The position numbers were made by a program, and so were the translations under genes. 64,000 bases of DNA from Muribaculaceae bacterium. Lineage in GTDB: Bacteria; Bacteroidota; Bacteroidia; Bacteroidales; Muribaculaceae. Of the stretch, positions 1 through 64,000 are shown piece by piece (position 1 is the first letter of the stretch; every line of letters starts with the position of its first letter). The stretch is from positions 1,505,079 through 1,569,078 of the forward strand of contig JAMPAK010000001.1 in NCBI GenBank assembly GCA_023667285.1. The letters are read 5' to 3'. The notes below the pieces were generated by a model. The model was not told where the DNA came from. It saw only the letters and a program-made list of their open reading frames with translations, and ran no database searches.

Positions 1-2
1 AG

Positions 3-551
3 AAACGCGCACGCCCCGTCCTCGTCATCGACCCGCCCGGCCGGAACTCCGCACCAATCCTTCAGCAATACCTCAACTACCGCCTCGCCAAAGGCCCATC
101 GCAGGCCCTCGGCGCCATCTACACACCCACACGACTCAAAGGCAAAGAACGGCGCATAAAATACCTCTCCTATCGCCGCCCCGACAGCATCCGCGGACAC
201 ACACTCGCCTACATCCTTCTGCTCAACACCCAGGACGCCAAAACCTTCTCACCCCTGCAGGCCCGGCCCGACGGCTTCCTCAGGCTCTGGAACGCCCTGC
301 TCCCCGCCCTCTCCGGCTGCGGGTTCTTCATCGTCCACATCACCGCGCCGCGCACCCGCGGCCACGCCGACAAACTCGCCCGGCTCTTCGGACGGCGCAT
401 GCACCGCATCCTCATACCCGACACTAACAAGACGCCCGACGAACCACCACCCACTATCGTCATCACCCTCCCCGTCAGGTTGACACCATTATCACCCTCA
501 TCACCACCATCAACCCCGTCAACCTACACCTCCCCTCCACACCCACTCTAG
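3..551 (+). CDS. C-terminal part of an unrecognised protein, cut by the window edge
   Basis: The frame is open from the first bases to a TAG at 549-551 and gives 182 residues, with no start in the window. Codons end mostly in C (ctc, gcc, atc, acc, cgc), and the coding strand is very rich in C and poor in G, unlike every other gene here. The visible protein has a globular part of about 145 residues with hydrophobic strands (VLVID near residues 6-10, AYILLLN near residue 70, FFIVHIT near residue 114). It ends in a low-complexity Pro/Ser/Thr tail encoded by CACC/CATC-like repeats. I do not recognise the family. The composition suggests horizontally acquired DNA. The tail could be native or could be read-through after a frameshift. 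That the frame is coding is an inference from its length and consistent third-position bias. Confidence 0.6.
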   Translation, partial: KRARPVLVIDPPGRNSAPILQQYLNYRLAKGPSQALGAIYTPTRLKGKERRIKYLSYRRPDSIRGHTLAYILLLNTQDAKTFSPLQARPDGFLRLWNALLPALSGCGFFIVHITAPRTRGHADKLARLFGRRMHRILIPDTNKTPDEPPPTIVITLPVRLTPLSPSSPPSTPSTYTSPPHPL

Positions 552-641
552 CGGTACGCCGTGCTCCGCGACCCAAAGTCAAACCGCACGGCAAGCGCAC
601 CTTGACATTTTTATAAAGGATCTGTCCATGCCTGTCGGTAT

Positions 642-675
642 AAAAACAGCCGGGCATCGGGGGGATGTCCGGCTG
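642..675 (-). terminator. Rho-independent terminator of the hpt-adk-xseB-M13 operon
   Basis: Read on the minus strand, an 11-12 bp stem (CAGCCGG.CATC paired with GATG.CCGGCTG, one mismatch) closes a C-rich loop and is followed by TTTTT. It begins about 24 bases after the stop of the M13 peptidase gene. Confidence 0.85.
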
Positions 676-698
676 CATGATATGGGGGATGGGGATTA

Positions 699-2753
699 TT
701 ACCAGATGACTACACGCTCTGACTCGGGACGGAACATGGGCTGGCCTTCTGTGATTGAGAATGCCTCGAAGAAGGGAGCGATGTTGCGGAGGGTGACGTT
801 GACGCGGTTTTTGCCGAGTGAGTGAACGTCTCCGGTGGTGAGCGAGCGAATCTCTTCCTCGCGGATGTTGTTGGCCCAGAGGTTGGCGTAGTTCATGTAG
901 AATACCTGCTCGGGTGTGAAGCCGTCAATCTTCGCTTCCTCAGACTTCACGTCGATGCCTTTCTTGGCCTGTGCGTCGAGGAATGCTGTCATGGCTATGC
1001 GGAGGCCACCCTGGTCGGCAATGTTCTCGCCGAGGGTGTAGAAGCCGTTGGCATGGAGGCCCGGAAGCACCTCAACCTCATCGAACTGAGCCACAAGCCC
1101 CTTGGCCTTCTCAGCGAAGCGCTCCGCATCGCCGGGAGTCCACCAGTTGGTCATGTTGCCCTTCGCATCGAAGTTGCGGCCCTGGTCGTCGAAGCCGTGG
1201 GTCATCTCATGGCCAATGACCACGCCGATGCCTCCATAGTTCTCGGCGTCGGAGGCATTGGGGTCAAAGAAGGGAGCCTGAAGGATGGCTGCGGGGAAGA
1301 CAATCTCGTTTGCCATGGGGTTGTAGTAGGCATTGACGGTCTGGGGAGTCATGCCCCACTCGGTGCGGTCTACGGGCTTGCCCCACTTGGAATAGATGTC
1401 GCGCTGATGCCACATGGACACCTCGTGCATGTTCTCGTAGTAGGACTTGGCTGGGTCGAGCTGCATGGATGAGTAGTCCTTCCACTTGTCGGGGTAGCCG
1501 ATCTTTACGGTGAAGGCTGCGAGTTTCTCATGGGCCTTGGCCTTTGTTGTGTCGCTCATCCAGTCGAGGTTGTCGATGTGCTTGCCGAGGGCTGTGCGGA
1601 GGTTCTCAACCAGTCCGACCATATAGTCCTTTGATGACTGGGGGAAGTATTTCTCGACATATAGCTCGCCGATGGCCTCGCCCAGGGCGCCTTCTGTGGC
1701 TCTGAGAGAGCGCTTCCAGAGGGGACGGAGCTCCTGGACACCGCTCATCACCTTGGAGAACTCGAAGTTGGCCTGAGTGAAGTTGTCGCTCAGCTCAGAG
1801 GAAGCCTGGTTGACATATTTCCAGAGGTAGTAGTCCTTTATCTCGCGGTCAGAGAGGGAGCCGATGAGCTGGTTGGCACGGTCGACGCTCTTGAGCTCGG
1901 TGATGATGACTGAGTCAGGCGACTGGATGCCCATTGTCTCGATGAAGAAGCGGTCCCAGGGCATGGAGGGATACATCTCCTTGAGCTGTGCGAACGAGCG
2001 GCGGTTGTTCATGCGGAGCAGGTCGCGGCTCTCCTCGCGTGTGAAGGCAGAGTCAGCGAGAGCAGTCTCAATCTTCATGACATTCTTGACGATGCGGTCA
2101 GCGTCTGCCTGAGAGTAGCCTGCGTTCATCATCTGAGCAGCGATGAGGGTCTTGTAGGCGTTGCGCACCTGAGTGTTGCGCTCGTCGTCCTTGAGATAAT
2201 AGTCGCGGTCACCCAGGCCCATGCCTCCGCCTGAGACATACATGGCGTAAGCCTCAGAGTTGTCGAAGTCCTCCATGGGGCCCGCGCCGAAGAAGGGGCT
2301 TGCATAGTTGCCGTGCATCCAGAGGAAGAGGTCAGTCATCCCCTCGTGAGGGGTCTCCTCAATCTTCTTGAGGTCAGCAAGGATGGGGGCAGCGCCCTCT
2401 GCATTGCGGCGGGCGGTGTCCATGGCCTGAGAGTAGACAGTCCAGACCTTGAAGGCCACGGATCCGGGCTCGGGGTCGGTGGCTCCGAGACCCTCGACAA
2501 GAGCGCGCACCCTGACCTCTGAGGAGTCGCTGAGGGTGTCGAAGCGTCCGTAGCGGGCATGCTCGCCGGTGAGGGGATTGGCCTCCATCCAGCCTTTGTT
2601 GACAAAGGTGTAGAAGTCAGCGCCCGGGGCGATGGTAGAGTCGATGTAGGCAGGGTTGAGACTTGCGAGGTGCTCAGCCTTGGGGCCGCTGCAGGAGACT
2701 GCTCCGGTTGCGGCGACAGTCAGCACGATGGCCGACATTGAAAGTAATCGCAT
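699..2753 (-). CDS. M13-family zinc metallopeptidase (PepO/neprilysin-like) lipoprotein
   Basis: A 684-residue protein predicted to cleave peptides in the periplasm or at the outer membrane. The N-terminus is a lipoprotein signal with a plausible lipobox ending AVSC near residue 21. The M13 signature is complete: HEMTH at about 515-519 (two zinc-binding His and the catalytic Glu), ENIADQGG with the third zinc ligand Glu at about 576, and the substrate-binding NAYY motif upstream. Length fits the family (about 650-750). It is the last gene of a minus-strand run hpt-adk-xseB-M13, 17 bases after xseB, and is followed by a clear terminator. The exact substrate cannot be told from sequence. Confidence 0.95.
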   Translation of the reverse strand: MRLLSMSAIVLTVAATGAVSCSGPKAEHLASLNPAYIDSTIAPGADFYTFVNKGWMEANPLTGEHARYGRFDTLSDSSEVRVRALVEGLGATDPEPGSVAFKVWTVYSQAMDTARRNAEGAAPILADLKKIEETPHEGMTDLFLWMHGNYASPFFGAGPMEDFDNSEAYAMYVSGGGMGLGDRDYYLKDDERNTQVRNAYKTLIAAQMMNAGYSQADADRIVKNVMKIETALADSAFTREESRDLLRMNNRRSFAQLKEMYPSMPWDRFFIETMGIQSPDSVIITELKSVDRANQLIGSLSDREIKDYYLWKYVNQASSELSDNFTQANFEFSKVMSGVQELRPLWKRSLRATEGALGEAIGELYVEKYFPQSSKDYMVGLVENLRTALGKHIDNLDWMSDTTKAKAHEKLAAFTVKIGYPDKWKDYSSMQLDPAKSYYENMHEVSMWHQRDIYSKWGKPVDRTEWGMTPQTVNAYYNPMANEIVFPAAILQAPFFDPNASDAENYGGIGVVIGHEMTHGFDDQGRNFDAKGNMTNWWTPGDAERFAEKAKGLVAQFDEVEVLPGLHANGFYTLGENIADQGGLRIAMTAFLDAQAKKGIDVKSEEAKIDGFTPEQVFYMNYANLWANNIREEEIRSLTTGDVHSLGKNRVNVTLRNIAPFFEAFSITEGQPMFRPESERVVIW

Positions 2754-2770
2754 TGTGTGGGGTTATAAGG

Positions 2771-2965
2771 TTATTTTTCAGGTTCAAGGGTGGAGAGAAT
2801 GGCGCGGAGTTCCTCCTCGGTGGCCGTGAGACGTCCGCGACACTCCTTGATGAGCCGGGATGCACGGCGAGTGTACTCAGCCAGATGGTCGATGTCACAC
2901 TGGTCAGACTGCATGAGCCTCAGAATCCCTTCCAGCTCCTTTATGCTTTCGTTGAAGGAGGGCAT
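2771..2965 (-). CDS. xseB: Exodeoxyribonuclease VII small subunit
   Basis: A 64-residue protein with the usual XseB layout: a short N-terminus (SFNESIKELEGIL) followed by two amphipathic helices rich in Glu, Lys and Arg. Exonuclease VII degrades single-stranded DNA, with several XseB subunits bound along each XseA. Its start lies 25 bases inside the 3' end of adk, so the genes are translationally linked. The large subunit gene xseA is not next to it but about 50 kb away in the same window. Confidence 0.9.
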   Translation of the reverse strand: MPSFNESIKELEGILRLMQSDQCDIDHLAEYTRRASRLIKECRGRLTATEEELRAILSTLEPEK

Positions 2966-3534
2966 GTGGGTTCGAGTGCTGAGGTGATGCGCGAGAAAAT
3001 CTCATCGATAGTGCCGAGGCCGTGAATGGCCCTGTAGGCGCCGAGTTTCATATAGAAATCACGCAGGGGTGATGTGGTATCGTGATAGACGGCAAGGCGG
3101 CGGCGGATTGTCTCCTCGTTGTCGTCGGCGCGGCCTGAAACCTTGCCGCGGCTGAGGAGGCGAGCGGTGAGCTCGTCGTCAGGGACCTCGAGTCCAATGA
3201 CGGCATCGACCTTGCAGCCACGCTTGGCGAGCATCTTCTCGAGTTCCTCAGCCTGGGCAATGGTGCGTGGGAAGCCGTCGAATATGAAGCCCTTGGATGT
3301 GGGCATGAGGCGGTCTATCTCACCGGCCAGAATCTCGACCATAAGGTGGTCAGGGATGAGATTTCCCTTAGAAATATATGAATCGGCTATCTTGCCGAGC
3401 TCGCTTCCGGCTGCAATCTCTGCACGGAGCACCTCACCGGTGGAAATATGTGTGAGGCCATAGCGGTCAATGAGTTTCTCGCTCTGTGTGCCCTTGCCAC
3501 TGCCGGGGCCACCGAAAATTACAAGATTGAACAT
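2941..3534 (-). CDS. adk: Adenylate kinase
   Basis: A 197-residue cytoplasmic enzyme that interconverts ATP+AMP and 2 ADP. The P-loop GGPGSGKGT is at 8-16 with Lys14, the AMP-binding DGFPRT is at 86-91, and the LID region around 131-150 is the short form without zinc-binding cysteines. The last ten residues or so (PTCPPSTKA) form a tail beyond the usual core and are read within the start of xseB. The gene starts 32 bases after hpt, so two purine-metabolism genes are probably co-transcribed. Confidence 0.97.
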   Translation of the reverse strand: MFNLVIFGGPGSGKGTQSEKLIDRYGLTHISTGEVLRAEIAAGSELGKIADSYISKGNLIPDHLMVEILAGEIDRLMPTSKGFIFDGFPRTIAQAEELEKMLAKRGCKVDAVIGLEVPDDELTARLLSRGKVSGRADDNEETIRRRLAVYHDTTSPLRDFYMKLGAYRAIHGLGTIDEIFSRITSALEPTCPPSTKA

Positions 3535-3566
3535 TAAGAACCTATTAGAATTGAATCAATTAAATA

Positions 3567-4115
3567 TCATTTATCCTCATCGTCGAGGACATATATGTCG
3601 TTGAGGTTACGTGCCAGGCCATCGATGTCGAGGCCATAGCCAATAATGAACTTGACGGGTATGTTGAAGCCCACATAGTCAGGCTTAACCTCAGGACACT
3701 GCAGTGCATCGGGCTTGAAAAGCAGTGTGGCGATGCGGATTGAGGCCGGGTTGAGGGCCCGCAGGTCGGCCTCGAGCTTGCTCATGGTGCGTCCGGTGTC
3801 GATGATATCCTCGATCACGATGATGTCTCGCCCCTCGATGTTTTCTGAGAGTCCAAGCACTTCCTTGACCTTTCCGGTCGAGCCGGTGCCCTCGTAGCTC
3901 TTGAGGCGGATGAAGGCAATCTCGGCATCGGTGTCGATGGCGCGGAAGAGGTCCATGGCAAATGGGGCGGCGCCGTTGAGGACACAGATGAGGAGGGGAT
4001 TCCGGCCTTCATACTGGGCTGTGATCTGACGCCCGAGCTCGTTGACACGGGCACGGATTTCATTGTTCTCAATAAAAGGCCTGAATGTCAGACCCTGATA
4101 TGTCTTTTTTTTCAT
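3567..4115 (-). CDS. hpt: Hypoxanthine phosphoribosyltransferase
   Basis: A 182-residue purine-salvage enzyme that joins hypoxanthine or guanine to PRPP. The PRPP-binding loop IIVIEDIIDTGRT at about 98-110 is intact, and KSYEG near residue 72 matches the flexible-loop region. It is first in the operon hpt-adk-xseB-M13. A perfect TAnnTTTG element lies 27 bases upstream of the ATG. Confidence 0.96.
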   Translation of the reverse strand: MKKKTYQGLTFRPFIENNEIRARVNELGRQITAQYEGRNPLLICVLNGAAPFAMDLFRAIDTDAEIAFIRLKSYEGTGSTGKVKEVLGLSENIEGRDIIVIEDIIDTGRTMSKLEADLRALNPASIRIATLLFKPDALQCPEVKPDYVGFNIPVKFIIGYGLDIDGLARNLNDIYVLDDEDK

Positions 4116-4141
4116 TGGTCTCCGTTAGGGATATTTGGTTG

Positions 4142-4149
4142 CAAAGTTA
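4142..4149 (-). promoter_or_regulatory. Promoter -7 element of hpt
   Basis: The minus strand reads TAACTTTG, a perfect match to the Bacteroidetes primary-sigma -7 consensus TAnnTTTG, about 27 bases upstream of hpt. No good TTTG is seen at the -33 position. Confidence 0.75.
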
Positions 4150-4244
4150 CAAAATTTCGCTCTAAAAGATGGTATTTTCGGGATGGGAAAAATCAAATCC
4201 AAGAATTTAGGTGAATATTGGCGCTGTATTTCATCAAAAATAGT

Positions 4245-4252
4245 TACATTTG
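4245..4252 (+). promoter_or_regulatory. Promoter -7 element of the patatin-GH13 operon
   Basis: TACATTTG matches TAnnTTTG and ends 6 bases before the ATG at 4259. Transcription would start only a few bases before, or at, the start codon, so the mRNA would be nearly leaderless. A TTG at 4218-4220 is a weak -33 candidate with too long a spacer. Confidence 0.6.
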
Positions 4253-4258
4253 CAGTAT

Positions 4259-5041
4259 ATGCTAGGATTTTCTCTGAAACCATATAAACTCGGCGTAGTC
4301 CTCAGCGGGGGCGGCGCGCGCGGGTTTGCCCACTGCGGCGCTCTGCAGGCTCTAGAGGAGATGGGACTGCGCCCTGATGCCATGGCCGGTGTCAGCGCCG
4401 GGTCGGTGGTGACGGTGATGTATGCCGCCGGGATGAGGCCGAAGGAGATACTCAAGGTGTTCACGGATGCAAAGTTTGGGAACTTTGCGGAGTTTGCCAT
4501 CCCGCGGGACGGATTTTTCTCGATGGATGGGTTCAGGAAAATGCTCCGCGAGACTATCCCCTACAAGGATATCTCCCAGCTTCCCCTACCCTCCACCGTC
4601 TGTGCCACAAACCTTGACAACTACCAGCCCACGGCTTTCACGAGTGGCGACATAGCAGAGTGTGTGTCAGCCTCGTGCAGCATCCCCATCATCTTCAAGC
4701 CGGTCAAGATCAATGGGGTGACCTATGTGGACGGGGGCGTGACGGCCAATCTGCCGGCATGGGCTCTGAGAGACAAATGCAAGTATCTGATAGGGGTCAA
4801 CTGCTCTCCTGTCCCCAACAGGGGGAAGCCGACGTCGATAATAGACATCGCTCAGCGGACATATGACCTGCTTGTCAAGACCAACGCTGTGCCGCAGATG
4901 GAGCTCTGCGACCTTGCCATCAGTATCAACGACATCGCTAAATATAAGGTGTTTGACCTCCGGGAGATCACGCGAGTGTATCAACTGGGCTATGACGACA
5001 CCAGGCGCACATTGCTTAACGCCGGTTTCACTCCAAAGTGA
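4259..5041 (+). CDS. Patatin-like phospholipase/esterase
   Basis: A 260-residue protein of the bacterial patatin (RssA/YchK-like) family, serine acyl-hydrolases acting on lipids. It has the oxyanion-hole motif GGGARG at 17-22, the nucleophile elbow GVSAG with Ser46, and the catalytic Asp in VDGG at about 158. There is no signal peptide, so it is probably cytoplasmic. ATG 4259 is preferred over an in-frame TTG at 4250 because the TTG lies inside the -7 promoter element. The next in-frame Met lies beyond the oxyanion motif. A GH13 gene follows after 34 bases and is probably co-transcribed. Confidence 0.92.
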   Translation: MLGFSLKPYKLGVVLSGGGARGFAHCGALQALEEMGLRPDAMAGVSAGSVVTVMYAAGMRPKEILKVFTDAKFGNFAEFAIPRDGFFSMDGFRKMLRETIPYKDISQLPLPSTVCATNLDNYQPTAFTSGDIAECVSASCSIPIIFKPVKINGVTYVDGGVTANLPAWALRDKCKYLIGVNCSPVPNRGKPTSIIDIAQRTYDLLVKTNAVPQMELCDLAISINDIAKYKVFDLREITRVYQLGYDDTRRTLLNAGFTPK

Positions 5042-5075
5042 GGCCGGGAACAAAATCATTTACCAGAAAACACCA

Positions 5076-6791
5076 ATGGACAGAAAACCAATCATCTATC
5101 AGCTTCTCCCTCGACTTTTCACCAACTCGAATCCCACCTGTATCCCCAATGGAACCATTGTGCAGAACGGTGTGGGGAAGATGAACGACATCGACGACAC
5201 GGTGCTCCAGGCAATCAAAAAGCTCGGTGTGACCCACATGTGGTACACGGGGCTGATTGAGCATGCCACGAAGACCGACTATACGGACAAGGGGATTGTC
5301 CCGGCTGACAATCCACATGTGGTGAAAGGTGAGGCAGGCTCGCCATATGCCATCAAGGACTACTATGACATAGACCCAGACCTGGCTGTGGATGTGAAAG
5401 AGAGGATGAGTGAGTTTGAGGCTCTCGTGGCCCGCACACATGACGCCGGGATGGAGGTGATAATCGACTTTGTGCCTAACCACACGGCGCGCCGCTATCA
5501 CTCAGACGTGGCTCCGGCAGGGATAGAGGACTTCGGCGCTCACGATGACACGGATAAGTTTTTCTCGCCGAGCAACAATTATTACTATATCACCCGCCAA
5601 CTCTTTGCGCCCTCCCTTGACCTGGGCGAGGGGAAGAAGGCTTATATTGAGTTTCCGGCAAAGGCTACGGGGGATGACTGCTTCACGGCCTTCCCCGGCC
5701 CAAACAACTGGTATGAGACAGTGAAACTCAACTATGGGCGCGACCCATATGACGGCTCGGGGCACTACAGCCCCATCCCTGACACCTGGTTCAAGATGCT
5801 GAACATCCTGAGGTTCTGGGCTTCGAAGGGTGTGGACGCCTTCCGCTGCGACATGGTGTTCATGGTGCCGCTTGAGTTCTGGCAGTGGGCCATACCGAAT
5901 GTGAAGGACCGCTATCCCCACGTTAAGTTTATCGCAGAGATATATGATGTGGGGCTGTATCGCGACTTCATCCACAAGGGTGGCTTCGACTATCTTTATG
6001 ACAAGGTTAATCTCTATGACACTCTGCGGGCAATCCAGTGTGCCAACCACTCGGCGGCCACCATCACTTCGTGCTGGCAGACGGTGGAGGGGATCCAGCC
6101 CCAGATGCTTAATTTCCTGGAGAACCACGACGAGCAGCGTTTCGGCTCGAAGTTCTACGCAGGCGACCCGGCCAAGGTGATACCCTCGCTTGTGGTAAGC
6201 TCGATGATCTCGACCGGGCCTATGATGATCTATATGGGCCAGGAACTGGGAGAGCAGGCTACGGACTCGGAGGGTTTCAGCGGATATGACGGACGCACTA
6301 CCATCTTTGACTACTGGAGCGTGGGGACTCTGAGGCGGTGGTATAACAACGGGAATCCGGATGACTCGCAGCTCACACCGCGCGAGCGCTGGCTGAGGGG
6401 GAAGTATGGCACCATCCTTAGGCTCTGCAACACGGAGAAGGCCATATCGCAGGGGAGGTTCTATGACCTGATGTATGTGAACTATCAGAACCCGACGCTC
6501 AATCCTCACCGGCAGTATGTGTTCATGCGCTCATATGACGGGGTGACGCTGCTGATAGCCGTCAACTTCTCGGCTGACTCATGCGACCTGGCCGTCAATA
6601 TCCCTCGCCACGCGCTCGAGATGCTCAATATCCCTGAGGGGAGGGTCAATGCTCGAGAATTGCTGACAGGTGAGACCGACGCGAAGACCATATCGCCCGA
6701 CGAGCCGTTCTCAACGATGATTCCGCCCTATGATGCCGTGATCTGGAAAATCCGCCACTCGGCCGTGAAACCTATGGAGCGAGAAAAATAA
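5076..6791 (+). CDS. GH13 alpha-amylase-family glycoside hydrolase, cytoplasmic
   Basis: A 571-residue (beta/alpha)8-barrel enzyme. The conserved GH13 motifs are visible: DFVPNH, FRCDMV with nucleophile Asp259, AEIYD with acid/base Glu288, and NHDEQR with Asp352. No signal peptide is present, so it should act on internal alpha-glucans or oligosaccharides, not on surface starch. The ATG at 5076 is chosen because the homologous part begins there (KPIIYQLLPRLF); the frame is open further upstream only within the patatin gene. Specificity (amylase, transglycosidase or trehalose-related) cannot be set from the motifs. Confidence 0.92.
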   Translation: MDRKPIIYQLLPRLFTNSNPTCIPNGTIVQNGVGKMNDIDDTVLQAIKKLGVTHMWYTGLIEHATKTDYTDKGIVPADNPHVVKGEAGSPYAIKDYYDIDPDLAVDVKERMSEFEALVARTHDAGMEVIIDFVPNHTARRYHSDVAPAGIEDFGAHDDTDKFFSPSNNYYYITRQLFAPSLDLGEGKKAYIEFPAKATGDDCFTAFPGPNNWYETVKLNYGRDPYDGSGHYSPIPDTWFKMLNILRFWASKGVDAFRCDMVFMVPLEFWQWAIPNVKDRYPHVKFIAEIYDVGLYRDFIHKGGFDYLYDKVNLYDTLRAIQCANHSAATITSCWQTVEGIQPQMLNFLENHDEQRFGSKFYAGDPAKVIPSLVVSSMISTGPMMIYMGQELGEQATDSEGFSGYDGRTTIFDYWSVGTLRRWYNNGNPDDSQLTPRERWLRGKYGTILRLCNTEKAISQGRFYDLMYVNYQNPTLNPHRQYVFMRSYDGVTLLIAVNFSADSCDLAVNIPRHALEMLNIPEGRVNARELLTGETDAKTISPDEPFSTMIPPYDAVIWKIRHSAVKPMEREK

Positions 6792-6832
6792 AGGGGGCGG
6801 TGCTTTCAACAAAATTTGTGGGACGTGTGTTA

Positions 6833-6840
6833 TAATTTTG
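6833..6840 (+). promoter_or_regulatory. Promoter -7 element of the hdeD-like gene
   Basis: TAATTTTG matches TAnnTTTG and lies 59 bases before the ATG at 6900, in the gap after the GH13 gene. The nearest TTTG (6815-6818) is only 14 bases upstream, so the -33 element is uncertain. Confidence 0.6.
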
Positions 6841-6899
6841 AAATCAAAATCTATATGACTTTCAATTTCAACTATTAATAACACAAAACACAAATCGTT

Positions 6900-7448
6900 A
6901 TGAAAGCGCTATTTCAGAAATTCATGGGGGAATCCCGCTATTGGTGGGTTGTTCTCTGCGCAGGCATCCTGATGGTTATCTGCGGATTCGCATATTGGTT
7001 CTGGCCGGTAGCGGGCTATGCCGTGGCCTCCCAGATATTCGGATGGCTGCTGATACTTGTCGGCATTGTCCAGCTGCTCATGGCTTCAGGGCCTGACGCA
7101 GGTAAAGGCTGGGGCTGGTGGCTTGCAGGTGGCATCATCGACATCTTCATTGGCTTCATGATGGTACGCAGCATTGTCCTCTCGGAGGCAGTGTTCCCGT
7201 ATTTCCTTGCGTTTATCTTTATTTTCTGGGGCATCAGCGCCTTGTGTTCGGCTGTGCAGCAGAGCGCGCGCCGCTACTGGTGGCTCCAGCTCATCAATGG
7301 CATCCTGCTGATGCTGATCGGATTCTTCTTCATTGAGGCCGGTTGGGTTCAGGACATGGCAATGACCTCGTTCCTCACCTCGCTTGCTTTCATCTACTGG
7401 GGCTTCTCCCTGGCCATGCTCTCATACGATATGAAGCCTGCGCGCTGA
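6900..7448 (+). CDS. HdeD/DUF308-family membrane protein
   Basis: A 182-residue, very hydrophobic and Trp-rich protein with about six membrane helices arranged as pairs, the layout of the HdeD family (DUF308). E. coli HdeD is linked to acid stress, but most relatives have no known function. It has its own predicted promoter and is followed by a hairpin at 7490-7526. Confidence 0.85.
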   Translation: MKALFQKFMGESRYWWVVLCAGILMVICGFAYWFWPVAGYAVASQIFGWLLILVGIVQLLMASGPDAGKGWGWWLAGGIIDIFIGFMMVRSIVLSEAVFPYFLAFIFIFWGISALCSAVQQSARRYWWLQLINGILLMLIGFFFIEAGWVQDMAMTSFLTSLAFIYWGFSLAMLSYDMKPAR

Positions 7449-7489
7449 CGGCGCGGGGCCTCACACCCAAGTGACATAATAAAATGAAA

Positions 7490-7526
7490 ACAATCTCCGT
7501 CCATCTCGACAGTGGGCGGGGATTGT
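7490..7526. terminator. Shared hairpin terminator between converging hdeD-like and MATE genes
   Basis: ACAATCTCCGTCCA and TGGGCGGGGATTGT pair as a 14-bp stem around a 9-base loop, with two G.U pairs when read on plus. On the minus strand the stem is followed by a T-rich run (TTTTCATTTT), so it best serves the MATE operon. It lies between two converging genes and may stop both. Confidence 0.7.
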
Positions 7527-7560
7527 CATGTATGTGAGCATGGCTGCGGCGCGGCCGGGG

Positions 7561-8973
7561 TCAGTCGACCTTCAGGCCCTGACGGAGCCATGCGCCTGAG
7601 AAGAGGCGCCACAGGAATATGGCCCCACGGAAGCAGAGCTCAATGCACATGGCGAGCCAGACTCCATCTAGGCCCATGGTGGGGGCGAGGATGGCCGCGA
7701 GGGGGAGACGCACGAGCCATATGCTGCCAAAGTTCATGGCGGCGGGGAGGATGGTGTCTCCCACTCCTATCATGACTCCATATGCGACAATTGAGGCTGC
7801 GAACATCGGCTCGGCGAATGCCTCGATGCGGAGGGCTGAGGCTCCCATGGAGACGATCTCGCTGACGGGGCTCATCAACGACATGACGGCGGGGGCGAAG
7901 ATGTAGAGAACCACGCCCATCAGGGTCATCATGACCATTCCGGCTGCTGTGGCAATGTAGCCGAAGCGCTTGGCAAGATCCTTGCGCCCTGCGCCGTAAC
8001 TCTGACCCACGAGGGTCGTGGCGGCGTCGGAGATTCCATAGCCCGGCATGTAGCAAAGGCTCTCGGCCGTGACTGCAAATGAGTTTGCGGCGATGGCAAA
8101 GACGCCGAGGGGAGCCACGATGACGGTGACGGCTATCTGTGCGCCACATATCACGGCATGCTCAAGGGTCATGGGGGCGGAGACACGCATGGCTTTGAGG
8201 ATGATTGACTTGGTGGGGCGGTAGCTTCCGGTTGTCCCCTTGAGACGCAGGTCGGGCTGGACACGGAGCAGATAGAACATCATGCAGGCGGCGGTGACGG
8301 TCTCTGCGGCGACAGTCCCGAGGGCTGCTCCAAGGACTCCGAGGCCGGCGCCGGGGATGGTGACAGTGTGGCCGAAAAAACCGATGTGGTGAGAGGGGAA
8401 AATGAGGAGGAAATTGAATATGACGTCTAGCACACACATCATGACATTGAGTCCGCCCGGGACTTTCATGTTGCCTGCGCAGCGGAGCATGGCGCCTCCG
8501 AGATAGTTGAACGTAAGGAGCGGAAGGGCGAGGACAAAAATCAGGAAGTAGAGGGATGCCTTGGGGCAGACGGCGTCGTCGCCCCCGAGCCAGTGAGGGA
8601 GCGGGAAGGCCACAGCGGCTCCTATGCCGGCTATGACGAGGCTGAAGATGAGGCAGGCCACAATGCTCTGGCGCAGGATGGAGCGGGCGCGGCTGAAGTC
8701 TGAGGCGCCGACGCTGTGGGCCACCTGGACGGAGAAGCCCATGGTGATCATGGAGCATACTCCCCAGAATAGCCAGAGGCTCGTGGAGACGAGGCCTACG
8801 GCAGCGGAGTCGTCGGCACCGAGGCGTCCCACCATGGCGGCATCGATATATTGCATCATGATGCTCGAGAGCTGAGCCATCATGGCGGGCCATGAGAGCA
8901 TGGCGGTCAACTTGAGCTGCTGGCCGAATGAGAGAGCCTGGCCGGAGCGGATGACGGAGATGTCAGTTGTCAC
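7561..8973 (-). CDS. MATE-family efflux transporter
   Basis: A 470-residue inner-membrane protein with about 12 predicted helices in two similar halves, typical of MATE (NorM/DinF) exporters that move organic cations or drugs out using Na+ or H+ gradients. The N-terminal segment (LSWPAMMAQLSSIMMQYIDAA) is typical of the family. It is the last gene of wecG-DUF3737-patB-MATE, overlapping patB by 4 bases (ATGA). The substrate is unknown. Confidence 0.93.
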   Translation of the reverse strand: MTTDISVIRSGQALSFGQQLKLTAMLSWPAMMAQLSSIMMQYIDAAMVGRLGADDSAAVGLVSTSLWLFWGVCSMITMGFSVQVAHSVGASDFSRARSILRQSIVACLIFSLVIAGIGAAVAFPLPHWLGGDDAVCPKASLYFLIFVLALPLLTFNYLGGAMLRCAGNMKVPGGLNVMMCVLDVIFNFLLIFPSHHIGFFGHTVTIPGAGLGVLGAALGTVAAETVTAACMMFYLLRVQPDLRLKGTTGSYRPTKSIILKAMRVSAPMTLEHAVICGAQIAVTVIVAPLGVFAIAANSFAVTAESLCYMPGYGISDAATTLVGQSYGAGRKDLAKRFGYIATAAGMVMMTLMGVVLYIFAPAVMSLMSPVSEIVSMGASALRIEAFAEPMFAASIVAYGVMIGVGDTILPAAMNFGSIWLVRLPLAAILAPTMGLDGVWLAMCIELCFRGAIFLWRLFSGAWLRQGLKVD

Positions 8974-10127
8974 GGACGGAGGGCTGAGCAGAGTCTGTCG
9001 ATGGCCTCGGAGAGGAGTCGGCGCGGGCAGGCGATGTTGAGACGGATGTAGCGGTTGTCGCCATACATGGAGCCTGAGTTGACCCTCAGGCCGCGCTCCA
9101 TCATGAGCATCTCGGCGCGGTCGCCGTCCAGCCCAAGGGGTGTGACATCAATCCAGGGGAGATATGTGGCTTCCAGACGTGACACGGGACACTCGGGGAG
9201 GTGAGCCTGGAGTTTCTCGCGGAGCAGTTGATAGTTGTCCCATAGATACTTGCGGAGTGCGTTGAGCCATTCCTCTCCCTCGCGGGTGTATGATGCCTTC
9301 AGAGCCTCGACGCCAAAGGGGTTGACATCGCAGACCTCGTTGATGTTGATGGCGCGGTCGATGGCGGCGCGGGTGTCCGCATCGGGGCAGACTATGTTGG
9401 CTATCTGGAGTCCGGCGGTGTTGAATGCCTTGGATGGTGAGAGACAGATGATGGAGGTGGGATCAATTGTGGCGTAGGGGACGTATGATGTGCCCGGGGC
9501 TGTGAGCTCGCAGTGAATCTCGTCGCTCACCACTGTGACATTGTGACGGCGACATATCTCGGCTACCATCTCGAGTTCCATGCGTTTCCAGAGGCGCCCT
9601 GAGGGGTTGCCTGGATTGCAGAGGAGCAGCATGCGGGCGTCGGGGCGTGAGCAGAGTTTCTCGAGGCCGTCGAAGTCGATGCCGTAGGTGAACTCGCGGC
9701 GCCCGAGGTTCTCACGGATGAGGGGGTTATCAATTATGGTGCAGCCGTTATTGCGGATGGAGGAGAAGAAGCAGTTGTAGACGGGGGTCTGGACAATGAC
9801 GCCGTCGCCGGGCCGCACTAGAGCCTTTATGATGGCAGAGATGGCGGGAACCACGCCTGAGGTGTAGATTACCATCTCGGGGTTAATCTCATAGCCGTGG
9901 CGCGTGGAGAACCAGGCGCAGAGGGAGTCATAGTAGTCAGGGAGTACAAGTGTGTAGCCGAACACACCGTGGTCGACACGGCGCCGGAGGGCGTCGATGA
10001 CACAGGGGGCTGTGGGGAAGTCCATGTCGGCCACCCAGAGGGGGAGTGTTCCGGGAGGTGTCGAGTCCCATTTATATGAGCCTGAGCCGCGGCGGTCAGG
10101 GACGTTGTCGAAGTCGAAGAGAGCCAT
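8970..10127 (-). CDS. MalY/PatB-type PLP-dependent aminotransferase or C-S lyase
   Basis: A 385-residue fold-type I PLP enzyme. The Schiff-base Lys is about 233 in SPSKAFNTAG, with NPGNPSGR at 171-178 and SDEIH at about 201-205 (PLP-binding Asp). The N-terminus (LPLWVADMDFPTAP) is characteristic of MalY/PatB cystathionine beta-lyases. It follows a DUF3737 gene by 2 bases and overlaps the MATE gene. Whether it acts as a beta-lyase or an aminotransferase cannot be told from sequence. Confidence 0.92.
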   Translation of the reverse strand: MALFDFDNVPDRRGSGSYKWDSTPPGTLPLWVADMDFPTAPCVIDALRRRVDHGVFGYTLVLPDYYDSLCAWFSTRHGYEINPEMVIYTSGVVPAISAIIKALVRPGDGVIVQTPVYNCFFSSIRNNGCTIIDNPLIRENLGRREFTYGIDFDGLEKLCSRPDARMLLLCNPGNPSGRLWKRMELEMVAEICRRHNVTVVSDEIHCELTAPGTSYVPYATIDPTSIICLSPSKAFNTAGLQIANIVCPDADTRAAIDRAININEVCDVNPFGVEALKASYTREGEEWLNALRKYLWDNYQLLREKLQAHLPECPVSRLEATYLPWIDVTPLGLDGDRAEMLMMERGLRVNSGSMYGDNRYIRLNIACPRRLLSEAIDRLCSALRP

Positions 10128-10129
10128 GG

Positions 10130-10984
10130 TCAGGATGGTTTGTCGGTCTGGCGGATGATGCAGTCTGCTGGCTGGCGGACGTTCTCATCAATGATGATCT
10201 CGCCTACGCTCCGGACGTTGATCATGCCTGTGCGTGGATTCTTGATGGATGTGACCGGGGAGAGGATGGTGGCATTGACCTCTGAGTCCTCGAAAGCGAG
10301 GTCAGCGTCGGCGTCAAATGTGCAGTCCTCAAGCACCAGGCCTTTGCAGTAGCAGAGGGGCTGTGTGCCGCTGATGTGACAGCGTATCAGGTGAAGGCCG
10401 CGGGAATGCCAGCCGAGATATTCTCCGTTGAGGCTTGAGTCCATCACGGTGACTCCCTCAGTGTTCCAGAAGGCATCCTTTGAATCAATCTTGGCGTTGC
10501 GGATGAGGACATCCTTGCAGTATTGGAATGAGTAGTTGCCTTGTTGCTCGTAGTCGGTGATGTTGATAGATGAGGAGTGCATGAACAGATAGTCAGCGTT
10601 GGCGACCTTTACGCGGTTGAGGCGGATGTTGCTGCAGTGCCACATGGTCTCCTGAGCATCCGGAATCTCGACGTTCTCGAGGGTCACTCCGTCCATCTCG
10701 CGAAACATCTTGGGAGCCTCGACGCGGGTATTCCTCATGACGCATCCGCGCGAATACCAGAGTGCGGCGCGGGCGCCTGGGGTGAAGACACAGTCGTTGA
10801 TCTCAAAGCCGTCCACATGCCAGAAGGGGTATTTCCCCTCGAAGCGGCAATGGTTTGCGACGATGTCTGCGCAGCATTTCAGAGCCGACTCGCCGGCGTG
10901 GATAGTGACATTGTCAAGCACAAGGTGCTTGGTGGCAAAGAGCGGTCTCTCGCCGCCATATTCCTGATTCTCAATAACAGTCAT
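10130..10984 (-). CDS. DUF3737-family beta-helix protein
   Basis: A 284-residue protein with repeated short strands (patterns such as LDNVTI, VTLENVEI, LVLEDCTF), predicting a right-handed parallel beta-helix. This matches DUF3737, which I recall as often lying next to MalY/PatB genes in Bacteroidales and Firmicutes. No signal peptide is present, so it is probably cytoplasmic. It sits 2 bases after wecG and 2 bases before patB, strongly suggesting co-translation. Function is unknown. A link to PatB is inference from the gene order. Confidence 0.82.
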   Translation of the reverse strand: MTVIENQEYGGERPLFATKHLVLDNVTIHAGESALKCCADIVANHCRFEGKYPFWHVDGFEINDCVFTPGARAALWYSRGCVMRNTRVEAPKMFREMDGVTLENVEIPDAQETMWHCSNIRLNRVKVANADYLFMHSSSINITDYEQQGNYSFQYCKDVLIRNAKIDSKDAFWNTEGVTVMDSSLNGEYLGWHSRGLHLIRCHISGTQPLCYCKGLVLEDCTFDADADLAFEDSEVNATILSPVTSIKNPRTGMINVRSVGEIIIDENVRQPADCIIRQTDKPS

Positions 10985-10986
10985 AA

Positions 10987-11748
10987 CTATATGTTTTTCT
11001 GTCCAAAGGGATTTCTGTATTTCCCGGCGAGCTGCCGGGCGAAGTGATAGAAGAACCTGATGTCGTCAACGAAATAACGTCGGAACATGCGTCGGGGTTC
11101 TTTGAGGAAGCGGTAGAACCACTCCATGCAGATTTTCTGTACCCAGCGTGGAGCGCGGGCTATGTTGCCGGCCTCGAAGTCGATGGTGGCTCCGAGCGCC
11201 ATCCAGAGCCTCACACCTGGCATCTCTGAGCGGTGGGCAGCAATCCACTTCTCCTGCTTGGGCGCACCTACGCCCACGAGGACGACTGTGGCGCCTGAGC
11301 GGTTGATGATCTCCGTTATCTCGCGGTTCTCCTCCGGGTTCTTCTCGAAGCCGAATGAGGGTGAGTGAGCGCCGACAACAATCGGGCGCCCTACCCTATC
11401 GTTGATGCGCCTCATGGCCTCATCGGCCACACCGGGACGGGCCCCTAGGAGGAATATCCGGCAGTCAGGGTCAGCGGCATGGTGAAGGTAGAAGTGAGTG
11501 AAGAATGAACTGCCCGGGATAGCCTCGGGGATGGGATTTCGGAGCATGCGGGAGCAGAGCTGCAGGATGCGGCTGTCGCACACAATCCACTCTGCGTCCA
11601 TGTATGCGTCATAGAAGCCGCGGTCGCTCTGCAGTTTGACAAGATGGTCGAGGTTAGGTGTGACCAGGACACCCTCATCGAGAGTGTCGAGGAGGTCGTG
11701 GAGTGATATTCTCCTGACCGGGATATTGAGGACATCAGTGCTTTCCAT
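10987..11748 (-). CDS. WecG/TagA/CpsF-family glycosyltransferase (GT26)
   Basis: A 253-residue cytoplasmic glycosyltransferase that transfers a sugar, often N-acetylmannosamine or its uronic acid, to a lipid-linked precursor of a surface polysaccharide. Family features visible are GVGAPKQEKWI, the following ALGATIDFEAG, and the basic C-terminal stretch with WFYRFLKEPRRMFRRY. The ATG at 11748 (MESTDVLN) is preferred: a longer in-frame start at 11796 is upstream of the predicted promoter. It heads an operon with DUF3737, patB and MATE. No other polysaccharide gene is adjacent. Confidence 0.92.
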   Translation of the reverse strand: MESTDVLNIPVRRISLHDLLDTLDEGVLVTPNLDHLVKLQSDRGFYDAYMDAEWIVCDSRILQLCSRMLRNPIPEAIPGSSFFTHFYLHHAADPDCRIFLLGARPGVADEAMRRINDRVGRPIVVGAHSPSFGFEKNPEENREITEIINRSGATVVLVGVGAPKQEKWIAAHRSEMPGVRLWMALGATIDFEAGNIARAPRWVQKICMEWFYRFLKEPRRMFRRYFVDDIRFFYHFARQLAGKYRNPFGQKNI

Positions 11749-11756
11749 GACTGATG

Positions 11757-11788
11757 CAAAGTTACGAAAAAAAGTGTTGGGACACAAA
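11757..11788 (-). promoter_or_regulatory. Promoter of the wecG operon (TTTG-N20-TAACTTTG)
   Basis: The minus strand carries TTTG (11785-11788), a 20-base spacer and TAACTTTG (11757-11764), a full match to the Bacteroidetes consensus. The start codon lies 8 bases beyond, so the leader is only a few bases. The -33 TTTG overlaps the T-tract of the susD terminator. Confidence 0.85.
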
Positions 11789-11827
11789 AAAACCATCCCG
11801 GGGCCGAGGTGAATCGGGCCGGGATGG
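11786..11827 (-). terminator. Rho-independent terminator of the susCD operon
   Basis: On the minus strand CCATCCCGG pairs with CCGGGATGG around a GC-rich interior and is followed by TTTTTTT. It lies 29 bases after the susD stop. Confidence 0.88.
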
Positions 11828-11855
11828 GATTTATAGATTTGTCAGAGACGCGGGA

Positions 11856-13526
11856 TTACCACTTTGTCTCATCCCAATCGACAACGTCGTCAGCAATCAT
11901 CTCGTAGAGACCGGTTGTGTTGGGGTTGTTCCAGTCTTTGACTGCCTGGTTAGAGTTGCCCTCGGTCTGAACGATGGTGTAGTTCATCCAAGCGGGACGG
12001 CCCTCTGTGTTGAAACGAGTCTGGCGATACCAGTTGGTGTCCTTGTAGCCACGGTTCACAGAATAGTTGAGGCGCTTGATGTCGAAGAGGGTGTGACCCT
12101 CGCCCCAGAGTTCAACACGCTTCTGGAAAACGATTTCCTCGATGATGTCATCAGGTGCAGTCTTGTTGCATGCATATGTGGCATAGCGATATGACTTCAT
12201 GAAGTTGACGAGAGCGTCCTTGCCGGCTGAGGCGTCGAGATGAGCCTGAGCCTCGATTGAGATGAAGTACATCTCCTCGATGCGCATCAGCACGTTGGCA
12301 CCTGCTGAAGCCACCTGATATTCAGAAGTCTCGCCCTCGTTGGGACGGAACTTGATGACTGCATACTTGTGGGAGTTGCAGAAAGAAGCCTTGCCGACAT
12401 TGGTGGTGATACCGTTAAGAAGCACCTTGGCCTGGAGAGCGAGGAGTGTTGGACACCATGAGAGTTTGCGGAAGTCGTTGTTGTTGATTCGATTGTACAT
12501 GCTGTAGTCGATGTCAGCGACAGCGCCTGCTGCAGAGTAGCCGTAAGTAGCCTCGGGAGACATCCATGACACCCAGTTGCAGATACCGGTTGTGACGGCG
12601 CGGTTCTCAGATGTCAGCTGTGAGCCCCACATCCATGAGGTGTTACCGTCAGGAGTGTTGAAGCCGGTCTTGGGGTCGTTCCACTGAGACTCAGTGAGGG
12701 GTGAGCCACCGTGAGTAGAGATGGCGAGGTCAGCATACTCCTTAGCCTTTGCATAGTCCTCAACCCACATGTAGAGGCGGGCGTAGAGGCCATAGATACA
12801 AGCGAGGTTAGGATAGGTGAAGTCCTGGAATTCCTCGGGAGCCTTCTCGATGTTTTCGGCAGCATAGTCGAGGTCACTCTTGATGAAGTTGAACATCTCG
12901 TCGCGAGAGGCGCGTGGGTTGTTTGTGGCCATCTGCTCGCTGGTGTTCTCATCAACGATGGGCACAGTGAGGTTGAGCACGTTGTTGCCCGAAGTGTTGA
13001 TGCTTGAGGTCTTGTCGCAGGGGAGATACTCATACCAACGGGCCATGTCGAGATAGGCGAGAGCGCGATATCCGAGAGCGATGGCGCGGCATCCCTGGCC
13101 GTCCTCGGTCTCAATCCCTGCGGGGAAAGTGGCCGCAGCCTTATTGCAGGCGAGGACGAAACGGGTGTAATAGTTCCAGACACGCTGGTTGACGGCAAGG
13201 TTCTCAGCATTGTAAGCCTGAGCATAGCCTGAGAAGTGGTCGTAGTTTGTTCCGTGGCAGTTGATGAGCATGTCGCCGGTCATACGGTCGCGGACAATCA
13301 TCATGGAGGGATAGCCGAAGTCGCCGTGCCAGTCGGAGTTGTCAGAGTTACTGTAGATCACCATCGCGGGTATGGCAGAGAGGGTGGCGCCTCCAGCCTT
13401 AGTGTTACCCTGGAGCTGCTCCTGGGTGATGGTGCTTCCCATGGGAGTGACATCCTCAACACAGCCTGTGGTGAGCCCCATGGTGGCAACGGTGAGAGCC
13501 AGTGTAGCAAATATTTTTGTTTTCAT
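11856..13526 (-). CDS. SusD/RagB-family surface nutrient-binding lipoprotein
   Basis: A 556-residue outer-surface lipoprotein with a lipobox LTTGC near residue 22 and the SusD layout of TPR-like helices (ALGYRALAYLDMARWYEYLP) and a conserved C-terminal region (VFQKRVELWGEGHTLFDIKR). SusD proteins cap the SusC channel and bind the imported glycan or peptide. The ATG at 13526 is preferred over an upstream TTG at 13538 because the signal peptide starts there. It follows susC by about 25 bases and is followed by a terminator. The nutrient is unknown because no enzyme accompanies the pair. Confidence 0.95.
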   Translation of the reverse strand: MKTKIFATLALTVATMGLTTGCVEDVTPMGSTITQEQLQGNTKAGGATLSAIPAMVIYSNSDNSDWHGDFGYPSMMIVRDRMTGDMLINCHGTNYDHFSGYAQAYNAENLAVNQRVWNYYTRFVLACNKAAATFPAGIETEDGQGCRAIALGYRALAYLDMARWYEYLPCDKTSSINTSGNNVLNLTVPIVDENTSEQMATNNPRASRDEMFNFIKSDLDYAAENIEKAPEEFQDFTYPNLACIYGLYARLYMWVEDYAKAKEYADLAISTHGGSPLTESQWNDPKTGFNTPDGNTSWMWGSQLTSENRAVTTGICNWVSWMSPEATYGYSAAGAVADIDYSMYNRINNNDFRKLSWCPTLLALQAKVLLNGITTNVGKASFCNSHKYAVIKFRPNEGETSEYQVASAGANVLMRIEEMYFISIEAQAHLDASAGKDALVNFMKSYRYATYACNKTAPDDIIEEIVFQKRVELWGEGHTLFDIKRLNYSVNRGYKDTNWYRQTRFNTEGRPAWMNYTIVQTEGNSNQAVKDWNNPNTTGLYEMIADDVVDWDETKW

Positions 13527-13550
13527 TGTCGTTGTCAAAAACTTTGAGGA

Positions 13551-16500
13551 TTAGAAAGTCACGTTGATACCGCCTGAGAGAGTGCGAACGGGTGAGTAGA
13601 ATGCAGCGGTCGAAGAACCGGTGACAGCCTGGTCACGGACGCCGTTAGTGAAGCCCTGGGCCATGCCCTGACGGGGATCGAGACCCTTGCGCTTGCTCCA
13701 AATGGCCACGTTGTCGGCGGTGAAGTAGAGGCGGATGCGGTCAACCTCAAACTTCTTGGTCAGCTTTGTGGGGATTGTGTAGCCCACGTTGATGCTCTGG
13801 AGAGAGAGGTAACCGGCGTTAGTGAGGAATCGGGTTGAGGTGCTTGTCGCATAGAGGTCGCCATTGACGAGACGGGGGATGTCAGCCTTGGTGTTCTCAG
13901 GTGTCCAGCCCTTGAGAAGGTCCTTGTGCATGGCGCCCTGTGAAGTCTGAGTGGGGACACCCATGAGCATAGCATAAGTATCGTCATAGATCTTGCCGCC
14001 GATCTGGTAGTTGAAGTTGACGTTGAGGTCAAATCCGTAGATCTGAGCGTTCACGCCGAAACCGCCATAGACATCGGGGAGGGCAGAGCCCTGGAGGTGA
14101 TAGTCAGTGCTTGAGTTGAGTGAGCTGTAGTCAGTGGTGCGCACCTGGCTCTTGGTTCCGTCAGGGTTGGTGACGGTCTTCCAGTATGTAGCCTGGCCGG
14201 TAACCTCGTCGACACCTGCATATGTGGGGATGCGGAATGTGTAGAGCGAAGCGCCCTCGCCATAGTAGAATGTGCCTGAGCTATAACCGTCGATACCGTC
14301 GCAGGTCATCTGCTTTGAGGGCTCTGCGAGGCGTGTGATCTTGTTCTTGAGCCAAGTCATGTTGAAAGTGAGGCCGACGGTGATGTCCTTTGAACGGTAG
14401 ACATCTCCGTGAAGGTCAATCTCGACGCCGTAGTTCTTCATGTCACCTACGTTGTCATAATAGTTTCTGTAGCCATATGAGGGGGGAAGGGGACGAGAGA
14501 AGAGCATGTCAGAAGTCTTGCGGAGGAAGCCCTCGACAGTACCGCCAAGACGGTTGTTCCAGAACTCGAAGTCGACACCAGCGTTGAAGTTGCCACCCTT
14601 CTCCCAAGTGATGTTGGGGTTGCCGAGTGTGCTGGGCTGTGCGGCGGGAGTGCCGTTAGAGTTCACGATGGTGTATGTGCTGGTGTAGCGGTAAGAACCG
14701 ATGCGGTCGTTGCCCTGCTCACCGTAAGAAGCCTTGAGTTTCAACATGTCGATCCATGAGGCATCCTGGAGGAACTTCTCCTGAGAGATGATCCAGGCAG
14801 CGCCGAATGACCAGAAACTGCCCCAACGGTGGTCCTTGTGGAAGCGTGAGGAACCGTCGCGACGATAGGAAGCAGAAGCGAAGTACTTGCCGTCATAATC
14901 GTAGTTGACGCGTCCGAACCAACCCTCGGTGTTGTAGCGTGTCACTGATGATGAGTTGTTGTTTGAGGTGATGGCACCTGAGAGTTCAGTGTTGTCAGGG
15001 AGCAGCATGTTTGAAGAGTTGGCGTAGAGCGAGCTGGTCTTGGTCTGATAAGACTCATGACCAACAAGAGCAGCGACATTGTGGTTACCGAAGTTCTTGC
15101 TCCAGTTCAGCAACTGCTGGAAAGTCCAATCGATGTAACGTATGTGCTGGACAGACACCTGGCCGTTTGAGCTGGCATACATTCCGTAGAATGGGTTTGT
15201 CACAGCATTGTAGCGTGTCTCATCGAGAGAGAATGCATTGTTAGTGGTGAACTTGAAGTCGTTGAGGAAGCGGACCTCAGCAAAGGCGTTGCCATTGACG
15301 GCGTTGCCCTTAGTAGTGTTCACGTCAAGGAGGTTAGCCTGAACGGGGTTAGCGTCTGCGAATACAGAGCGCTCGAGGCCGGCGTTCATACCGTCGCCGT
15401 AGTCCATCATCTGGATGCCGTTAGCATCGGTCATGATGTTGCCCTCGCCGTCGCGGACGAAGAGGGGATAGATGGGAGGCATCTGAGAAGACACGGCAAA
15501 GATGTTTGATGTTGAAGCGGCATTGCCGTCCTCGTCAAAGCTGCTCATGTTGTAGTGAGAGAAGGCCATGTTGGCACCCACCTTGAGCCAGGGCTTAGCC
15601 TGGAGGTCGGCAGAGAGACGGCCGTTGAAACGCTCGAAACCGGAGTTAGCAGAGATACCCTCGTTGTTGAGGTAGTTAGCCGAGAAGTAGAACGAACCCT
15701 TGTCAGTGGCCTGAGAAACGCTGAGGCTGTATTCCTGACGGAGAGACTTGCGGTAAGCATAGTCCTCCCAGTTGTCAGGTGTCAAATAGAACTTCTGGCC
15801 CTCATACTCAACGACGTTGCCGAGAGTGGCGTTGGGGTTGAGGTGATATCCGTCGACAATGAGCTGCTCGCCCTCGGGGAGGCCGTATACATTGTACTGG
15901 AGCTGAGAGAGGAGGTTCTTGTTGACATAGTTGTTGAGCGCATCGCCCTCGAGTTTGCTGCCAAGGCCCCATGCTGCGGACTGGCTGTTGGCAAGGCTTG
16001 TTGCATAAGCCTCATAGTAGCCCTTGGGAGAAGAGATGACGTCATAGTCCTGGACGGCGCGTGAGTTCTGGCCCCACTTAGCGTCGAAAGTCACCTTGGC
16101 GTTTCCCTTACCACGCTTGGTTGTGATGAGGATGACACCGTTGGCACCACGAGCACCGTAGAGAGCGTTTGAAGCAGCGTCCTTGAGGACAGTCATCGAC
16201 TCGATGTCCTGAGTGGCGATGGTGTTGAGGTCGCCGGAGAAGGGGGTACCGTCGAGGACGATGAGGGGTTCGTTACCGGCATTGATTGAGGATATACCAC
16301 GGATGAAGATTGTGGGGTTTGAACCGGGAGCGCCAGACACATTGTTGAGCTGGACGCCAGCGACACGGCCGTTGAGAGCGTCGACAGGGTTTGTGACCTG
16401 TACGGCCTCAATCTGGGAGGCATCGAGCACAGAAGCTGAACCGGTGAAAGAAGAGCGCTTTGCTGTACCGTAAGCAACAGTGATGACCTCATCGAGGACG

Positions 16501-16793
16501 TTAAGGTTCTCAAGTTTGATAGTCATTGGACTAGCGGTGATGTCGACCTCTTGGGTAGTCATACCCACATAGGATACAGACAATTTCTTCACTGATGCAG
16601 GAAGGTTGATCGAGAATTTGCCGTCGAGGTCAGTGACGACGCCAATCTTCGAACCCACTCCCATCACGGTGGCACCCATCAGGGGCTCATCGTTGTCAGC
16701 ACTCAGCACCTCACCGGTGACGGTGCGGTTCTGTGCCGCAGCGCTGATGGCAAAGGTGATGATGACTGCAAGAAGTAGAAACAGCTTTTTCAT
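13551..16793 (-). CDS. SusC/RagA-family TonB-dependent outer-membrane transporter
   Basis: A 1080-residue protein: signal peptide (1-21), an N-terminal carboxypeptidase-regulatory-like domain (TVTGEVLSADNDEPLMGATV, VSYVGMTTQEVDI), a TonB plug region (VAYGTAKRSSFTGSASVLDA, ITTKRGKG) and a long beta-barrel ending in ISLNVTF-like aromatic residues (GGINVTF). There is no STN signalling domain, so it is unlikely to control an anti-sigma factor. The start at ATG 16793 places the signal peptide at residue 1; the frame is open further upstream across the promoter. It forms a bicistronic operon with the susD homologue. Confidence 0.96.
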   Translation of the reverse strand: MKKLFLLLAVIITFAISAAAQNRTVTGEVLSADNDEPLMGATVMGVGSKIGVVTDLDGKFSINLPASVKKLSVSYVGMTTQEVDITASPMTIKLENLNVLDEVITVAYGTAKRSSFTGSASVLDASQIEAVQVTNPVDALNGRVAGVQLNNVSGAPGSNPTIFIRGISSINAGNEPLIVLDGTPFSGDLNTIATQDIESMTVLKDAASNALYGARGANGVILITTKRGKGNAKVTFDAKWGQNSRAVQDYDVISSPKGYYEAYATSLANSQSAAWGLGSKLEGDALNNYVNKNLLSQLQYNVYGLPEGEQLIVDGYHLNPNATLGNVVEYEGQKFYLTPDNWEDYAYRKSLRQEYSLSVSQATDKGSFYFSANYLNNEGISANSGFERFNGRLSADLQAKPWLKVGANMAFSHYNMSSFDEDGNAASTSNIFAVSSQMPPIYPLFVRDGEGNIMTDANGIQMMDYGDGMNAGLERSVFADANPVQANLLDVNTTKGNAVNGNAFAEVRFLNDFKFTTNNAFSLDETRYNAVTNPFYGMYASSNGQVSVQHIRYIDWTFQQLLNWSKNFGNHNVAALVGHESYQTKTSSLYANSSNMLLPDNTELSGAITSNNNSSSVTRYNTEGWFGRVNYDYDGKYFASASYRRDGSSRFHKDHRWGSFWSFGAAWIISQEKFLQDASWIDMLKLKASYGEQGNDRIGSYRYTSTYTIVNSNGTPAAQPSTLGNPNITWEKGGNFNAGVDFEFWNNRLGGTVEGFLRKTSDMLFSRPLPPSYGYRNYYDNVGDMKNYGVEIDLHGDVYRSKDITVGLTFNMTWLKNKITRLAEPSKQMTCDGIDGYSSGTFYYGEGASLYTFRIPTYAGVDEVTGQATYWKTVTNPDGTKSQVRTTDYSSLNSSTDYHLQGSALPDVYGGFGVNAQIYGFDLNVNFNYQIGGKIYDDTYAMLMGVPTQTSQGAMHKDLLKGWTPENTKADIPRLVNGDLYATSTSTRFLTNAGYLSLQSINVGYTIPTKLTKKFEVDRIRLYFTADNVAIWSKRKGLDPRQGMAQGFTNGVRDQAVTGSSTAAFYSPVRTLSGGINVTF

Positions 16794-16865
16794 ACCTAAT
16801 AGTAAAAACGAATAAATAAAAGTATTTGAATATGATAATTGACGGATAGAAATGCAATATGACTG

Positions 16866-16873
16866 CAAAATTA
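16866..16873 (-). promoter_or_regulatory. Promoter -7 element of susCD
   Basis: The minus strand reads TAATTTTG, matching TAnnTTTG, 72 bases upstream of the chosen susC start. No -33 TTTG is evident, so an activator may be needed; that last point is inference. Confidence 0.6.
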
Positions 16874-16983
16874 GCACTTTTTTAACGATTATATGGAAGT
16901 ATTTATGTAAAATAATGTTAATTTTGATGTTAAATTCACACCTCTGTCAAGCAAAATGGCTATTTTGGTGACAAAATGACAAT

Positions 16984-17034
16984 AAAAGCGCGAGTCCGGT
17001 TAACCTGAATTAACAGGCGCCGCCGGACTCGCGC
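16984..17034 (-). terminator. Rho-independent terminator of gltX-argC
   Basis: On the minus strand GCGCGAGTCCGG pairs perfectly with CCGGACTCGCGC (12 bp) around a loop with a small inner TTAA stem, and TTTTATT follows. It starts about 50 bases after argC. The remainder of 16874-16983 is AT-rich, with no gene seen. Confidence 0.9.
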
Positions 17035-17082
17035 GGGAGGTTGTTTTATAAATTTAAATTTATCTTATATATTTAAGGTGTG

Positions 17083-18054
17083 TCAGAAGGCCACGGGCTT
17101 CATGGTGAGACCTGTTGTCTCCTGGAGGCCGAAGAGGAGGTTCATAGTGTGGACGGCATTTCCGGCTGCTCCCTTGAGGAGGTTGTCGATGACGGCTGTG
17201 ATGAGCAGGCGTCCGTCGATCTTGTCGAGATGGATGATGCACTTGTTTGTGTTGACAACATCCTTGAGGTCGGGTATCTTCGAGGTGATGAAGGTGAAGT
17301 TGTGGTCAGAGAAGTAGTCCTGATACAATTTGATGATGTCGTGGAGGTCTAGGGGACATTCGAGCCATGTCACGGCCATGATGCCTCGGGAGAATGGGCC
17401 GCGCACAGGGACCATGTGGAGGCGGGAGTTGAAACTCTGCTGCATGGCCTTGAGGGTCTGTATAATCTCAGCCTCTTGTGTGTGGCGGAAGGGGCGGTAG
17501 ACCACGGCATTGTCATTGCGCCATGCATAGTGGGTGGTGGGGCGGCGCTCGGCGCCCTCGCTGGTGGCTCCGGTGAGGACTGTGGTGTGGATGTCGGAGT
17601 TAAGGAGAAGGTTCTTGGCTAGGGGAATGAGGGAGAGTTCCACGGCCATGGCGAGGCAGCCGGGATTGGCCACACGCTTGGCACCGCGGACCATGGGCTT
17701 GCGGTTGAGTTCGGAGAGACCGTAGACAAACTCGTTGTCCTCGGCCTCAAGGCGATAGTCACGGGAGAGGTCGATGATCTTAAGTTTGTCAGGGATTGTG
17801 GTCGAGGCTAGGAACTCGCGGGTCTTTCCGGCGGGGCGGCAGCAGAAAAGCACGTCGATTGAGTCGAGGTCTATGGCTGAGGTGAAGTTCATGTCAATCT
17901 CGCCATATAGACCTTGGTGAACGTCGACGATGCGCTGTCCGGCCACTGTGCGGGAGTGAACCCACTTGAGCATCACATCCGGGTGGTTGATGAGAATCCT
18001 TATCAGTTCGCCGGCGGCATAGCCGGAACCTCCTATAATTCCGACTTTGATCAT
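17083..18054 (-). CDS. argC: N-acetyl-gamma-glutamyl-phosphate reductase
   Basis: A 323-residue enzyme of arginine biosynthesis that reduces N-acetylglutamyl phosphate to the semialdehyde with NADPH. It has the N-terminal nucleotide-binding [13 protein letters not shown] and the catalytic Cys133 in VANPGC. It overlaps gltX by 4 bases (ATGA), so the two are co-translated. No other arg gene is in the window. The pairing of glutamyl-tRNA synthesis with a glutamate-derived pathway may be meaningful or chance. Confidence 0.96.
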
Positions 18055-19589
18055 GGCTGCTCAGGTGTGTGGATTTCAGCGATGCCTCGCTCGATGCGGC
18101 GTATGGTCTCGTCGGCACCCATTAGTTCGGTGATGTCGAAGATGTGGGGGCCCTTGCACTCTCCCACCAAACAGAGGCGGAAGGCGTTCATGACGTTGCC
18201 CAGATGGTATCCATTGTCCTCCACCCATTTCAGCACGATAGGCTCGGCCTCAGCGCTCTTCCATGAGGGGAGGGAGCGGAGGACGCTGATGAGCTCGTTC
18301 ATGATGGCCGGGGTGTCAGGCTTCCAGCGCTTGCGGATGTCCTTCTCGGCATATTGAGTGGGAGCGACAAAAAAGAAGCCAGCCTGCTGCCATAGGTCGG
18401 CGACGAAGTTGATACGCCCCTTGACCATGGCGACGGCACGGGTGATGTAATCGTCAGTGAAATCGGAGGGGTTGACGCCGTGTGCCTCGAGGACAGGCTT
18501 GAAGAGGGCCGCAAGGCGTTCGTCAGATGTCTTCTGAAGATATTCATGGTTGAACCAACGGCCTTTCTCGTAGGCAAACTTGGCGCCTGCGCGGGAGCAG
18601 TGGTCGAAGGAGAACTTCGAGATGAGCTCGTCCATGGACATTATCTCGGTGTCGTCGCCGGGATTCCATCCCAGAAGGGCAAGGAAATTGATGACGGCTT
18701 CCGGGAGATAGCCACTCTCGCGATATCCGGCAGAGATGGCACCACTCGTGGGGTCGTGCCACTCGAGGGGGAACACCGGGAAGCCGAGGCGGTCTCCGTC
18801 GCGCTTGGAGAGCTTGCCCTTGCCGTCGGGCTTGAGGAGCAGGGGCAGGTGCACGAAGTCGGGGCGTGTGTCGGCCCATCCGAAAGCCTCGTAGAGGAGG
18901 ACGTGGAGGGGAGCCGAGGGGAGCCACTCCTCGCCGCGGATGACGTGTGTGACCTCCATGAGATGGTCATCGACAATGTTGGCTAGGTGATATGTGGGAA
19001 GGTCGTCGGCGCTTTTATATAGAACTTTGTCGTCGAGGACGGAGGAGTTGATGGTGACACGTCCGCGGAGGAGGTCGTTGACCTCGATGTCTCGCCCCGG
19101 CTCAATGAGGAAGCGGACCACGTAGGGTGTGCCGGCGTCGAGGAGGGCCTTTACCTCCTCGGGAGGGAGGGCGAGGGAGTTGCGCATGGACATGCGCGTG
19201 GAGGCATCATACTGGAAATTGGGGGTGGCGGCGCGGGCAGCCTCGAGTTCAGCGGGGGTGTCGAAGGCATAGTATGCCTTTCCGGCGTCGAGGAGCTGCT
19301 TGACGTGGGTGCGATATATGTCGCGACGCTCACTCTGCTTGTAGGGGCCATATGCGCCTCCCTCGCGGACACCTTCGTCAATCTTGATGCCGAGCCACGA
19401 GAGAGCCTCGTTGATATAGTCCTCAGCGCCGGGAACAAAGCGCTGCGAGTCAGTGTCTTCGATGCGGAGAATCATGTCGCCCCCATGACGGCGGGCAAAC
19501 AGATAGTTGTAGAGGGCAGTGCGAACACCACCTATGTGGAGAGGTCCTGTGGGAGAGGGTGCGAATCTAACTCTTACTTTGCGGTCCAT
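18051..19589 (-). CDS. gltX: Glutamyl-tRNA synthetase
   Basis: A 512-residue class I aminoacyl-tRNA synthetase. The HIGH-type motif HIGG lies in [20 protein letters not shown] near the N-terminus, and the KMSKS-type motif is KLSKR. The start ATG 19589 gives the conserved [15 protein letters not shown] beginning. A longer frame to 19643 would run across the promoter and is rejected. The gene diverges from rex, with promoters back to back. Confidence 0.96.
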
Positions 19590-19618
19590 GTAGTTAAGGT
19601 TGATGGATATAACGAGGA

Positions 19619-19650
19619 CAAAATTAAGCAAAAAACATGGCATATTTAAA
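19619..19650 (-). promoter_or_regulatory. Promoter of gltX-argC
   Basis: The minus strand shows TAATTTTG (19619-19626), and 20 bases upstream TTTA (19647-19650) as an imperfect -33 element. The start codon is 30 bases downstream. The -33 element overlaps that of the opposing rex promoter in one TTTAAA. Confidence 0.7.
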
Positions 19651-19676
19651 TTTTAGAAAAAAAAGTTGTATTTTTG
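19645..19676 (+). promoter_or_regulatory. Promoter of the rex operon
   Basis: TTTA (19645-19648), a 20-base spacer and TATTTTTG (19669-19676), 31 bases before the rex ATG. I looked for a Rex-type operator (TTGTTAA-N4-TTAACAA) here and did not find a convincing one. Confidence 0.7.
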
Positions 19677-19707
19677 CCTCCCAAAACAAGTCACAACCTG
19701 ACAGAAA

Positions 19708-20346
19708 ATGATGGAAAACGAAAAACGCCCTTCAGTCCCTGAACCGGCCATAGGACGGCTGCCGTGGTATCTGGCCTGTGTATCGAAAATGCGGGCTGAC
19801 GGGGTTGAATATGCATCGTCGACCGCCATTTCCCAGCAGTTGAATGTCGATGCCTCACAGATAGCCAAGGATCTGAGCTATCTGAACATCAAGGGTAAAA
19901 CCAGGATAGGATATGATGTGGCCCAACTGGAGGAGGGCCTTAACGACTTCCTGGGGTTCCACCGGCGGCACAAGGCGGTAATGATGGGTGTAGGAAGCCT
20001 TGGGCGCGCACTCATCACCGACTCGGGTCTGTCGCGCTACGGGCTTGAGATTGTGGCCGGATTTGATATCGACCCGGCTGTGACGGGGAAGGAGATTGAG
20101 AATGTGCCAGTGTATGACATAGGGCGGCTGGAGGAGCTGCGCGAGGAGCTAGGAGCCGGGATTGCCATCATCGCTGTTCCAGCTCCGGCGGCTGCTGAGG
20201 TGGCCCGCCTGTGCATCGGGGCCGGAATCAAGGCGCTGTGGAATTTCACGCCGTTCCATATCAAGGCTGAGCCGGATGTGATTATACAGAACACTTCGAT
20301 ATATGCTCATCTCGCCGTGATGTATAACCGCATGAACGAGAGATGA
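19708..20346 (+). CDS. rex: Redox-sensing transcriptional repressor Rex
   Basis: A 212-residue (or 211 from the second ATG at 19711) repressor that senses the NADH/NAD+ ratio and controls fermentation and respiration genes. The N-terminal winged helix (IGRLPWYLACVSKM, SSTAISQQLNVDASQIAKDLSYL) and the Rossmann domain with GVGSLGRAL at about 94-102 and the downstream Asp near 120 are present. It overlaps the next gene by 4 bases and heads a five-gene run to the phosphopantetheinyl transferase. It probably also acts on genes outside the window. Confidence 0.95.
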   Translation: MMENEKRPSVPEPAIGRLPWYLACVSKMRADGVEYASSTAISQQLNVDASQIAKDLSYLNIKGKTRIGYDVAQLEEGLNDFLGFHRRHKAVMMGVGSLGRALITDSGLSRYGLEIVAGFDIDPAVTGKEIENVPVYDIGRLEELREELGAGIAIIAVPAPAAAEVARLCIGAGIKALWNFTPFHIKAEPDVIIQNTSIYAHLAVMYNRMNER

Positions 20347-20876
20347 AGATAATTCCTTTCAAATCAATCACACCTGAGGCTGAGGCAGATTTCATGCCTG
20401 ACTCCGCCCTGCTGCTGCCGGGGAGGCCGATGTTTTTCCCTGAGGAGGGTGATGGATGGAGACTGGAGCCGCATGTGGCTGTGAGGCTGAACAGGCTCGG
20501 CAAGGGTGTGGCTCCGAAATTCGCGTCACGCTATTATGACGCTATGACCCTGGCGCTGCGGCTGACTCTACCGGGCCATCGCTCTCCGGGGCTGCTCTCA
20601 GGGATGGATGCGTCTGTGGTGTGTGGGGAGTGGATGGCTCTTGATGACTTCATGAAACTTAGGAGCGTCTCGATCGAGGGAGACGCCATCGAGATGAGCG
20701 CGGACAGGGATGAGATAGCGGCAGCAATAGCGGCTGTCAGCCGACTGACCACCATAAAGATGGGGGATATTGTCCTCCTGCCGGCCTTGACACCCACCTT
20801 CGGGGCTTCTCCCCACACGCGCGTGGAGGTAAAAACGGCTGACGGGAACGTGCTTCTTAATCTGAAGATTGTTTGA
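20343..20876 (+). CDS. Degenerate fumarylacetoacetate-hydrolase-like protein
   Basis: A 177-residue protein that keeps recognisable FAH-family landmarks: an early PDSALLLPGRPMFFP and a stretch like RLNRLGKGVAPKFASRYYDAMTL. Functional FAH proteins carry a metal-binding E-x-E in the strand before that stretch. Here the strand reads LEPHVAV, and the later lysine-containing catalytic segment is not recognisable, so enzyme activity is doubtful. It overlaps rex by 4 bases, and its stop codon overlaps the -33 element of the gldE promoter. Family assignment comes from recalled motifs, without an alignment. Confidence 0.7.
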   Translation: MKIIPFKSITPEAEADFMPDSALLLPGRPMFFPEEGDGWRLEPHVAVRLNRLGKGVAPKFASRYYDAMTLALRLTLPGHRSPGLLSGMDASVVCGEWMALDDFMKLRSVSIEGDAIEMSADRDEIAAAIAAVSRLTTIKMGDIVLLPALTPTFGASPHTRVEVKTADGNVLLNLKIV

Positions 20877-20903
20877 CTGTTTTAAAAAAATTCGCTAAAT
20901 TTG
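20872..20903 (+). promoter_or_regulatory. Internal promoter before gldE (TTTG-N20-TAAATTTG)
   Basis: TTTG (20872-20875), exactly 20 bases, then TAAATTTG (20896-20903): a full consensus promoter. Its -33 element overlaps the stop codon of the FAH-like gene. It would transcribe gldE-gldD-PPTase separately from rex. Confidence 0.8.
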
Positions 20904-20912
20904 CCGTCACTT

Positions 20913-22319
20913 TTGCAAAACATTGTCTCACTTATCCCAACCGACTTGGACACTGACCCTTTACCGGCCACTGAGGCCGCCGTCAATATTCTGACCGACA
21001 TTATCAACACTCCGCTCCCCTGCCTGGTGGCGCCGATGGATGGCGCCCAGATTGTGGCCCTGACCCTTGCCATCCTGGCACTGTTCGTCTCAGGGTTTGT
21101 GTCAGGGAGCGAGATTGCATTCTTCTCACTGTCGCCCACGCAGTGTGATGAACTTGAGGAGGAGAACCCGGAGAGCAAAGTGCTGAGGCTGCTTGAGAAG
21201 CCTGACAGACTACTTGCGACAATCCTCATTGCCAACAATTTAGTGAATGTTACCATCGTAGTGCTGTGTAACTTCGCTCTGGGGCCCATCTTTGAGGGGA
21301 TGAGCGCGGTGTGGAGTTTTGTGCTTCAGACAGTGATTCTCACGTTCCTGATTCTTCTATTCGGGGAGATTCTGCCTAAGCTCTATGCCAACGCCAATAA
21401 CCTCGGGTGGGCCAAGATGGCCGCCGGGCCCCTGAGTGTGGCGGTCAAGATGTTTTATCCGCTGTCGTCTATCCTTGTGAAGAGCACGAGGATTGTGAAC
21501 CGTGTGGTGACCAAGAAGGAGGTGGCAGTCACGGCAGATGACCTCTCGCAGGCACTGGAGATAGCGCAGGGAGTGGACGACTCGCAGAACAAGGATATGC
21601 TCGAGGGCATTCTGAAGTTTGGCGACACGACCGCCTCGGAGGTGATGACTCCTCGAGTGGATGTGACGGGACTTGACATCGACCTGACATTCGGGGAGGT
21701 GATGAAGGTGGTGATTGACAGCGGGTTTGCCCGGCTGCCGGTGTATGAGGACTCGATGGACAACATCAAGGGAGTGCTCTACTCACGCGACCTGCTGCCC
21801 TATGTGGGAAAAACGGAGGAGAAGGGGTTCAAATGGCAGGACTTGATGAGGGAGCCGTATTTTGTCCCGGAGTCGAGGATGATCGATGACCTGCTTGAGG
21901 ATTTCCGCTCACGGCGTGTGCACCTGGCCATTGTGATAGATGAGTTTGGGGGCACTCAGGGAATAGTCACTCTCGAGGATGTGCTAGAAGAGATTGTGGG
22001 GGATATCGATGATGAGTATGATGAGGAGGAGAAGACTTATCATGAACTTCCTGACGGCTCGTATGTATTTGAGGGGAAGACACTTCTGAACGATTTCTTT
22101 CGTGTCATAGGAATTGATGACGAGGACTTTGCAGCCGTGACGGAGGAGTGTGAGACTCTGGCCGGAATGATTCTGGCTATAAAGGGTGACTTCCCGAAAG
22201 AGAAAGAGTCCATAGCCTATGGGCGATGCAGATTTCTGGTGCTGTCTGTGCGCCATCACCGCATTGTGAATGTCCGTGTGAAGGTCCTGGAGGCCGAACA
22301 GGTTGAATCACAGTCATGA
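20913..22319 (+). CDS. gldE: GldE-like CNNM/CBS-domain membrane protein (CorC/HlyC family)
   Basis: An inner-membrane protein with an N-terminal CNNM (DUF21) domain of about four helices (LAILALFVSGFVSGSEIAFF first), two CBS domains (EVMTPRVDVTGLDIDL onward, FGGTQGIVTLEDVLEEIVGDI) and a C-terminal CorC/HlyC transporter-associated domain. GldE is required for gliding in Flavobacterium; in non-gliding Bacteroidales its role is unclear. The start is uncertain. There is no upstream ATG; TTG 20913 sits just after the promoter (468 residues), and ATG 21036 would give 427 residues and still keep the first helix. It overlaps gldD by 4 bases. Confidence 0.88.
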   Translation: MQNIVSLIPTDLDTDPLPATEAAVNILTDIINTPLPCLVAPMDGAQIVALTLAILALFVSGFVSGSEIAFFSLSPTQCDELEEENPESKVLRLLEKPDRLLATILIANNLVNVTIVVLCNFALGPIFEGMSAVWSFVLQTVILTFLILLFGEILPKLYANANNLGWAKMAAGPLSVAVKMFYPLSSILVKSTRIVNRVVTKKEVAVTADDLSQALEIAQGVDDSQNKDMLEGILKFGDTTASEVMTPRVDVTGLDIDLTFGEVMKVVIDSGFARLPVYEDSMDNIKGVLYSRDLLPYVGKTEEKGFKWQDLMREPYFVPESRMIDDLLEDFRSRRVHLAIVIDEFGGTQGIVTLEDVLEEIVGDIDDEYDEEEKTYHELPDGSYVFEGKTLLNDFFRVIGIDDEDFAAVTEECETLAGMILAIKGDFPKEKESIAYGRCRFLVLSVRHHRIVNVRVKVLEAEQVESQS

Positions 22320-22879
22320 GACGGTTTCTGCCGATAGTTTTAGGGTGCCTGCTGCTATGTGCATGTCAAGGCGAAGGGAACCGGCATGCCGCACCGCTCC
22401 CCAGGGCTTATCCAAGAATCGAGATGCCGGACTCGGAATATGTCACGCTGGACTCGCTGACCATCCCACTCAGGGTCAATGCAGGGGCAGAGGTCAGGAT
22501 GGAGCGCCGCGGTGATGCAGAGTGGCTCGACATCACTTATCCAGGCTTCAGGGACGGGAATGTGTATCTATCTATCAATAAAACAACTGCAGAGACCCGG
22601 GATGCTGTGATTGACAACCGGATTGAGAGGATGAGCCTCAACACAGCCGGGGAGCCGGGCGAGAGAATTGAGTTTGTATCAGAGGGGGGGTGGCGATGCA
22701 TGATGCTGATGACAAGAGGGTCGCTGACCACACCCATTCACATCCTGGCCGAGGAACCGGGGACGGTGCTGTCAGGGGTGATGTATCTCCATGTGCCGGA
22801 CACAACGCCGGCTGACTCTGTGGCTCCTGCGGTCGACGCGGTGGGTCGCGATATGCTCACGATGCTTAAATCTCTCTGA
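22316..22879 (+). CDS. gldD: GldD-like lipoprotein
   Basis: A 187-residue lipoprotein with lipobox LCAC (Cys17). GldD landmarks are present: RAYPRIEMPDSEY after the signal, YPGFRDGNVYLSIN in the middle, and the C-terminal SGVMYLHVPDTTPADSVAP followed by a helix. GldD and GldE are neighbours in many Bacteroidetes and are linked to the gliding/type IX apparatus in Flavobacterium. Here the genes overlap by 4 bases, and a phosphopantetheinyl transferase follows after 10 bases. Confidence 0.85.
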   Translation: MRRFLPIVLGCLLLCACQGEGNRHAAPLPRAYPRIEMPDSEYVTLDSLTIPLRVNAGAEVRMERRGDAEWLDITYPGFRDGNVYLSINKTTAETRDAVIDNRIERMSLNTAGEPGERIEFVSEGGWRCMMLMTRGSLTTPIHILAEEPGTVLSGVMYLHVPDTTPADSVAPAVDAVGRDMLTMLKSL

Positions 22880-22889
22880 ATTTCCACTT

Positions 22890-23408
22890 ATGTACAGGCT
22901 TTATCACACCTCCATCCTTGAAAGCGGACGCGCTGACAGGCGCAGACGGGAGCAGGAGGCGGTTGCCTTGCTTGTCAGAGAGGCGCTTGGAGAGGGGGCA
23001 GAAGTGATTCACAACCCTGAGGGAGCCCCGGCCGTAAAGGGGGTTGACGGAATATATATATCTATCTCACACTCTGTGGATGAGTGTGTGCTGGCCGTGT
23101 CTGAGTCGGGACCAATAGGCGTAGACACAGAGACGGCGAGGGGGCAGTTGATGCGTGTGGCACATCGGTTTCTGTCGGCTGAGGAGAGGTTTATCGGACA
23201 TGATGTCGCGATGCTGCTACAGGCGTGGACAGCCAAGGAAGCGGTGTTCAAAGCCGCTCTGACAGAGGGTATAGTGCTTGCAGATATCATCCTCTCGCCT
23301 AGCCTGAGAGGGGCTGTGGTGAGAGGGAAGAGGTTTGTCATAGAGTATCCGTTGCTGACTCCGGAGCGGGTGACCGCAGTGGCGTGGCGAGTCCCCATTT
23401 CTCAGTGA
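22890..23408 (+). CDS. 4'-phosphopantetheinyl transferase
   Basis: A 172-residue Sfp/AcpT-type enzyme that attaches the phosphopantetheine arm of CoA to acyl or peptidyl carrier proteins. The metal-binding motif GVDTE, the downstream WTAKEAVFKA and the upstream SISHS are visible. The ATG at 22890 is chosen because the protein begins there and lies 10 bases after gldD; the frame is open upstream only within gldD. The last 71 bases overlap, tail to tail, the 3' end of the solute-binding-protein gene on the other strand. Confidence 0.9.
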   Translation: MYRLYHTSILESGRADRRRREQEAVALLVREALGEGAEVIHNPEGAPAVKGVDGIYISISHSVDECVLAVSESGPIGVDTETARGQLMRVAHRFLSAEERFIGHDVAMLLQAWTAKEAVFKAALTEGIVLADIILSPSLRGAVVRGKRFVIEYPLLTPERVTAVAWRVPISQ

Positions 23409-24177
23409 GCGACCTGTAGACGGGAGTCTGCATGAAACGTCCAATCTGATTGTCGAGGGTGTCGAGAAGCACCTTGGAGCGACGGTCGAGAATCCACGAT
23501 TGGAATTGGGAGAAGGAGATGTTGTCAGAGATGCGTATGTCTGGATATATCTCGCTGAGACGGCGCGCCACCTCCTGATTGACGACAGCACGCGGAATCT
23601 CTCCCTTGGCTGTGAGTATGACCAACTGCTCTGCTGAATAATCGGTGCTGACGTGGATATCGATGGAGTCACCAATCTCACGGGATAGGTTCTCCAGACG
23701 TGTGACGGCCGGGGATCCAGCCGCTACCCAGACCTCCTTTCCGGCCAGGTCGAGGGTTGAGGATATGGTGTCGCGCCCGACGAGCACCTGCTTGTCAGTG
23801 TAGACCGGGACGGTGAAGAGATAATGCTCGCGCCCTGATGCGAACTTGGGGATATCTGCCATCACAACATCAAAGCGTCCCTCACGCAGCATGGCGAGAG
23901 CCTCGTCGACAGATGAGACGGGGAAGAACTTGACGTTGTCGCCATACTCGGCTGCCATGGCGCGCATCATCTCGTAGTTGAAGCCGGTGATGGAGTCGCC
24001 GTAACGGTAGAGTGACATGGGGGAGTAGGCTATCGCCACGCTGATGGTGTCGCCCCCGGCGCGTTCATATGAGTAGGCCGGATGGCGGTCGCGGTCACGA
24101 TAATAGCAGATGGATGCGATGATGCCGACGGAGATCACCGCAAGTGCAAGGATGAAGATGATTCGGAAAGACTTCAT
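23338..24177 (-). CDS. Membrane-anchored solute-binding protein (SBP family 3 type)
   Basis: A 279-residue protein with one N-terminal hydrophobic helix (IIFILALAVISVGIIASICYY) and a periplasmic domain like family 3 amino-acid-binding proteins and the sensor part of MltF: ISVAIAYSPMSLYRYG, GFNYEMMRAMAAEYG, FDVVMADIPKF and VWVAAGSPAVTRLENL. No lytic transglycosylase domain and no neighbouring ABC permease are present. It lies 57 bases after the putative porin on the same strand. It could sense or bind small ligands for an envelope function; that is inference. Confidence 0.82.
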   Translation of the reverse strand: MKSFRIIFILALAVISVGIIASICYYRDRDRHPAYSYERAGGDTISVAIAYSPMSLYRYGDSITGFNYEMMRAMAAEYGDNVKFFPVSSVDEALAMLREGRFDVVMADIPKFASGREHYLFTVPVYTDKQVLVGRDTISSTLDLAGKEVWVAAGSPAVTRLENLSREIGDSIDIHVSTDYSAEQLVILTAKGEIPRAVVNQEVARRLSEIYPDIRISDNISFSQFQSWILDRRSKVLLDTLDNQIGRFMQTPVYRSLTEKWGLATPLRSPAPESATDTL

Positions 24178-24180
24178 GAC

Positions 24181-24212
24181 AAAGGGGCCGGGATTTATAG
24201 CCCGGTACCCTT
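24181..24212 (-). promoter_or_regulatory. Hairpin just upstream of the solute-binding-protein start
   Basis: On the minus strand AAAGGG-TA-CCGGG and CCCGG-CC-CCTTT form an interrupted stem of about 11 bp around CTATAAAT, ending only 3 bases before the ATG at 24177. It is the only structured element in the gap after the porin gene. It could damp translation or trim the upstream message. No T-run follows, so it is not a normal terminator. Confidence 0.5.
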
Positions 24213-24234
24213 TTATAACAATCGAAGAGGCCGA

Positions 24235-26214
24235 TTAGTTAAGGAAGTCGACGCTCACGCCCATCTGGAAGCGGCGTGGATTGAGGGGGTAGTGAGGAAT
24301 GGAGAAGTAGTCGGAGCCTCCAAACATCCCCTGGTTGACATGTGACCACACGAGGAAGAAGCGTGCTCGCGAGAGTTTCATGTTGATGTAGGCCGACATG
24401 AAGGGATAGTTGCCACACTTAATCTCCTGCTGATTGCAGAAGGACATTGTTGATGGCTGATAGGAAGGGGCATGATAGCGTGTGTAGTAATCGAGGTCGA
24501 CTCCCATCTGCACGTCGAGAACACGGGCCACCTTGAACTGGAGATATAAGTTGGAGTATATGGCCAGCTGGGGGAGCGGGATGACGGCCTCGTTTGATGT
24601 GGTCTGATAGACCACGGTGTTGCGCCAATTCAGTGCACGCCAGCGCAGAGACTGTTCGAGCCTTGCGGCCAGGACCTGGACGCTTCCACCATTCTGAACG
24701 GGGAGGGCTGAGGAGTTGAAATAGATTTGGTTCTGGACATTCTCGACGGCCACTCCCACGCGTGTGCCTGTGTGTGGAATGGTCAGCAGGCCACCGAAAC
24801 GCAGACGGCGTGTCTTGCCGAAGTCGTTCTTCCATATGAAGTGGTTTGAGACATATTGGTTCATGAGATAGGGGGCGGTCTCGTTGGCGAACTTACCGTA
24901 GCCGCGCAGGCTGACAGTGTCGCCGAGGAGGCGGATGCGCGTTGTGATGCCGCCGTCGGCAAAGATCTCACCGGCGGCCGCGCCTGCTATGCCAAGTTTG
25001 GCGGTGACGTCATAGTTGAACGTCAGTCCCTGCTGCTTGGTGAGCTGTGCGCCCACATAGAGGAAAGTCTCGGAGCCTTTGTGGCTCATACGCTCATCGA
25101 AAGGATAGGGGGTGAGGCCTGTGGGACGGTCGAAGCCTGACATGGGGAGGGTATCGGTGGTCTGGTAGTATTTTCTGACCTCGTGTGTAAGGAAGGCGGC
25201 CAGGCCTGCCTTGGCATATTTGTTGAAGCCCTCGAGGAGTGAGACGCCGATAGTGTTCTCGATGTAGTCAGTGCGTGTGAGGTCGTCGGTGGCAGAAGCG
25301 GAGATGTAGTGATTCTCCCAGAATTCTGATTCCTCCTGGGCAGAAGTGTTGGTGAAACGGTGGCGGGCGTCGCCATACTTGAATGTCCAGATGAAGCTTG
25401 AGACCGGGACATATTCACGTCCGATGATGGAGTCGCCGAGAGAGTCAAGGTATTCCTTCCAGAATCCCACCTTGTAGCGCTGGTTGATGTAGAGGTCCTT
25501 GCCTCTCACACGGGAGGCTGAGGCAGTGAGGTTTGTGGGGATGGAGCGGGGATTGATTTTTGAGAGGCCGCCCTGGAGCACTGCGGGGTCGAGAATGTAG
25601 AGGTCGTTGGTGATGCCGCCGTTCTCCTGATTGATCATATTGAAGACATCGTAGGATGCCTGCAGCTCATATCTGTCTCCAATATATGAGCCGAATAGGG
25701 TCCAATTGAAGCCTTTGGCCGCCTGATGGTTGTATGAGCCCTTTGAGTAGGGATAACTTATGTCGAGGCCTATCTGTCCTTTGGGGGAGAAGTTTCCGGA
25801 GAAGAGGAATTTGAACCAGTCCTGGGCTATCTCTCGGCCACCGCCTGTGCTGTAGCTGACGATGCTCATGGGGATGGCTGTGTTGTAGAAGCGGATGGAG
25901 TTTTCAGAGGGAATCCAGAATCGCTTAGCGTCAAGGAGGAAGAAGCGGCTCATCGGCTCGCGGTCCATATAGATCATGTTCATGCCCTCAGATGCCTGAT
26001 TGCCTGTTGTGGCAAAGGCCGGAGAGACGGCTGACGGGATGGCGGTCTGGAAGAGGTTGTAGGAGAGGGTGTCGATTGAGGCAGGTGCATGAAGCCCTAA
26101 TGGCGGAAGCGGACGCCAGGCCGTGGACATGACCGGGCGATATTGTGGTTCTCTGGCGGCCATTGCAGATGACCAGAGAATGAGACTGACAAGCAGGATG
26201 AAGAAACGTTTCAT
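24235..26214 (-). CDS. Putative porin, outer-membrane beta-barrel (Porin_10-like)
   Basis: A 659-residue protein with signal peptide MKRFFILLVSLILWSSAMA and many alternating aromatic strands. Features of the Bacteroidetes putative porin family (Porin_10) are visible: FYNTAIPMSIVSYSTGGGREIAQDWFKFLFSGNF, FGSYIGDRYELQ and a C-terminus ending in VDFLN. The start at ATG 26214 is set by the promoter at 26223-26230 and the signal peptide; an in-frame extension to 26268 would lie in the neighbouring small RNA. The solute-binding protein follows in the same direction. Cargo is unknown. Confidence 0.85.
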   Translation of the reverse strand: MKRFFILLVSLILWSSAMAAREPQYRPVMSTAWRPLPPLGLHAPASIDTLSYNLFQTAIPSAVSPAFATTGNQASEGMNMIYMDREPMSRFFLLDAKRFWIPSENSIRFYNTAIPMSIVSYSTGGGREIAQDWFKFLFSGNFSPKGQIGLDISYPYSKGSYNHQAAKGFNWTLFGSYIGDRYELQASYDVFNMINQENGGITNDLYILDPAVLQGGLSKINPRSIPTNLTASASRVRGKDLYINQRYKVGFWKEYLDSLGDSIIGREYVPVSSFIWTFKYGDARHRFTNTSAQEESEFWENHYISASATDDLTRTDYIENTIGVSLLEGFNKYAKAGLAAFLTHEVRKYYQTTDTLPMSGFDRPTGLTPYPFDERMSHKGSETFLYVGAQLTKQQGLTFNYDVTAKLGIAGAAAGEIFADGGITTRIRLLGDTVSLRGYGKFANETAPYLMNQYVSNHFIWKNDFGKTRRLRFGGLLTIPHTGTRVGVAVENVQNQIYFNSSALPVQNGGSVQVLAARLEQSLRWRALNWRNTVVYQTTSNEAVIPLPQLAIYSNLYLQFKVARVLDVQMGVDLDYYTRYHAPSYQPSTMSFCNQQEIKCGNYPFMSAYINMKLSRARFFLVWSHVNQGMFGGSDYFSIPHYPLNPRRFQMGVSVDFLN

Positions 26215-26222
26215 ATCGGTTG

Positions 26223-26230
26223 CAAAGTTA
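26223..26230 (-). promoter_or_regulatory. Promoter -7 element of the porin gene
   Basis: The minus strand reads TAACTTTG, 8 bases before the ATG, giving a leader of only a few bases. At the -33 position (26251-26254) the strand is TTTT, part of the terminator tract of the adjacent small RNA. Confidence 0.7.
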
Positions 26231-26245
26231 CTGAGAAACGGGCAT

Positions 26246-26311
26246 AAAAAAAAATTATCCGTCATCACGACGAATAATCTTCTTACCTTAAATCTAATAC
26301 CATGAAAAACT
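26246..26311 (-). ncRNA. Small RNA copy A, upstream of the porin gene
   Basis: A predicted 65-base transcript with its own consensus promoter. It holds the core TTTTCATGGTATTAGATTT-AAGGT, then a hairpin (26254-26278) of ATTATTCGTC pairing with GACGGATAAT around loop GTGAT, then nine T residues. The same core and a loop of form GTC-G(A/T)GAT-GAC recur at 40965-41034. There is no convincing ORF. Different stem sequences with conserved loop and 5' core point to selection on RNA, not protein. A family of paralogous small RNAs (FopS) is known in Bacteroides; whether this belongs to it I cannot verify. Confidence 0.75.
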
Positions 26312-26315
26312 GATG

Positions 26316-26346
26316 CAAAGGTAGGGCTTTTTTCAATAATGCCAAA
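26316..26346 (-). promoter_or_regulatory. Promoter of small RNA copy A (TTTG-N19-TACCTTTG)
   Basis: On the minus strand TTTG (26343-26346), 19 bases, then TACCTTTG (26316-26323). It fits the consensus and starts transcription about 5 bases before the conserved region. 26347-26512 is AT-rich intergenic DNA in which I see nothing further. Confidence 0.8.
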
Positions 26347-26512
26347 GAATTATGCCAAAAAACACATTTGTTTTAACATTGTTTAATAAATAAGCTACGT
26401 AACTATATTTTTCTTTACACGAGTGGCGTCATTATTTTGACGAAGTCAGGAGTGATTCAGTGAGCAAACGTTTTTTAACTACATGGATGCGTGAGAAGTG
26501 GCGAAAATTCTG

Positions 26513-26520
26513 TAATTTTG
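26513..26520 (+). promoter_or_regulatory. Promoter -7 element of the lipoprotein-pectinesterase operon
   Basis: TAATTTTG matches TAnnTTTG, 35 bases before the ATG at 26556. No TTTG is seen at -33. Confidence 0.65.
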
Positions 26521-26555
26521 TATATTAAATTATTGAAAACACGACAATACCAGAC

Positions 26556-27488
26556 ATGAACAAATTTTTTAGACTCCTTTCACTCGCGGCAATCGTGGGC
26601 GCTATGTCCACATCGTGCATGGACGACAACAAGGAGAACTATCAGGAGGTGATCCTGACCTATGGCGGTGAGCAGTGCTTCAACATAGTCACCGATAAGG
26701 AGACGGGCGAGGAGCTCATCTCTGGCAACCCTAACTACAAGATGACTTTCGAGCAGATTGGGGGCACTCTGAAACTGGAGATCTCAAATGTGCAGTTTGC
26801 CTCGGGGTATTACGGCCTATCCTTCAAACTGCCTACGATGAACTTCACCTATGACACCAATACGGGATATTTCAAAGCGAACGGCAAGGACCTGATCCCC
26901 ACCAATGCTACGGGTTCATACATCTTCAATGATTTCTCGCTGAAGATGGTGCCCACGCGCATAATTGATGAGGCCAATTGTCCGATATATCTCATCAACT
27001 ATACGGTCAATGACAAGTATGACGTCACGGTTATACCGACAACACCAGTGCTTGTCGGCACTACAACCTCGGCCATATATGAGGGTGAGGAACTGTCAGG
27101 TGAGACATTCACACTGGAGAACCGAATTCTCTCGGCCACTGTAGATCCTGTCAAGAAGACTGCCCGCATCGTCATTCCCCAGGCCACGTTTGAGGAGCAG
27201 ATGATGCCACGCAACATCGTGATGAAAAATCTTCCGGTCACCATCAGCAGCAAGGGATTCTCAGTTGAGACTGCTGAGGGGGAGACAATCCAGATCTACA
27301 ATCAGGTTGACAATGCCCTCCCTGACTGGACGGCCACAAATCTGAAGTTTGACTATGATGTGGCCACCGGAAACACCACCCTCACCGCTCACTTCAAACT
27401 ATTCAATCAGGTAGGGATGGACGATCTCATGAAAGAATATGATGTCAAGATTGAGGCCGGATATTTCTTTGATGTCGATGCCAACTAA
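26556..27488 (+). CDS. Lipoprotein of unknown family
   Basis: A 310-residue lipoprotein with signal and lipobox MSTSC (Cys21). The remainder is beta-rich with two similar-looking halves. In each half a strand block ends in a turn of the form YDTNTGYFKANG or YDVATGNTTLTAHF, suggesting duplicated immunoglobulin-like or lipocalin-like domains. I recognise no enzyme motif. It shares a predicted promoter with the pectinesterase 38 bases downstream. A role in binding or presenting the same substrate is inference. Confidence 0.75.
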   Translation: MNKFFRLLSLAAIVGAMSTSCMDDNKENYQEVILTYGGEQCFNIVTDKETGEELISGNPNYKMTFEQIGGTLKLEISNVQFASGYYGLSFKLPTMNFTYDTNTGYFKANGKDLIPTNATGSYIFNDFSLKMVPTRIIDEANCPIYLINYTVNDKYDVTVIPTTPVLVGTTTSAIYEGEELSGETFTLENRILSATVDPVKKTARIVIPQATFEEQMMPRNIVMKNLPVTISSKGFSVETAEGETIQIYNQVDNALPDWTATNLKFDYDVATGNTTLTAHFKLFNQVGMDDLMKEYDVKIEAGYFFDVDAN

Positions 27489-27526
27489 ACCAGAATCACA
27501 TTAATACCATACAACAACACCTTACC

Positions 27527-30500
27527 ATGAGACAGAAATTACTCTGTTTGTCGATGTTGCTCATATGTCTGCTCGGGGGCGCCCGGGCGTGGGCACAGAC
27601 GACATTCAACAACGCTGAAGCGTCGGCGGTCTGGGCTTTCAACTCAGAGAACTTCATGCAGGATGTCACAACGTCGCCCGATGGAGCCATCTCCCAGGCA
27701 AGTTTCGACATCAATGGACAGAACTACACTGGCATCATCAGCACTACGATGTGTCCGGACATCAAGTTTGTGAAGATCAATGCGGCCAATGGCGCCACAG
27801 ACATCATGAAATGGTGTGTCAAGCCGGCCAAGGGTCTGACATTCACGCCTACAAAAATTTCGTTCTATGTGGCTCGCTGCGGTACAGACGGCTCTGTGGG
27901 TTGTGTGAGTGTACAGGGTGAGGTCAACGGCGGCACTCCGATAGAGTTCAGCAAGATCACACCTCACCGCAATAACAAGACTCAGGCCGACGACAAGCAT
28001 GGAAGCGATCCGTCGTACACGGTGCACTATGAGTATACCCTCACCGCTGAGCAGCAACAGCAGCTCACATCGGGCAATGGGTTCAATCTTGTGGTCAACA
28101 ATGGGTTTGCGGCTGACAAGGGTGTGGCCTATTCAGATGTCCGCATCATCGGCAAAGTGAACGGCACCTCTGTCCCCGTGAACAAATATACTCTCACAGC
28201 CAAGGCTAACCCTGAGGGGAGCGCACAGATTACTGTGAATCCCCAACTCGACCAGTATGAGGACGAGACAGTGGTGACGCTGACCGCCACACCTGAGTTC
28301 GGATATCGCTTTGTGAACTGGACGGATGCCTCAGGCAAGGAACTGGGCAATAAGACAACGCTCAACTATACTGTCAAAGCCAACTCAGAGATTACTGCCA
28401 ATCTATCAAAGGTCAACACCTATGAGTTGAAATATAGTGTTGAGGGTGGCGCTAACCCCTATCAGATACAGCCCTCGCCAGCACCCACTGTTGTAGACGG
28501 CAAGATGATGTATGAGGAAGGGATCAAGGTGACACTGACAGCCATCTCCAACGACGTGATGACCTTCACCAACTGGAGCGACGGTCAGAGTTCAAGCGAG
28601 ATAACCTTCACCATGGACAGCAACAAGGAGTATAAAGGCATCTTCTCAGCCGCAGATTTCGTGGCTGCATGGGACTTCTATCTCTCAGGCAACAATGGAC
28701 GTCCAGCTGACTTCTATGCAGAGGACAATGACGCCGTGACACTTGTGCTTCGCGATGAGGCAGGCAACACTATCGGATGGCTCGACAAGAGCCAGGAGGC
28801 AGCCGGAGGCTATGAAGGCGCACCGGCGGCTGTCAACTGGAACACTGAGGGCCTGGGCAAATACTACTGGCAGACCACTGTCAATGCAACCGCCTTCACC
28901 TCAATGAGCGTGAAGGGCTCTATGCTCTACAACTACAATGCCTATTCAAAATATAACGTTGAGGCATCAGTGGATGGCAGCCAGTGGACCAAACTCGGGA
29001 CGGTGACCCTTGAGGGAGCCAAGTCATGGACGACCTACAACTTCACCCTTCCCTCCTCGTTCGACAACAAGGCAAGCGTGTCCATCCGCTGGATTGCCGA
29101 CAAGTCATCGAGTGTCAATGGCACACAGAGCAACAATGACGGCATAGCGCTTGGCGCAGTCTATATCTTCGGCACACCTCAACTCATCAACGACGGCACG
29201 GCTCCCGTGCTTGTAAGCCAGGTGCCTGTTGAGGGGACCGACAACGCCTCCATCGCAGGCAAGATTGTGCTCAACTTCGATGAGAAGGTGAAAGTGAAGA
29301 GCGGTGTCAAGGGTAATCTCAGCGGCATCGAGCTCGAGTCCTCAGTGACAGGCAAGACAGTAATGTTCAACTATTCCAACCTCTCCTATGGAACGAACTA
29401 CACATTCACACTCCCGGCAGGAGCGGTGATGGACCTCTGTGACAATGCCACTAACCAGGAGATAAAGATTTCATTCAAGACACGCACCAAACCCGCAGTG
29501 TCAAGATTCCTCTATGATTTCGTTGTGCCCGACGACGGAACGCTCAACGATGCAATAGCGGCTTCAGAGGCTCGCACTGATGCCTCAAAGCGTTTCCGCA
29601 TATTTATAAAGAACGGCAACTACAAGCTGGCATCATCAGCTACAGCGACCAAGACTGGCAGCGACGGGAAATCTTATCCTGACCCCACTACCTATATCAA
29701 TAAGGGGAATGTCTCCTTTATCGGTGAGAGCATGGATGGCGTAGTCATCAGCAATGATATCGTCGATGTCTATGTGGACGGTCAGTATGGGAAGGCACAT
29801 GTGCTTGAAGGGATTGGCAACGGCGATGTCCTGAGAATCAACAAGAGCGCCACAAACTGCTACTTCCAGAACCTGACGCTGAAGTCGTCCATGGGAGATT
29901 CGCGAGGCCGCGACATCGTGCTCAACGACAATTCAGACAGGACAATCTTCAAGGATGCATGTCTATGGGCATATCAGGACACTTATGTGTCAAACAACAA
30001 GAACGGCAAGTTCTACTTTGAGGGAGGTGTCCTCCGCGGCACCACTGACTTCCTCTGCGGCAAGGGAGACGTCTACTATCAGGGGGTTAAACTCCAGCAA
30101 GCAGACACCAAGGGTTATATCTGCGCACCTTCAGACGCGCGCAAATATGGCTATGTGTTTAACGAGTGTGAGATTGTAGGCGAGAAGAGCGGGACAGACG
30201 GCAAGTTCACTTTGGGACGTCCCTGGGGCGAAGGTGTCCCCTCAGCCCTCTTCATCAACACCAAGATGACCTGCAAGCCCTCAGCCGCCGGATGGAGCGA
30301 GATGTCAGACGGGTGGCCGGCACGTTTCGCAGAGTATAACTCGACCACAGCGGGAGGCACAGTAATCGACCTAAAGGACCGCAAGAAAACTTTCGGCAAT
30401 GGCCACACCAACAATCCTATCCTCGCCAAGGAGGAGGCCGACGCTCTCACCATAGCCAATGTGATGGGGGATGGGGATGACTGGGATCCTACACTTGCCA

Positions 30501-30901
30501 CAGAGCAGGCTCCCGAGCCCTCGAATGTAGTGACCGACGGTGTCACCATGACATGGGACAACTCCGACTATGCACTCCTCTGGGCCATCTGCATGAACGG
30601 CAAGGTAATCGACTTCACTACCAATCCCTACTATGTCTTCAACACGACAATGGATGCATCAGCGGCCACGGCATATTCGGTACGCGCAGCCAACGAGATG
30701 GGCGGCCTGGGCAAAGCAATCTCTGCTAAGAGCGGCACACCATCGTCAATCACCTCAACGATTGCTGACAAGGAAGTTCTCTCCACTGCATACTATAGCC
30801 TGCAGGGAATCCGCGTGACTGAAGAGACCAAGGGAATCATCATCAAGGTGGTGACCTATACAGACGGCTCCACCTCGACAACCAAGACTCTGGTGAAGTG
30901 A
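27527..30901 (+). CDS. Large modular pectinesterase (CE8) with C-terminal sorting-like segment
   Basis: A 1124-residue secreted protein predicted to remove methyl esters from pectin. Signal peptide 1-23; an N-terminal beta-rich region; two InlB-like B-repeats around 225-380 (TPEFGYRFVNWTDASGKEL, MTFTNWSDGQ); a carbohydrate-binding-like module around 385-550; a Big_5-like domain from about 560; and a CE8 beta-helix from about 660. CE8 catalytic residues are present: Gln817-Asp818 (YQDTY), Asp841 (GTTDFLCG) and Arg898 (LGRPW). The region near 1010-1085 looks like fibronectin type III. The last 40 residues (YYSLQGIRV, ending TKTLVK) resemble Bacteroidetes type IX sorting domains. Domain edges are estimates. 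Confidence 0.9.
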   Translation: MRQKLLCLSMLLICLLGGARAWAQTTFNNAEASAVWAFNSENFMQDVTTSPDGAISQASFDINGQNYTGIISTTMCPDIKFVKINAANGATDIMKWCVKPAKGLTFTPTKISFYVARCGTDGSVGCVSVQGEVNGGTPIEFSKITPHRNNKTQADDKHGSDPSYTVHYEYTLTAEQQQQLTSGNGFNLVVNNGFAADKGVAYSDVRIIGKVNGTSVPVNKYTLTAKANPEGSAQITVNPQLDQYEDETVVTLTATPEFGYRFVNWTDASGKELGNKTTLNYTVKANSEITANLSKVNTYELKYSVEGGANPYQIQPSPAPTVVDGKMMYEEGIKVTLTAISNDVMTFTNWSDGQSSSEITFTMDSNKEYKGIFSAADFVAAWDFYLSGNNGRPADFYAEDNDAVTLVLRDEAGNTIGWLDKSQEAAGGYEGAPAAVNWNTEGLGKYYWQTTVNATAFTSMSVKGSMLYNYNAYSKYNVEASVDGSQWTKLGTVTLEGAKSWTTYNFTLPSSFDNKASVSIRWIADKSSSVNGTQSNNDGIALGAVYIFGTPQLINDGTAPVLVSQVPVEGTDNASIAGKIVLNFDEKVKVKSGVKGNLSGIELESSVTGKTVMFNYSNLSYGTNYTFTLPAGAVMDLCDNATNQEIKISFKTRTKPAVSRFLYDFVVPDDGTLNDAIAASEARTDASKRFRIFIKNGNYKLASSATATKTGSDGKSYPDPTTYINKGNVSFIGESMDGVVISNDIVDVYVDGQYGKAHVLEGIGNGDVLRINKSATNCYFQNLTLKSSMGDSRGRDIVLNDNSDRTIFKDACLWAYQDTYVSNNKNGKFYFEGGVLRGTTDFLCGKGDVYYQGVKLQQADTKGYICAPSDARKYGYVFNECEIVGEKSGTDGKFTLGRPWGEGVPSALFINTKMTCKPSAAGWSEMSDGWPARFAEYNSTTAGGTVIDLKDRKKTFGNGHTNNPILAKEEADALTIANVMGDGDDWDPTLATEQAPEPSNVVTDGVTMTWDNSDYALLWAICMNGKVIDFTTNPYYVFNTTMDASAATAYSVRAANEMGGLGKAISAKSGTPSSITSTIADKEVLSTAYYSLQGIRVTEETKGIIIKVVTYTDGSTSTTKTLVK

Positions 30902-30929
30902 CCTGAGGTCTGACAAACGGACAATAAGA

Positions 30930-30965
30930 AATCCCGCCCTGCCGCATTGTAGACAGGGCGGGATT
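30930..30965. terminator. Hairpin terminator between converging pectinesterase and topA operons
   Basis: AATCCCGCCCTG and CAGGGCGGGATT form a perfect 12-bp stem around a 12-base loop. Short T-rich stretches follow on both strands, clearer on the minus strand, so it probably serves both converging operons. Confidence 0.75.
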
Positions 30966-30991
30966 CCTTATCCTATCGTTTAAGAGTCTGG

Positions 30992-31261
30992 TCAGAATTT
31001 GAACCAGGGAGTAAAAATGCGTATCGTATTGCCGACAAGGCGCATTATCCTCGACTTGATGTCGTCATGATTCCGTGAAAAGGACATGGCTGAGATGACA
31101 TGGCCGGCTGCACCACCCAGATGCGGCTCCCGGTCGAATCTAACAGACGCTGAACCTCTGTCAAGACGCTTAACCATTCGGAACATGACATGCTCGAGAA
31201 GACCCTCAGGGATACGGTCGTCGAATTCAGGCAAAAGAGGGATTTTCCTTTGAGCCTTCAT
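30992..31261 (-). CDS. Small hypothetical protein after rluA
   Basis: An 89-residue reading frame whose ATG (31261) lies 3 bases after the rluA stop. It is basic, has no signal peptide or membrane segment, and I recognise no family. Its position, tightly placed behind rluA and ended just before a terminator, and codon use like its neighbours support it as a real gene. An alternative TTG start at 31267 would overlap rluA. Confidence 0.5.
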   Translation of the reverse strand: MKAQRKIPLLPEFDDRIPEGLLEHVMFRMVKRLDRGSASVRFDREPHLGGAAGHVISAMSFSRNHDDIKSRIMRLVGNTIRIFTPWFKF

Positions 31262-31263
31262 GG

Positions 31264-32208
31264 TCAATTGCGGGCGCCTCCGGAAACCATTTTCAAGAAT
31301 GAGGCAGGGATTGGGGTTGAGAAGTTCATATCCTTGCGCGTCATGGGATGGACGAAGCGGAGTGTCTGTGCATGGAGAGCCATGCGGTGTATTGGTGATG
31401 ATCCGGCGCCATAGCGGCGGTCTCCTGAGATGGGATGGCCAAGATCCTTCATGTGGACACGTATCTGGTTCTTACGTCCGGTGTCGAGCTCAACCTCCAT
31501 GAGAGAGTATCCCTTGGCGCTCTTGAGTGTCCGATAACGTGTCACCGCGAGCTGTCCCTCGCCGGGCTTGTCCGTTGAATAGACCTCATATCGGGAGTTC
31601 TCGGCCAGATAACTGCGCACCTCTCCTTCGGCCGGGTCAGGCTCACCCTCGACCACTGCAAGATACTTGCGTGAGAGCACCATGTTGTTCCAGTTGTGCT
31701 GCAGCCGGTTCTTGGCCTCCTCAGACTTAGCAAACACCATCAGACCTGATGTGTCGCGGTCAAGTCGGTGGACAATGAAAATCTTGTTTCGAGGATCTTT
31801 CCATTTCAGATAGTCCTTCAGGATGCTGTATGCCGTCCCGTCGCTCACCTTATCGTTGCCCATGGAGAGGAGTCCATAACCCTTGTTGACTACAATGATG
31901 TCATCATCCTCATAGACAATCTTGAGCCTGCGGTTATAAAACACGCGGAACTCGCGCGTAAGGTTGGCCTTCACCTCATCGCCAGGGGCGAGGGGTGTGT
32001 CAAACTGTGTCACCGGAATGCCGTTGACTGCTATCTGGTGGTGGGCAAGGAGATTCTTGACAGCCGTGCGCTTGCGCTGTGGCATGGACTCGAAGAGAAA
32101 CTCCAGGAGGGGCTTCTCATCTGTCGCATGATATGTCTCGATGACATCAGGCTTGAAAGGGTTGCGCTCGGCACCCGGTTTGGTGTTATATATCTTACGT
32201 GGCGACAT
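31264..32208 (-). CDS. RluA-family pseudouridine synthase
   Basis: A 314-residue enzyme that isomerises uridine to pseudouridine in RNA. An N-terminal S4-type RNA-binding domain (about 40-85, TAVKNLLAHHQIAVNG) precedes the catalytic domain with HRLDRDTSG at 147-155 (Asp150 catalytic) and GRKNQIRVHM. It overlaps the topA stop by one base, so translation is probably coupled. Which RNA site is modified cannot be told. Confidence 0.93.
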   Translation of the reverse strand: MSPRKIYNTKPGAERNPFKPDVIETYHATDEKPLLEFLFESMPQRKRTAVKNLLAHHQIAVNGIPVTQFDTPLAPGDEVKANLTREFRVFYNRRLKIVYEDDDIIVVNKGYGLLSMGNDKVSDGTAYSILKDYLKWKDPRNKIFIVHRLDRDTSGLMVFAKSEEAKNRLQHNWNNMVLSRKYLAVVEGEPDPAEGEVRSYLAENSRYEVYSTDKPGEGQLAVTRYRTLKSAKGYSLMEVELDTGRKNQIRVHMKDLGHPISGDRRYGAGSSPIHRMALHAQTLRFVHPMTRKDMNFSTPIPASFLKMVSGGARN

Positions 32209-34529
32209 TACTTGCGTGTGCGTTTGGGTTTCTTAGGGGCTGCGTCCTGAGCGGCTATTATCTGTTTCACCTCCTCCAGAGTGAGGGCAGAGGGGTCCTC
32301 GACGGTCTTAGGAATCTTATAGTTCGACTTGTTGTAAGAGATGTAGACACCATAGCGGCCATTGAGGATGCTGACATCAGGATCGTCAGTGAATGTCTTG
32401 ACAACCTTGTTAGCCTCGGCCTGACGCTTGGCTTCGATAAGCCCAATGGCCTCCTCAATGGTTATGGATGAGGGGGACATGGACTTTGGAATGCTCACGA
32501 ACTTGCCGTCGTGGCGTATGTAGGGGCCGAAACGTCCGATGGCGGCTGTCACCACCTTATCCTCATATGTTCCGACCTGACGAGGGAGATCGAAGAGTTT
32601 GAGAGCCTCCTCAAGAGTGATGTCGAAGACGCTCTGGTCCTTACGCAGTGAGGCGAAACGAGGTTTCTCCTCAGCATCGGCCGATCCAATCTGGGCGATG
32701 GGGCCAAAACGTCCAATCTTGACATAGACTGGCTCACCGGTCTTGGGATCGTTACCGAGCAGACGCTCACCGACTTTGCGCTCAGTGCGGCTCTCGTTGG
32801 CCTTCTCGACCTCAGGATGGAAGAGTGTGTAGAATGTGTTGATCTCATTCTTCCAGTTGGCATCGCCCTCAGCAATGCGGTCAAACTTGGCCTCCATCCC
32901 GGCTGTGAAGTCATAGTCGAGGATATCGGGAAAATGCTCGGTTAGAAATTCATTGACAATCACGCCGGTGTCTGTAGGGATGAGTTTTCCCTTATCGGCG
33001 CCTGTGTTCTCAGAGCGGACAGTGTCTGTGATCTTCCCCTTTGAGTCGAGGGTCATCACATCATAGTCTCGCTTGACACCTGCCTTATCCCCTTTGACAA
33101 TATACTCGCGGTTCTGGATGGTCGAGATAGTTGGTGCATATGTCGACGGACGGCCTATGCCCAGTTCTTCCATCTTCTTGACGAGCGAGGCCTCAGTGTA
33201 GCGCGGCGGAGCCTGTGTGAAGCGCTCTGTTGCGGTGATGTCTCCCAGGGATAGGGCCTCGCCAATCTTCATGGGAGGGAGTGTGGCCTCGCCCGGGAGG
33301 GTCTCGTTCTCATCATCTGTCCCCTCTAGATATAGCCGGAGGAAACCGTCAAACTTCACGACCTCGCCTGAGGCAGTGAAATGTTCCTTGCGGCCGTCTA
33401 CAAAGATCTCGACAGTGGTCTTCTCAAGTTCTGCATCGGCCATCTGAGAGGCCATGGTGCGGAGGCGTATGAGACGATATAGTTTTTTCTCACGGTCAGT
33501 GCCGTCGATTGTCTCGCGGTCAATATATGTGGGTCGGATGGCCTCGTGAGCCTCCTGAGCGCCCTTGGAAGATGTGTGGTACTTGCGCACCTTCAGATAC
33601 TTCTCGCCAAGCTCGTTCTTGATGAGGTCAGAGGTAGTCCCGATGGCAAGCGATGAGAGATTGAGTGAGTCAGTACGCATGTATGTGATGTAGCCATCCT
33701 CATAGAGGCGCTGGGCTATCATCATGGTCTGAGACACTGAGAAGCCGAGCTTGCGACCGGCCTCCTGCTGAAGAGTGGAGGTGGTGAAAGGGGGGGCCGG
33801 TGATTTCTTAAGCGGCTTGACGGTGATGTCGCCCACTTTGAATGTGGCCTTTGAGCAAGCCTCGAGGAATGAGCGGGCGCTCTCAGCGTCTGGGAGACGG
33901 CGTGAGAGCTCGGCATGGAGCGGGGCTCCGCCTGGAAGTTCGAATCGGGCTGTCACTCTGTAATATGGCTCGGACGTGAAGGAGTTTATCTCATTCTCTC
34001 GGTCGACAATCAGACGCACGGCCACAGACTGGACACGCCCGGCTGAGAGGGATGGCCTGATTTTTTTCCACAGCACGGGGGAGAGTTCGAAGCCTACGAG
34101 ACGATCCAACACACGACGGGCCTGCTGCGCGTCAACAAGATTGATGTCGATGTCGCGCGGATTCTCAATGGCATGGAGGATGGCGTTTTTCGTAATCTCA
34201 TGGAAGACAATGCGGCGGGTCTTCTCGGGCTTGAGTCCAAGCACCTCAAAGAGGTGCCAGGCAATGGCCTCACCCTCACGGTCCTCATCAGAAGCGAGCC
34301 ATACGATGTCAGCGCTCTTGGCGGCTTTCTTCAAGTCAGCCACAAGCGACTTCTTTTCAGCGGGTATTTCATAGACCGGCTCAAAATCTCCCTCACCCTT
34401 GATGGAGAGATCCTTCTTGCCTAAATCGCGGATATGCCCGTAACTGGACATCACCTTATAGTCCTTGCCGAGAAACTTTTCAATAGTCTTTGCCTTGGCG
34501 GGAGACTCTACTATAACGAGATTCTTCAT
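32208..34529 (-). CDS. topA: DNA topoisomerase I
   Basis: A 773-residue type IA topoisomerase that relaxes negative supercoils. The TOPRIM start is VESPAKAKTIEKFLG, the acidic DEDREGEA motif follows, and the active-site Tyr is about 283 in YITYMRTDS. Instead of zinc-ribbon cysteines, the C-terminus has several Toprim_C-type repeats (VKIGRFGPIAQIG, AAIGRFGPYIRHDG, ILNGRYGVYISYN), as usual in Bacteroidetes, and ends in a Lys/Arg tail. Confidence 0.97.
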   Translation of the reverse strand: MKNLVIVESPAKAKTIEKFLGKDYKVMSSYGHIRDLGKKDLSIKGEGDFEPVYEIPAEKKSLVADLKKAAKSADIVWLASDEDREGEAIAWHLFEVLGLKPEKTRRIVFHEITKNAILHAIENPRDIDINLVDAQQARRVLDRLVGFELSPVLWKKIRPSLSAGRVQSVAVRLIVDRENEINSFTSEPYYRVTARFELPGGAPLHAELSRRLPDAESARSFLEACSKATFKVGDITVKPLKKSPAPPFTTSTLQQEAGRKLGFSVSQTMMIAQRLYEDGYITYMRTDSLNLSSLAIGTTSDLIKNELGEKYLKVRKYHTSSKGAQEAHEAIRPTYIDRETIDGTDREKKLYRLIRLRTMASQMADAELEKTTVEIFVDGRKEHFTASGEVVKFDGFLRLYLEGTDDENETLPGEATLPPMKIGEALSLGDITATERFTQAPPRYTEASLVKKMEELGIGRPSTYAPTISTIQNREYIVKGDKAGVKRDYDVMTLDSKGKITDTVRSENTGADKGKLIPTDTGVIVNEFLTEHFPDILDYDFTAGMEAKFDRIAEGDANWKNEINTFYTLFHPEVEKANESRTERKVGERLLGNDPKTGEPVYVKIGRFGPIAQIGSADAEEKPRFASLRKDQSVFDITLEEALKLFDLPRQVGTYEDKVVTAAIGRFGPYIRHDGKFVSIPKSMSPSSITIEEAIGLIEAKRQAEANKVVKTFTDDPDVSILNGRYGVYISYNKSNYKIPKTVEDPSALTLEEVKQIIAAQDAAPKKPKRTRK

Positions 34530-34593
34530 AAATTGTGCTGTATGTGCATGCGCCGGATAGCCTTGTCAGGGGGCCAATTTGCTTTTCAGTCGG

Positions 34594-34601
34594 CAAAGTT
34601 A
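34594..34601 (-). promoter_or_regulatory. Promoter -7 element of topA
   Basis: The minus strand reads TAACTTTG, 65 bases before the ATG. A TTTG lies at 34625-34628, but with a long 23-base spacer. Confidence 0.65.
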
Positions 34602-34669
34602 GCGAAAAACCGCCAACTAATCACCAAAATTTCAACAAAAACAATCCGTCAGATGTTCGATGACACCTC

Positions 34670-35446
34670 TTATATATAACCAACGATGGAGTAGACTATA
34701 TTTCCAATGATTTCGTTGAATATTCCCTCCCACTGGACAGCATTGTCCCACCGGGGATAGAAATCTCTGTGGCTCAGGGCATCTCTCTGAGGTGGGACGG
34801 TGACGGGATAAGGGACAGGATTCATCCCGACACGCTTGAAACAACTCATGGAGCGCTTCATGTGGATGGCCGAGGTGACGAGCAGACAGTCATCGCCGTC
34901 AATCCCGAGGGAATCGAGCATCTCTTTAGAGTATACGGCATTCTCGCGTGTGTTGATGGACTTCTGGTCGATGAGCAGGAGTGAGTCAGGGACACCGAAT
35001 GTGCTCATGTATGCCCTGAAGGCCGGGGCATTGTCGTGGCCACCGGAAGTAATGTTGCAGCAGGCGTCGCCTGAGATGAGAAGCCGCTTGACACGTCCCT
35101 CCTTCAGGAGTCTGACGGCCTCCCAGAGGCGGTCGCCGTTGTCGCCTATGAAGACGAGACCTCCTGTCTCAGGGTTCAATGACGAGAAGCCGCCAAGCAC
35201 TATGGCTGTGTCATATGTATGACTCTTTTGGATCTCGGGGACTGTATAAGGGCCGATGTAAGCGCGCCTGGCCCATTCGAGGAAAAGAGGGTTGGTGAAG
35301 AGGAGAAACACCACGGCGGCTGCCACGAGAAGCGCACACCTCAACACGCGCTTCCTGACAAGGAATCCCGCTATAAGCAATCCTGCCGTCCATGTGATGG
35401 GCGACAGGATGAAGAATTTGACAAACTGGGCTATTTCAAAAAACAT
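34670..35446 (-). CDS. YdcF/SanA-like (DUF218) membrane protein
   Basis: A 258-residue protein with two N-terminal membrane helices and a DUF218 domain (AIVLGGFSSLN, RLLISGDACC, SINTRENAVYSKEML, LLVTSAIHMKRS). Relatives such as ElyC and SanA are linked to envelope integrity and lipid-carrier metabolism in E. coli. It starts 3 bases after nth and is last in pheS-nth-ydcF. No terminator is visible behind it; a separate topA promoter lies in the following gap. Confidence 0.85.
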   Translation of the reverse strand: MFFEIAQFVKFFILSPITWTAGLLIAGFLVRKRVLRCALLVAAAVVFLLFTNPLFLEWARRAYIGPYTVPEIQKSHTYDTAIVLGGFSSLNPETGGLVFIGDNGDRLWEAVRLLKEGRVKRLLISGDACCNITSGGHDNAPAFRAYMSTFGVPDSLLLIDQKSINTRENAVYSKEMLDSLGIDGDDCLLVTSAIHMKRSMSCFKRVGMNPVPYPVTVPPQRDALSHRDFYPRWDNAVQWEGIFNEIIGNIVYSIVGYI

Positions 35447-35449
35447 TTT

Positions 35450-36100
35450 TCACTTGGGGCTTTTCGAGGCTTTGCTGTAGTATCTACACACGGATGTGAG
35501 GCCGCAGTTAAGGCAGTCAGGTCGGCGCGCCTTGCATACATACCGCCCGTGGAGGATGAGCCAGTGGTGAGCCTTGGGGATGAGTTCCTCGGGGATATTA
35601 CGCACGAGCGCTTTCTCTGTGGACAGCGGTGTCTTGGAGTTTGTGGTCAGTCCAATGCGCTCACTGACGCGAAAGACATGGGTGTCCACAGCCATAGCGG
35701 CGCGGTCGTAGACGACAGCGAGAATCACATTAGCAGTCTTGCGCCCCACACCCGGAAGTCTCATGAGGGAGTCGATGTCTGATGGCACCTCTCCACCAAA
35801 CTCTTCGACGAGCATACGCGCCATTCCGGCGAGGGAACGGGCCTTATTGTTGGGGTATGAGACAGATTTTATATAAGGGAATATCTCCCTGTCAGAGACG
35901 GCTGCCATTGACTGAGGCGTGGGAAATGCCTCGAACAATGGGGGTGTGACGATGTTGACGCGCTTGTCAGTGCACTGTGCGGAGAGTATCACAGCGACAA
36001 GGAGATGGAATGGGGAGTCGTAGTGAAGTTCTGTCTCGGCTACAGGCATGGCGTGGCCGAACCATTCCAGCACGCGGCTGTATCGTTCCTTGACGGTCAT
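35450..36100 (-). CDS. nth: Endonuclease III
   Basis: A 216-residue base-excision repair glycosylase/lyase for oxidised pyrimidines. The helix-hairpin-helix LPGVGRKTANVIL holds the catalytic Lys121, Asp139 follows in AVDTHVFR, and the C-terminal iron-sulphur cluster Cys pattern (C-x6-C-x2-C-x5-C) is intact near 191-207. It is 21 bases after pheS and 3 bases before ydcF. Confidence 0.96.
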   Translation of the reverse strand: MTVKERYSRVLEWFGHAMPVAETELHYDSPFHLLVAVILSAQCTDKRVNIVTPPLFEAFPTPQSMAAVSDREIFPYIKSVSYPNNKARSLAGMARMLVEEFGGEVPSDIDSLMRLPGVGRKTANVILAVVYDRAAMAVDTHVFRVSERIGLTTNSKTPLSTEKALVRNIPEELIPKAHHWLILHGRYVCKARRPDCLNCGLTSVCRYYSKASKSPK

Positions 36101-36121
36101 CTCTGTCTACGTGAGTCTAAA

Positions 36122-37141
36122 TCAGTGGGCCGCTGTGAACTGTCGGAGGAAGCGCACATCGTTCTCCGAGAACATACGGAGATCCTTGACCTGATATTTA
36201 AGGTTTGTGATGCGCTCAACGCCCATTCCGAGGGCAAAGCCTGAATATTTCTTAGAGTCAATTCCACATGCCTCGAGGACATTGGGATCCACCATTCCGC
36301 AGCCCAGAATCTCTACCCAGCCTGTGTGTTTGCAGAAACTGCACCCTTTTCCGCCACAGAGATTGCATGAGATGTCCATCTCAGCTGAAGGCTCGGTGAA
36401 GGGGAAGTAACTGGGGCGGAGACGTATCTTGGTGTCGGGGCCGAACATCTCGCGGGCAAAGTAGAGAAGCGTCTGGCGCAAGTCGGCAAACGAGACATTC
36501 TCAGCCACATATAGTCCTTCGACCTGGTGGAAGAAGCAGTGGGCGCGGGCTGTGATGGCCTCATTGCGATATACGCGGCCGGGACAGAGGACACGGATGG
36601 GCGGCTGGGTTTTCTCCATGACACGCGCCTGAACGGATGATGTGTGGGAGCGGAGAAGCACCTCGGGGTTGCGCTGGATGAAGAAGGTGTCCTGCATGTC
36701 GCGTGCGGGATGGTCCTCGGCAAAGTTGAGGGCTGAGAAGACATGCCAGTCGTCTTCAATCTCAGGGCCTTCTGCAATGGTGAAGCCGAGGCGTGAGAAT
36801 ATGGCTACAATCTCTTCTCTGACAAGTGATAGAGGATGGCGTGTCCCGAGGGGGAATGGGATGGCTGTACGTGTGAGGTCGAGGTCTGAGTCGATGGTAT
36901 CGGCATTCTCGAGGGCCTCACGGAGGGCAGCGAGCCGCTCAGTGGCGAGTTCTTTGAGCTCGTTGAGTTTCTGACCCAACTCGCGTTTCTGCTCGGCAGG
37001 CACCGAACGGAAATCCTGCATGAGCGCGGGGATGGCGCCCTTCTTGCTGAGATATTTTATGCGGAGGGCCTCCACCTCCTGGACGTTGGCCGCGGAGAGG
37101 GTCTCTATCTCGGCCTTGAGTTGATTTATCTTGTCAATCAT
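36122..37141 (-). CDS. pheS: Phenylalanyl-tRNA synthetase alpha subunit
   Basis: A 339-residue class II synthetase subunit. An N-terminal coiled coil (INQLKAEIETLSAANVQEVEALR) is followed by the catalytic domain with motif 2 (RVLCPGRVYRNEAITARAHCFFHQVEG), FPFTEPSAEMD and GCGMVDPNVL, and motif 3 (FALGMGVERI). A partial Cys cluster (CNLCGGKGCSFCKHTG) is common in this family. pheT is not adjacent, as is usual in Bacteroidales. Confidence 0.96.
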   Translation of the reverse strand: MIDKINQLKAEIETLSAANVQEVEALRIKYLSKKGAIPALMQDFRSVPAEQKRELGQKLNELKELATERLAALREALENADTIDSDLDLTRTAIPFPLGTRHPLSLVREEIVAIFSRLGFTIAEGPEIEDDWHVFSALNFAEDHPARDMQDTFFIQRNPEVLLRSHTSSVQARVMEKTQPPIRVLCPGRVYRNEAITARAHCFFHQVEGLYVAENVSFADLRQTLLYFAREMFGPDTKIRLRPSYFPFTEPSAEMDISCNLCGGKGCSFCKHTGWVEILGCGMVDPNVLEACGIDSKKYSGFALGMGVERITNLKYQVKDLRMFSENDVRFLRQFTAAH

Positions 37142-37164
37142 AAGGATTCTGTGCTTTCAGAGTG

Positions 37165-37172
37165 CAAAGTTA
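37165..37172 (-). promoter_or_regulatory. Promoter -7 element of pheS
   Basis: The minus strand reads TAACTTTG, 23 bases before the ATG and 12 bases beyond the end of lgt, so a -33 element would lie inside the lgt coding region. Confidence 0.65.
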
Positions 37173-37183
37173 GTGAATTTCCG

Positions 37184-38038
37184 TCATTTTTTAGCCGGTT
37201 CGTCGGCAAAACGGTTTGGAAAATCTATCTTCTGGCGTGGATGGCTCATGGCATACCACACGAGGATACAGCCGGCTAGGATGAAGGGGATGCTGAGCCA
37301 CTGGCCCATGTTGAGTGTCATGGTCTGCTCAAACTCAACCTGAGGGTTCTTTATAAATTCTATCAGGAACCTCGGAAGGAAGATGCCTATGAAGAAGACG
37401 CCGAATATCAAGCCGGGCCGTTCCTCGGCATTTTTCTTCCAGTACATCCACATCAGCAGGGCGAAGAGGGCAAAGTAGCACAGGGCCTCATAGATCTGTG
37501 TGGGGTGGCATGCCTGACCTAGGTAGAGTTCGTGCCACTCGCGCGAGCGCACAAACATGAAGCCCCATGGGAGTGTGGTGGCGTGGCCGAATATCTCGCT
37601 GTTGGCCAGATTGCCCAGACGGATGAGTCCGCCCACCAGGGCTATGGGGATGACGAGGCGGTCGAAGGTCCAGAGGGGATTGCGCTTGGTGGTGATGAGC
37701 GAGTATAGAATCACACCCAAAATGATGCCGATGGTGCCTCCATGACTTGCCAGGCCGCCGTGCCAGACATAGAGTATCTCAATGGGGTTCTGGCTGTATT
37801 GGTCCCACTCATAGAACAGCACATGTCCCAGACGGGCTCCAATGATGGTGCCGGCCACGGTCCACAATAACAGCACTCCAAGCCAACGCTCGGGCGCGCC
37901 CTCATGGCGATATATGCGCGACTCAATCTCGTAGCCGACGAGAAAACCCACCATGAAGGCGAGGCTATACCAGCGGATGGCAATGGGGCCGATGTGAAAC
38001 CACACGGGGTCTGCGTTCCAGATGATGTAATCCAGCAT
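37184..38038 (-). CDS. lgt: Prolipoprotein diacylglyceryl transferase
   Basis: A 284-residue inner-membrane enzyme with about seven helices that attaches diacylglycerol to the lipobox Cys of lipoprotein precursors. Signature regions are YVWHGGLASHGGTIG and the invariant Arg and Asn in GLIRLGNLANSEIFG. Many predicted lipoproteins in this window would be its substrates. It has its own promoter, divergent from the DUF695 gene. Confidence 0.95.
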   Translation of the reverse strand: MLDYIIWNADPVWFHIGPIAIRWYSLAFMVGFLVGYEIESRIYRHEGAPERWLGVLLLWTVAGTIIGARLGHVLFYEWDQYSQNPIEILYVWHGGLASHGGTIGIILGVILYSLITTKRNPLWTFDRLVIPIALVGGLIRLGNLANSEIFGHATTLPWGFMFVRSREWHELYLGQACHPTQIYEALCYFALFALLMWMYWKKNAEERPGLIFGVFFIGIFLPRFLIEFIKNPQVEFEQTMTLNMGQWLSIPFILAGCILVWYAMSHPRQKIDFPNRFADEPAKK

Positions 38039-38073
38039 TGTGAGAATGGTAACAGTTTAGGGGTTTAAGGTCA

Positions 38074-38105
38074 CAAAATTACTTCAATTATGGGTCAATG
38101 TCAAA
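38074..38105 (-). promoter_or_regulatory. Promoter of lgt (TTTG-N20-TAATTTTG)
   Basis: On the minus strand TTTG (38102-38105), 20 bases, then TAATTTTG (38074-38081): full consensus. The start codon is 35 bases downstream. The -33 element lies within the spacer of the opposing DUF695 promoter. Confidence 0.8.
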
Positions 38106-38114
38106 AAACTTAAG

Positions 38115-38122
38115 TAATTTTG
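38115..38122 (+). promoter_or_regulatory. Promoter -7 element of the DUF695 gene
   Basis: TAATTTTG, 26 bases before the ATG at 38149. The -33 position (38091-38094) does not hold TTTG. It sets the start: an in-frame ATG at 38098 lies upstream of the transcription start. Confidence 0.65.
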
Positions 38123-38148
38123 CGAAAATTAACAACCACAGACAGACA

Positions 38149-38592
38149 ATGGACACAGATACAGGCATCTGGTGGACTGCTCCCGCTGAGAGCGAGGAGA
38201 CAGGTCGCACCATACTCGTGACGGGACGCAAGGATATAAGCAAATTCAGGTCCAACCCCCGCTTCAACATCCGTGTGGAGGTGACATGGAAATATGACTC
38301 CCCCACCCCTTCAGGAATGCCGTCAGAGGCGGAGGCTGAGGAGATGGAGGCTGTGCAGGAGTCTCTGATGAAGGAATTCAGGAAGGATCCGGTGGCTGTC
38401 TTGACGGGTATTTTCACCGGCGACGGCAAGAGGGACTGGGTTTTCTACACGCTGTCGACCCACATCTTCGGCCGCAAACTCAACGAGGTGCTTGCTCCGT
38501 TCCGCCTGCTCCCCATAACGGTCTATTGCGAGAATGACCCGGACTGGAAGGAGTATGATGAGATGGCCGAGGCTGAGATAAAGATGGATTAA
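38149..38592 (+). CDS. DUF695-family protein
   Basis: A 147-residue soluble protein. The second half has the DUF695 pattern of DWVFYTLSTHIFGRKLNEVL followed by LPITVYCENDPDWKEYDEM, a region also seen in some multidomain cytoplasmic proteins. Function is unknown. It starts with MDTDTGIWW, which fits the predicted promoter. Its stop codon overlaps that of the histidine kinase on the other strand: both are read from the same TTAA at 38589-38592. Confidence 0.8.
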   Translation: MDTDTGIWWTAPAESEETGRTILVTGRKDISKFRSNPRFNIRVEVTWKYDSPTPSGMPSEAEAEEMEAVQESLMKEFRKDPVAVLTGIFTGDGKRDWVFYTLSTHIFGRKLNEVLAPFRLLPITVYCENDPDWKEYDEMAEAEIKMD

Positions 38593-40049
38593 TCGCCCGT
38601 CCACTTGGGGAGGGAGAAAATGAACTCGAGGCCTCCGGTTGAGCGGTTGTGGACAGAGATTGTGCCGCCGTGAGTGGTGATGGTGCTCTTGATGATGGAG
38701 AGACCGAGGCCGGTGCCTCCCTGCTTGCGCGAACGTCCGGTGTCCACACGATAGAAGCGCTCGAAGAGGTGAGGGATATGCTCATCGGCCACACCTGAAC
38801 CGTCGTCATAGAAGGCGAACACATAGAAGCGGTCGTTCTCAGAGATGAGTTTCAGGCCTATCTTTGTTCCGCCTGAATACATGGCTGCGTTGCGTATGAG
38901 GCCACATATCATTCCCTGGATCAGGCCCGGGTTGCCCGACACATTGCAGTCGAGAGGGATGTCGTAGGTGAACTCCATTGAGCCGGCCATGCGGTTGACA
39001 TCCATATCATAGTCAATCTGAAACACAAGGTCGTACATATCCACCTTTGTGACGGCAATCTTGTCGCCTCCGTTCTCGAGGCGAGTCATTGTGGAGACAT
39101 CGTTGAGAAGGTTGGAGAGACGCTCCACATTTGTCAACATCCTCTGGAGAAAACGTTTGCGGGTCTCCTCATCCATGTCAGGGTCGCTTAGGATTGACTC
39201 GAGATAGCCCCTGATGATGCCGACGGGGGTCTTGATCTCATGGTTGATATTGTTGGTCATCTGGCGCGTCACGCGAGCCTTTTCCTCAAAGGCATGCACG
39301 GCGGCCTTGCGCTCCTTCTTGATCTGCTCTATGGCTGCGACACGCTCGCGATAGAGTGTGATGATCTCGCGCGAGATATCGCCGAGCTCGTTCTTGGGGA
39401 ACTCATTTATGCCGGTGAACCGGCTTCCGCTCACGGCCCTGTAGACGAAGTCTCTGAGCAGACGGACATTACGCGCCAACATACGGGTGAAGTAGAAGGT
39501 GACGAGGAGCGTCAGCACCATACAGCCTATGATGACGAGCCAGACGGTGGTGTCGATGCTCATGGCGTCGTCGATTTTCTCGCTATATGGGATGCCTGTC
39601 ACAACCTTTATCCGGCCGTCGGGACTGATGGCTGAGGCGAGTAGATAAACGTTGCCATCGCTGCTGCGCTGGACGTAGCATGGCTGACCGTTGCTGTCGT
39701 TGATGACGCGGACTGTATTTGAGGGGTCGGGGGAGAAGGAGAGGGGGACACCTAAGGAATATCTAAGCATGCCGTCGTCGGCATAGACTGACATTCGCGC
39801 TCCGTCAAACTGGGTTCCCTGATAGAAGTCGGAGATGGTCGACATGAACTGCCGCGGGTCCTGGTCACGCTCGTATGAGCGTATGATGTGGCGGTTAATG
39901 TTGTTGAGACGCCATGCAATAGTCTCGGTGCGGTAGTCAGCCTCACGTTTATACTGATACCACACAATCACCCCGAACACCAGACACAGCACTGTGGCTA
40001 TGGGGATGAATAATTGCCAATGGAAATTAATCCTTCTCTTTAAATCCAT
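38589..40049 (-). CDS. Membrane sensor histidine kinase
   Basis: A 486-residue sensor: membrane helix at about 12-30, periplasmic domain of about 140 residues, second helix near 180 (LVIIGCMVLTLLVTFYFTRML), HAMP-like linker, HisKA dimerisation helix with the phosphorylated His in NNINHEIKTPVGI, and HATPase_c with N-box IRNAAMYSG, DDGSGVADEHIPHLFERFYR and GGTGLGLSI. It overlaps the response regulator gene by 23 bases. The signal is unknown. Confidence 0.94.
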   Translation of the reverse strand: MDLKRRINFHWQLFIPIATVLCLVFGVIVWYQYKREADYRTETIAWRLNNINRHIIRSYERDQDPRQFMSTISDFYQGTQFDGARMSVYADDGMLRYSLGVPLSFSPDPSNTVRVINDSNGQPCYVQRSSDGNVYLLASAISPDGRIKVVTGIPYSEKIDDAMSIDTTVWLVIIGCMVLTLLVTFYFTRMLARNVRLLRDFVYRAVSGSRFTGINEFPKNELGDISREIITLYRERVAAIEQIKKERKAAVHAFEEKARVTRQMTNNINHEIKTPVGIIRGYLESILSDPDMDEETRKRFLQRMLTNVERLSNLLNDVSTMTRLENGGDKIAVTKVDMYDLVFQIDYDMDVNRMAGSMEFTYDIPLDCNVSGNPGLIQGMICGLIRNAAMYSGGTKIGLKLISENDRFYVFAFYDDGSGVADEHIPHLFERFYRVDTGRSRKQGGTGLGLSIIKSTITTHGGTISVHNRSTGGLEFIFSLPKWTGD

Positions 40050-40755
40050 AGCCGAACCCCTGGCGTGTCTCTATGTTGTTGCCATAGACACCTATCTTCT
40101 TGCGGAGGCGTGTGATGTTCGTGTCGATGGTGCGGGTGGTGACGATGACGTCGTCGGCCCAGACACGGCGGATGATCTCCTGGCGCGAGTAGATGCGGTT
40201 GCGGTGGGTAAGGAAGAAATACAGTATCTCAAACTCAGTCTTGGTGAGAGCCACGCGCTCGCCGTCGAGATAGACCTCCTTCTGGTTAGGGTCGATTGAG
40301 AGACCCTTATACTCCACCCTAGCCTCAAGAGGCTCTGAGTCAGCCTGCTCGGCGACCAGTTCGACTCCGGCAGCCTTTCGGGCCATCTGTGTGCGGCGCA
40401 GCACGGCATTGATTCTGGCTATCACCTCGCTCATTTTGAAGGGCTTGGTTATGTAGTCGTCGGCACCGATGTTGAGGCCCATTACAGTGTCGTCCTCGCC
40501 GTTGAGGGCTGAGCAGAATATAATTGGGGCGTCCTCGGTGCGCTCGTTGTTGCGGACTCGCTTTGCAAAGTCAAAGCCGCTGAGATTCTCCATCATGATG
40601 TCTACGACAAAAAGGTCGTAGACGCTGAGGTCTTTCTCAAGAGCCTCCTCCGCACTGTAGGCAGTGTCTACCTCATAACCCTCCTTTCGCAGGTTGTATT
40701 TAAGTATTTCGCAAATCGACTCTTCGTCGTCGATGATAAGGAGTCTTGTACTCAT
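40027..40755 (-). CDS. OmpR/PhoB-family response regulator
   Basis: A 242-residue transcription factor: receiver domain with acidic pair Asp9-Asp10, phosphorylation site Asp52 (FVVDIMM) and Lys104 (ITKPF), then a winged-helix DNA-binding domain (ALTKTEFEILYFFLTHRNRIYSRQEIIRRVW, TIDTNITRLRKKIG). It is transcribed ahead of, and overlaps, its kinase gene. The layout is PhoB-like. The AT-rich repeats upstream at 40882-40908 could be its own binding site. Confidence 0.94.
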   Translation of the reverse strand: MSTRLLIIDDEESICEILKYNLRKEGYEVDTAYSAEEALEKDLSVYDLFVVDIMMENLSGFDFAKRVRNNERTEDAPIIFCSALNGEDDTVMGLNIGADDYITKPFKMSEVIARINAVLRRTQMARKAAGVELVAEQADSEPLEARVEYKGLSIDPNQKEVYLDGERVALTKTEFEILYFFLTHRNRIYSRQEIIRRVWADDVIVTTRTIDTNITRLRKKIGVYGNNIETRQGFGYGFKEKD

Positions 40756-40881
40756 GGATGCTCTGTGATTTTATGATTGGCAGGCTCGGTCCGAAGTGTC
40801 ACAGGATTGTAACACATTGAGCCATAAGGGTTGTTTTTGATATCGGGGGTAAAATTACAAAGAAATTCCTGACCTCTATAG

Positions 40882-40908
40882 TTAACAGATGTTAAAATTA
40901 ATTTTAAC
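40882..40908. promoter_or_regulatory. Candidate operator: repeated TTAAC half-sites and nested palindromes
   Basis: TTAACA-GA-TGTTAA (40882-40895) and TTAAAATTAATTTTAA (40892-40907) are perfect palindromes sharing bases. Read as direct repeats, TTAAC, TTAAA and TTAAC begin at 40882, 40892 and 40904, about one DNA turn apart, as for OmpR-family sites. It lies 127 bases upstream of the regulator gene and 57 bases before small RNA copy B, so it could serve either. Confidence 0.45.
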
Positions 40909-40964
40909 CCTGAACTTTTCTTCAGGCCCGGGAGTTATAGAGATGTAGTTACTATTATTTGCAC

Positions 40965-41034
40965 TGTGTTTTCATGGTATTAGATTAAGGTTAAAGAACA
41001 ACAGGGTTGTCGAGATGACAACCCTGTTGTTTTT
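40965..41034 (+). ncRNA. Small RNA copy B, between mfd and the response regulator
   Basis: A predicted transcript of about 70 bases with the same core as copy A (TTTTCATGGTATTAGATT-AAGGT). It is followed by a perfect 14-bp hairpin, ACAACAGGGTTGTC with GACAACCCTGTTGT around loop GAGAT (40998-41030), and TTTT. The distance from an upstream TTTG to the ATGG of the core is the same as in copy A, although the -7 element here (TATTATTTG) has one extra base. It runs opposite to both neighbouring genes. Its hairpin could also end mfd transcription. The rest of 40756-40964 holds the candidate operator and nothing else that I recognise. Confidence 0.75.
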
Positions 41035-41076
41035 GTATACAGTCAGAATTCAGTTGACTGCGGCCTTTTTCACCTA

Positions 41077-44000
41077 TTATGCCTTTTCAGCGAGGATTTC
41101 GGTGAGGATGGAGAGGGCTGACTCGACAGTGGGGACATTGCCAATGGCGAATGAGCGGCGACCGTCGCGCTCTCGAATCTGGACTCTGCGCGGATGAGAT
41201 GTGAGGTAGGAGACCATGCGACCGAACATCTCGCTCTGATAGTATGCCTTGTTGGTGTCGTCGACAAAGTATGTGAACATCTTACGCTGTTTCAGCACCA
41301 CCTTCTCTATGCCCAGACGGCGTGCCAGCCTACGCAGTGAGGGGATGCGGAGGAGTTCGAGCGTGACATCGGGGATGTTGCCGAAACGGTCGGAGAGACG
41401 CGACTTGAAATCGTCGAGCTCGGCCTCGCTCTCGATGCCGTCGAGCTCACGATAGAGGGCTATGCGCTCGCTCTCAGTGGGGACATAGTCAGCCGGGAGG
41501 AGGAGCTCCATGTCGCTCTCGACTGTGCAGTCTGCCACATAGTCGTCCTCATCGGCGCGGTCAGCCGTGGTCTCGGCTGAGAGGTCGGCAAATTCCTGTG
41601 TGCGGAGTTCGGTGACTGCCTCCTTGAGTATCTTCTGATAAGTCTCATAGCCAAGGTCGGCTATGAATCCGCTCTGCTCGGCGCCGAGGAGATTGCCTGC
41701 GCCGCGGATGTCGAGGTCCTGCATGGCAATATGAATGCCGCTGCCGAGTTCGGAGAAACTCTCAATTGCCTGCAGGCGTCGGCGTGCCACAGGGGTTAGG
41801 GGGATGTGGGGAGGCACGAGAAGATAGCAGAATGCCTTGCGGTTGCTGCGGCCCACACGGCCGCGCAACTGGTGGAGCTCGCTCAGTCCGAAGTTCTGGG
41901 CATTGTTGACGATGATGGTGTTGACATTTGGCATGTCGATGCCGCTCTCGATGATGGTTGTCGCTATCAGGACGTCATAGTCATGGTTGGCAAAGTCGAT
42001 GATGGTCTGCTCGAGTTTGTCGGGCGCCATCTGGCCGTGGCCCACCACTACGCGAGCGTCAGGGACAAGGCGACGCACTTGCGCCTCGAGGTCGTAGAGG
42101 CCCTCGATGCGGTTGTTGACGATGAAGACCTGGCCGTTTCGCGAGAGTTCGAAGTTGATGGCCTCCGAGAGGATGTCGTCGCCGCCGGCATTGACGGAGG
42201 TGACGATGGGATAGCGGTTTGGGGGCGGAGTGTTGATGGCAGAGAGGTCTCTGGCTCCCATGAGTGAGAACTGCAGTGTGCGGGGGATGGGGGTGGCACT
42301 CATGGTGAGAGTGTCGACATTGACCTTGAGCTGCTTGAGTTTCTCCTTGACCGCCACTCCAAATTTCTGCTCCTCATCGACCACCAGGAGTCCGAGGTCC
42401 TTGAACTTCACATCCTTACCGATGATTTTGTGAGTGCCGATGAGGATATCTATCTTTCCTTCAGCCAGGTCTCTGATGATGGCCTTGACCTGCTTGGGGG
42501 TGCGGGCGCGGCTGAGATAATCGACACGCACCGGGAGGTCCTTGAGGCGCTGGGAGAAGGTGTTGTAATGCTGATAGGCCAGGACGGTGGTGGGGACAAG
42601 GACTGCGGTCTGTTTTCCGTCGACGGCGGCCTTGAAGGCGGCACGGATGGCAATCTCAGTCTTTCCGAACCCCACGTCGCCGCATATAAGGCGGTCCATG
42701 GGGCGCTCGCTCTCCATGTCGGCTTTGACGGCCTTTGTGGCCGTGAGCTGGTCAGGGGTGTCCTCATAAATAAATGAGGCCTCGAGTTCCTGCTGCAGAT
42801 ATGAGTCAGGGGCAAAGGCATGTCCCTTCTCCTCCTTACGGGCGGCGTAGAGACGGATAAGGTCGCGGGCAATGTCCTTGAGTTTCGATTTTGTGCGTTC
42901 CTTGAGGCGATTCCATGCGCCTGTGCCAAGTTTGTTCACCTTTGGAGGCACACCCTCCTTGCCTCTGTACTTGGCCAGTTTATGGAGGGAGTGGATGGAG
43001 ACAAAGATGATGTCGTCGTTGGCATAGACGAGCTTTATCATCTCCTGTGTACGGCCGTTGACATCAGTGCGGAGAAGGCCTGCAAACCGGCCCACACCGT
43101 GGTCGACATGCACGATATAGTCTCCCGGCTCGATGGCTGAGAGTTCCTTGAGCGAGAGGGCGAGCTTGCCTGAGCGGGCACGGTCGCTTTTGAGAGTGTA
43201 TTTGTGGAAGCGGTCGAAAATCTGATGGTCGGTGAAGAGACAGACCTTGCGCTCATGGTCGATAAAGCCCTCATGGATCGTGGGTGTGACAGGTGTAAAG
43301 CGAATGTCGTCGCCACGATCCTCGAAGATGGCCTTGAGGCGGTCAAACTGGTTCTCGCTGTCGGAGAGGATGTCGATGACATAGCCCTCTGAGAGGAAAT
43401 TGACAAACGAGGAGGCTATGAGCTCGAAGTTCTTGTGGTAAAGCACCTGAGGGGAGCATCCGAAGTCGATTGAGGCACCTTCAGCCTTCTCAGACATGGC
43501 GGCGGCCGTGAAGCGTATGCGGCGGAAGGATGTCAGCGCACGCTCAAACTCTGTGGGGTCTACGATGCGGTCGAGAGCCGAGATGTCGCCCTCGCCCGCT
43601 ATGAGCGCGCTCTGCGAGAAATCGGTCTCCGAGATGGCCTTGATGCGTTCTATAGTATAGGCATCATCGCGCACGGCAATGATGGTGGAGGGGTCGATAA
43701 ACGATAAGAGCGACTCTCCCCCACCCTCCCCGGCAATACCGGAGGTGACGGAAACGCTCTGCAACTTGCGCTCTGAGAGTTGGGTCTCGATGTTGAAGAG
43801 CCTGATGGAGTCTATCTCATCGCCAAAGAAGTCTATGCGCAGGGGCAGCTCGCTGCTGTAGCCGAAGATGTCTATGATTGAGCCGCGCATGGCAAACTGT
43901 CCGGGCTCATAGACATAGTCGACCGGCGAGAATCCATTCTCACGCAGCCATTTCACCGCCTCAGTCATGTCGAGTTCCATCCCGGTGTTGAGACGGAGCG

Positions 44001-44436
44001 TATGGGCATCTATGGCTGTGCGTGATGCCACCTTCTCAGCGAGCGCCTCAGGATATGTCACCACATATTGCGGAGCATCCTTTCCCGAGTGCCAGTGGTT
44101 GAGGGCCTCTGTGCGGAGAATCTCTGAGGGGGGATCAGGCTGACCATACTTGATGTCGCGCTTGAAGCCTGAGGGGAACATCAGCACACGCTCCTCGCCA
44201 AGTATGCGCGAGAGGTCGTGATAGATATATCCGGCATCGTCGAGCGAGTCGGCTATCACCAGTGTCGGCACTTTGCGTGGGGCCATGGCTCCCAGCAGCA
44301 TGGCCGGCGCAGAGCCTGCAAGGGAGAAGAGGTTGAGTGTGGCCAAGCGTCCGCGCAGCCACTTGTCGATAGCCTCACGGCGTGTGGGTGAGAGAAATTC
44401 CTGGGAGAGTTGCTGTAGTGACGTTGTGGTTGTCAT
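41077..44436 (-). CDS. mfd: Transcription-repair coupling factor
   Basis: A 1119-residue ATP-dependent translocase that removes stalled RNA polymerase at DNA damage and recruits UvrA. The N-terminal UvrB-like module, a CarD-like RNA-polymerase-interacting domain (GDYIVHVDHGVGRFAGL), a RecG-like helicase core with Walker A GDVGFGKTEIAIR and DEEQ box (VVDEEQKFG), and the C-terminal TRCF domain are all visible. It starts 4 bases inside the protease gene stop and is co-transcribed with it. Confidence 0.97.
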   Translation of the reverse strand: MTTTTSLQQLSQEFLSPTRREAIDKWLRGRLATLNLFSLAGSAPAMLLGAMAPRKVPTLVIADSLDDAGYIYHDLSRILGEERVLMFPSGFKRDIKYGQPDPPSEILRTEALNHWHSGKDAPQYVVTYPEALAEKVASRTAIDAHTLRLNTGMELDMTEAVKWLRENGFSPVDYVYEPGQFAMRGSIIDIFGYSSELPLRIDFFGDEIDSIRLFNIETQLSERKLQSVSVTSGIAGEGGGESLLSFIDPSTIIAVRDDAYTIERIKAISETDFSQSALIAGEGDISALDRIVDPTEFERALTSFRRIRFTAAAMSEKAEGASIDFGCSPQVLYHKNFELIASSFVNFLSEGYVIDILSDSENQFDRLKAIFEDRGDDIRFTPVTPTIHEGFIDHERKVCLFTDHQIFDRFHKYTLKSDRARSGKLALSLKELSAIEPGDYIVHVDHGVGRFAGLLRTDVNGRTQEMIKLVYANDDIIFVSIHSLHKLAKYRGKEGVPPKVNKLGTGAWNRLKERTKSKLKDIARDLIRLYAARKEEKGHAFAPDSYLQQELEASFIYEDTPDQLTATKAVKADMESERPMDRLICGDVGFGKTEIAIRAAFKAAVDGKQTAVLVPTTVLAYQHYNTFSQRLKDLPVRVDYLSRARTPKQVKAIIRDLAEGKIDILIGTHKIIGKDVKFKDLGLLVVDEEQKFGVAVKEKLKQLKVNVDTLTMSATPIPRTLQFSLMGARDLSAINTPPPNRYPIVTSVNAGGDDILSEAINFELSRNGQVFIVNNRIEGLYDLEAQVRRLVPDARVVVGHGQMAPDKLEQTIIDFANHDYDVLIATTIIESGIDMPNVNTIIVNNAQNFGLSELHQLRGRVGRSNRKAFCYLLVPPHIPLTPVARRRLQAIESFSELGSGIHIAMQDLDIRGAGNLLGAEQSGFIADLGYETYQKILKEAVTELRTQEFADLSAETTADRADEDDYVADCTVESDMELLLPADYVPTESERIALYRELDGIESEAELDDFKSRLSDRFGNIPDVTLELLRIPSLRRLARRLGIEKVVLKQRKMFTYFVDDTNKAYYQSEMFGRMVSYLTSHPRRVQIRERDGRRSFAIGNVPTVESALSILTEILAEKA

Positions 44437-46097
44437 TTCTTGCTTTCTGCTTTAGGCTTGAGCAGTTGTTTGTATCGCGGGGCGGTGAGAGCATTGAGGG
44501 CAGAGTCGAGGTCTGCATCGGTGTGAAGCGAGTTCTCTATCTGACCCCGAGTGAAATAGTAACGGCTCATGATCTCACCTGCCAGATATGGCGAAATAGC
44601 CTTGCGGTTGATGTCGAGGTCGTGACCTAGATCGTGCTTGAGCATTGAGGCGAGGATGTCGAGCTGGGTCTTGACGGAGTCGTTCATGTAGCCTTCGGAC
44701 TCAGCGAGGTCGCGCATGGCCTTGACAGCTGACTCGCAGACCTTATCGTAGTCGAACCGTTCAGGGTCGATGAACGACTTGAACTCCTCATAGATTGTGT
44801 CCGTGATCTCAAAGTCAGCTGGAGCCGGGACGGTGGGATGAGTGGCGGCATATCGAGTGGCGAAGTCAAAGGCCCAGTTGTCGCGCACGACATTGTAGGT
44901 GAGTCGGTTCACCTCGGGGAGCGTCACTTTGATGTCGGGGGTGATTCCGCCTCCGTCTCTCACCTCACGGCCTCCGGCTGTCTTGAACACAGAGGTCAGA
45001 GAGTCAGGGATGCGGGCCACAGAGCCGTCAGGGTTGCGGTGTGAGTAGTCGATGGCCTGGATGAGACGGCCTGATGGGATATAATATTTTGCCACTGTAA
45101 CCTTGAGGAGACCGTCGTAGGGGAGTTGGCGTGTGGACTGGACAAGCCCCTTGCCAAAGGAGCGGTTGCCTATGATGACTGCACGGTCAAGATCCTGGAG
45201 GGCGCCTGAGACAATCTCGCTTGCGGAGGCCGATGATCCGTCGATGAGCACAGCCAGGGGTATCTCAGTGTCGACAGGCTGGACAGATGTCTTGTAGGTC
45301 TTCTCATTGAGGACACCTTTGCCCTTGGTGTTGAGGACGGTAGTTCCCTTGGGGAGAAAAATGCCCAAAATCTGCACGGCGCTCTCAACGAGACCGCCGC
45401 CATTGCCACGCAGATCCAGCACAAGACGCTTGGCGCCCTGCTTCTTGAGCGACTCGACAGCCGCCCTCACCTCAGGATAACTCTTCTCTGAGAATGTGTT
45501 TAGGGCGACATATCCGGTGGAGTCATCTCGTACGATGCCCCAGTAAGGCACAGAGGGAATCTGGATTTTCTGACGTTTTATCTCAAAAGTCTTAATGGAG
45601 TCTGTGGTGTATGGGCGATTCACAGTCACATTGACCGTGGAGCCGCTCTGTCCTTTGAGGCGCTCGCTCACCTTGGCGGAGCGCCATCCGGCAGTCGAGT
45701 CTCCGTCGATCATTACAATGAGGTCGCCGGCCCGGAGACCTGCGACAGCCGCGGGGCTGTTCTCATAGGGCATGGAGATTATCACCCCCTTGGGAGTCTC
45801 CTGAATCAGGGAGCCTATGCCGCCATATTCACCGGAAGTCATGGTGCGGAACTGTTCTTGCTCCTTGGCGGGGATATATTCGGTGTATGGGTCGATGTCG
45901 TCGAGCATGGCCGCGATGGCCGTGTTGATGCTTTTCTCAGCGTCTATGGAGTCTACATAAAATGTCTGCAGTTCCTTGTAGAGGGCGTTGAATATGTCGA
46001 GGTTGCGCGAGATGTCGACCTTGCGGCTGCTTGTGGCAGCCGACGAGAGGAGCGCCAGGGCCACCAGGGAGGCGGCGAAGATGGTGAGTTTTTTCAT
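44433..46097 (-). CDS. S41-family C-terminal processing peptidase (CtpA/Prc-like)
   Basis: A 554-residue periplasmic serine protease with N-terminal signal or anchor (LTIFAASLVALALLSSAA), a PDZ domain at about 85-170 (YGGIGSLIQETPKGVII, AGLRAGDLIVMIDG) and the S41 domain. The Ser/Lys dyad is at about Ser291 (SSASASE) and Lys316 (SFGKG). A C-terminal helical region of about 150 residues follows. It overlaps mfd by 4 bases and has a promoter at 46181. Confidence 0.94.
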   Translation of the reverse strand: MKKLTIFAASLVALALLSSAATSSRKVDISRNLDIFNALYKELQTFYVDSIDAEKSINTAIAAMLDDIDPYTEYIPAKEQEQFRTMTSGEYGGIGSLIQETPKGVIISMPYENSPAAVAGLRAGDLIVMIDGDSTAGWRSAKVSERLKGQSGSTVNVTVNRPYTTDSIKTFEIKRQKIQIPSVPYWGIVRDDSTGYVALNTFSEKSYPEVRAAVESLKKQGAKRLVLDLRGNGGGLVESAVQILGIFLPKGTTVLNTKGKGVLNEKTYKTSVQPVDTEIPLAVLIDGSSASASEIVSGALQDLDRAVIIGNRSFGKGLVQSTRQLPYDGLLKVTVAKYYIPSGRLIQAIDYSHRNPDGSVARIPDSLTSVFKTAGGREVRDGGGITPDIKVTLPEVNRLTYNVVRDNWAFDFATRYAATHPTVPAPADFEITDTIYEEFKSFIDPERFDYDKVCESAVKAMRDLAESEGYMNDSVKTQLDILASMLKHDLGHDLDINRKAISPYLAGEIMSRYYFTRGQIENSLHTDADLDSALNALTAPRYKQLLKPKAESKK

Positions 46098-46180
46098 ATC
46101 GGGTCTTGTCTGTTTGCCCGTAGGCTTGGAAACGTGGGACGAAATCTGAAATAAAGGAGAGCAAACATCGTTTCAAACGG

Positions 46181-46188
46181 CAAATTTA
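46181..46188 (-). promoter_or_regulatory. Promoter -7 element of the S41 peptidase-mfd operon
   Basis: The minus strand reads TAAATTTG, 84 bases before the ATG, giving a leader of about 80 bases. Confidence 0.6.
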
Positions 46189-46339
46189 CTCAATTATTAT
46201 AACAATCGAACAATGAAAAGGTCAAAAGATGTGGTGTGAATAGTTGTTACAGGGGGATTGAGCGAACAAAAGAAGGCTGGAGAAAGGGACGCGGAATCTG
46301 AAATCTTTCATAGCGGCTGAAATTTTTCGATAAAAATTC

Positions 46340-46370
46340 TTGCACGTTAAAAATTTTTGGTGTAATTTTG
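46340..46370 (+). promoter_or_regulatory. Promoter of the tRNA-Asn pair
   Basis: TTG (46340-46342), 20 bases, then TAATTTTG (46363-46370), 24 bases before the first tRNA. No other gene is seen between the S41 peptidase gene and this site. Confidence 0.75.
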
Positions 46371-46393
46371 CAGCGCAAAAAGGCAAAAAACAT

Positions 46394-46467
46394 GCTTCAG
46401 TAGCTCAGTTGGTTAGAGCACCTGACTGTTAATCAGGGGGTCGTTGGTTCAAGCCCATCCTGAAGCG
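46394..46467 (+). tRNA. tRNA-Asn (GUU), copy 1
   Basis: A 74-base cloverleaf: acceptor stem GCTTCAG/CTGAAGC, D-stem GCTC/GAGC, anticodon stem CCTGA/TCAGG with loop CTGTTAA (anticodon GTT), T-loop TTCAAGC, discriminator G. CCA is not encoded. The T-stem GTTGG/CCATC has one T.T mismatch. Confidence 0.95.
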
Positions 46468-46497
46468 CGAATTTTCATAAAACAAGCATACACTAAT

Positions 46498-46571
46498 GCT
46501 TCAGTAGCTCAGTTGGTTAGAGCACCTGACTGTTAATCAGGGGGTCGTTGGTTCAAGCCCATCCTGAAGCG
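46498..46571 (+). tRNA. tRNA-Asn (GUU), copy 2
   Basis: Identical to copy 1 over all 74 bases, 30 bases downstream, including the T-stem mismatch. The two are probably cut from one precursor that ends at the terminator just behind. Confidence 0.95.
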
Positions 46572-46574
46572 CAC

Positions 46575-46611
46575 AAAAATCTCTGCAATCGCCGCGATTG
46601 CAGAGATTTTT
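46575..46611 (+). terminator. Rho-independent terminator of the tRNA-Asn transcript
   Basis: A 37-base perfect palindrome with one central unpaired base: AAAAATCTCTGCAATCGC and its complement, ending in TTTTT. It begins 3 bases after the second tRNA. Confidence 0.92.
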
Positions 46612-46677
46612 GTTTAGAGTGTGTCTCATAAAGGATGTCCTGAAGGGCAATAATCGCCCCTGCCGGACGTTGAAATA

Positions 46678-49600
46678 ATGATGGGACTTTTCTCCTTATT
46701 CTCCCGCAGGGGATTGCCGGGGGCAATTGCCCTTGTGGCCATGGCTGTCGTCATGGCTCTCTCGTCATGTTCAAACAAGAAGAACACCGCCGCCAACCGC
46801 AACTATCAGGCCTTCATCACCCGATATAACGTCTATTTCAACGGCGACCAGCACTATAAGGAGATACTCAAGGAGATGGAGCGCGCCTATGAGGACGACT
46901 ATACGGCACGTCTCTTCATGCATCCGGCCGAGGCTTATGCAGTCGAGACCGCACCCCGCCCCTCCGGCTCCTTCACTCGCTCAATCGAGAAAGCACAGAA
47001 GGCCATCCAGCTCCACTCCATTAAGAAGAAGCCTAAGCGCAAGTCGGGCAAAGGGAACGACCCCGAGTATAAGCAATGGATGAAGCGTGATGAATATAAC
47101 CCCTTCCTCCACAACGCATGGATGATGATGGGCCGCAGCCAGTATTTCAACGGCGACTTCCTCGGGGCTGCATCTACCTTCTATTACGTTGCCAAGCACT
47201 TCACATGGCTTCCGGCCACTGTGACTGAGGCCAAACTGTGGCAGGCGCGCTCATATTGTGCGATGGACTGGCTCTATGAGGCAGAGATCATCCTGACGCG
47301 CATCAAGCCTGAGGAACTCACGTCGTCGACCCTCAAGGAGCTCTACAACTTCACATATGCCGACTATTATATCCGCTCGCACGACAATGAAAAGGCCATC
47401 CCCATGCTCAAGGAGGCAGCCCAGTATGCAAGCGGGGCTCAAAAGAACCGCCTGTATTTCCTTCTGGGACAACTCTATGCCGCTGAGGGAGAGAAATCTC
47501 TTGCGTATGAGGCATATAAGAAAGCCGGGGGACGCGGCGCGGAATATCGCACAAAGTTCAATGCCCGCATCAAGCAGAGCGAGGTCTATGAGGGGAGCGA
47601 CATCGAGCCTGAGGTCAAGGCTCTCAAGCGCATGGCGCGCTATGGCTCCAACCAGCAGTATCTGGACCAGATCTATTATGCCATCGGCAATCTCTATCTG
47701 TCGCGGCGCGACACTGTCAATGCCATAGAGAACTATGAACTGGCGGCCCAGAAGTCAGAGCGCAACGGGATTGACAAGGCCATAGCCCAGGTGACCCTCG
47801 GCGGCCTCTACTACGACTTGGGCAAATATGATAAGGCTCAACCCCCATATGCTGAGGGTGTGCCGCTGCTTCCCTCCACCTATCCGGGATATGAGGCTAT
47901 GCGCCACCGCTCAGATGTGCTGGACGAACTGGCCATATACGCCCAGAATGTGGTGCTCAACGACTCGCTGCTGCGGCTCTCTGAACTTCCTGAGGAGGAG
48001 CAACTCAAGGTGATTGAGAAGATTATCGACGACCTTAAGAAAAAGGAGAAGGAAGAGGCTGAGAATGCCCGCCGTGAGGAATATCTTGCAGAGCAGGAGG
48101 CCGCGGGATCAAACCTGCAGGGCGGGAATGCCAATGCCCCCACCCAGTTCTCGCTGAACACGGACAAATCCTGGTATTTCTACAACACTGCCACACGCAA
48201 TGCCGGGCGCACTGACTTCCAGAAGCGCTGGGGGTCGCGCAAACTTGAGGACAACTGGCGCCGCCACAACAAGGCATCCTTCTCGCTCGAGGGGGACAGC
48301 GACGATGAGGAGGATGATATGGCCTCTGACAGCACAAGGCCTGATGATGAGCCGGATCCGCTCGAGGATGAGGAGACCAAGAAGGCTCGTGAGCGTGAAC
48401 AGGACCCTCACTATCCCGAATACTACCTGCGCCAGATCCCCAAGACCGAAGTGGAGAAAACCACCGCCAACGAGGTGATACAGGAAGGCCTCTACAGTTC
48501 CGGCCTGATTCTCAAAGATAAACTCGAGGATTTCCCGGCCGCTACCCGTGAGTGGAACAAACTCATGGAGCGATATCCTGAGAATGTCTATCGCCTCGAC
48601 ATATATTATAATGAGTATCTCATGGCCATGCGCAGCGACCATCCGGGCGACGCTGAGAAGTGGCGGCAGTTGATTCTGCGTGAGTTTGCCGACTCAAAGT
48701 ATGGGAAGGCTATGGCTGATCCCAATTATATCGAGAATCTCCGGGCCATGGAGCTTAGACAGAACTCGCTCTACGACCAGGCATATGAGGATTATCTTGC
48801 CAACCGAAATCAGGCTGTACATAAGGCTTATGAGGATATAAACCGCGAGTTCCCGATGTCGCCGCTGATTCCGAAGTTCATGTTCCTGCATGCGCTGGCA
48901 TATGTGACTGAGAACAAGCCGGAGGAGTTTGGTGCCACTGTGCGCAATCTTCTGGAGCGCTACCCTGACACCGACCTCTCCACCATAGCATCGTCATGGC
49001 TCACCGGACTTGAACAGGGACGCAAACTCCACTCTTCAGGCTCAAACACCCGAAGCATGTTGTGGGACATACGTCTCACAAACGACTCATCGGCCATGAG
49101 ACGTCCGGGCGAGGAACTTGAGTTCACGCTCGCGCCTGACGATCCGCACTATCTGGTGCTTCTATTCTCGACAGATGCGCTCTCACCCAACCAGCTCCTC
49201 TATGAGGTGGCCAGACATAACTTCTCGACATATGTAGTGCGTGACTTCGACCTCGAACTTATGAATTTTGGACGTCTTGGACTTCTGATAATCAAAGGGT
49301 TTGAGAATGAGCGCGAACTAGCGCACTACCGTCAGCTCCTGTCGCGCGACGGGACATTCTCTATGCCTCAGGAAGTGAGGCCGGTTGAGATCAGCAAGTC
49401 CAACTTCGACATATTGCTCCAGGGAGCCGGATCGTTTGACGATTACTTCCGCTTCAAAGGTGAGGAATCGATCCGTGAGACCCATGAGAGCGTGCTTCCA
49501 CCTGAGGAATATCCTTCGGCCGAAGAGATGTATGCTCAGCCGGAGGAGGTCGAGGTGGAGACTGACATGGAGGTTGAGCCTGTGGTAGAGCCTGCTGTAG

Positions 49601-49857
49601 AGCCACTGATTGAACCAAAGACTGAACCGGAGTCAGAACCTGTGGCTGAACCGGTGGCTGAACCGGTGGCTGAACCGGTGACTGAACCGAAGGTTGAGCC
49701 AAAGACTGAGCCGAAAGTTGAGCCGAAAGTTGAGCCGAAGGTTGAGCCGAAGGTTGAACCAAAAGTTGAGCCGAAGGTTGAACCAAAGACCGAGCCAAAG
49801 GTTGAACCTATACTCCCATCTTATCCCCTCGGCTCTGAAGGAGACGAGGAAGACTGA
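46678..49857 (+). CDS. porW: PorW/SprE-like TPR lipoprotein of type IX secretion
   Basis: A 1059-residue lipoprotein (lipobox ALSSC, Cys31) rich in TPR-like helices (AWMMMGRSQYFNGDFLGAA, IYYAIGNLYLSRRDTVNAIENYELAA). It matches the layout of SprE (Flavobacterium) and PorW (Porphyromonas), outer-membrane-associated parts of the type IX secretion system. An acidic, charged linker at about 445-590 separates two TPR blocks. The C-terminus carries twenty tandem tetrapeptides of form x-x-Glu-Pro. porX follows after 19 bases, which supports the call. No promoter is obvious in 46612-46677. Confidence 0.87.
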   Translation: MMGLFSLFSRRGLPGAIALVAMAVVMALSSCSNKKNTAANRNYQAFITRYNVYFNGDQHYKEILKEMERAYEDDYTARLFMHPAEAYAVETAPRPSGSFTRSIEKAQKAIQLHSIKKKPKRKSGKGNDPEYKQWMKRDEYNPFLHNAWMMMGRSQYFNGDFLGAASTFYYVAKHFTWLPATVTEAKLWQARSYCAMDWLYEAEIILTRIKPEELTSSTLKELYNFTYADYYIRSHDNEKAIPMLKEAAQYASGAQKNRLYFLLGQLYAAEGEKSLAYEAYKKAGGRGAEYRTKFNARIKQSEVYEGSDIEPEVKALKRMARYGSNQQYLDQIYYAIGNLYLSRRDTVNAIENYELAAQKSERNGIDKAIAQVTLGGLYYDLGKYDKAQPPYAEGVPLLPSTYPGYEAMRHRSDVLDELAIYAQNVVLNDSLLRLSELPEEEQLKVIEKIIDDLKKKEKEEAENARREEYLAEQEAAGSNLQGGNANAPTQFSLNTDKSWYFYNTATRNAGRTDFQKRWGSRKLEDNWRRHNKASFSLEGDSDDEEDDMASDSTRPDDEPDPLEDEETKKAREREQDPHYPEYYLRQIPKTEVEKTTANEVIQEGLYSSGLILKDKLEDFPAATREWNKLMERYPENVYRLDIYYNEYLMAMRSDHPGDAEKWRQLILREFADSKYGKAMADPNYIENLRAMELRQNSLYDQAYEDYLANRNQAVHKAYEDINREFPMSPLIPKFMFLHALAYVTENKPEEFGATVRNLLERYPDTDLSTIASSWLTGLEQGRKLHSSGSNTRSMLWDIRLTNDSSAMRRPGEELEFTLAPDDPHYLVLLFSTDALSPNQLLYEVARHNFSTYVVRDFDLELMNFGRLGLLIIKGFENERELAHYRQLLSRDGTFSMPQEVRPVEISKSNFDILLQGAGSFDDYFRFKGEESIRETHESVLPPEEYPSAEEMYAQPEEVEVETDMEVEPVVEPAVEPLIEPKTEPESEPVAEPVAEPVAEPVTEPKVEPKTEPKVEPKVEPKVEPKVEPKVEPKVEPKTEPKVEPILPSYPLGSEGDEED
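49570..49809 (+). repeat. 12-bp tandem repeat tract coding (xxEP)20 in porW
   Basis: 240 bases, twenty 12-base units coding Lys-Val-Glu-Pro, Val-Ala-Glu-Pro and variants. The central units (GTTGAGCCGAAG type, and GAACCGGTGGCT three times) are nearly identical in DNA, so unit gain or loss would stay in frame. Confidence 0.92.
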
Positions 49858-49876
49858 CATTCACCTTCACATCCCT

Positions 49877-51424
49877 ATGCCAAAGATACTCTGGGCTGAT
49901 GATGAGATAGATCTTCTGAAGCCCCACATAATGTTTCTGAAAGCCAAAGGCTACGATGTCGATGCCGTATGCAGCGGTGCCGATGCTCTCGACATGGCCA
50001 ATGAGACTGAGTATGACCTCATCATCCTCGATGAGAATATGCCCGGCCTCACGGGACTTGAGACACTGCAGCGTGTCAAGATAAGCAAGCCGCATATCCC
50101 GGTGATCATGATCACCAAGAGCGAGGAGGAGAACATCATGGACCAGGCTGTCGGAAACAAGATAGCCGACTATCTGATCAAGCCTGTCAACCCAAACCAG
50201 ATTCTGCTCTCCATCAAGAAGAATCTGCATTCAGAGGAACTCGTGAGCCAACAGGCTTCGACAGACTACAGGCAGGAATTCTCGCGCATCAGCGGGATGA
50301 TTGCCTCGGCCTCCTCTATGAAAGAGTGGATGGACCTTTACCGAATCCTCACTCACTGGGAGATGCAACTTGCACAAGCCGGGACCTCGATGGATGAGAT
50401 GCTGGCCATGCAGCGCGATGAGGCAAACATAACGTTTGCCAAGTATGTGAGACGCCACTATGAGGACTGGGTGACGGCGCCGGGTGATGACCCTTCGATG
50501 CCGCTCATGTCTCCCAAGGTGTTCAAGAGCCACGTCTTTCCTCTGCTTGATGATGGCGGACCTCTGTTTTTCATTCTGATCGACAACTTCCGCCTCGACC
50601 AATGGGCGGCCATAAAGCCTCTGCTTACAGACTCCTTCACCATGCGTGAGGAACTGTATTGCTCCATACTCCCTACTGCCACCCAGTATGCCCGCAATGC
50701 CATCTTCTCGGGCCTGATGCCCATAGATATAGAGAAGATGTTTCCGGACCTGTGGGTAGACGAGGATTCCCCTGAAGGGAAGAATCTCAATGAGTCGCCC
50801 TTGATAGCCACGCAGTTTGAGCGTTATCGCCGCCACTGCAAGTTCTCTTACACGAAGATCAACGACTATACGGGTGGTGAGCGGCTGCTGCGCGAGTTCT
50901 CAAATCTGCTCGACAATGACCTCAATGTGATTGTCTTCAACTTCATCGACATGCTCTCACATGCGCGCACGGAGTCGAAGATGATACGCGAGCTCGCGGC
51001 CAACGATGCCGCATACCGCTCCATCACGGAGTCGTGGTTCCGACACTCACCGGCTATCGAGATATTCCGCCGCATAGCCTCGAAGGGGTGCAGGATTGTG
51101 TTGACCACCGATCATGGCACCATCCGTGTGGACCGCCCTGTGAAAGTGGTGGGCGACAGAAACACCAACACCAATCTCCGCTATAAGATAGGCAAGAATC
51201 TAGCCTACAAACAGAAGGATGTCTATGAGATTAAGACACCTCAGCGGATGGGTCTCCCCTCCCCCAATGTGTCAAGCACATATATCTTTGCAACAGGGAG
51301 AGATTTCTTCGCCTATCCCAACAACTACAATCATTACGTCCAATATTATGACGGGACATTCCAGCATGGAGGCATCTCGATGCAGGAAATGCTCGTCCCA
51401 CTCATCACATTGTCACCGAAATGA
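49877..51424 (+). CDS. porX: PorX-like response regulator with alkaline-phosphatase-fold output domain
   Basis: A 515-residue protein: receiver domain (Asp8-Asp9, phosphorylated Asp52 in IILDENM, Lys102 in IKPVNP), a helical linker, and a PglZ/alkaline-phosphatase-superfamily domain. Metal-site candidates are Asp in LIDNFRLD, Thr in ILPTATQ, Asp-His in LTTDHGT and His in QHGG. PorX of Porphyromonas is a zinc-dependent phosphodiesterase needed for type IX secretion. The ATG at 49877 starts the receiver domain; the frame is open upstream only because of the repeat in porW. It overlaps tsaE by 4 bases. Confidence 0.93.
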
Positions 51425-51876
51425 CACGCACCATCACCATTCCCTCGCTTGAGGCGCTTCCTGAGGCTGCCCGCGAGTTCATGTCGCTTATGGGCGACGC
51501 TACGGTCTTTGCCTTCAACGGTTCCATGGGGGCGGGGAAGACCACATTCATCAACGCACTTTGCCGCGGGCTGGGTGTCCCGGAAGACGAGGCCACAAGC
51601 TCACCCACATTTGCCATCATAAATGAGTATCGCTCAGACACCACAGCCGAACTCATCTATCACTTTGACCTCTATCGCATCGAGAACCTCGAGCAGGCGT
51701 TCGACATAGGGATTGAGGACTATCTGGACTCCGGGGCTCTCTGTCTCATCGAATGGCCTGACAGAATCGAGGATATTCTCCCTGACGACACTGTCACAGT
51801 CACCGTAGAGGAGCAGCCTGACGGCTCGCGCCTACTCACTCTCGAGAATCTCAGCGAGGAAGGGGACGAGGACTGA
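51421..51876 (+). CDS. tsaE: tRNA threonylcarbamoyladenosine biosynthesis ATPase TsaE
   Basis: A 151-residue P-loop ATPase (GSMGAGKTT at about 34-42) that works with TsaB and TsaD to make t6A37 in tRNAs. The region [12 protein letters not shown] and the DLYR and EWPDR motifs are typical. It overlaps porX by 4 bases and birA by 1. Confidence 0.95.
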
Positions 51877-52601
51877 TGGCACTGATCCAACTCGACATTA
51901 TAGGCTCGACCAACACCTATGCCGCCTCGATAGCTGACACCCTCAACCACGGCGACATTATCCGCGCCATAGCGCAGACCCGGGGACGTGGACAGCGAGG
52001 CAACTCGTGGGAGTCTGAACCGGGAAAGAATCTCACCTTCTCGCTCATGCTGCGACCTGAGGGCATAGAGGCGGCTGAGCAGTTTCTGGTGTCGGAGGCT
52101 GTGGCCATCGGTGTGGCCCGCGTGTTGGGACGCCATCTTCCTGAGACTGAGGTCACCGTCAAATGGCCCAACGATATCTATGCCGGCGACTGCAAGATAT
52201 GTGGCATTCTCATTGAGAATGTCATAAACGGGCGCATGCTTGTCCGCTCGATTGCCGGAATCGGAATAAACGTGAACCAGAAGGAGTTTCACTCTGACGC
52301 TCCAAATCCTGTCTCAATGTTTCAGATTGAGGGTCGTGAGTTTGCACTGCTTCCGCTCCTTGATGAGGTTGTGGCTGAGATTCTCAGTCTACTCACTCTC
52401 CCCGGTGCTACTCTGGAGGCTGAATATGCATCACGTCTGTGGCGCCGCGAGGGGATGCATCCGTTCATTGACCGTAAGCGCGACAATCTCCGGTTTGATG
52501 CCTCGATAACATCGGTAGCCCCTTCCGGATATCTCACACTCACAGATATAGATGGTGACAGCCATACTTTTGCATTTAAGGAAGTAGAATTTGTGTTGTA
52601 A
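51876..52601 (+). CDS. birA: Biotin-[acetyl-CoA-carboxylase] ligase
   Basis: A 241-residue biotin protein ligase. The biotinyl-AMP binding loop GRGQRG is at 37-42, the catalytic Lys about 96 lies in KWPNDIY, and a small C-terminal domain follows. There is no N-terminal helix-turn-helix, so it is the single-function class without repressor activity. It overlaps tsaE and xseA by one base each. Confidence 0.94.
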   Translation: MALIQLDIIGSTNTYAASIADTLNHGDIIRAIAQTRGRGQRGNSWESEPGKNLTFSLMLRPEGIEAAEQFLVSEAVAIGVARVLGRHLPETEVTVKWPNDIYAGDCKICGILIENVINGRMLVRSIAGIGINVNQKEFHSDAPNPVSMFQIEGREFALLPLLDEVVAEILSLLTLPGATLEAEYASRLWRREGMHPFIDRKRDNLRFDASITSVAPSGYLTLTDIDGDSHTFAFKEVEFVL

Positions 52602-53920
52602 TGTCCATCACACTCAAACAGTTTGCCGACAGGATAGCCTCCCTTGTCAACACGGATGAGTCGCTCAGGGGCGAGTGGGTCACGGCTGAGACCTCTGATG
52701 TGAGGCGCAGCGGCCACTGCTATCTGGAACTAGTGCAGAAACATCCTGTCACCGGAGAAATACAAGCACGACTGAGAGGCACCATCTGGCGCAATGCGCT
52801 AGGGAGAATCGATGCCGACTTTGAGGCAGCGACGGGCCAGCGGCTCGCATCGGGGATGAAAGTGATGGTATTTGCTTCCGCATCTTTCCATCCGGCCTAT
52901 GGGCTGTCTGTCAACATTACCGGAATCGACCCCTCATACACAATGGGGGACCTCCTCAGGAGGCGCATGGAGATTGTGGCCCGTCTGAAGGCTGAGGGTG
53001 TGCTCAATCTGAACCGCGAACTTGAATGGCCTGAGCCGCTGCAGCGCATCGCCATAATCTCGGCTCCCGGAGCGGCCGGATATGGGGATTTTGTCCATCA
53101 ACTGTTCACTACCCCCTCCCATCTGCGCTTCAGGGCCGAACTCTTCCCTGCAGTGATGCAGGGAGCGGCAGCGCCAGACTCAATCATTGCAGCGCTCGAG
53201 CAGATTGCCGCCGATGAATCGTCGTGGGACTGTGTGGTGATTATCCGCGGAGGTGGCGCCACCTCAGATCTTGCCTCATTTGAGAGTTATGAGCTTGCAG
53301 CGAACATAGCCCAGTTTCCACTCCCGGTCATCATAGGCATAGGCCATGAGAGGGACATCACAGTGCTTGACTATGTGGCGGCCATGAGAGTGAAGACCCC
53401 CACTGCGGCTGCAGAGTGGCTGATTGAACAAGGGATGACGCTGCTCAACAGCATTGACACTCTCGCCGGGGAGATTCATCGCACAGCCTCGGCCCTTCTA
53501 TATGGCTCGCGTGAGCAACTGGCACGCTACAGCGCCCTGCTGCCTCACCTGCCACTCTCGGCCATTGAGCGCGCCTCCAAGCGAATGGAGCGCTGCCTTA
53601 TGGGGGTCTCGGAGATTGCATCGCGCCGCATCGCGCCTGCCCGTCTCAAACTGTCGACGCTGCGGGCCAACATAGAGGCGGCCTGCAGCATGGCCATTGA
53701 GAGGCGCCGCACACGACTCACATCTATTGCTGAACTTCTAGAGGTGCTATCCCCGCAGGCCACCCTGAGGCGCGGCTATTCAATCACAAGAGTGGACGGC
53801 CATGCCGTCACAGACGCCTCTGTCCTGACTCCCGGCACGCGCATAGAGACCACCCTCGCCTCGGGGGCCATAGCATCTACTATCGACTCATGCACGACAT
53901 CAGCCGAGCAGGACATCTAA
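52601..53920 (+). CDS. xseA: Exodeoxyribonuclease VII large subunit
   Basis: A 439-residue subunit with N-terminal OB fold (GEWVTAETSDVRRSGHCYLEL), catalytic domain with IISAPGAAGYGDF, VVIIRGGGATSDLASF and GIGHERDITVLD, a long coiled coil, and the C-terminal SPQATLRRGYSIT segment. The small subunit gene is about 50 kb to the left. The last 21 bases overlap the 3' end of the ZIP gene on the other strand. Confidence 0.95.
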   Translation: MSITLKQFADRIASLVNTDESLRGEWVTAETSDVRRSGHCYLELVQKHPVTGEIQARLRGTIWRNALGRIDADFEAATGQRLASGMKVMVFASASFHPAYGLSVNITGIDPSYTMGDLLRRRMEIVARLKAEGVLNLNRELEWPEPLQRIAIISAPGAAGYGDFVHQLFTTPSHLRFRAELFPAVMQGAAAPDSIIAALEQIAADESSWDCVVIIRGGGATSDLASFESYELAANIAQFPLPVIIGIGHERDITVLDYVAAMRVKTPTAAAEWLIEQGMTLLNSIDTLAGEIHRTASALLYGSREQLARYSALLPHLPLSAIERASKRMERCLMGVSEIASRRIAPARLKLSTLRANIEAACSMAIERRRTRLTSIAELLEVLSPQATLRRGYSITRVDGHAVTDASVLTPGTRIETTLASGAIASTIDSCTTSAEQDI

Positions 53921-54679
53921 CACCATCATGAGCAGGAAGCCGATGGTGAAGCCGATGGTTCCTATGTTTGAGTGCTGTCCATGCTGAGTCTCGGGTATGA
54001 GTTCCTCAACGACAACATACATCATGGCTCCCGCCGCAAAAGCGAGCAGGTAAGGGAGAACCGGAATAATCAGAGAGGCCAACAAGATTGTCAGGACAGC
54101 GCAAATCGGCTCGACAATGCCACTCATGGCGCCAATAATAAAAGATTTCACACGTGAGTTTCCGGCTGAATGGAGCGGCATGGACACGATGGCACCTTCA
54201 GGGAAGTTCTGGATGGCAATGCCAAGCGAGAGAGCCAATGCAGAGGCCATGGGCATATAGGCACTATGCTCGAGCGCAGCGGCAAAGGCCACTCCGACGG
54301 CCATTCCTTCAGGGATGTTGTGAAGAGTGACGGCAAGTGTGAGTTTGGAGGTGCGCGACAGGTGTGAGCGAGGGCCTTCGCTCTGAGAGCTCTCTATGTG
54401 CTGGTGGGGGATTATCTCATCAAGGAAAAGCAGGAAGATAATTCCGACCAGAAACCCAATCACGGCAGGGAGGACTGACATGAAACCCTCCTTGCCGGTC
54501 ATTTCCATGGAGGGGATGAGCAGCGACCACACTGAGGCTGCAACCATGACTCCGGCGGCAAACCCGGTGAGAGCCTTCTGGAGTCTAGGGGCCATCTGCT
54601 TACGCATCAGGAAGACGCAGGCGGCGCCGAGAGCTGTTCCTAAGAATGGGATGGCAATTCCTACTACAAGTCCGTTCAT
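53900..54679 (-). CDS. ZIP-family divalent metal transporter (ZupT-like)
   Basis: A 259-residue inner-membrane protein with about eight helices. Metal-site motifs HNIPEGMAVG and QNFPEGA in adjacent helices mark the ZIP/ZupT group that imports zinc and other divalent metals. A His-containing loop (EIIPHQHIE) lies before the fourth helix. It ends tail to tail with xseA. No clear promoter is visible in the 46 bases before it. Confidence 0.93.
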   Translation of the reverse strand: MNGLVVGIAIPFLGTALGAACVFLMRKQMAPRLQKALTGFAAGVMVAASVWSLLIPSMEMTGKEGFMSVLPAVIGFLVGIIFLLFLDEIIPHQHIESSQSEGPRSHLSRTSKLTLAVTLHNIPEGMAVGVAFAAALEHSAYMPMASALALSLGIAIQNFPEGAIVSMPLHSAGNSRVKSFIIGAMSGIVEPICAVLTILLASLIIPVLPYLLAFAAGAMMYVVVEELIPETQHGQHSNIGTIGFTIGFLLMMVLDVLLG

Positions 54680-54725
54680 AAGTCGTAATTGTTTAGGCTA
54701 ATGTATGTCGGTTTGCAATCCCTCA

Positions 54726-55838
54726 TCAGAATCTCATTCCGACGATGAGAGTGAATGAGGGATATGTGTTGAAGTGAGTATATCGCGTATTATAGTTGAA
54801 GTAGCCGAATATCTTTGCTGTAAATGCGGCAAAGAGAGCGCGGTGATTGTAGACAGCGGCAAGGTTGAGGTTGAAATTGTTGGATATGAGCGAGCGGAAA
54901 TCATGGCCCTCTCGTGTGCCGAAGAGCCGGCGGTAACCCATGGCCACTGTGCCATAGCCGTTGATGAGCCATTTGCGTGGCTTAAGCACCCAGTTGTAAG
55001 AGTAACCGCCGGACAGATTATAGGAGCAATAGTGAGAATTGTATAGCGGATTCTCAAGCGGCAGATAGTAGAGCATATCTGTCGGGAGACCACTGAAATC
55101 CATCTGAATCTTCTGCTCCACAAAATTGAAACCCACAAGAGCTGTCCCTGCGCTGCGGAGTTGATATTTAGAATAACTGTAAGCCGCCGCATGCGAGTAT
55201 TTATGAGGATTGAAGAAGAAGAGAGCCTCAACGGACTTCGACTCCATATTCACATCATCGAAATGATATCGGAATGAGTGTCCGTCCATATAATCGCCCA
55301 GACGTGTGAGAATCATTCCTCCCTCGCTGCGCAGATACTGATATGAGAGAGAGAAACGTGAGGTGGTGAAGGCAAAGTCGAAGGTGTGGCGCGATGTGGG
55401 ATGTGAGAATATCTTGTTCATATTCCACATGTAGCCGATGCTCACGGCCATGAAACTGAGACGGAAACCGGCATCGCTGAAGAGGGTGGAGTGCATGTCG
55501 AGGGTGGCATCCTCAGGGAAGAGCAGAGTCGATGTCTCCATCCAATTGTAGCTCTTGCCCATGAGTTTCCAGTTCTTTCCGGTCCCAATTACATAATCGG
55601 GGTCGTAGGAGTTGAATGTCTTATCACCCCAGTTATATACCTTTAGTGCAAACCGCGGGAAGGCGGGATAGCAGATGGCAGAGTCGTTGAGACGGAAATT
55701 ATTGTGGAACAACTGGCTTATCCAATGTGTCTTGGAGACATTATCGCAACTGCATGAGTCAGCAGTGGCAGCCTCTGCTCCATGAATCGGGACAGAGGCA
55801 GCAATAAGAATAGTCAGGATAAACAGAGTTGTTCTCAT
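54726..55838 (-). CDS. DUF4421-family outer-membrane beta-barrel
   Basis: A 370-residue protein with signal peptide (1-23) and a series of alternating aromatic strands ending in a terminal Phe (LIVGMRF). The motif FNSYDPDYVIGTGKNWKLM is typical of DUF4421. Function is unknown. It is the last of five envelope genes, 15 bases after the PCMD lipoprotein gene. Confidence 0.82.
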   Translation of the reverse strand: MRTTLFILTILIAASVPIHGAEAATADSCSCDNVSKTHWISQLFHNNFRLNDSAICYPAFPRFALKVYNWGDKTFNSYDPDYVIGTGKNWKLMGKSYNWMETSTLLFPEDATLDMHSTLFSDAGFRLSFMAVSIGYMWNMNKIFSHPTSRHTFDFAFTTSRFSLSYQYLRSEGGMILTRLGDYMDGHSFRYHFDDVNMESKSVEALFFFNPHKYSHAAAYSYSKYQLRSAGTALVGFNFVEQKIQMDFSGLPTDMLYYLPLENPLYNSHYCSYNLSGGYSYNWVLKPRKWLINGYGTVAMGYRRLFGTREGHDFRSLISNNFNLNLAAVYNHRALFAAFTAKIFGYFNYNTRYTHFNTYPSFTLIVGMRF

Positions 55839-55853
55839 CTATAATCGTGAACG

Positions 55854-57431
55854 TCAATAGTCGTAGAGAAGTTCAAGGTCATCGAGATAGAGAATCGATC
55901 CATTGCCACCGGTGAAGTAGTCTCCGAGCCAAGAGGCAGAGGATGTGCAAAGAATATAGTGTGGGACTCGAGAGGTGGAGTTGTATGTGAGCGTCAGTTC
56001 AAACTGCGACCATTCTGTGACATCTGAGTCCCACATCACCTCGCCATAGGCCACGACATCAGGAGCGTCACGGTCGAAAAGCTTGCGGTTTTTTGGATTG
56101 GTGCGGAGTTCGAAGGGTTCATCGGCATCGATGAGTGCAACCCAGATTATGCCCTTGTCAGTAGTCCCCTTGAGATCTTCAAATCCGGTAGTTGTGCTGG
56201 AGATGGGAGCCGGATGATACTTGAACCAGCCGCGCAGACGTGTGGGGCGCAGGTTGAATTCACGACCGAAGGAGAGGACGCCGTTTGTGCCATCCGTGCG
56301 GAGATAACTTCCGGCAAATATATTGCCAGCGGCGAGTTTACCAATCATGCCTATGCCCACAAAGCGGGTCTCTAGACATGCGGAGCGCCCTCTTCCGGTA
56401 GGTGTGTCATCAGAAGGATAAGTGTTGCTTGAGCCGAGAGTTGTGGCACCCTTGTTGCCTGTGTCCCAGTAAGGGGTTCCACCCTCGCTCCATGGATCCC
56501 AGACCTTCCCGTCTAGCCACCAGTTCTCAAAGTCGCTGTTTGGCATCTGGGCCACGCCCTGAGTGGTGAACTCAATCTCAGCGCCATAGTCGTTGCCGCT
56601 ATATGCACGAGCCACATATGAGGTCTCAGGCGAGAGGCCGGTGAGGCGTCCGGTGAAGGCTCCGCCGTCGTGAGTGACGGCCGAAGCGGGGAGTCTAGTC
56701 CATTCTGTCGAGGATGTGAGGCGATATTCAAAGCCGTTATCCTTGCCGGCCTCACCCGAACCGTAGAGCCAAGCCACACAACTCCACGGGTCGACGCTCT
56801 CAGTGGTGACAGCGCTCTCTGTGGTGAGTACATATATTGTCCAAACGACAGTGCGACCGTGATCCGTCACAGAGACTTCGACAGGTGATGAAAAGTCATA
56901 TTTCCTCCCCTCAAGGTCAGGCTCCATGACTGAGCCTGTAGCACCAAGTTTGATTGAGGTGACGGTGAGGTCGGAAATAGGTGCAGAGGCCGAGACATAG
57001 GCTATGACGCGGCGCCCCGGGACATCTATGACCGCTGCACCTACCTGCTGCTCGACGGTGAAGTATCTCTCTATTTCCTGCACGGCTGAGATGGTCCAGG
57101 AATAGTCCTGATAGAGTGACAGTGTAGTGACGACCGGTTCCGACAGATTAACGCCGTTAAGAAACTTCACGGAGTCAGACCAGACAGCATCTGAGGGTGA
57201 AATGGTGAATCCATTGACAACGACATCCTCTATGTCGGCACTCTCATCGAGACGGAAGGTGACGGTTCGGGCTATCGTATCGATGGCAGCGGGTTCGAGC
57301 AGACCTTCCACCTCGAAGGATGTGAACGACACCTTGAGATGGGGATAAGGGATATTGTTCTTTATACACCCGGTCATGGCTGTCAGGATGACAGCGGCAA
57401 GAAGGGGGAAAATGCGTTTATATGCAGACAC
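55854..57431 (-). CDS. PCMD-domain surface lipoprotein
   Basis: A 525-residue lipoprotein (lipobox MTGC, Cys22) with three beta-sandwich-like N-terminal modules, one resembling fibronectin type III (GLSPETSYVARAYSGNDYG), and a C-terminal PCMD domain (putative carbohydrate metabolism, starting MPNSDFENWW, ending YLDDLELLYDY). This domain resembles carbohydrate-binding folds. It overlaps the upstream barrel gene by 14 bases. A glycan-binding role is inference. Confidence 0.83.
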   Translation of the reverse strand: MSAYKRIFPLLAAVILTAMTGCIKNNIPYPHLKVSFTSFEVEGLLEPAAIDTIARTVTFRLDESADIEDVVVNGFTISPSDAVWSDSVKFLNGVNLSEPVVTTLSLYQDYSWTISAVQEIERYFTVEQQVGAAVIDVPGRRVIAYVSASAPISDLTVTSIKLGATGSVMEPDLEGRKYDFSSPVEVSVTDHGRTVVWTIYVLTTESAVTTESVDPWSCVAWLYGSGEAGKDNGFEYRLTSSTEWTRLPASAVTHDGGAFTGRLTGLSPETSYVARAYSGNDYGAEIEFTTQGVAQMPNSDFENWWLDGKVWDPWSEGGTPYWDTGNKGATTLGSSNTYPSDDTPTGRGRSACLETRFVGIGMIGKLAAGNIFAGSYLRTDGTNGVLSFGREFNLRPTRLRGWFKYHPAPISSTTTGFEDLKGTTDKGIIWVALIDADEPFELRTNPKNRKLFDRDAPDVVAYGEVMWDSDVTEWSQFELTLTYNSTSRVPHYILCTSSASWLGDYFTGGNGSILYLDDLELLYDY

Positions 57432-58530
57432 CTAAGCCGAAATTGATGTTAAAGATATTGAACTTGAAATTGGCTCCTGAGGATATGCGGCTACCCTCGT
57501 CAATGCCATTGGTATACTGGCGGTCGTGGGTGTAGTGGATGCCGAACACACCGAAAGAGACATTGAAGCAGACGTTGTCCATAAGAAACATGGTGACTCC
57601 GGGCGAGAAGTTGAGACTCCATTTGGAGGTGAGAGTCTTGGTGTCTCGCACATCGCCGTCATAACTGCGCTTGAATCGCGAGGAGCCGCTGCCAAACGCG
57701 AGGTCAATCTCATTGAATATGGCAAAACGTTTCTCCGTCCCCAGGCCCACATAGTTGCGATAGAAGACAGAGGCGGTATACATCTGCGAGTAATAACTTA
57801 TATCACTTAAAGTGAAGTTGATGTCGTCATCAAAATCCACTGCGAGACCGCCGAGGTCAGCAATGCCGCGCGAGTATACAAACTTCATACCCACGGCCTG
57901 ATTGTTTCGGAAGAAGTAGCCGAAAGTAGGACTGACGGAATACATCTTGCCCTTGAAGTTGAAGTCTTTGATGAGCGATAGTATCTGGACATCATCTGAG
58001 TTGAACTCACCGTAACTTGCCGTAAGCCCGAACAGCCACTGTCCGCGCGGGATGAACAGGAAGTTGAAGAGGCCACGGTCATAGCGTCCGTAGTTTGGAG
58101 CATGGAGGATGATGGGGACTGTGTCGCTGCCGACAACCACACGCTCCTGCAGGAGTTTCGGGTCGATGGTGGCAATGACAATCTTTCCATCCTCGTTGAC
58201 AGGATAGCCGTTAATGGTGTCAATATAGTGAGCAGAGGGGAGTGGAGCGACGTCAGGGACAACATAAGGAGCCTCGACTTCGGTGCGGAGAGGGGTCGAG
58301 GGCCTGACGGCTCTGACCGTGTCGACGAGCGACACGGAATCGCGTCGTGAGCGATACCATGTGGTGCGGGTAACGGTGGTGACGGTAGTGACGGTGGTGA
58401 CTGAGTCAATATCCTCAGGTACACCGTCTGGGATGGAGGGTGCGGGCTTCGAGGACTGTGCAGGTGACATCCCTGCGCAGACTACTGTCAGCAGTGTCAG
58501 CAGTGTCAGGCGAATGACTGAGATTTTCAT
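57418..58530 (-). CDS. Outer-membrane beta-barrel B, with Thr/Val-repeat N-terminal extension
   Basis: A 370-residue protein with signal peptide (1-25), then a linker of about 110 residues containing a short repeat (TTVTTVTTVT near residue 45, encoded by near-identical 9-base units). The barrel region is clearly related to the next gene upstream (barrel A): both have FIPRGQW at the start, then similar strands to FKxNxFxIxFG at the end. Family unknown. It overlaps the PCMD gene by 14 bases. Confidence 0.8.
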   Translation of the reverse strand: MKISVIRLTLLTLLTVVCAGMSPAQSSKPAPSIPDGVPEDIDSVTTVTTVTTVTRTTWYRSRRDSVSLVDTVRAVRPSTPLRTEVEAPYVVPDVAPLPSAHYIDTINGYPVNEDGKIVIATIDPKLLQERVVVGSDTVPIILHAPNYGRYDRGLFNFLFIPRGQWLFGLTASYGEFNSDDVQILSLIKDFNFKGKMYSVSPTFGYFFRNNQAVGMKFVYSRGIADLGGLAVDFDDDINFTLSDISYYSQMYTASVFYRNYVGLGTEKRFAIFNEIDLAFGSGSSRFKRSYDGDVRDTKTLTSKWSLNFSPGVTMFLMDNVCFNVSFGVFGIHYTHDRQYTNGIDEGSRISSGANFKFNIFNINFGLGVCI

Positions 58531-58545
58531 TGCGTAGGGATGATT

Positions 58546-59286
58546 TTAGAGATAGAATGCCACTCCAAAGGAGATGGAGAAAAGATTTATTTTGAAATTG
58601 GCGCTTTTGGTGTTATAGTCAGCTATATAGATCTGATCTGTGATGGAATGGGTCTTGTGATAGCTGAAACCTAGGACGCCAATGCTGACTTCGATGGCCG
58701 AGTAGTTGTTCAGGAACATTATGAAACCCGGTGTGAGACCAACGTCGAGCGAGAAGTTGCGCGAGTATGTGCCGGTTAGGTCCTCATCCTCGCCGTTCAC
58801 AATCTTGGATTGTCCGCCTCCAAGTTGGAGCTGCACCTCATTGAAGAATCCAAATCTCATTGACTGGCCCAGAGAGATATAGTTGCGGAAGGCGGCTGTC
58901 CCGTAATAGTTCTGAGAGATGGAATAGAGTTGTCCCGGCTCGTAGTCTGTCTCAGAGTCAATGACCACACGTGCATTGTCGAGGCGTGTGCGCGAACGTG
59001 AGTAGGCGAATCGGCCACCAGCCGCGAGATTGTCGTGGAAACAGTACATCAGCATGGGGCTCACCTTGAAGTTGTATGTGTCACCACCAAGATTCTCTAT
59101 GATGAGGAACTGATAGTTGTCAAAACTGCTCTGTGAGTAACTGACGTTAACGCCTGTGATCCACTGTCCGCGCGGGATGAAGGATATTTGCTCCAATCCA
59201 CGGCTGAATTTCTCCTGGGCCATGGCCTGAAGTGAGGCCATACAGAACAAGAGAAGAAGAATGATATGTCGCAGTCTGTCTTTCAT
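58546..59286 (-). CDS. Outer-membrane beta-barrel A, paralogue of barrel B
   Basis: A 246-residue protein with signal peptide ending AMAQ and a barrel that aligns by eye with barrel B (FIPRGQWITGVNVSYSQ; NFKINLFSISFGVAFYL). It has no N-terminal extension. The ATG at 59286 starts 1 base after the stop of the upstream PCMD/DUF4493 gene; an in-frame TTG at 59298 is rejected because the signal peptide begins at the ATG. Confidence 0.8.
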   Translation of the reverse strand: MKDRLRHIILLLLFCMASLQAMAQEKFSRGLEQISFIPRGQWITGVNVSYSQSSFDNYQFLIIENLGGDTYNFKVSPMLMYCFHDNLAAGGRFAYSRSRTRLDNARVVIDSETDYEPGQLYSISQNYYGTAAFRNYISLGQSMRFGFFNEVQLQLGGGQSKIVNGEDEDLTGTYSRNFSLDVGLTPGFIMFLNNYSAIEVSIGVLGFSYHKTHSITDQIYIADYNTKSANFKINLFSISFGVAFYL

Positions 59287-59287
59287 T

Positions 59288-61786
59288 CTAATAAGCAAGG
59301 GTTATATTGTCAATCCACAGACGCCCACCGATAGAGGTGGCTGTGACAGGGTCAGAGTCTGTGACTATTCGCGCTGTCTCCTCAGCGATGGTTCCACACT
59401 CTGAGGAGGATGAGAACATCACCTTGATACCGGTGGCCTTGACGCCAAATCGGGAATATGTGAGGGGGACGTTGAAGGCTGTGAAATCGGATGCGAGCGG
59501 GAGACGCACCTCGTTGTGGGCTATGGCTATCTCCTTGCCGTCCACCATTCCTGTAAGTTCAACGATGACCAGACCTGAGGCAGAACGGTCAGCCGCCGGG
59601 GGGAGGAAACGATAGAAACCGTTGAGTGAACGTGGACGTGTCGACCATCCAATCCCCTCTTTATAAGTTTCTTCCATGGTTTTTGAATTGAATGAGTAGG
59701 AGCCAAGGAATAGTTTGCCTGCGGCCCTATATTTGATATTGGGGACTATGGGCGAATAGTCGAGATAAGGTGTCCCGTTCTGGACATAGTCTTCAATCTC
59801 CTCACCGTCAGGGTCAAACCCCACGGATGTCAGCAGTGCGGAGTAGGAGTTGCTCACAGCCGCCTTGCGAGTGAGAATGACAGAGGGTTGCATATACCAG
59901 GTGTTGTGATTGGAGGACTTTCGACAGAAGGTCTTGTCGTTTGTGGTGGCCCACCCTTCCGGAGACTCTGTCTCAAAGGTGGTGTGATGCTGCCAATTGA
60001 ATATCTCGACTGTAGTCTGCGAGTATCGGCCGCCGGACGGGAGTCCGGGATAGATGATTCCGTTTTCCCGCTCCTCGAAGTCGGCATTTGGGAGTTGTTT
60101 TGTCGACTCAGTGCGGACTGAGACGGGAAGTGTGAACACCTTGTCTGTCACACCGCTCATCATTGTGGCAGTGAAGGTGTAAGATGTGGAGGGAGAAAGG
60201 CCGATGATGGCCACAATGCCATCTTCAGGAAAGCGCTGATATGTGGGGGCCTCATGTCCGTTGATGTATATGTCCACCTCAGAAGTTATGACACCGGTGA
60301 GTGATGGATCCTGAGGGATTATCCTCACACCTGCGGTGCTTGCGAAAGCATCAACCTCAATGGTGAACTCCGGCTGTGAGCGCTCAATGACAACGTTGGC
60401 TCTCACCTCATTGCAATAAAGCACGTTGACATCGACAGGTGAACTCCCCTCGGGGACGGCGAACTCAACGTCATATGTGCAGTCTCCTGTCGAAACAACA
60501 GTGACAGGGACACGCTCATAGAGACCCGTGACTGAATTGAATACTTCTATGTCAACATGAGAGGCAAACCCCGGTGCGCCACAACTTATGTGGACAACAG
60601 CCTTGTTGACTCCGATTAGAGCGCTCTCAGACCCTGTCACTTCTATCTCCACAGGGGTTGTCTCAATGACAAGTGGAAGCGGTCTCGCCGATATGCCAGC
60701 TATGTCGACGGCCTCGAGGGTCATGACACTGGTGGCTGTTGACTGAGTGAGGAATATGAGTCCAGACACGAATTTTGTGAAATCAACCTGTCCCCCCTCG
60801 TCTGTCACGTCAAACTCCAGGCCATTGGATATGAGGAATTCTCTCTGTTGAGGTGTCAAGTTGAGCAGATCTACCTGAGGTGTGAAGCCGGGAAGAGTTG
60901 AGAGAGAGTGAGAGGCAAGAGACAGGTTGAGGTGAGCGAGCGGACGGCCACCACAGTCTATATCGGCCACAAGCGGGATATCGGAGATGTCACCCTCTGG
61001 GATTGTCATGATTCCGTTCCATGTGCCTTCAAGAGCGGGAGCCATTTCACTAAAGAAATCATCTGTGAGGGCTATCTCTCTATCCTTGCCTCCGCATGAG
61101 ACCTTGAGAATTCCATCGCTCACAGAGGCCGTGAGCTGATAGAGCGCTCCTGCTATTGTGGTCACGTTCATCACCTCGACTCTCAGGGGGTCTTCCCCAT
61201 TGCTGCTCAATGTGGCATAGACCGATGTCTCTCCGGGTCTGAGACAAAGATAGCTGTCAGGAGCAGCCTCAGTGTCTACGCTGTGATACACACCACCGGG
61301 GGTGTGAAGATCGAGCTGCTCAATGGTCACCCCGTCAGATGTTTTAGACGTGATTCTTCCATCGACAAAGGCCACCAGTGGCGTTAGATTGACCACTGCA
61401 TCTGTCCTCTCGCCCTGCCTTACACAGGTCTCAGCAGTGCCTTTGAAGGATGGGCAGTCATAGCCCTCCATCCCATCGACACCGGCGAGGGCGGTAATGG
61501 TGTATTCCCCAACAAAATATTCCTCAGCCTGAGGAAACTGACTGAAGTCAGTCCATGTGTGGGAATAATCTCCGCCAATGGCACTCAGTGTCAGTGTCAC
61601 CTCTTCAGAGGAGGGGAGATATGGTATCTCCGCGGCGGAAGGTTTCCCGTCGGGGGTGAGCATAGTCGACTGCATCTCAAGGCTCACTGCGAGCGAGCCA
61701 ATGCCGGGCACAACAGACTCGCTCCCCGTGGAACAAGCCCCCAGCAGCAAACCAATGGTCGGATATATGAGATGCCTGAGTTTCAT
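59288..61786 (-). CDS. Large lipoprotein with DUF4493-like and PCMD-like domains
   Basis: An 832-residue lipoprotein (lipobox LLGAC, Cys18). The N-terminal about 250 residues resemble DUF4493 (GSLAVSLEMQS, YTITALAGVDGMEGYDCPSFKG). Beta-sandwich modules follow, and the C-terminal third starts QLPNADFEERE, in the manner of a PCMD domain, and ends LWIDNITLAY. It is first of five envelope genes, 8 bases after murI, so it may be transcribed from the murI promoter. The ATG at 61786 is set by the signal peptide. Confidence 0.8.
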   Translation of the reverse strand: MKLRHLIYPTIGLLLGACSTGSESVVPGIGSLAVSLEMQSTMLTPDGKPSAAEIPYLPSSEEVTLTLSAIGGDYSHTWTDFSQFPQAEEYFVGEYTITALAGVDGMEGYDCPSFKGTAETCVRQGERTDAVVNLTPLVAFVDGRITSKTSDGVTIEQLDLHTPGGVYHSVDTEAAPDSYLCLRPGETSVYATLSSNGEDPLRVEVMNVTTIAGALYQLTASVSDGILKVSCGGKDREIALTDDFFSEMAPALEGTWNGIMTIPEGDISDIPLVADIDCGGRPLAHLNLSLASHSLSTLPGFTPQVDLLNLTPQQREFLISNGLEFDVTDEGGQVDFTKFVSGLIFLTQSTATSVMTLEAVDIAGISARPLPLVIETTPVEIEVTGSESALIGVNKAVVHISCGAPGFASHVDIEVFNSVTGLYERVPVTVVSTGDCTYDVEFAVPEGSSPVDVNVLYCNEVRANVVIERSQPEFTIEVDAFASTAGVRIIPQDPSLTGVITSEVDIYINGHEAPTYQRFPEDGIVAIIGLSPSTSYTFTATMMSGVTDKVFTLPVSVRTESTKQLPNADFEERENGIIYPGLPSGGRYSQTTVEIFNWQHHTTFETESPEGWATTNDKTFCRKSSNHNTWYMQPSVILTRKAAVSNSYSALLTSVGFDPDGEEIEDYVQNGTPYLDYSPIVPNIKYRAAGKLFLGSYSFNSKTMEETYKEGIGWSTRPRSLNGFYRFLPPAADRSASGLVIVELTGMVDGKEIAIAHNEVRLPLASDFTAFNVPLTYSRFGVKATGIKVMFSSSSECGTIAEETARIVTDSDPVTATSIGGRLWIDNITLAY

Positions 61787-61794
61787 ATGACAGA

Positions 61795-62610
61795 TTAAAG
61801 TTCGGTGCGCTTCACACTGACAGGCTCTTCCATGAATATTGAAGCCATCTCTGTGAATTTTTCGGGATTCTCCGTGGTGAGGTACTCGATGGTGCCCCCC
61901 TTCGAGCATTTTGATTCCATCTCTGGGTGGCGTTTAAGATAGTTCTTGAGGCTCTTGGCCACTAGAGCACCCTGAGTGACCACGGTGGCCCTGTCTCCTA
62001 CCTGTGCCTTGATCTTGTCGAGAAGGAGGGGGTAGTGGGTACAACCCAACACCACGGTGTCAATCTCAGGTTCCTCCGCAAAGAGTGCCTCGACATATTT
62101 CTTGACGAAATAGTCTGCACCGGGAGAGTCATACTCCCTGTTCTCCACGAGGGGAACCCACATGGGGCAAGCCTCAGAGACTGTGCGGAAACGGGGGAAG
62201 AATTTTGCTATCTCGATGTCATATGTCCCGGACGAGATGGTGCCGGGAGTGCCGAGGACACCAATGTTGCCGGTCTTGGAGATTTCTCCGAGAGCCTCGA
62301 CCGTCGGGATGACCACACCCAGCACCCGGCGGTCTGGATCTAGATGTGGAAGGTCTTTCTGCTGAATTGATCGGAGAGCCTTGGCAGACGCTGTGTTGCA
62401 GGCAAGAATGACAAGGGGGCATCCGGCAGCAAAGAGTTTCTTGACAGCCTGAAGGGTGAACTCATAGACAATGTCAAAGGATCGAGTGCCATATGGCGCA
62501 CGGGCATTATCGCCGAGATATATGTAGTCATATTCAGGGAGCTCACGACGGATCTCCTTCAGAATCGTCAGGCCGCCATAGCCTGAGTCGAAAACGCCTA
62601 TTGGTGACAT
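61795..62610 (-). CDS. murI: Glutamate racemase
   Basis: A 271-residue enzyme making D-glutamate for peptidoglycan. Both catalytic cysteines are present: Cys71 (LACNTAS) and Cys190 (LGCTHYP), with the N-terminal GVFDSGYGGLT. The ATG at 62610 is used because MSPIGVFDSG is the normal start; an in-frame TTG at 62637 adds nine unlikely residues. No clear TAnnTTTG promoter is seen in the 88-base gap before it. Confidence 0.95.
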   Translation of the reverse strand: MSPIGVFDSGYGGLTILKEIRRELPEYDYIYLGDNARAPYGTRSFDIVYEFTLQAVKKLFAAGCPLVILACNTASAKALRSIQQKDLPHLDPDRRVLGVVIPTVEALGEISKTGNIGVLGTPGTISSGTYDIEIAKFFPRFRTVSEACPMWVPLVENREYDSPGADYFVKKYVEALFAEEPEIDTVVLGCTHYPLLLDKIKAQVGDRATVVTQGALVAKSLKNYLKRHPEMESKCSKGGTIEYLTTENPEKFTEMASIFMEEPVSVKRTEL

Positions 62611-62639
62611 AGCAGTAAAAGAGTTTTTAAGACACAATC

Positions 62640-62668
62640 CCGGCTGCAGGAGTTTTTCCCGCAGCCGG
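62640..62668 (-). terminator. Possible terminator hairpin after nuoN
   Basis: CCGGCTGC and GCAGCCGG form a perfect 8-bp stem around a 13-base loop 31 bases after the nuoN stop. No T-run follows directly on the minus strand, so it may be a weak terminator or a 3'-end stabiliser. Confidence 0.45.
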
Positions 62669-62698
62669 AATGAGTCTCCTATGTTGTCTGTAGATTTA

Positions 62699-64000
62699 TC
62701 AACCCACTACTACATTAAGAAGATAGTCATAGAAATAGCTTATGATACCGAGACCTATGATGCCTGCAGTGCATACCCACATTCCCAGTCTCTCAGAGCA
62801 TGCCGAGCGGAATGTGGCGATGGGGTTGTCTGAGGGATTGATGAACATGGCCTTCACCACCAGGAGATAGTAGTAGAGGGAGATGATGGTGTTGATGAGT
62901 GCAATGAGGACCAGCACGTAGAGCGCGGCTGACCCGGTGCCGTTGAGTGCCGATGTGAACACGAAGAACTTGCTGAAGAATCCGGCAAACGGGGGAATTC
63001 CGGCAAGCGAGAACATGGCCAGCATCATTGTGAACGACAAGCGGGGATTTGTAGTGTAGAGGGCATTGTAGTCTGTCATGTTCACCTTGCCTGTGGCATT
63101 CTCTATCGCTCCGATAACACCGAAAGCTGCGAGGTTTGAGAAGACATAGACAAGCACATAGAACATCAGAGCCGACACTCCCATGGGGTTATCGCCAACG
63201 ATGGCGAGCATGATGTAGCCGGCCTGTGAGATGGACGAGAAGGCAAGGAAGCGCTTCATGTTGACCTGACGCATGGCAAAGAGGTTACCGACTGTGATGG
63301 TGAGGATAATCAAAGCATAGAGCATCCACTCCCATGCACCCTCATAGAGTGTCCCGAACACCTGGGTCAGCACTACAAGAAATGCAAATGCCGCAGAACC
63401 CTTTGAGATGACCGAGAGGTAAGAGGTGACTGACGTTGGAGCGCCTTGATATACATCTGCTGTCCAAAGGTGGAAGGGGACGAGCGAGAGCTTGAAGCCG
63501 AATCCGGCGATGAGGAATGCCAGGCCAATCACCATGGCCACACCCATGTTGCCCTGGACCGTAGAGGCCATGATGCTATAGTAGAGCGAGCCACACATGC
63601 CATAGACTATCGAGAGTCCCATCAGAAGAATGGCCGATGAGAAGACGGCTGTCAACACATATTTGATGGCTGCCTCATGGCTCTCATAGCGGTTCTTGTC
63701 AAAGGCTACAAGCGCACAGAGGGGGAGCGAAGCTGTCTCCAGGCCAATGATGAACATGAGGAAGTGACGGCTCGAAATCATGAAATACATGCCTAGGAGC
63801 GTGAGCATGATAAGTTCATAGAACTCACCGCGGCGGATGGCGACGAAGTCAGAGTTGGCCCACTTGATGGACTGTATCAGCACGATAAGGGCGCCTACGT
63901 TGAGAATATTCTTGATGGCAACGATTGTCGCATCTGTCTCATACATACCCGAGAAGGCGATGGCGTCGGCCTTGACGGAAGGGCAGAAGCCCAGAAGGGT
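62699..64000 (-). CDS. nuoN: NADH-quinone oxidoreductase subunit N, cut by the window edge
   Basis: A membrane antiporter-like subunit of respiratory complex I. The frame is open to the right edge (about 433 residues visible) with no start in the window; the N-terminal helices are missing. Signature segments are ALVAFDKNRYESHEAAIKYV, FGFKLSLVPFHLWTADVYQGAPT, RFLAFSSISQAGYI and GIPPFAGFFSKFFVF. As the last nuo gene, it suggests the rest of the operon lies just beyond the right edge. Confidence 0.95.
   Translation of the reverse strand, partial: TLLGFCPSVKADAIAFSGMYETDATIVAIKNILNVGALIVLIQSIKWANSDFVAIRRGEFYELIMLTLLGMYFMISSRHFLMFIIGLETASLPLCALVAFDKNRYESHEAAIKYVLTAVFSSAILLMGLSIVYGMCGSLYYSIMASTVQGNMGVAMVIGLAFLIAGFGFKLSLVPFHLWTADVYQGAPTSVTSYLSVISKGSAAFAFLVVLTQVFGTLYEGAWEWMLYALIILTITVGNLFAMRQVNMKRFLAFSSISQAGYIMLAIVGDNPMGVSALMFYVLVYVFSNLAAFGVIGAIENATGKVNMTDYNALYTTNPRLSFTMMLAMFSLAGIPPFAGFFSKFFVFTSALNGTGSAALYVLVLIALINTIISLYYYLLVVKAMFINPSDNPIATFRSACSERLGMWVCTAGIIGLGIISYFYDYLLNVVVG

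Follow-up and report, generated by a model that had tools for sequence, protein, structure and literature searches.

Two FopS genes and their neighbours

The window, i.e., the whole stretch of 64,000 nucleotides analysed from a Muribaculaceae bacterium, carries two small-RNA sites (Table 1). A Porin_10 gene lies downstream of the first, and the genes of a PhoB-type response regulator and its histidine kinase partner are divergent from the second, in agreement with the context given in a preliminary description of this DNA. RprY was dropped as the identity of the regulator (134.8 bits with the NCBIfam RprY model, cut-off 370).

Table 1 Features at both FopS sites and a candidate target gene, in window positions
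Feature	Position	Strand	Basis
SusC-type transporter gene, candidate target, lowest-scoring of five SusC	13551..16877	-	TIGR04056 774.7 bits; pairing score 17.5
Porin_10 gene downstream of class-B copy	24235..26214	-	PF14121 593.6 bits
Porin_10 gene's own TAACTTTG	26223-26230	-	read from sequence
FopS copy, class B, 5' single-stranded seed region and terminator hairpin	26245..26312	-	RF04319 59.9 bits; fold z -3.42
Class-B terminator hairpin, apex GTC-GTGAT-GAC	26248..26284	-	fold and apex statistics
FopS core TTTTCATGGTATTAGATT, class-B copy	26291..26308	-	exact match, 0/100 shuffles
-7 box TACCTTTG, sigma-ABfr type; -33 box TTTG at 26343-26346	26316..26323	-	read from sequence
Candidate regulator site ATTAAACAATGTTAA, a 10-bp direct repeat containing a single GTTAA	26373..26387	-	repeat search and family statistics
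Histidine kinase partner; best model Bacteroidota PhoR, below cut-off	38589..40049	-	NF053855 336 bits, cut-off 500
Response regulator, PhoB type, divergent from class-D copy	40027..40755	-	NF053854 314.7 bits, cut-off 270
Candidate PhoB-type site GTTAACAGATGTTAA, a 10-bp direct repeat located between regulator gene and FopS	40881..40895	+	alignment and repeat search
GAAC-N18-GTTATA promoter-like pair, presumably ECF-sigma-like	40912..40939	+	single window match; kept in class D
TAGTTACTATTATTTG, conserved class-D promoter block with TA-N3-TTTG box	40946..40961	+	alignment of 45 loci; pattern search
FopS copy, class D	40966..41036	+	RF04319 56.8 bits; fold z -6.84
FopS core TTTTCATGGTATTAGATT, class-D copy	40969..40986	+	exact match, 0/100 shuffles
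Class-D terminator hairpin, apex GTC-GAGAT-GAC, stem covarying in class	40994..41034	+	fold and covariation

Judged by sequence, both sites are almost certainly genes of the published FopS family (PMC11697453), as had been guessed: each exceeds the gathering score of Rfam RF04319 (cut-off 56 bits), and the class-B match spans model positions 1-71. They resemble FopS of Bacteroides thetaiotaomicron in seed, length, single-stranded 5' part, terminator and presence in several copies per genome. The first 28 nt are unpaired in the predicted folds of both copies, and an intrinsic terminator hairpin with a T run ends each, as previously proposed. The core would contain the R1 seed known from the literature. 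Elsewhere in the window, no place was found within three mismatches of this 18-base core, and none in 100 shuffles. A weak match to Ms_IGR-8, under the cut-off of that model, was set aside.

Some details of the preliminary description need revision. The distance between the core and the TTTG element is constant in both copies as claimed, but it amounts to 7 bases and not 12. The AAGGT said to follow the core is present, although the second copy is one T short before it. The stems were described as completely different, but the three apical GTC/GAC pairs are common to both. Below these pairs the stems differ because each class has its own stem and the copies come from two classes. The common loop proved real. 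A GNGA-type apex was found in 45/45 FopS terminators passing the filter (fewer than the copies in hand) versus 4/81 other terminator-like entries from about 1 Mb of DNA, where one site may yield more than one entry. The apex is therefore near-specific to FopS terminators and no general terminator habit.

The -7 box of the class-B copy reads TAccTTTG, with TTTG upstream, and presumably corresponds to the sigma-ABfr -7 box. In the class-D copy, it reads TAttaTTTG with a 3-base spacer. The FopS promoter type has been named as sigma-ABfr (PMC11697453). The porin neighbour recurs: among the copies analysed, a Porin_10 homolog lies 91-205 bases downstream of 15 of the 33 class-B copies.

Spread and sequence classes of FopS in Muribaculaceae

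Seven RF04319 matches were obtained in the source genome at E <= 1, a lax threshold at which two unrelated control genomes also match. Five of them are over the cut-off, compared to 14 FopS in B. thetaiotaomicron, one is just under it, and one is weak. The latter (L007) has neither a promoter nor the GTTAA element described below and is probably no gene.

Further copies in related genomes and stem covariation, two of the three things on which the proposal of a regulatory RNA family was to stand or fall, were both found. RF04319 matches at E <= 0.01 in all 37 Muribaculaceae genomes searched. Cores with at most one mismatch number 3 to 14 per genome in 36 of them, G027 being the sole genome with none, and the reversed control of the core pattern has no match in any of the 37.

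The copies fall into sequence classes, and the window pair represents two of them, B and D. In the loci analysed, 164 of the 165 core matches with at most two mismatches could be parsed; per-genome class counts are to be read as "at least", since roughly a dozen of the copies listed, most of them at contig ends, were left out. In class D, stem position 8 is C-G in 20, A-T in 9 and G-C in 7 cases, i.e., 36 of the 37 distinct stems form a pair there (permutation mean 16.5, maximum 23), as counted from the window copy and 43 of 45 regulator-linked copies, two being too short. In the copies listed, class-B stems differ little from one species to another. Since related species contribute copies that are not independent, p-values overstate the significance. 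The division of Muribaculaceae FopS into several classes appears to be new; the published FopS, in the available part of its description, lack strong sub-diversification except for a few seed changes (PMC11697453).

GibS (BTnc035) shares the R1 seed with FopS (PMC11697453). It is distinguished by its length: GibS, which has an additional seed (R2) and promoter motif 2, measures about 145 nt, against about 70 nt for the two window copies, which end at terminators and belong to classes other than class E. In the source genome, the class-E copy precedes a gene for glycogen debranching, and gibS likewise adjoins a glycogen operon.

The GTTAA element and the proposed control of FopS

The linkage at the second site is conserved. 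Of 80 homologous loci, 45 have FopS divergent from the PhoB-type regulator gene; in the other 35, one of which is too short to tell, no FopS was seen upstream of that gene. An oriented GTTAA occurs 50-90 bases upstream of 108/122 FopS copies, a set from which five unclassed copies (two with GTTAA) and three with less than 200 bases upstream were left out. It is present in only 16/83 gene promoters, with no dominant position, and at 20/110 background sites (26/110 when the stretch is widened). All six source-genome copies that have a promoter possess it. A perfect or near-perfect direct repeat is found in only 51/122 FopS copies versus 3/110 background sites. In the loci without FopS, the repeat precedes the regulator gene in 17/35 cases in one orientation and 1/35 in the other, while a single GTTAA is found in 22/35 on the regulator's own strand and in 33/35 on the other strand. 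The orientation of the direct repeat relative to FopS is opposite to that relative to the regulator gene. The element common to FopS copies and FopS-less regulator loci seems not to have been described before.

In most FopS promoters examined, the GTTAA element probably binds an OmpR/PhoB-type regulator, and the PhoB-type regulator beside class D is the best candidate. Control of FopS by this neighbour is proposed tentatively. It is also quite conceivable that another regulator binds GTTAA or that some promoters have it as a general upstream element; next to the PhoB-type gene, it would then reflect the control of that gene only. Other OmpR-type regulators also bind tandem direct repeats. Besides, the source genome holds 29 perfect GTTAA repeats, compared to 10 for the reversed pattern, and the adjoining genes are diverse. 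The low frequency and scattered position of GTTAA in gene promoters speak against this explanation, as does the mainly one-way retention of the repeat in FopS-less regulator loci.

Tandem direct repeats are the binding sites of PhoB and of SphR, its relative in cyanobacteria, according to the available part of one report (PMC1906773), which would suit binding by another regulator. The cyanobacterial CTTAACCT resembles the Muribaculaceae TTTAAC-N4-TTTAAC. However, the Muribaculaceae repeat has a period of 10 bp versus 11 for Pho boxes (boxes of 8 bp joined by 3-bp linkers). Its binding is a prediction, and no phosphate gene is linked to it. The neighbours of 16 of the 29 genomic repeats, 20 proteins in all, included no phosphate family, and a phosphate regulon was thus not borne out by the neighbouring proteins checked.

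Binding of an OmpR/PhoB-type regulator at GTTAA has to be weighed against a different driver for class D, namely an ECF sigma factor acting via GAAC-N17/18-GTT as for the small RNAs of the E. coli envelope-stress response, which would make the neighbouring regulator irrelevant. The GAAC-N18-GTTATA pair of the window copy presumably resembles an ECF-sigma promoter. GAAC and GTT are kept at near-constant spacing in most of the 45 regulator-linked copies and are retained in inner tandem copies that lost the GTTAA repeat; furthermore, GAACYTTTN{10,16}GTTATA has a single match in the window and 0 in 100 shuffles. Nevertheless, this driver is rather unlikely. The pattern GAACYTTTN{12,15}GTTNTA is at or below its reversed control in 13/14 genomes of other families, so no wider ECF regulon is apparent in those genomes, and FopS itself accounts for part of the excess within the genus. 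The TTTG box near the RNA start is also kept in class D, and the ECF reading is built on promoter architecture.

E. coli MicA and RybB are driven by sigma-E, and OmrA/B and the pneumococcal csRNAs by two-component systems. All of these small RNAs are paralogous or respond to stress, and several reduce outer-membrane proteins; FopS is likened to them by description, not by sequence, and its driver in Muribaculaceae is a predicted one. OmrA/B and the csRNAs are named in the FopS paper (PMC11697453).

FopS seemingly without RbpB and its predicted targets

In Bacteroides, FopS is antagonised by RbpB, a protein of the RRM_1 type (PMC11697453). RRM_1 proteins were detected in 2/247 sampled Muribaculaceae genomes and in none of the 193 high-quality ones. 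The search of the source genome (93.8% complete) gave no match, and the same search was positive in Bacteroides ihuae. This near-absence appears to be a new observation. Since FopS is kept in all 37 genomes and RRM_1 is missing from nearly all those sampled, Muribaculaceae FopS would not depend on an RbpB partner. It also differs from FopS of B. thetaiotaomicron in the GTTAA element and the class-D promoter. The FopS paper, in the part available, considers the RbpB-FopS circuit likely widespread in gut Bacteroidota and the transcriptional regulator of FopS unknown (PMC11697453).

Alternatively, another RNA-binding protein could have replaced RbpB, perhaps one reading the GNGA apex, which is kept while the lower stem changes. 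The near-absence of RRM_1 would fit, but 15/34 copies from other families have a different apex, and losing an antagonist such as RbpB does not by itself require a successor; a replacement is unlikely. That the sites are mere similar terminators or decayed repeats without RNA function, as could be imagined for L007, is highly improbable given the seed common to all classes, the conserved promoter blocks, the covarying stem and the positions kept across species.

RbpB-free FopS would act on transporter mRNAs. In B. thetaiotaomicron, FopS represses susC translation (PMC11697453). Pairing with FopS positions 1-28 was scored over 134 starts from part of the source genome. The five SusC starts, a small sample, score above the 129 others (U test p 0.0006), and the difference is reached by 0/150 shuffled seeds. 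Compared to the 32 ATGAAN starts, the bias is weaker (p 0.006). The top score over all starts is unexceptional, being reached by 23/300 shuffled seeds, and three of the five best-pairing starts are not SusC. The C22 SusC gene carries AATCTAAAACCATG 5 bases before its presumed start, with 13/14 bases complementary to the seed. A ranking by duplex energy, from an incomplete run, placed SusC genes at ranks 3, 12, 29 and 103 of 141, the last with a mis-set start. This version, the less favourable of the two, was dropped because long internal loops dominated and was replaced by the ungapped score. Long exact complements were also sought: AATCTAATACCATGAAAAA, with at most three mismatches, met the seven FopS matches and one other place only. 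The full seed complement is thus almost confined to FopS copies, and target pairing must be partial. The SusC-start bias seems to be new, within its small sample, and repression of SusC translation by FopS is likely.

Taken together, both sites would give rise to FopS small RNAs of about 70 nt, presumably transcribed from the promoters described. Their exposed 5' seed, UUUUCAUGGUAUUAGAUU, would pair around mRNA start codons, above all of SusC-type transporters, and block translation, while the hairpin with its kept GNGA apex would end the RNA. On most FopS promoters examined, an OmpR/PhoB-type regulator would bind the GTTAA element, often a 10-bp direct repeat. The model as a whole, with RbpB-independent repression of SusC translation as the likely role and GTTAA probably regulator-bound, is considered reasonably likely. 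Because the copies have a common seed but differ in promoter and stem class, different signals could converge through them on a single output.

A more specific and somewhat doubtful version places Muribaculaceae FopS, as a regulon free of RbpB, under a single two-component system of the PhoB type. The regulator would control its own gene via TTTAAC direct repeats and switch on the divergent class-D FopS and other element-bearing paralogs, thereby lowering SusC transporters. With an ECF-type promoter added in class D, a single stress signal could shut down many systems of glycan uptake simultaneously. Muribaculaceae are a dominant family of the mouse gut, and a specific regulator and a specific DNA site for FopS would be testable in cultivated species such as Duncaniella muris.

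Identity and distribution of the small RNAs

Both sites in the window belong to the known FopS RNA family, exceeding the RF04319 gathering score of 56; the preliminary description had guessed correctly. The core it had seen at the two sites, TTTTCATGGTATTAGATT, is indeed shared and occurs in no third place in the window at ≤3 mismatches. The distance from the TTTG promoter element to this core, described as 12 bases, is 7 in both copies. In the predicted folds of both RNAs, the first 28 nt are unpaired and a hairpin follows.

Coordinates of FopS copies and associated features in the window and in its own genome
Feature	Location	Strand	Basis
FopS (RF04319), class B	window 26245-26312	-	cmscan against Rfam 15, 59.9 bits
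FopS (RF04319), class D	window 40966-41036	+	cmscan against Rfam 15, 56.8 bits
Core TTTTCATGGTATTAGATT	window 26291-26308	-	
Core TTTTCATGGTATTAGATT	window 40969-40986	+	
Sixth match, class E, core CATAGTATTAGATTAAGATAAAGG (L006/L339)	C11:1607725-1607801	+	RF04319, 53.3 bits (under cut-off)
Seventh match (L007)	C11:1430355-1430428		RF04319, 31.6 bits
Third match of class-D promoter block TAGTTACTATATTTG	C11:162007-162021		
Two oppositely oriented GTTAA repeats (L342/L343)	C22:11273-11341		

The proposed search of the whole genome and of other Muribaculaceae yielded further copies. At E ≤ 1, seven matches were found in the window's own genome, five of them over the cut-off. B. subtilis and M. 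jannaschii also match RF04319 at this lax threshold, so the weakest matches carry little meaning. The sixth is equipped with a terminator and promoter-like boxes. As for the seventh, it has a very long hairpin with a GTGA loop, lacks a promoter and an upstream GTTAA element, and is perhaps a terminator bearing a fragment of the seed, the 5' part predicted to pair with targets. At E ≤ 0.01, the Rfam model matched 48 of 61 genomes (the own match included), among them all 37 Muribaculaceae. The core pattern with ≤1 mismatch occurs in 3 to 14 copies per genome in 36 of these 37, and its reversed control gave no match in any of them. Across an evenly drawn sample of Bacteroidota, searched with stricter filters, 7 of 395 genomes matched, own included. 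The exact 26-base core is also present in thirteen viral-contig stretches (L302-L314), and one phage is mentioned in the FopS paper (PMC11697453).

Sequence classes, neighbouring genes and terminator

From the examined loci, 164 copies were parsed. The 130 from Muribaculaceae were sorted into classes A-like (46), B (33), B/C (3), C (10), D (30) and E (3), with five unclassed. For B. thetaiotaomicron, by contrast, PMC11697453 describes no strong sub-diversification beyond a few changes in the seed. Class B is followed by a Porin_10 homolog 91-205 bases downstream in 15/33 copies. Class D lies divergently, 127-239 bases upstream, in 45 of 80 loci of the PhoB-type response regulator. Tandem D-type copies stand about 205-230 bases apart (for instance, three each in L115 and L129; also L183), and three cores on contig C107 of genome G014 are spaced by 1.6-2.9 kb. 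Inner tandem copies have retained the GAAC/GTT boxes and lost the GTTAA repeat. In the own genome, a glycogen debranching gene stands downstream of the class-E copy, an arrangement reminiscent of gibS and its adjoining glycogen operon in B. thetaiotaomicron; the parallel is confined to one genome, since the gene after the class-E copy in G025 (L116) looks different.

The stem covariation looked for in relatives is present in class D. When the 37 distinct class-D stems (from 43 loci and the window) are aligned on their loop, position 8 reads C-G in 20, A-T in 9 and G-C in 7, and is paired in 36/37 (permutation mean 16.5, maximum 23). Pairing above the permutation maximum was also seen at positions 9 (28/37), 10 (24/37) and 13 (28/37), but not at 5, 11 and 12; positions 1 to 4, 6, 7 and 14 vary too little for a covariation test. 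The apex GTC-GNGA(Y)-GAC, N being any of the four bases, is near-invariant. In about 1 Mb of examined Muribaculaceae DNA, it was found in 45/45 filter-passing FopS entries versus 4/81 other terminator-like entries. It is not universal, because 15/34 copies from other families have different loops, e.g., AGCG.

Protein partner and predicted targets

In B. thetaiotaomicron, FopS is bound by the RRM_1 protein RbpB, which relieves susC repression (PMC11697453). This published partner is nearly absent from the Muribaculaceae lineage. RRM_1 had no match in the own genome and matched in 1/37 genomes of the smaller family sample and 2/247 of the larger one. The two exceptions (L344 and L345, in G470 and G030) are not high-quality genomes, and none of the 193 Muribaculaceae genomes with ≥90% completeness and ≤5% contamination matched. 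Bacteroides ihuae, the positive control, did match. Outside Muribaculaceae, G057 also carries FopS without RRM_1, and 8/24 genomes of other families match RRM_1 but not RF04319 at E ≤ 0.01. Within the literature collection searched, which included PMC12119571, no paper connected FopS with Muribaculaceae.

The SusC model gave 12 matches in the own genome, five being full-length and over the cut-off. FopS positions 1-28 were scored for ungapped pairing with 134 start regions from the examined part of this genome. The five SusC starts, including the window's own, which was added by hand with a separately assigned start, averaged 21.4 versus 15.1 for the other 129 (U test, p 0.0006). None of 150 shuffled seeds reached this difference, and the bias was weaker against 32 ATGAAN starts (p 0.006). 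The window's SusC scored lowest of the five (17.5). At the SusC gene on contig C22, AATCTAAAACCATG ends five bases ahead of the presumed start. Several results speak against such a bias: the best score of all starts is unexceptional, being reached by 23/300 shuffles, three of the five best-pairing starts are not SusC, and an earlier energy ranking had placed SusC genes at 3, 12, 29 and 103 of 141. Upstream of the SusC gene with the best SusC pairing site stand two oppositely oriented GTTAA repeats.

Promoters and a candidate controller

Regulator-linked D promoters commonly show the order GTTAA-N4/5-GTTAA, GAAC-N17/18-GTT and a block like ATARTTACTATATTTGCACTGTG. In the own genome, the class-D promoter block also matches at a third place, which coincides with none of the seven FopS matches. 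GTTAA stands 50-90 bases upstream of the core in 108/122 copies (A 42/46, B 30/30, C with B/C 12/13, D 21/30, E 3/3) and is therefore not peculiar to class D. The background in the same stretch was 20/110 promoter-like sites. GTTAA occurred in 16/83 gene promoters (p 1.5e-24 versus the FopS copies, ignoring relatedness), and in shuffled upstream segments it averaged 15.4 of 122 (maximum 25). The reverse, TTAAC, precedes 16/122 copies. GTTAA itself keeps to a narrow position: 26/46 A copies have it at -70, B copies mostly at -69 or -79, C copies at -70 or -80, and D copies at -75 to -78 and -85 to -88. Class D often has two GTTAA spaced 10 bases apart (18 pairs), an arrangement less common in the other classes; if one degenerate half is allowed, the 10-bp repeat precedes 51/122 copies versus 3/110 background sites.

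A palindrome, ATGTT-N4-AACAT (≤2 mismatches), lies upstream of class-B copies, often near -38, -57 or -71. It was found in 19/26 class-B copies of the window's genus versus 7/110 background sites, and also upstream of FopS in other families (examples overall: L161, L164, L040, L184). Some matches overlap the GTTAA element. The palindrome is a candidate second regulator site.

The regulator divergent from class D matches NCBIfam PhoB of Bacteroidota over the cut-off, with homologs in Muribaculaceae including Duncaniella muris DSM 103720; its PhoR-like partner kinase falls under the model cut-off. At the 35 regulator loci that lack FopS, the repeat precedes the regulator gene in 17/35 in one orientation and 1/35 in the other; single elements are present in 33/35 and 22/35, respectively. 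With looser halves, the 10-base spacing dominates in these loci, often as TTTAAC-N4-TTTAAC. The PhoB relative SphR of cyanobacteria binds repeats of CTTAACCT (PMC1906773). Taken together, the promoter element, the repeats at the regulator gene, the PhoB identity and the SphR precedent suggest that the PhoB-type regulator may bind GTTAA repeats and control FopS. The orientation at FopS is opposite to that at the regulator gene, which counts against control, and none of the 20 proteins checked beside 16/29 repeats belonged to a phosphate family. The FopS promoters in Muribaculaceae point to a specific two-component regulator, and the FopS regulatory circuit outlined here is a testable proposal.
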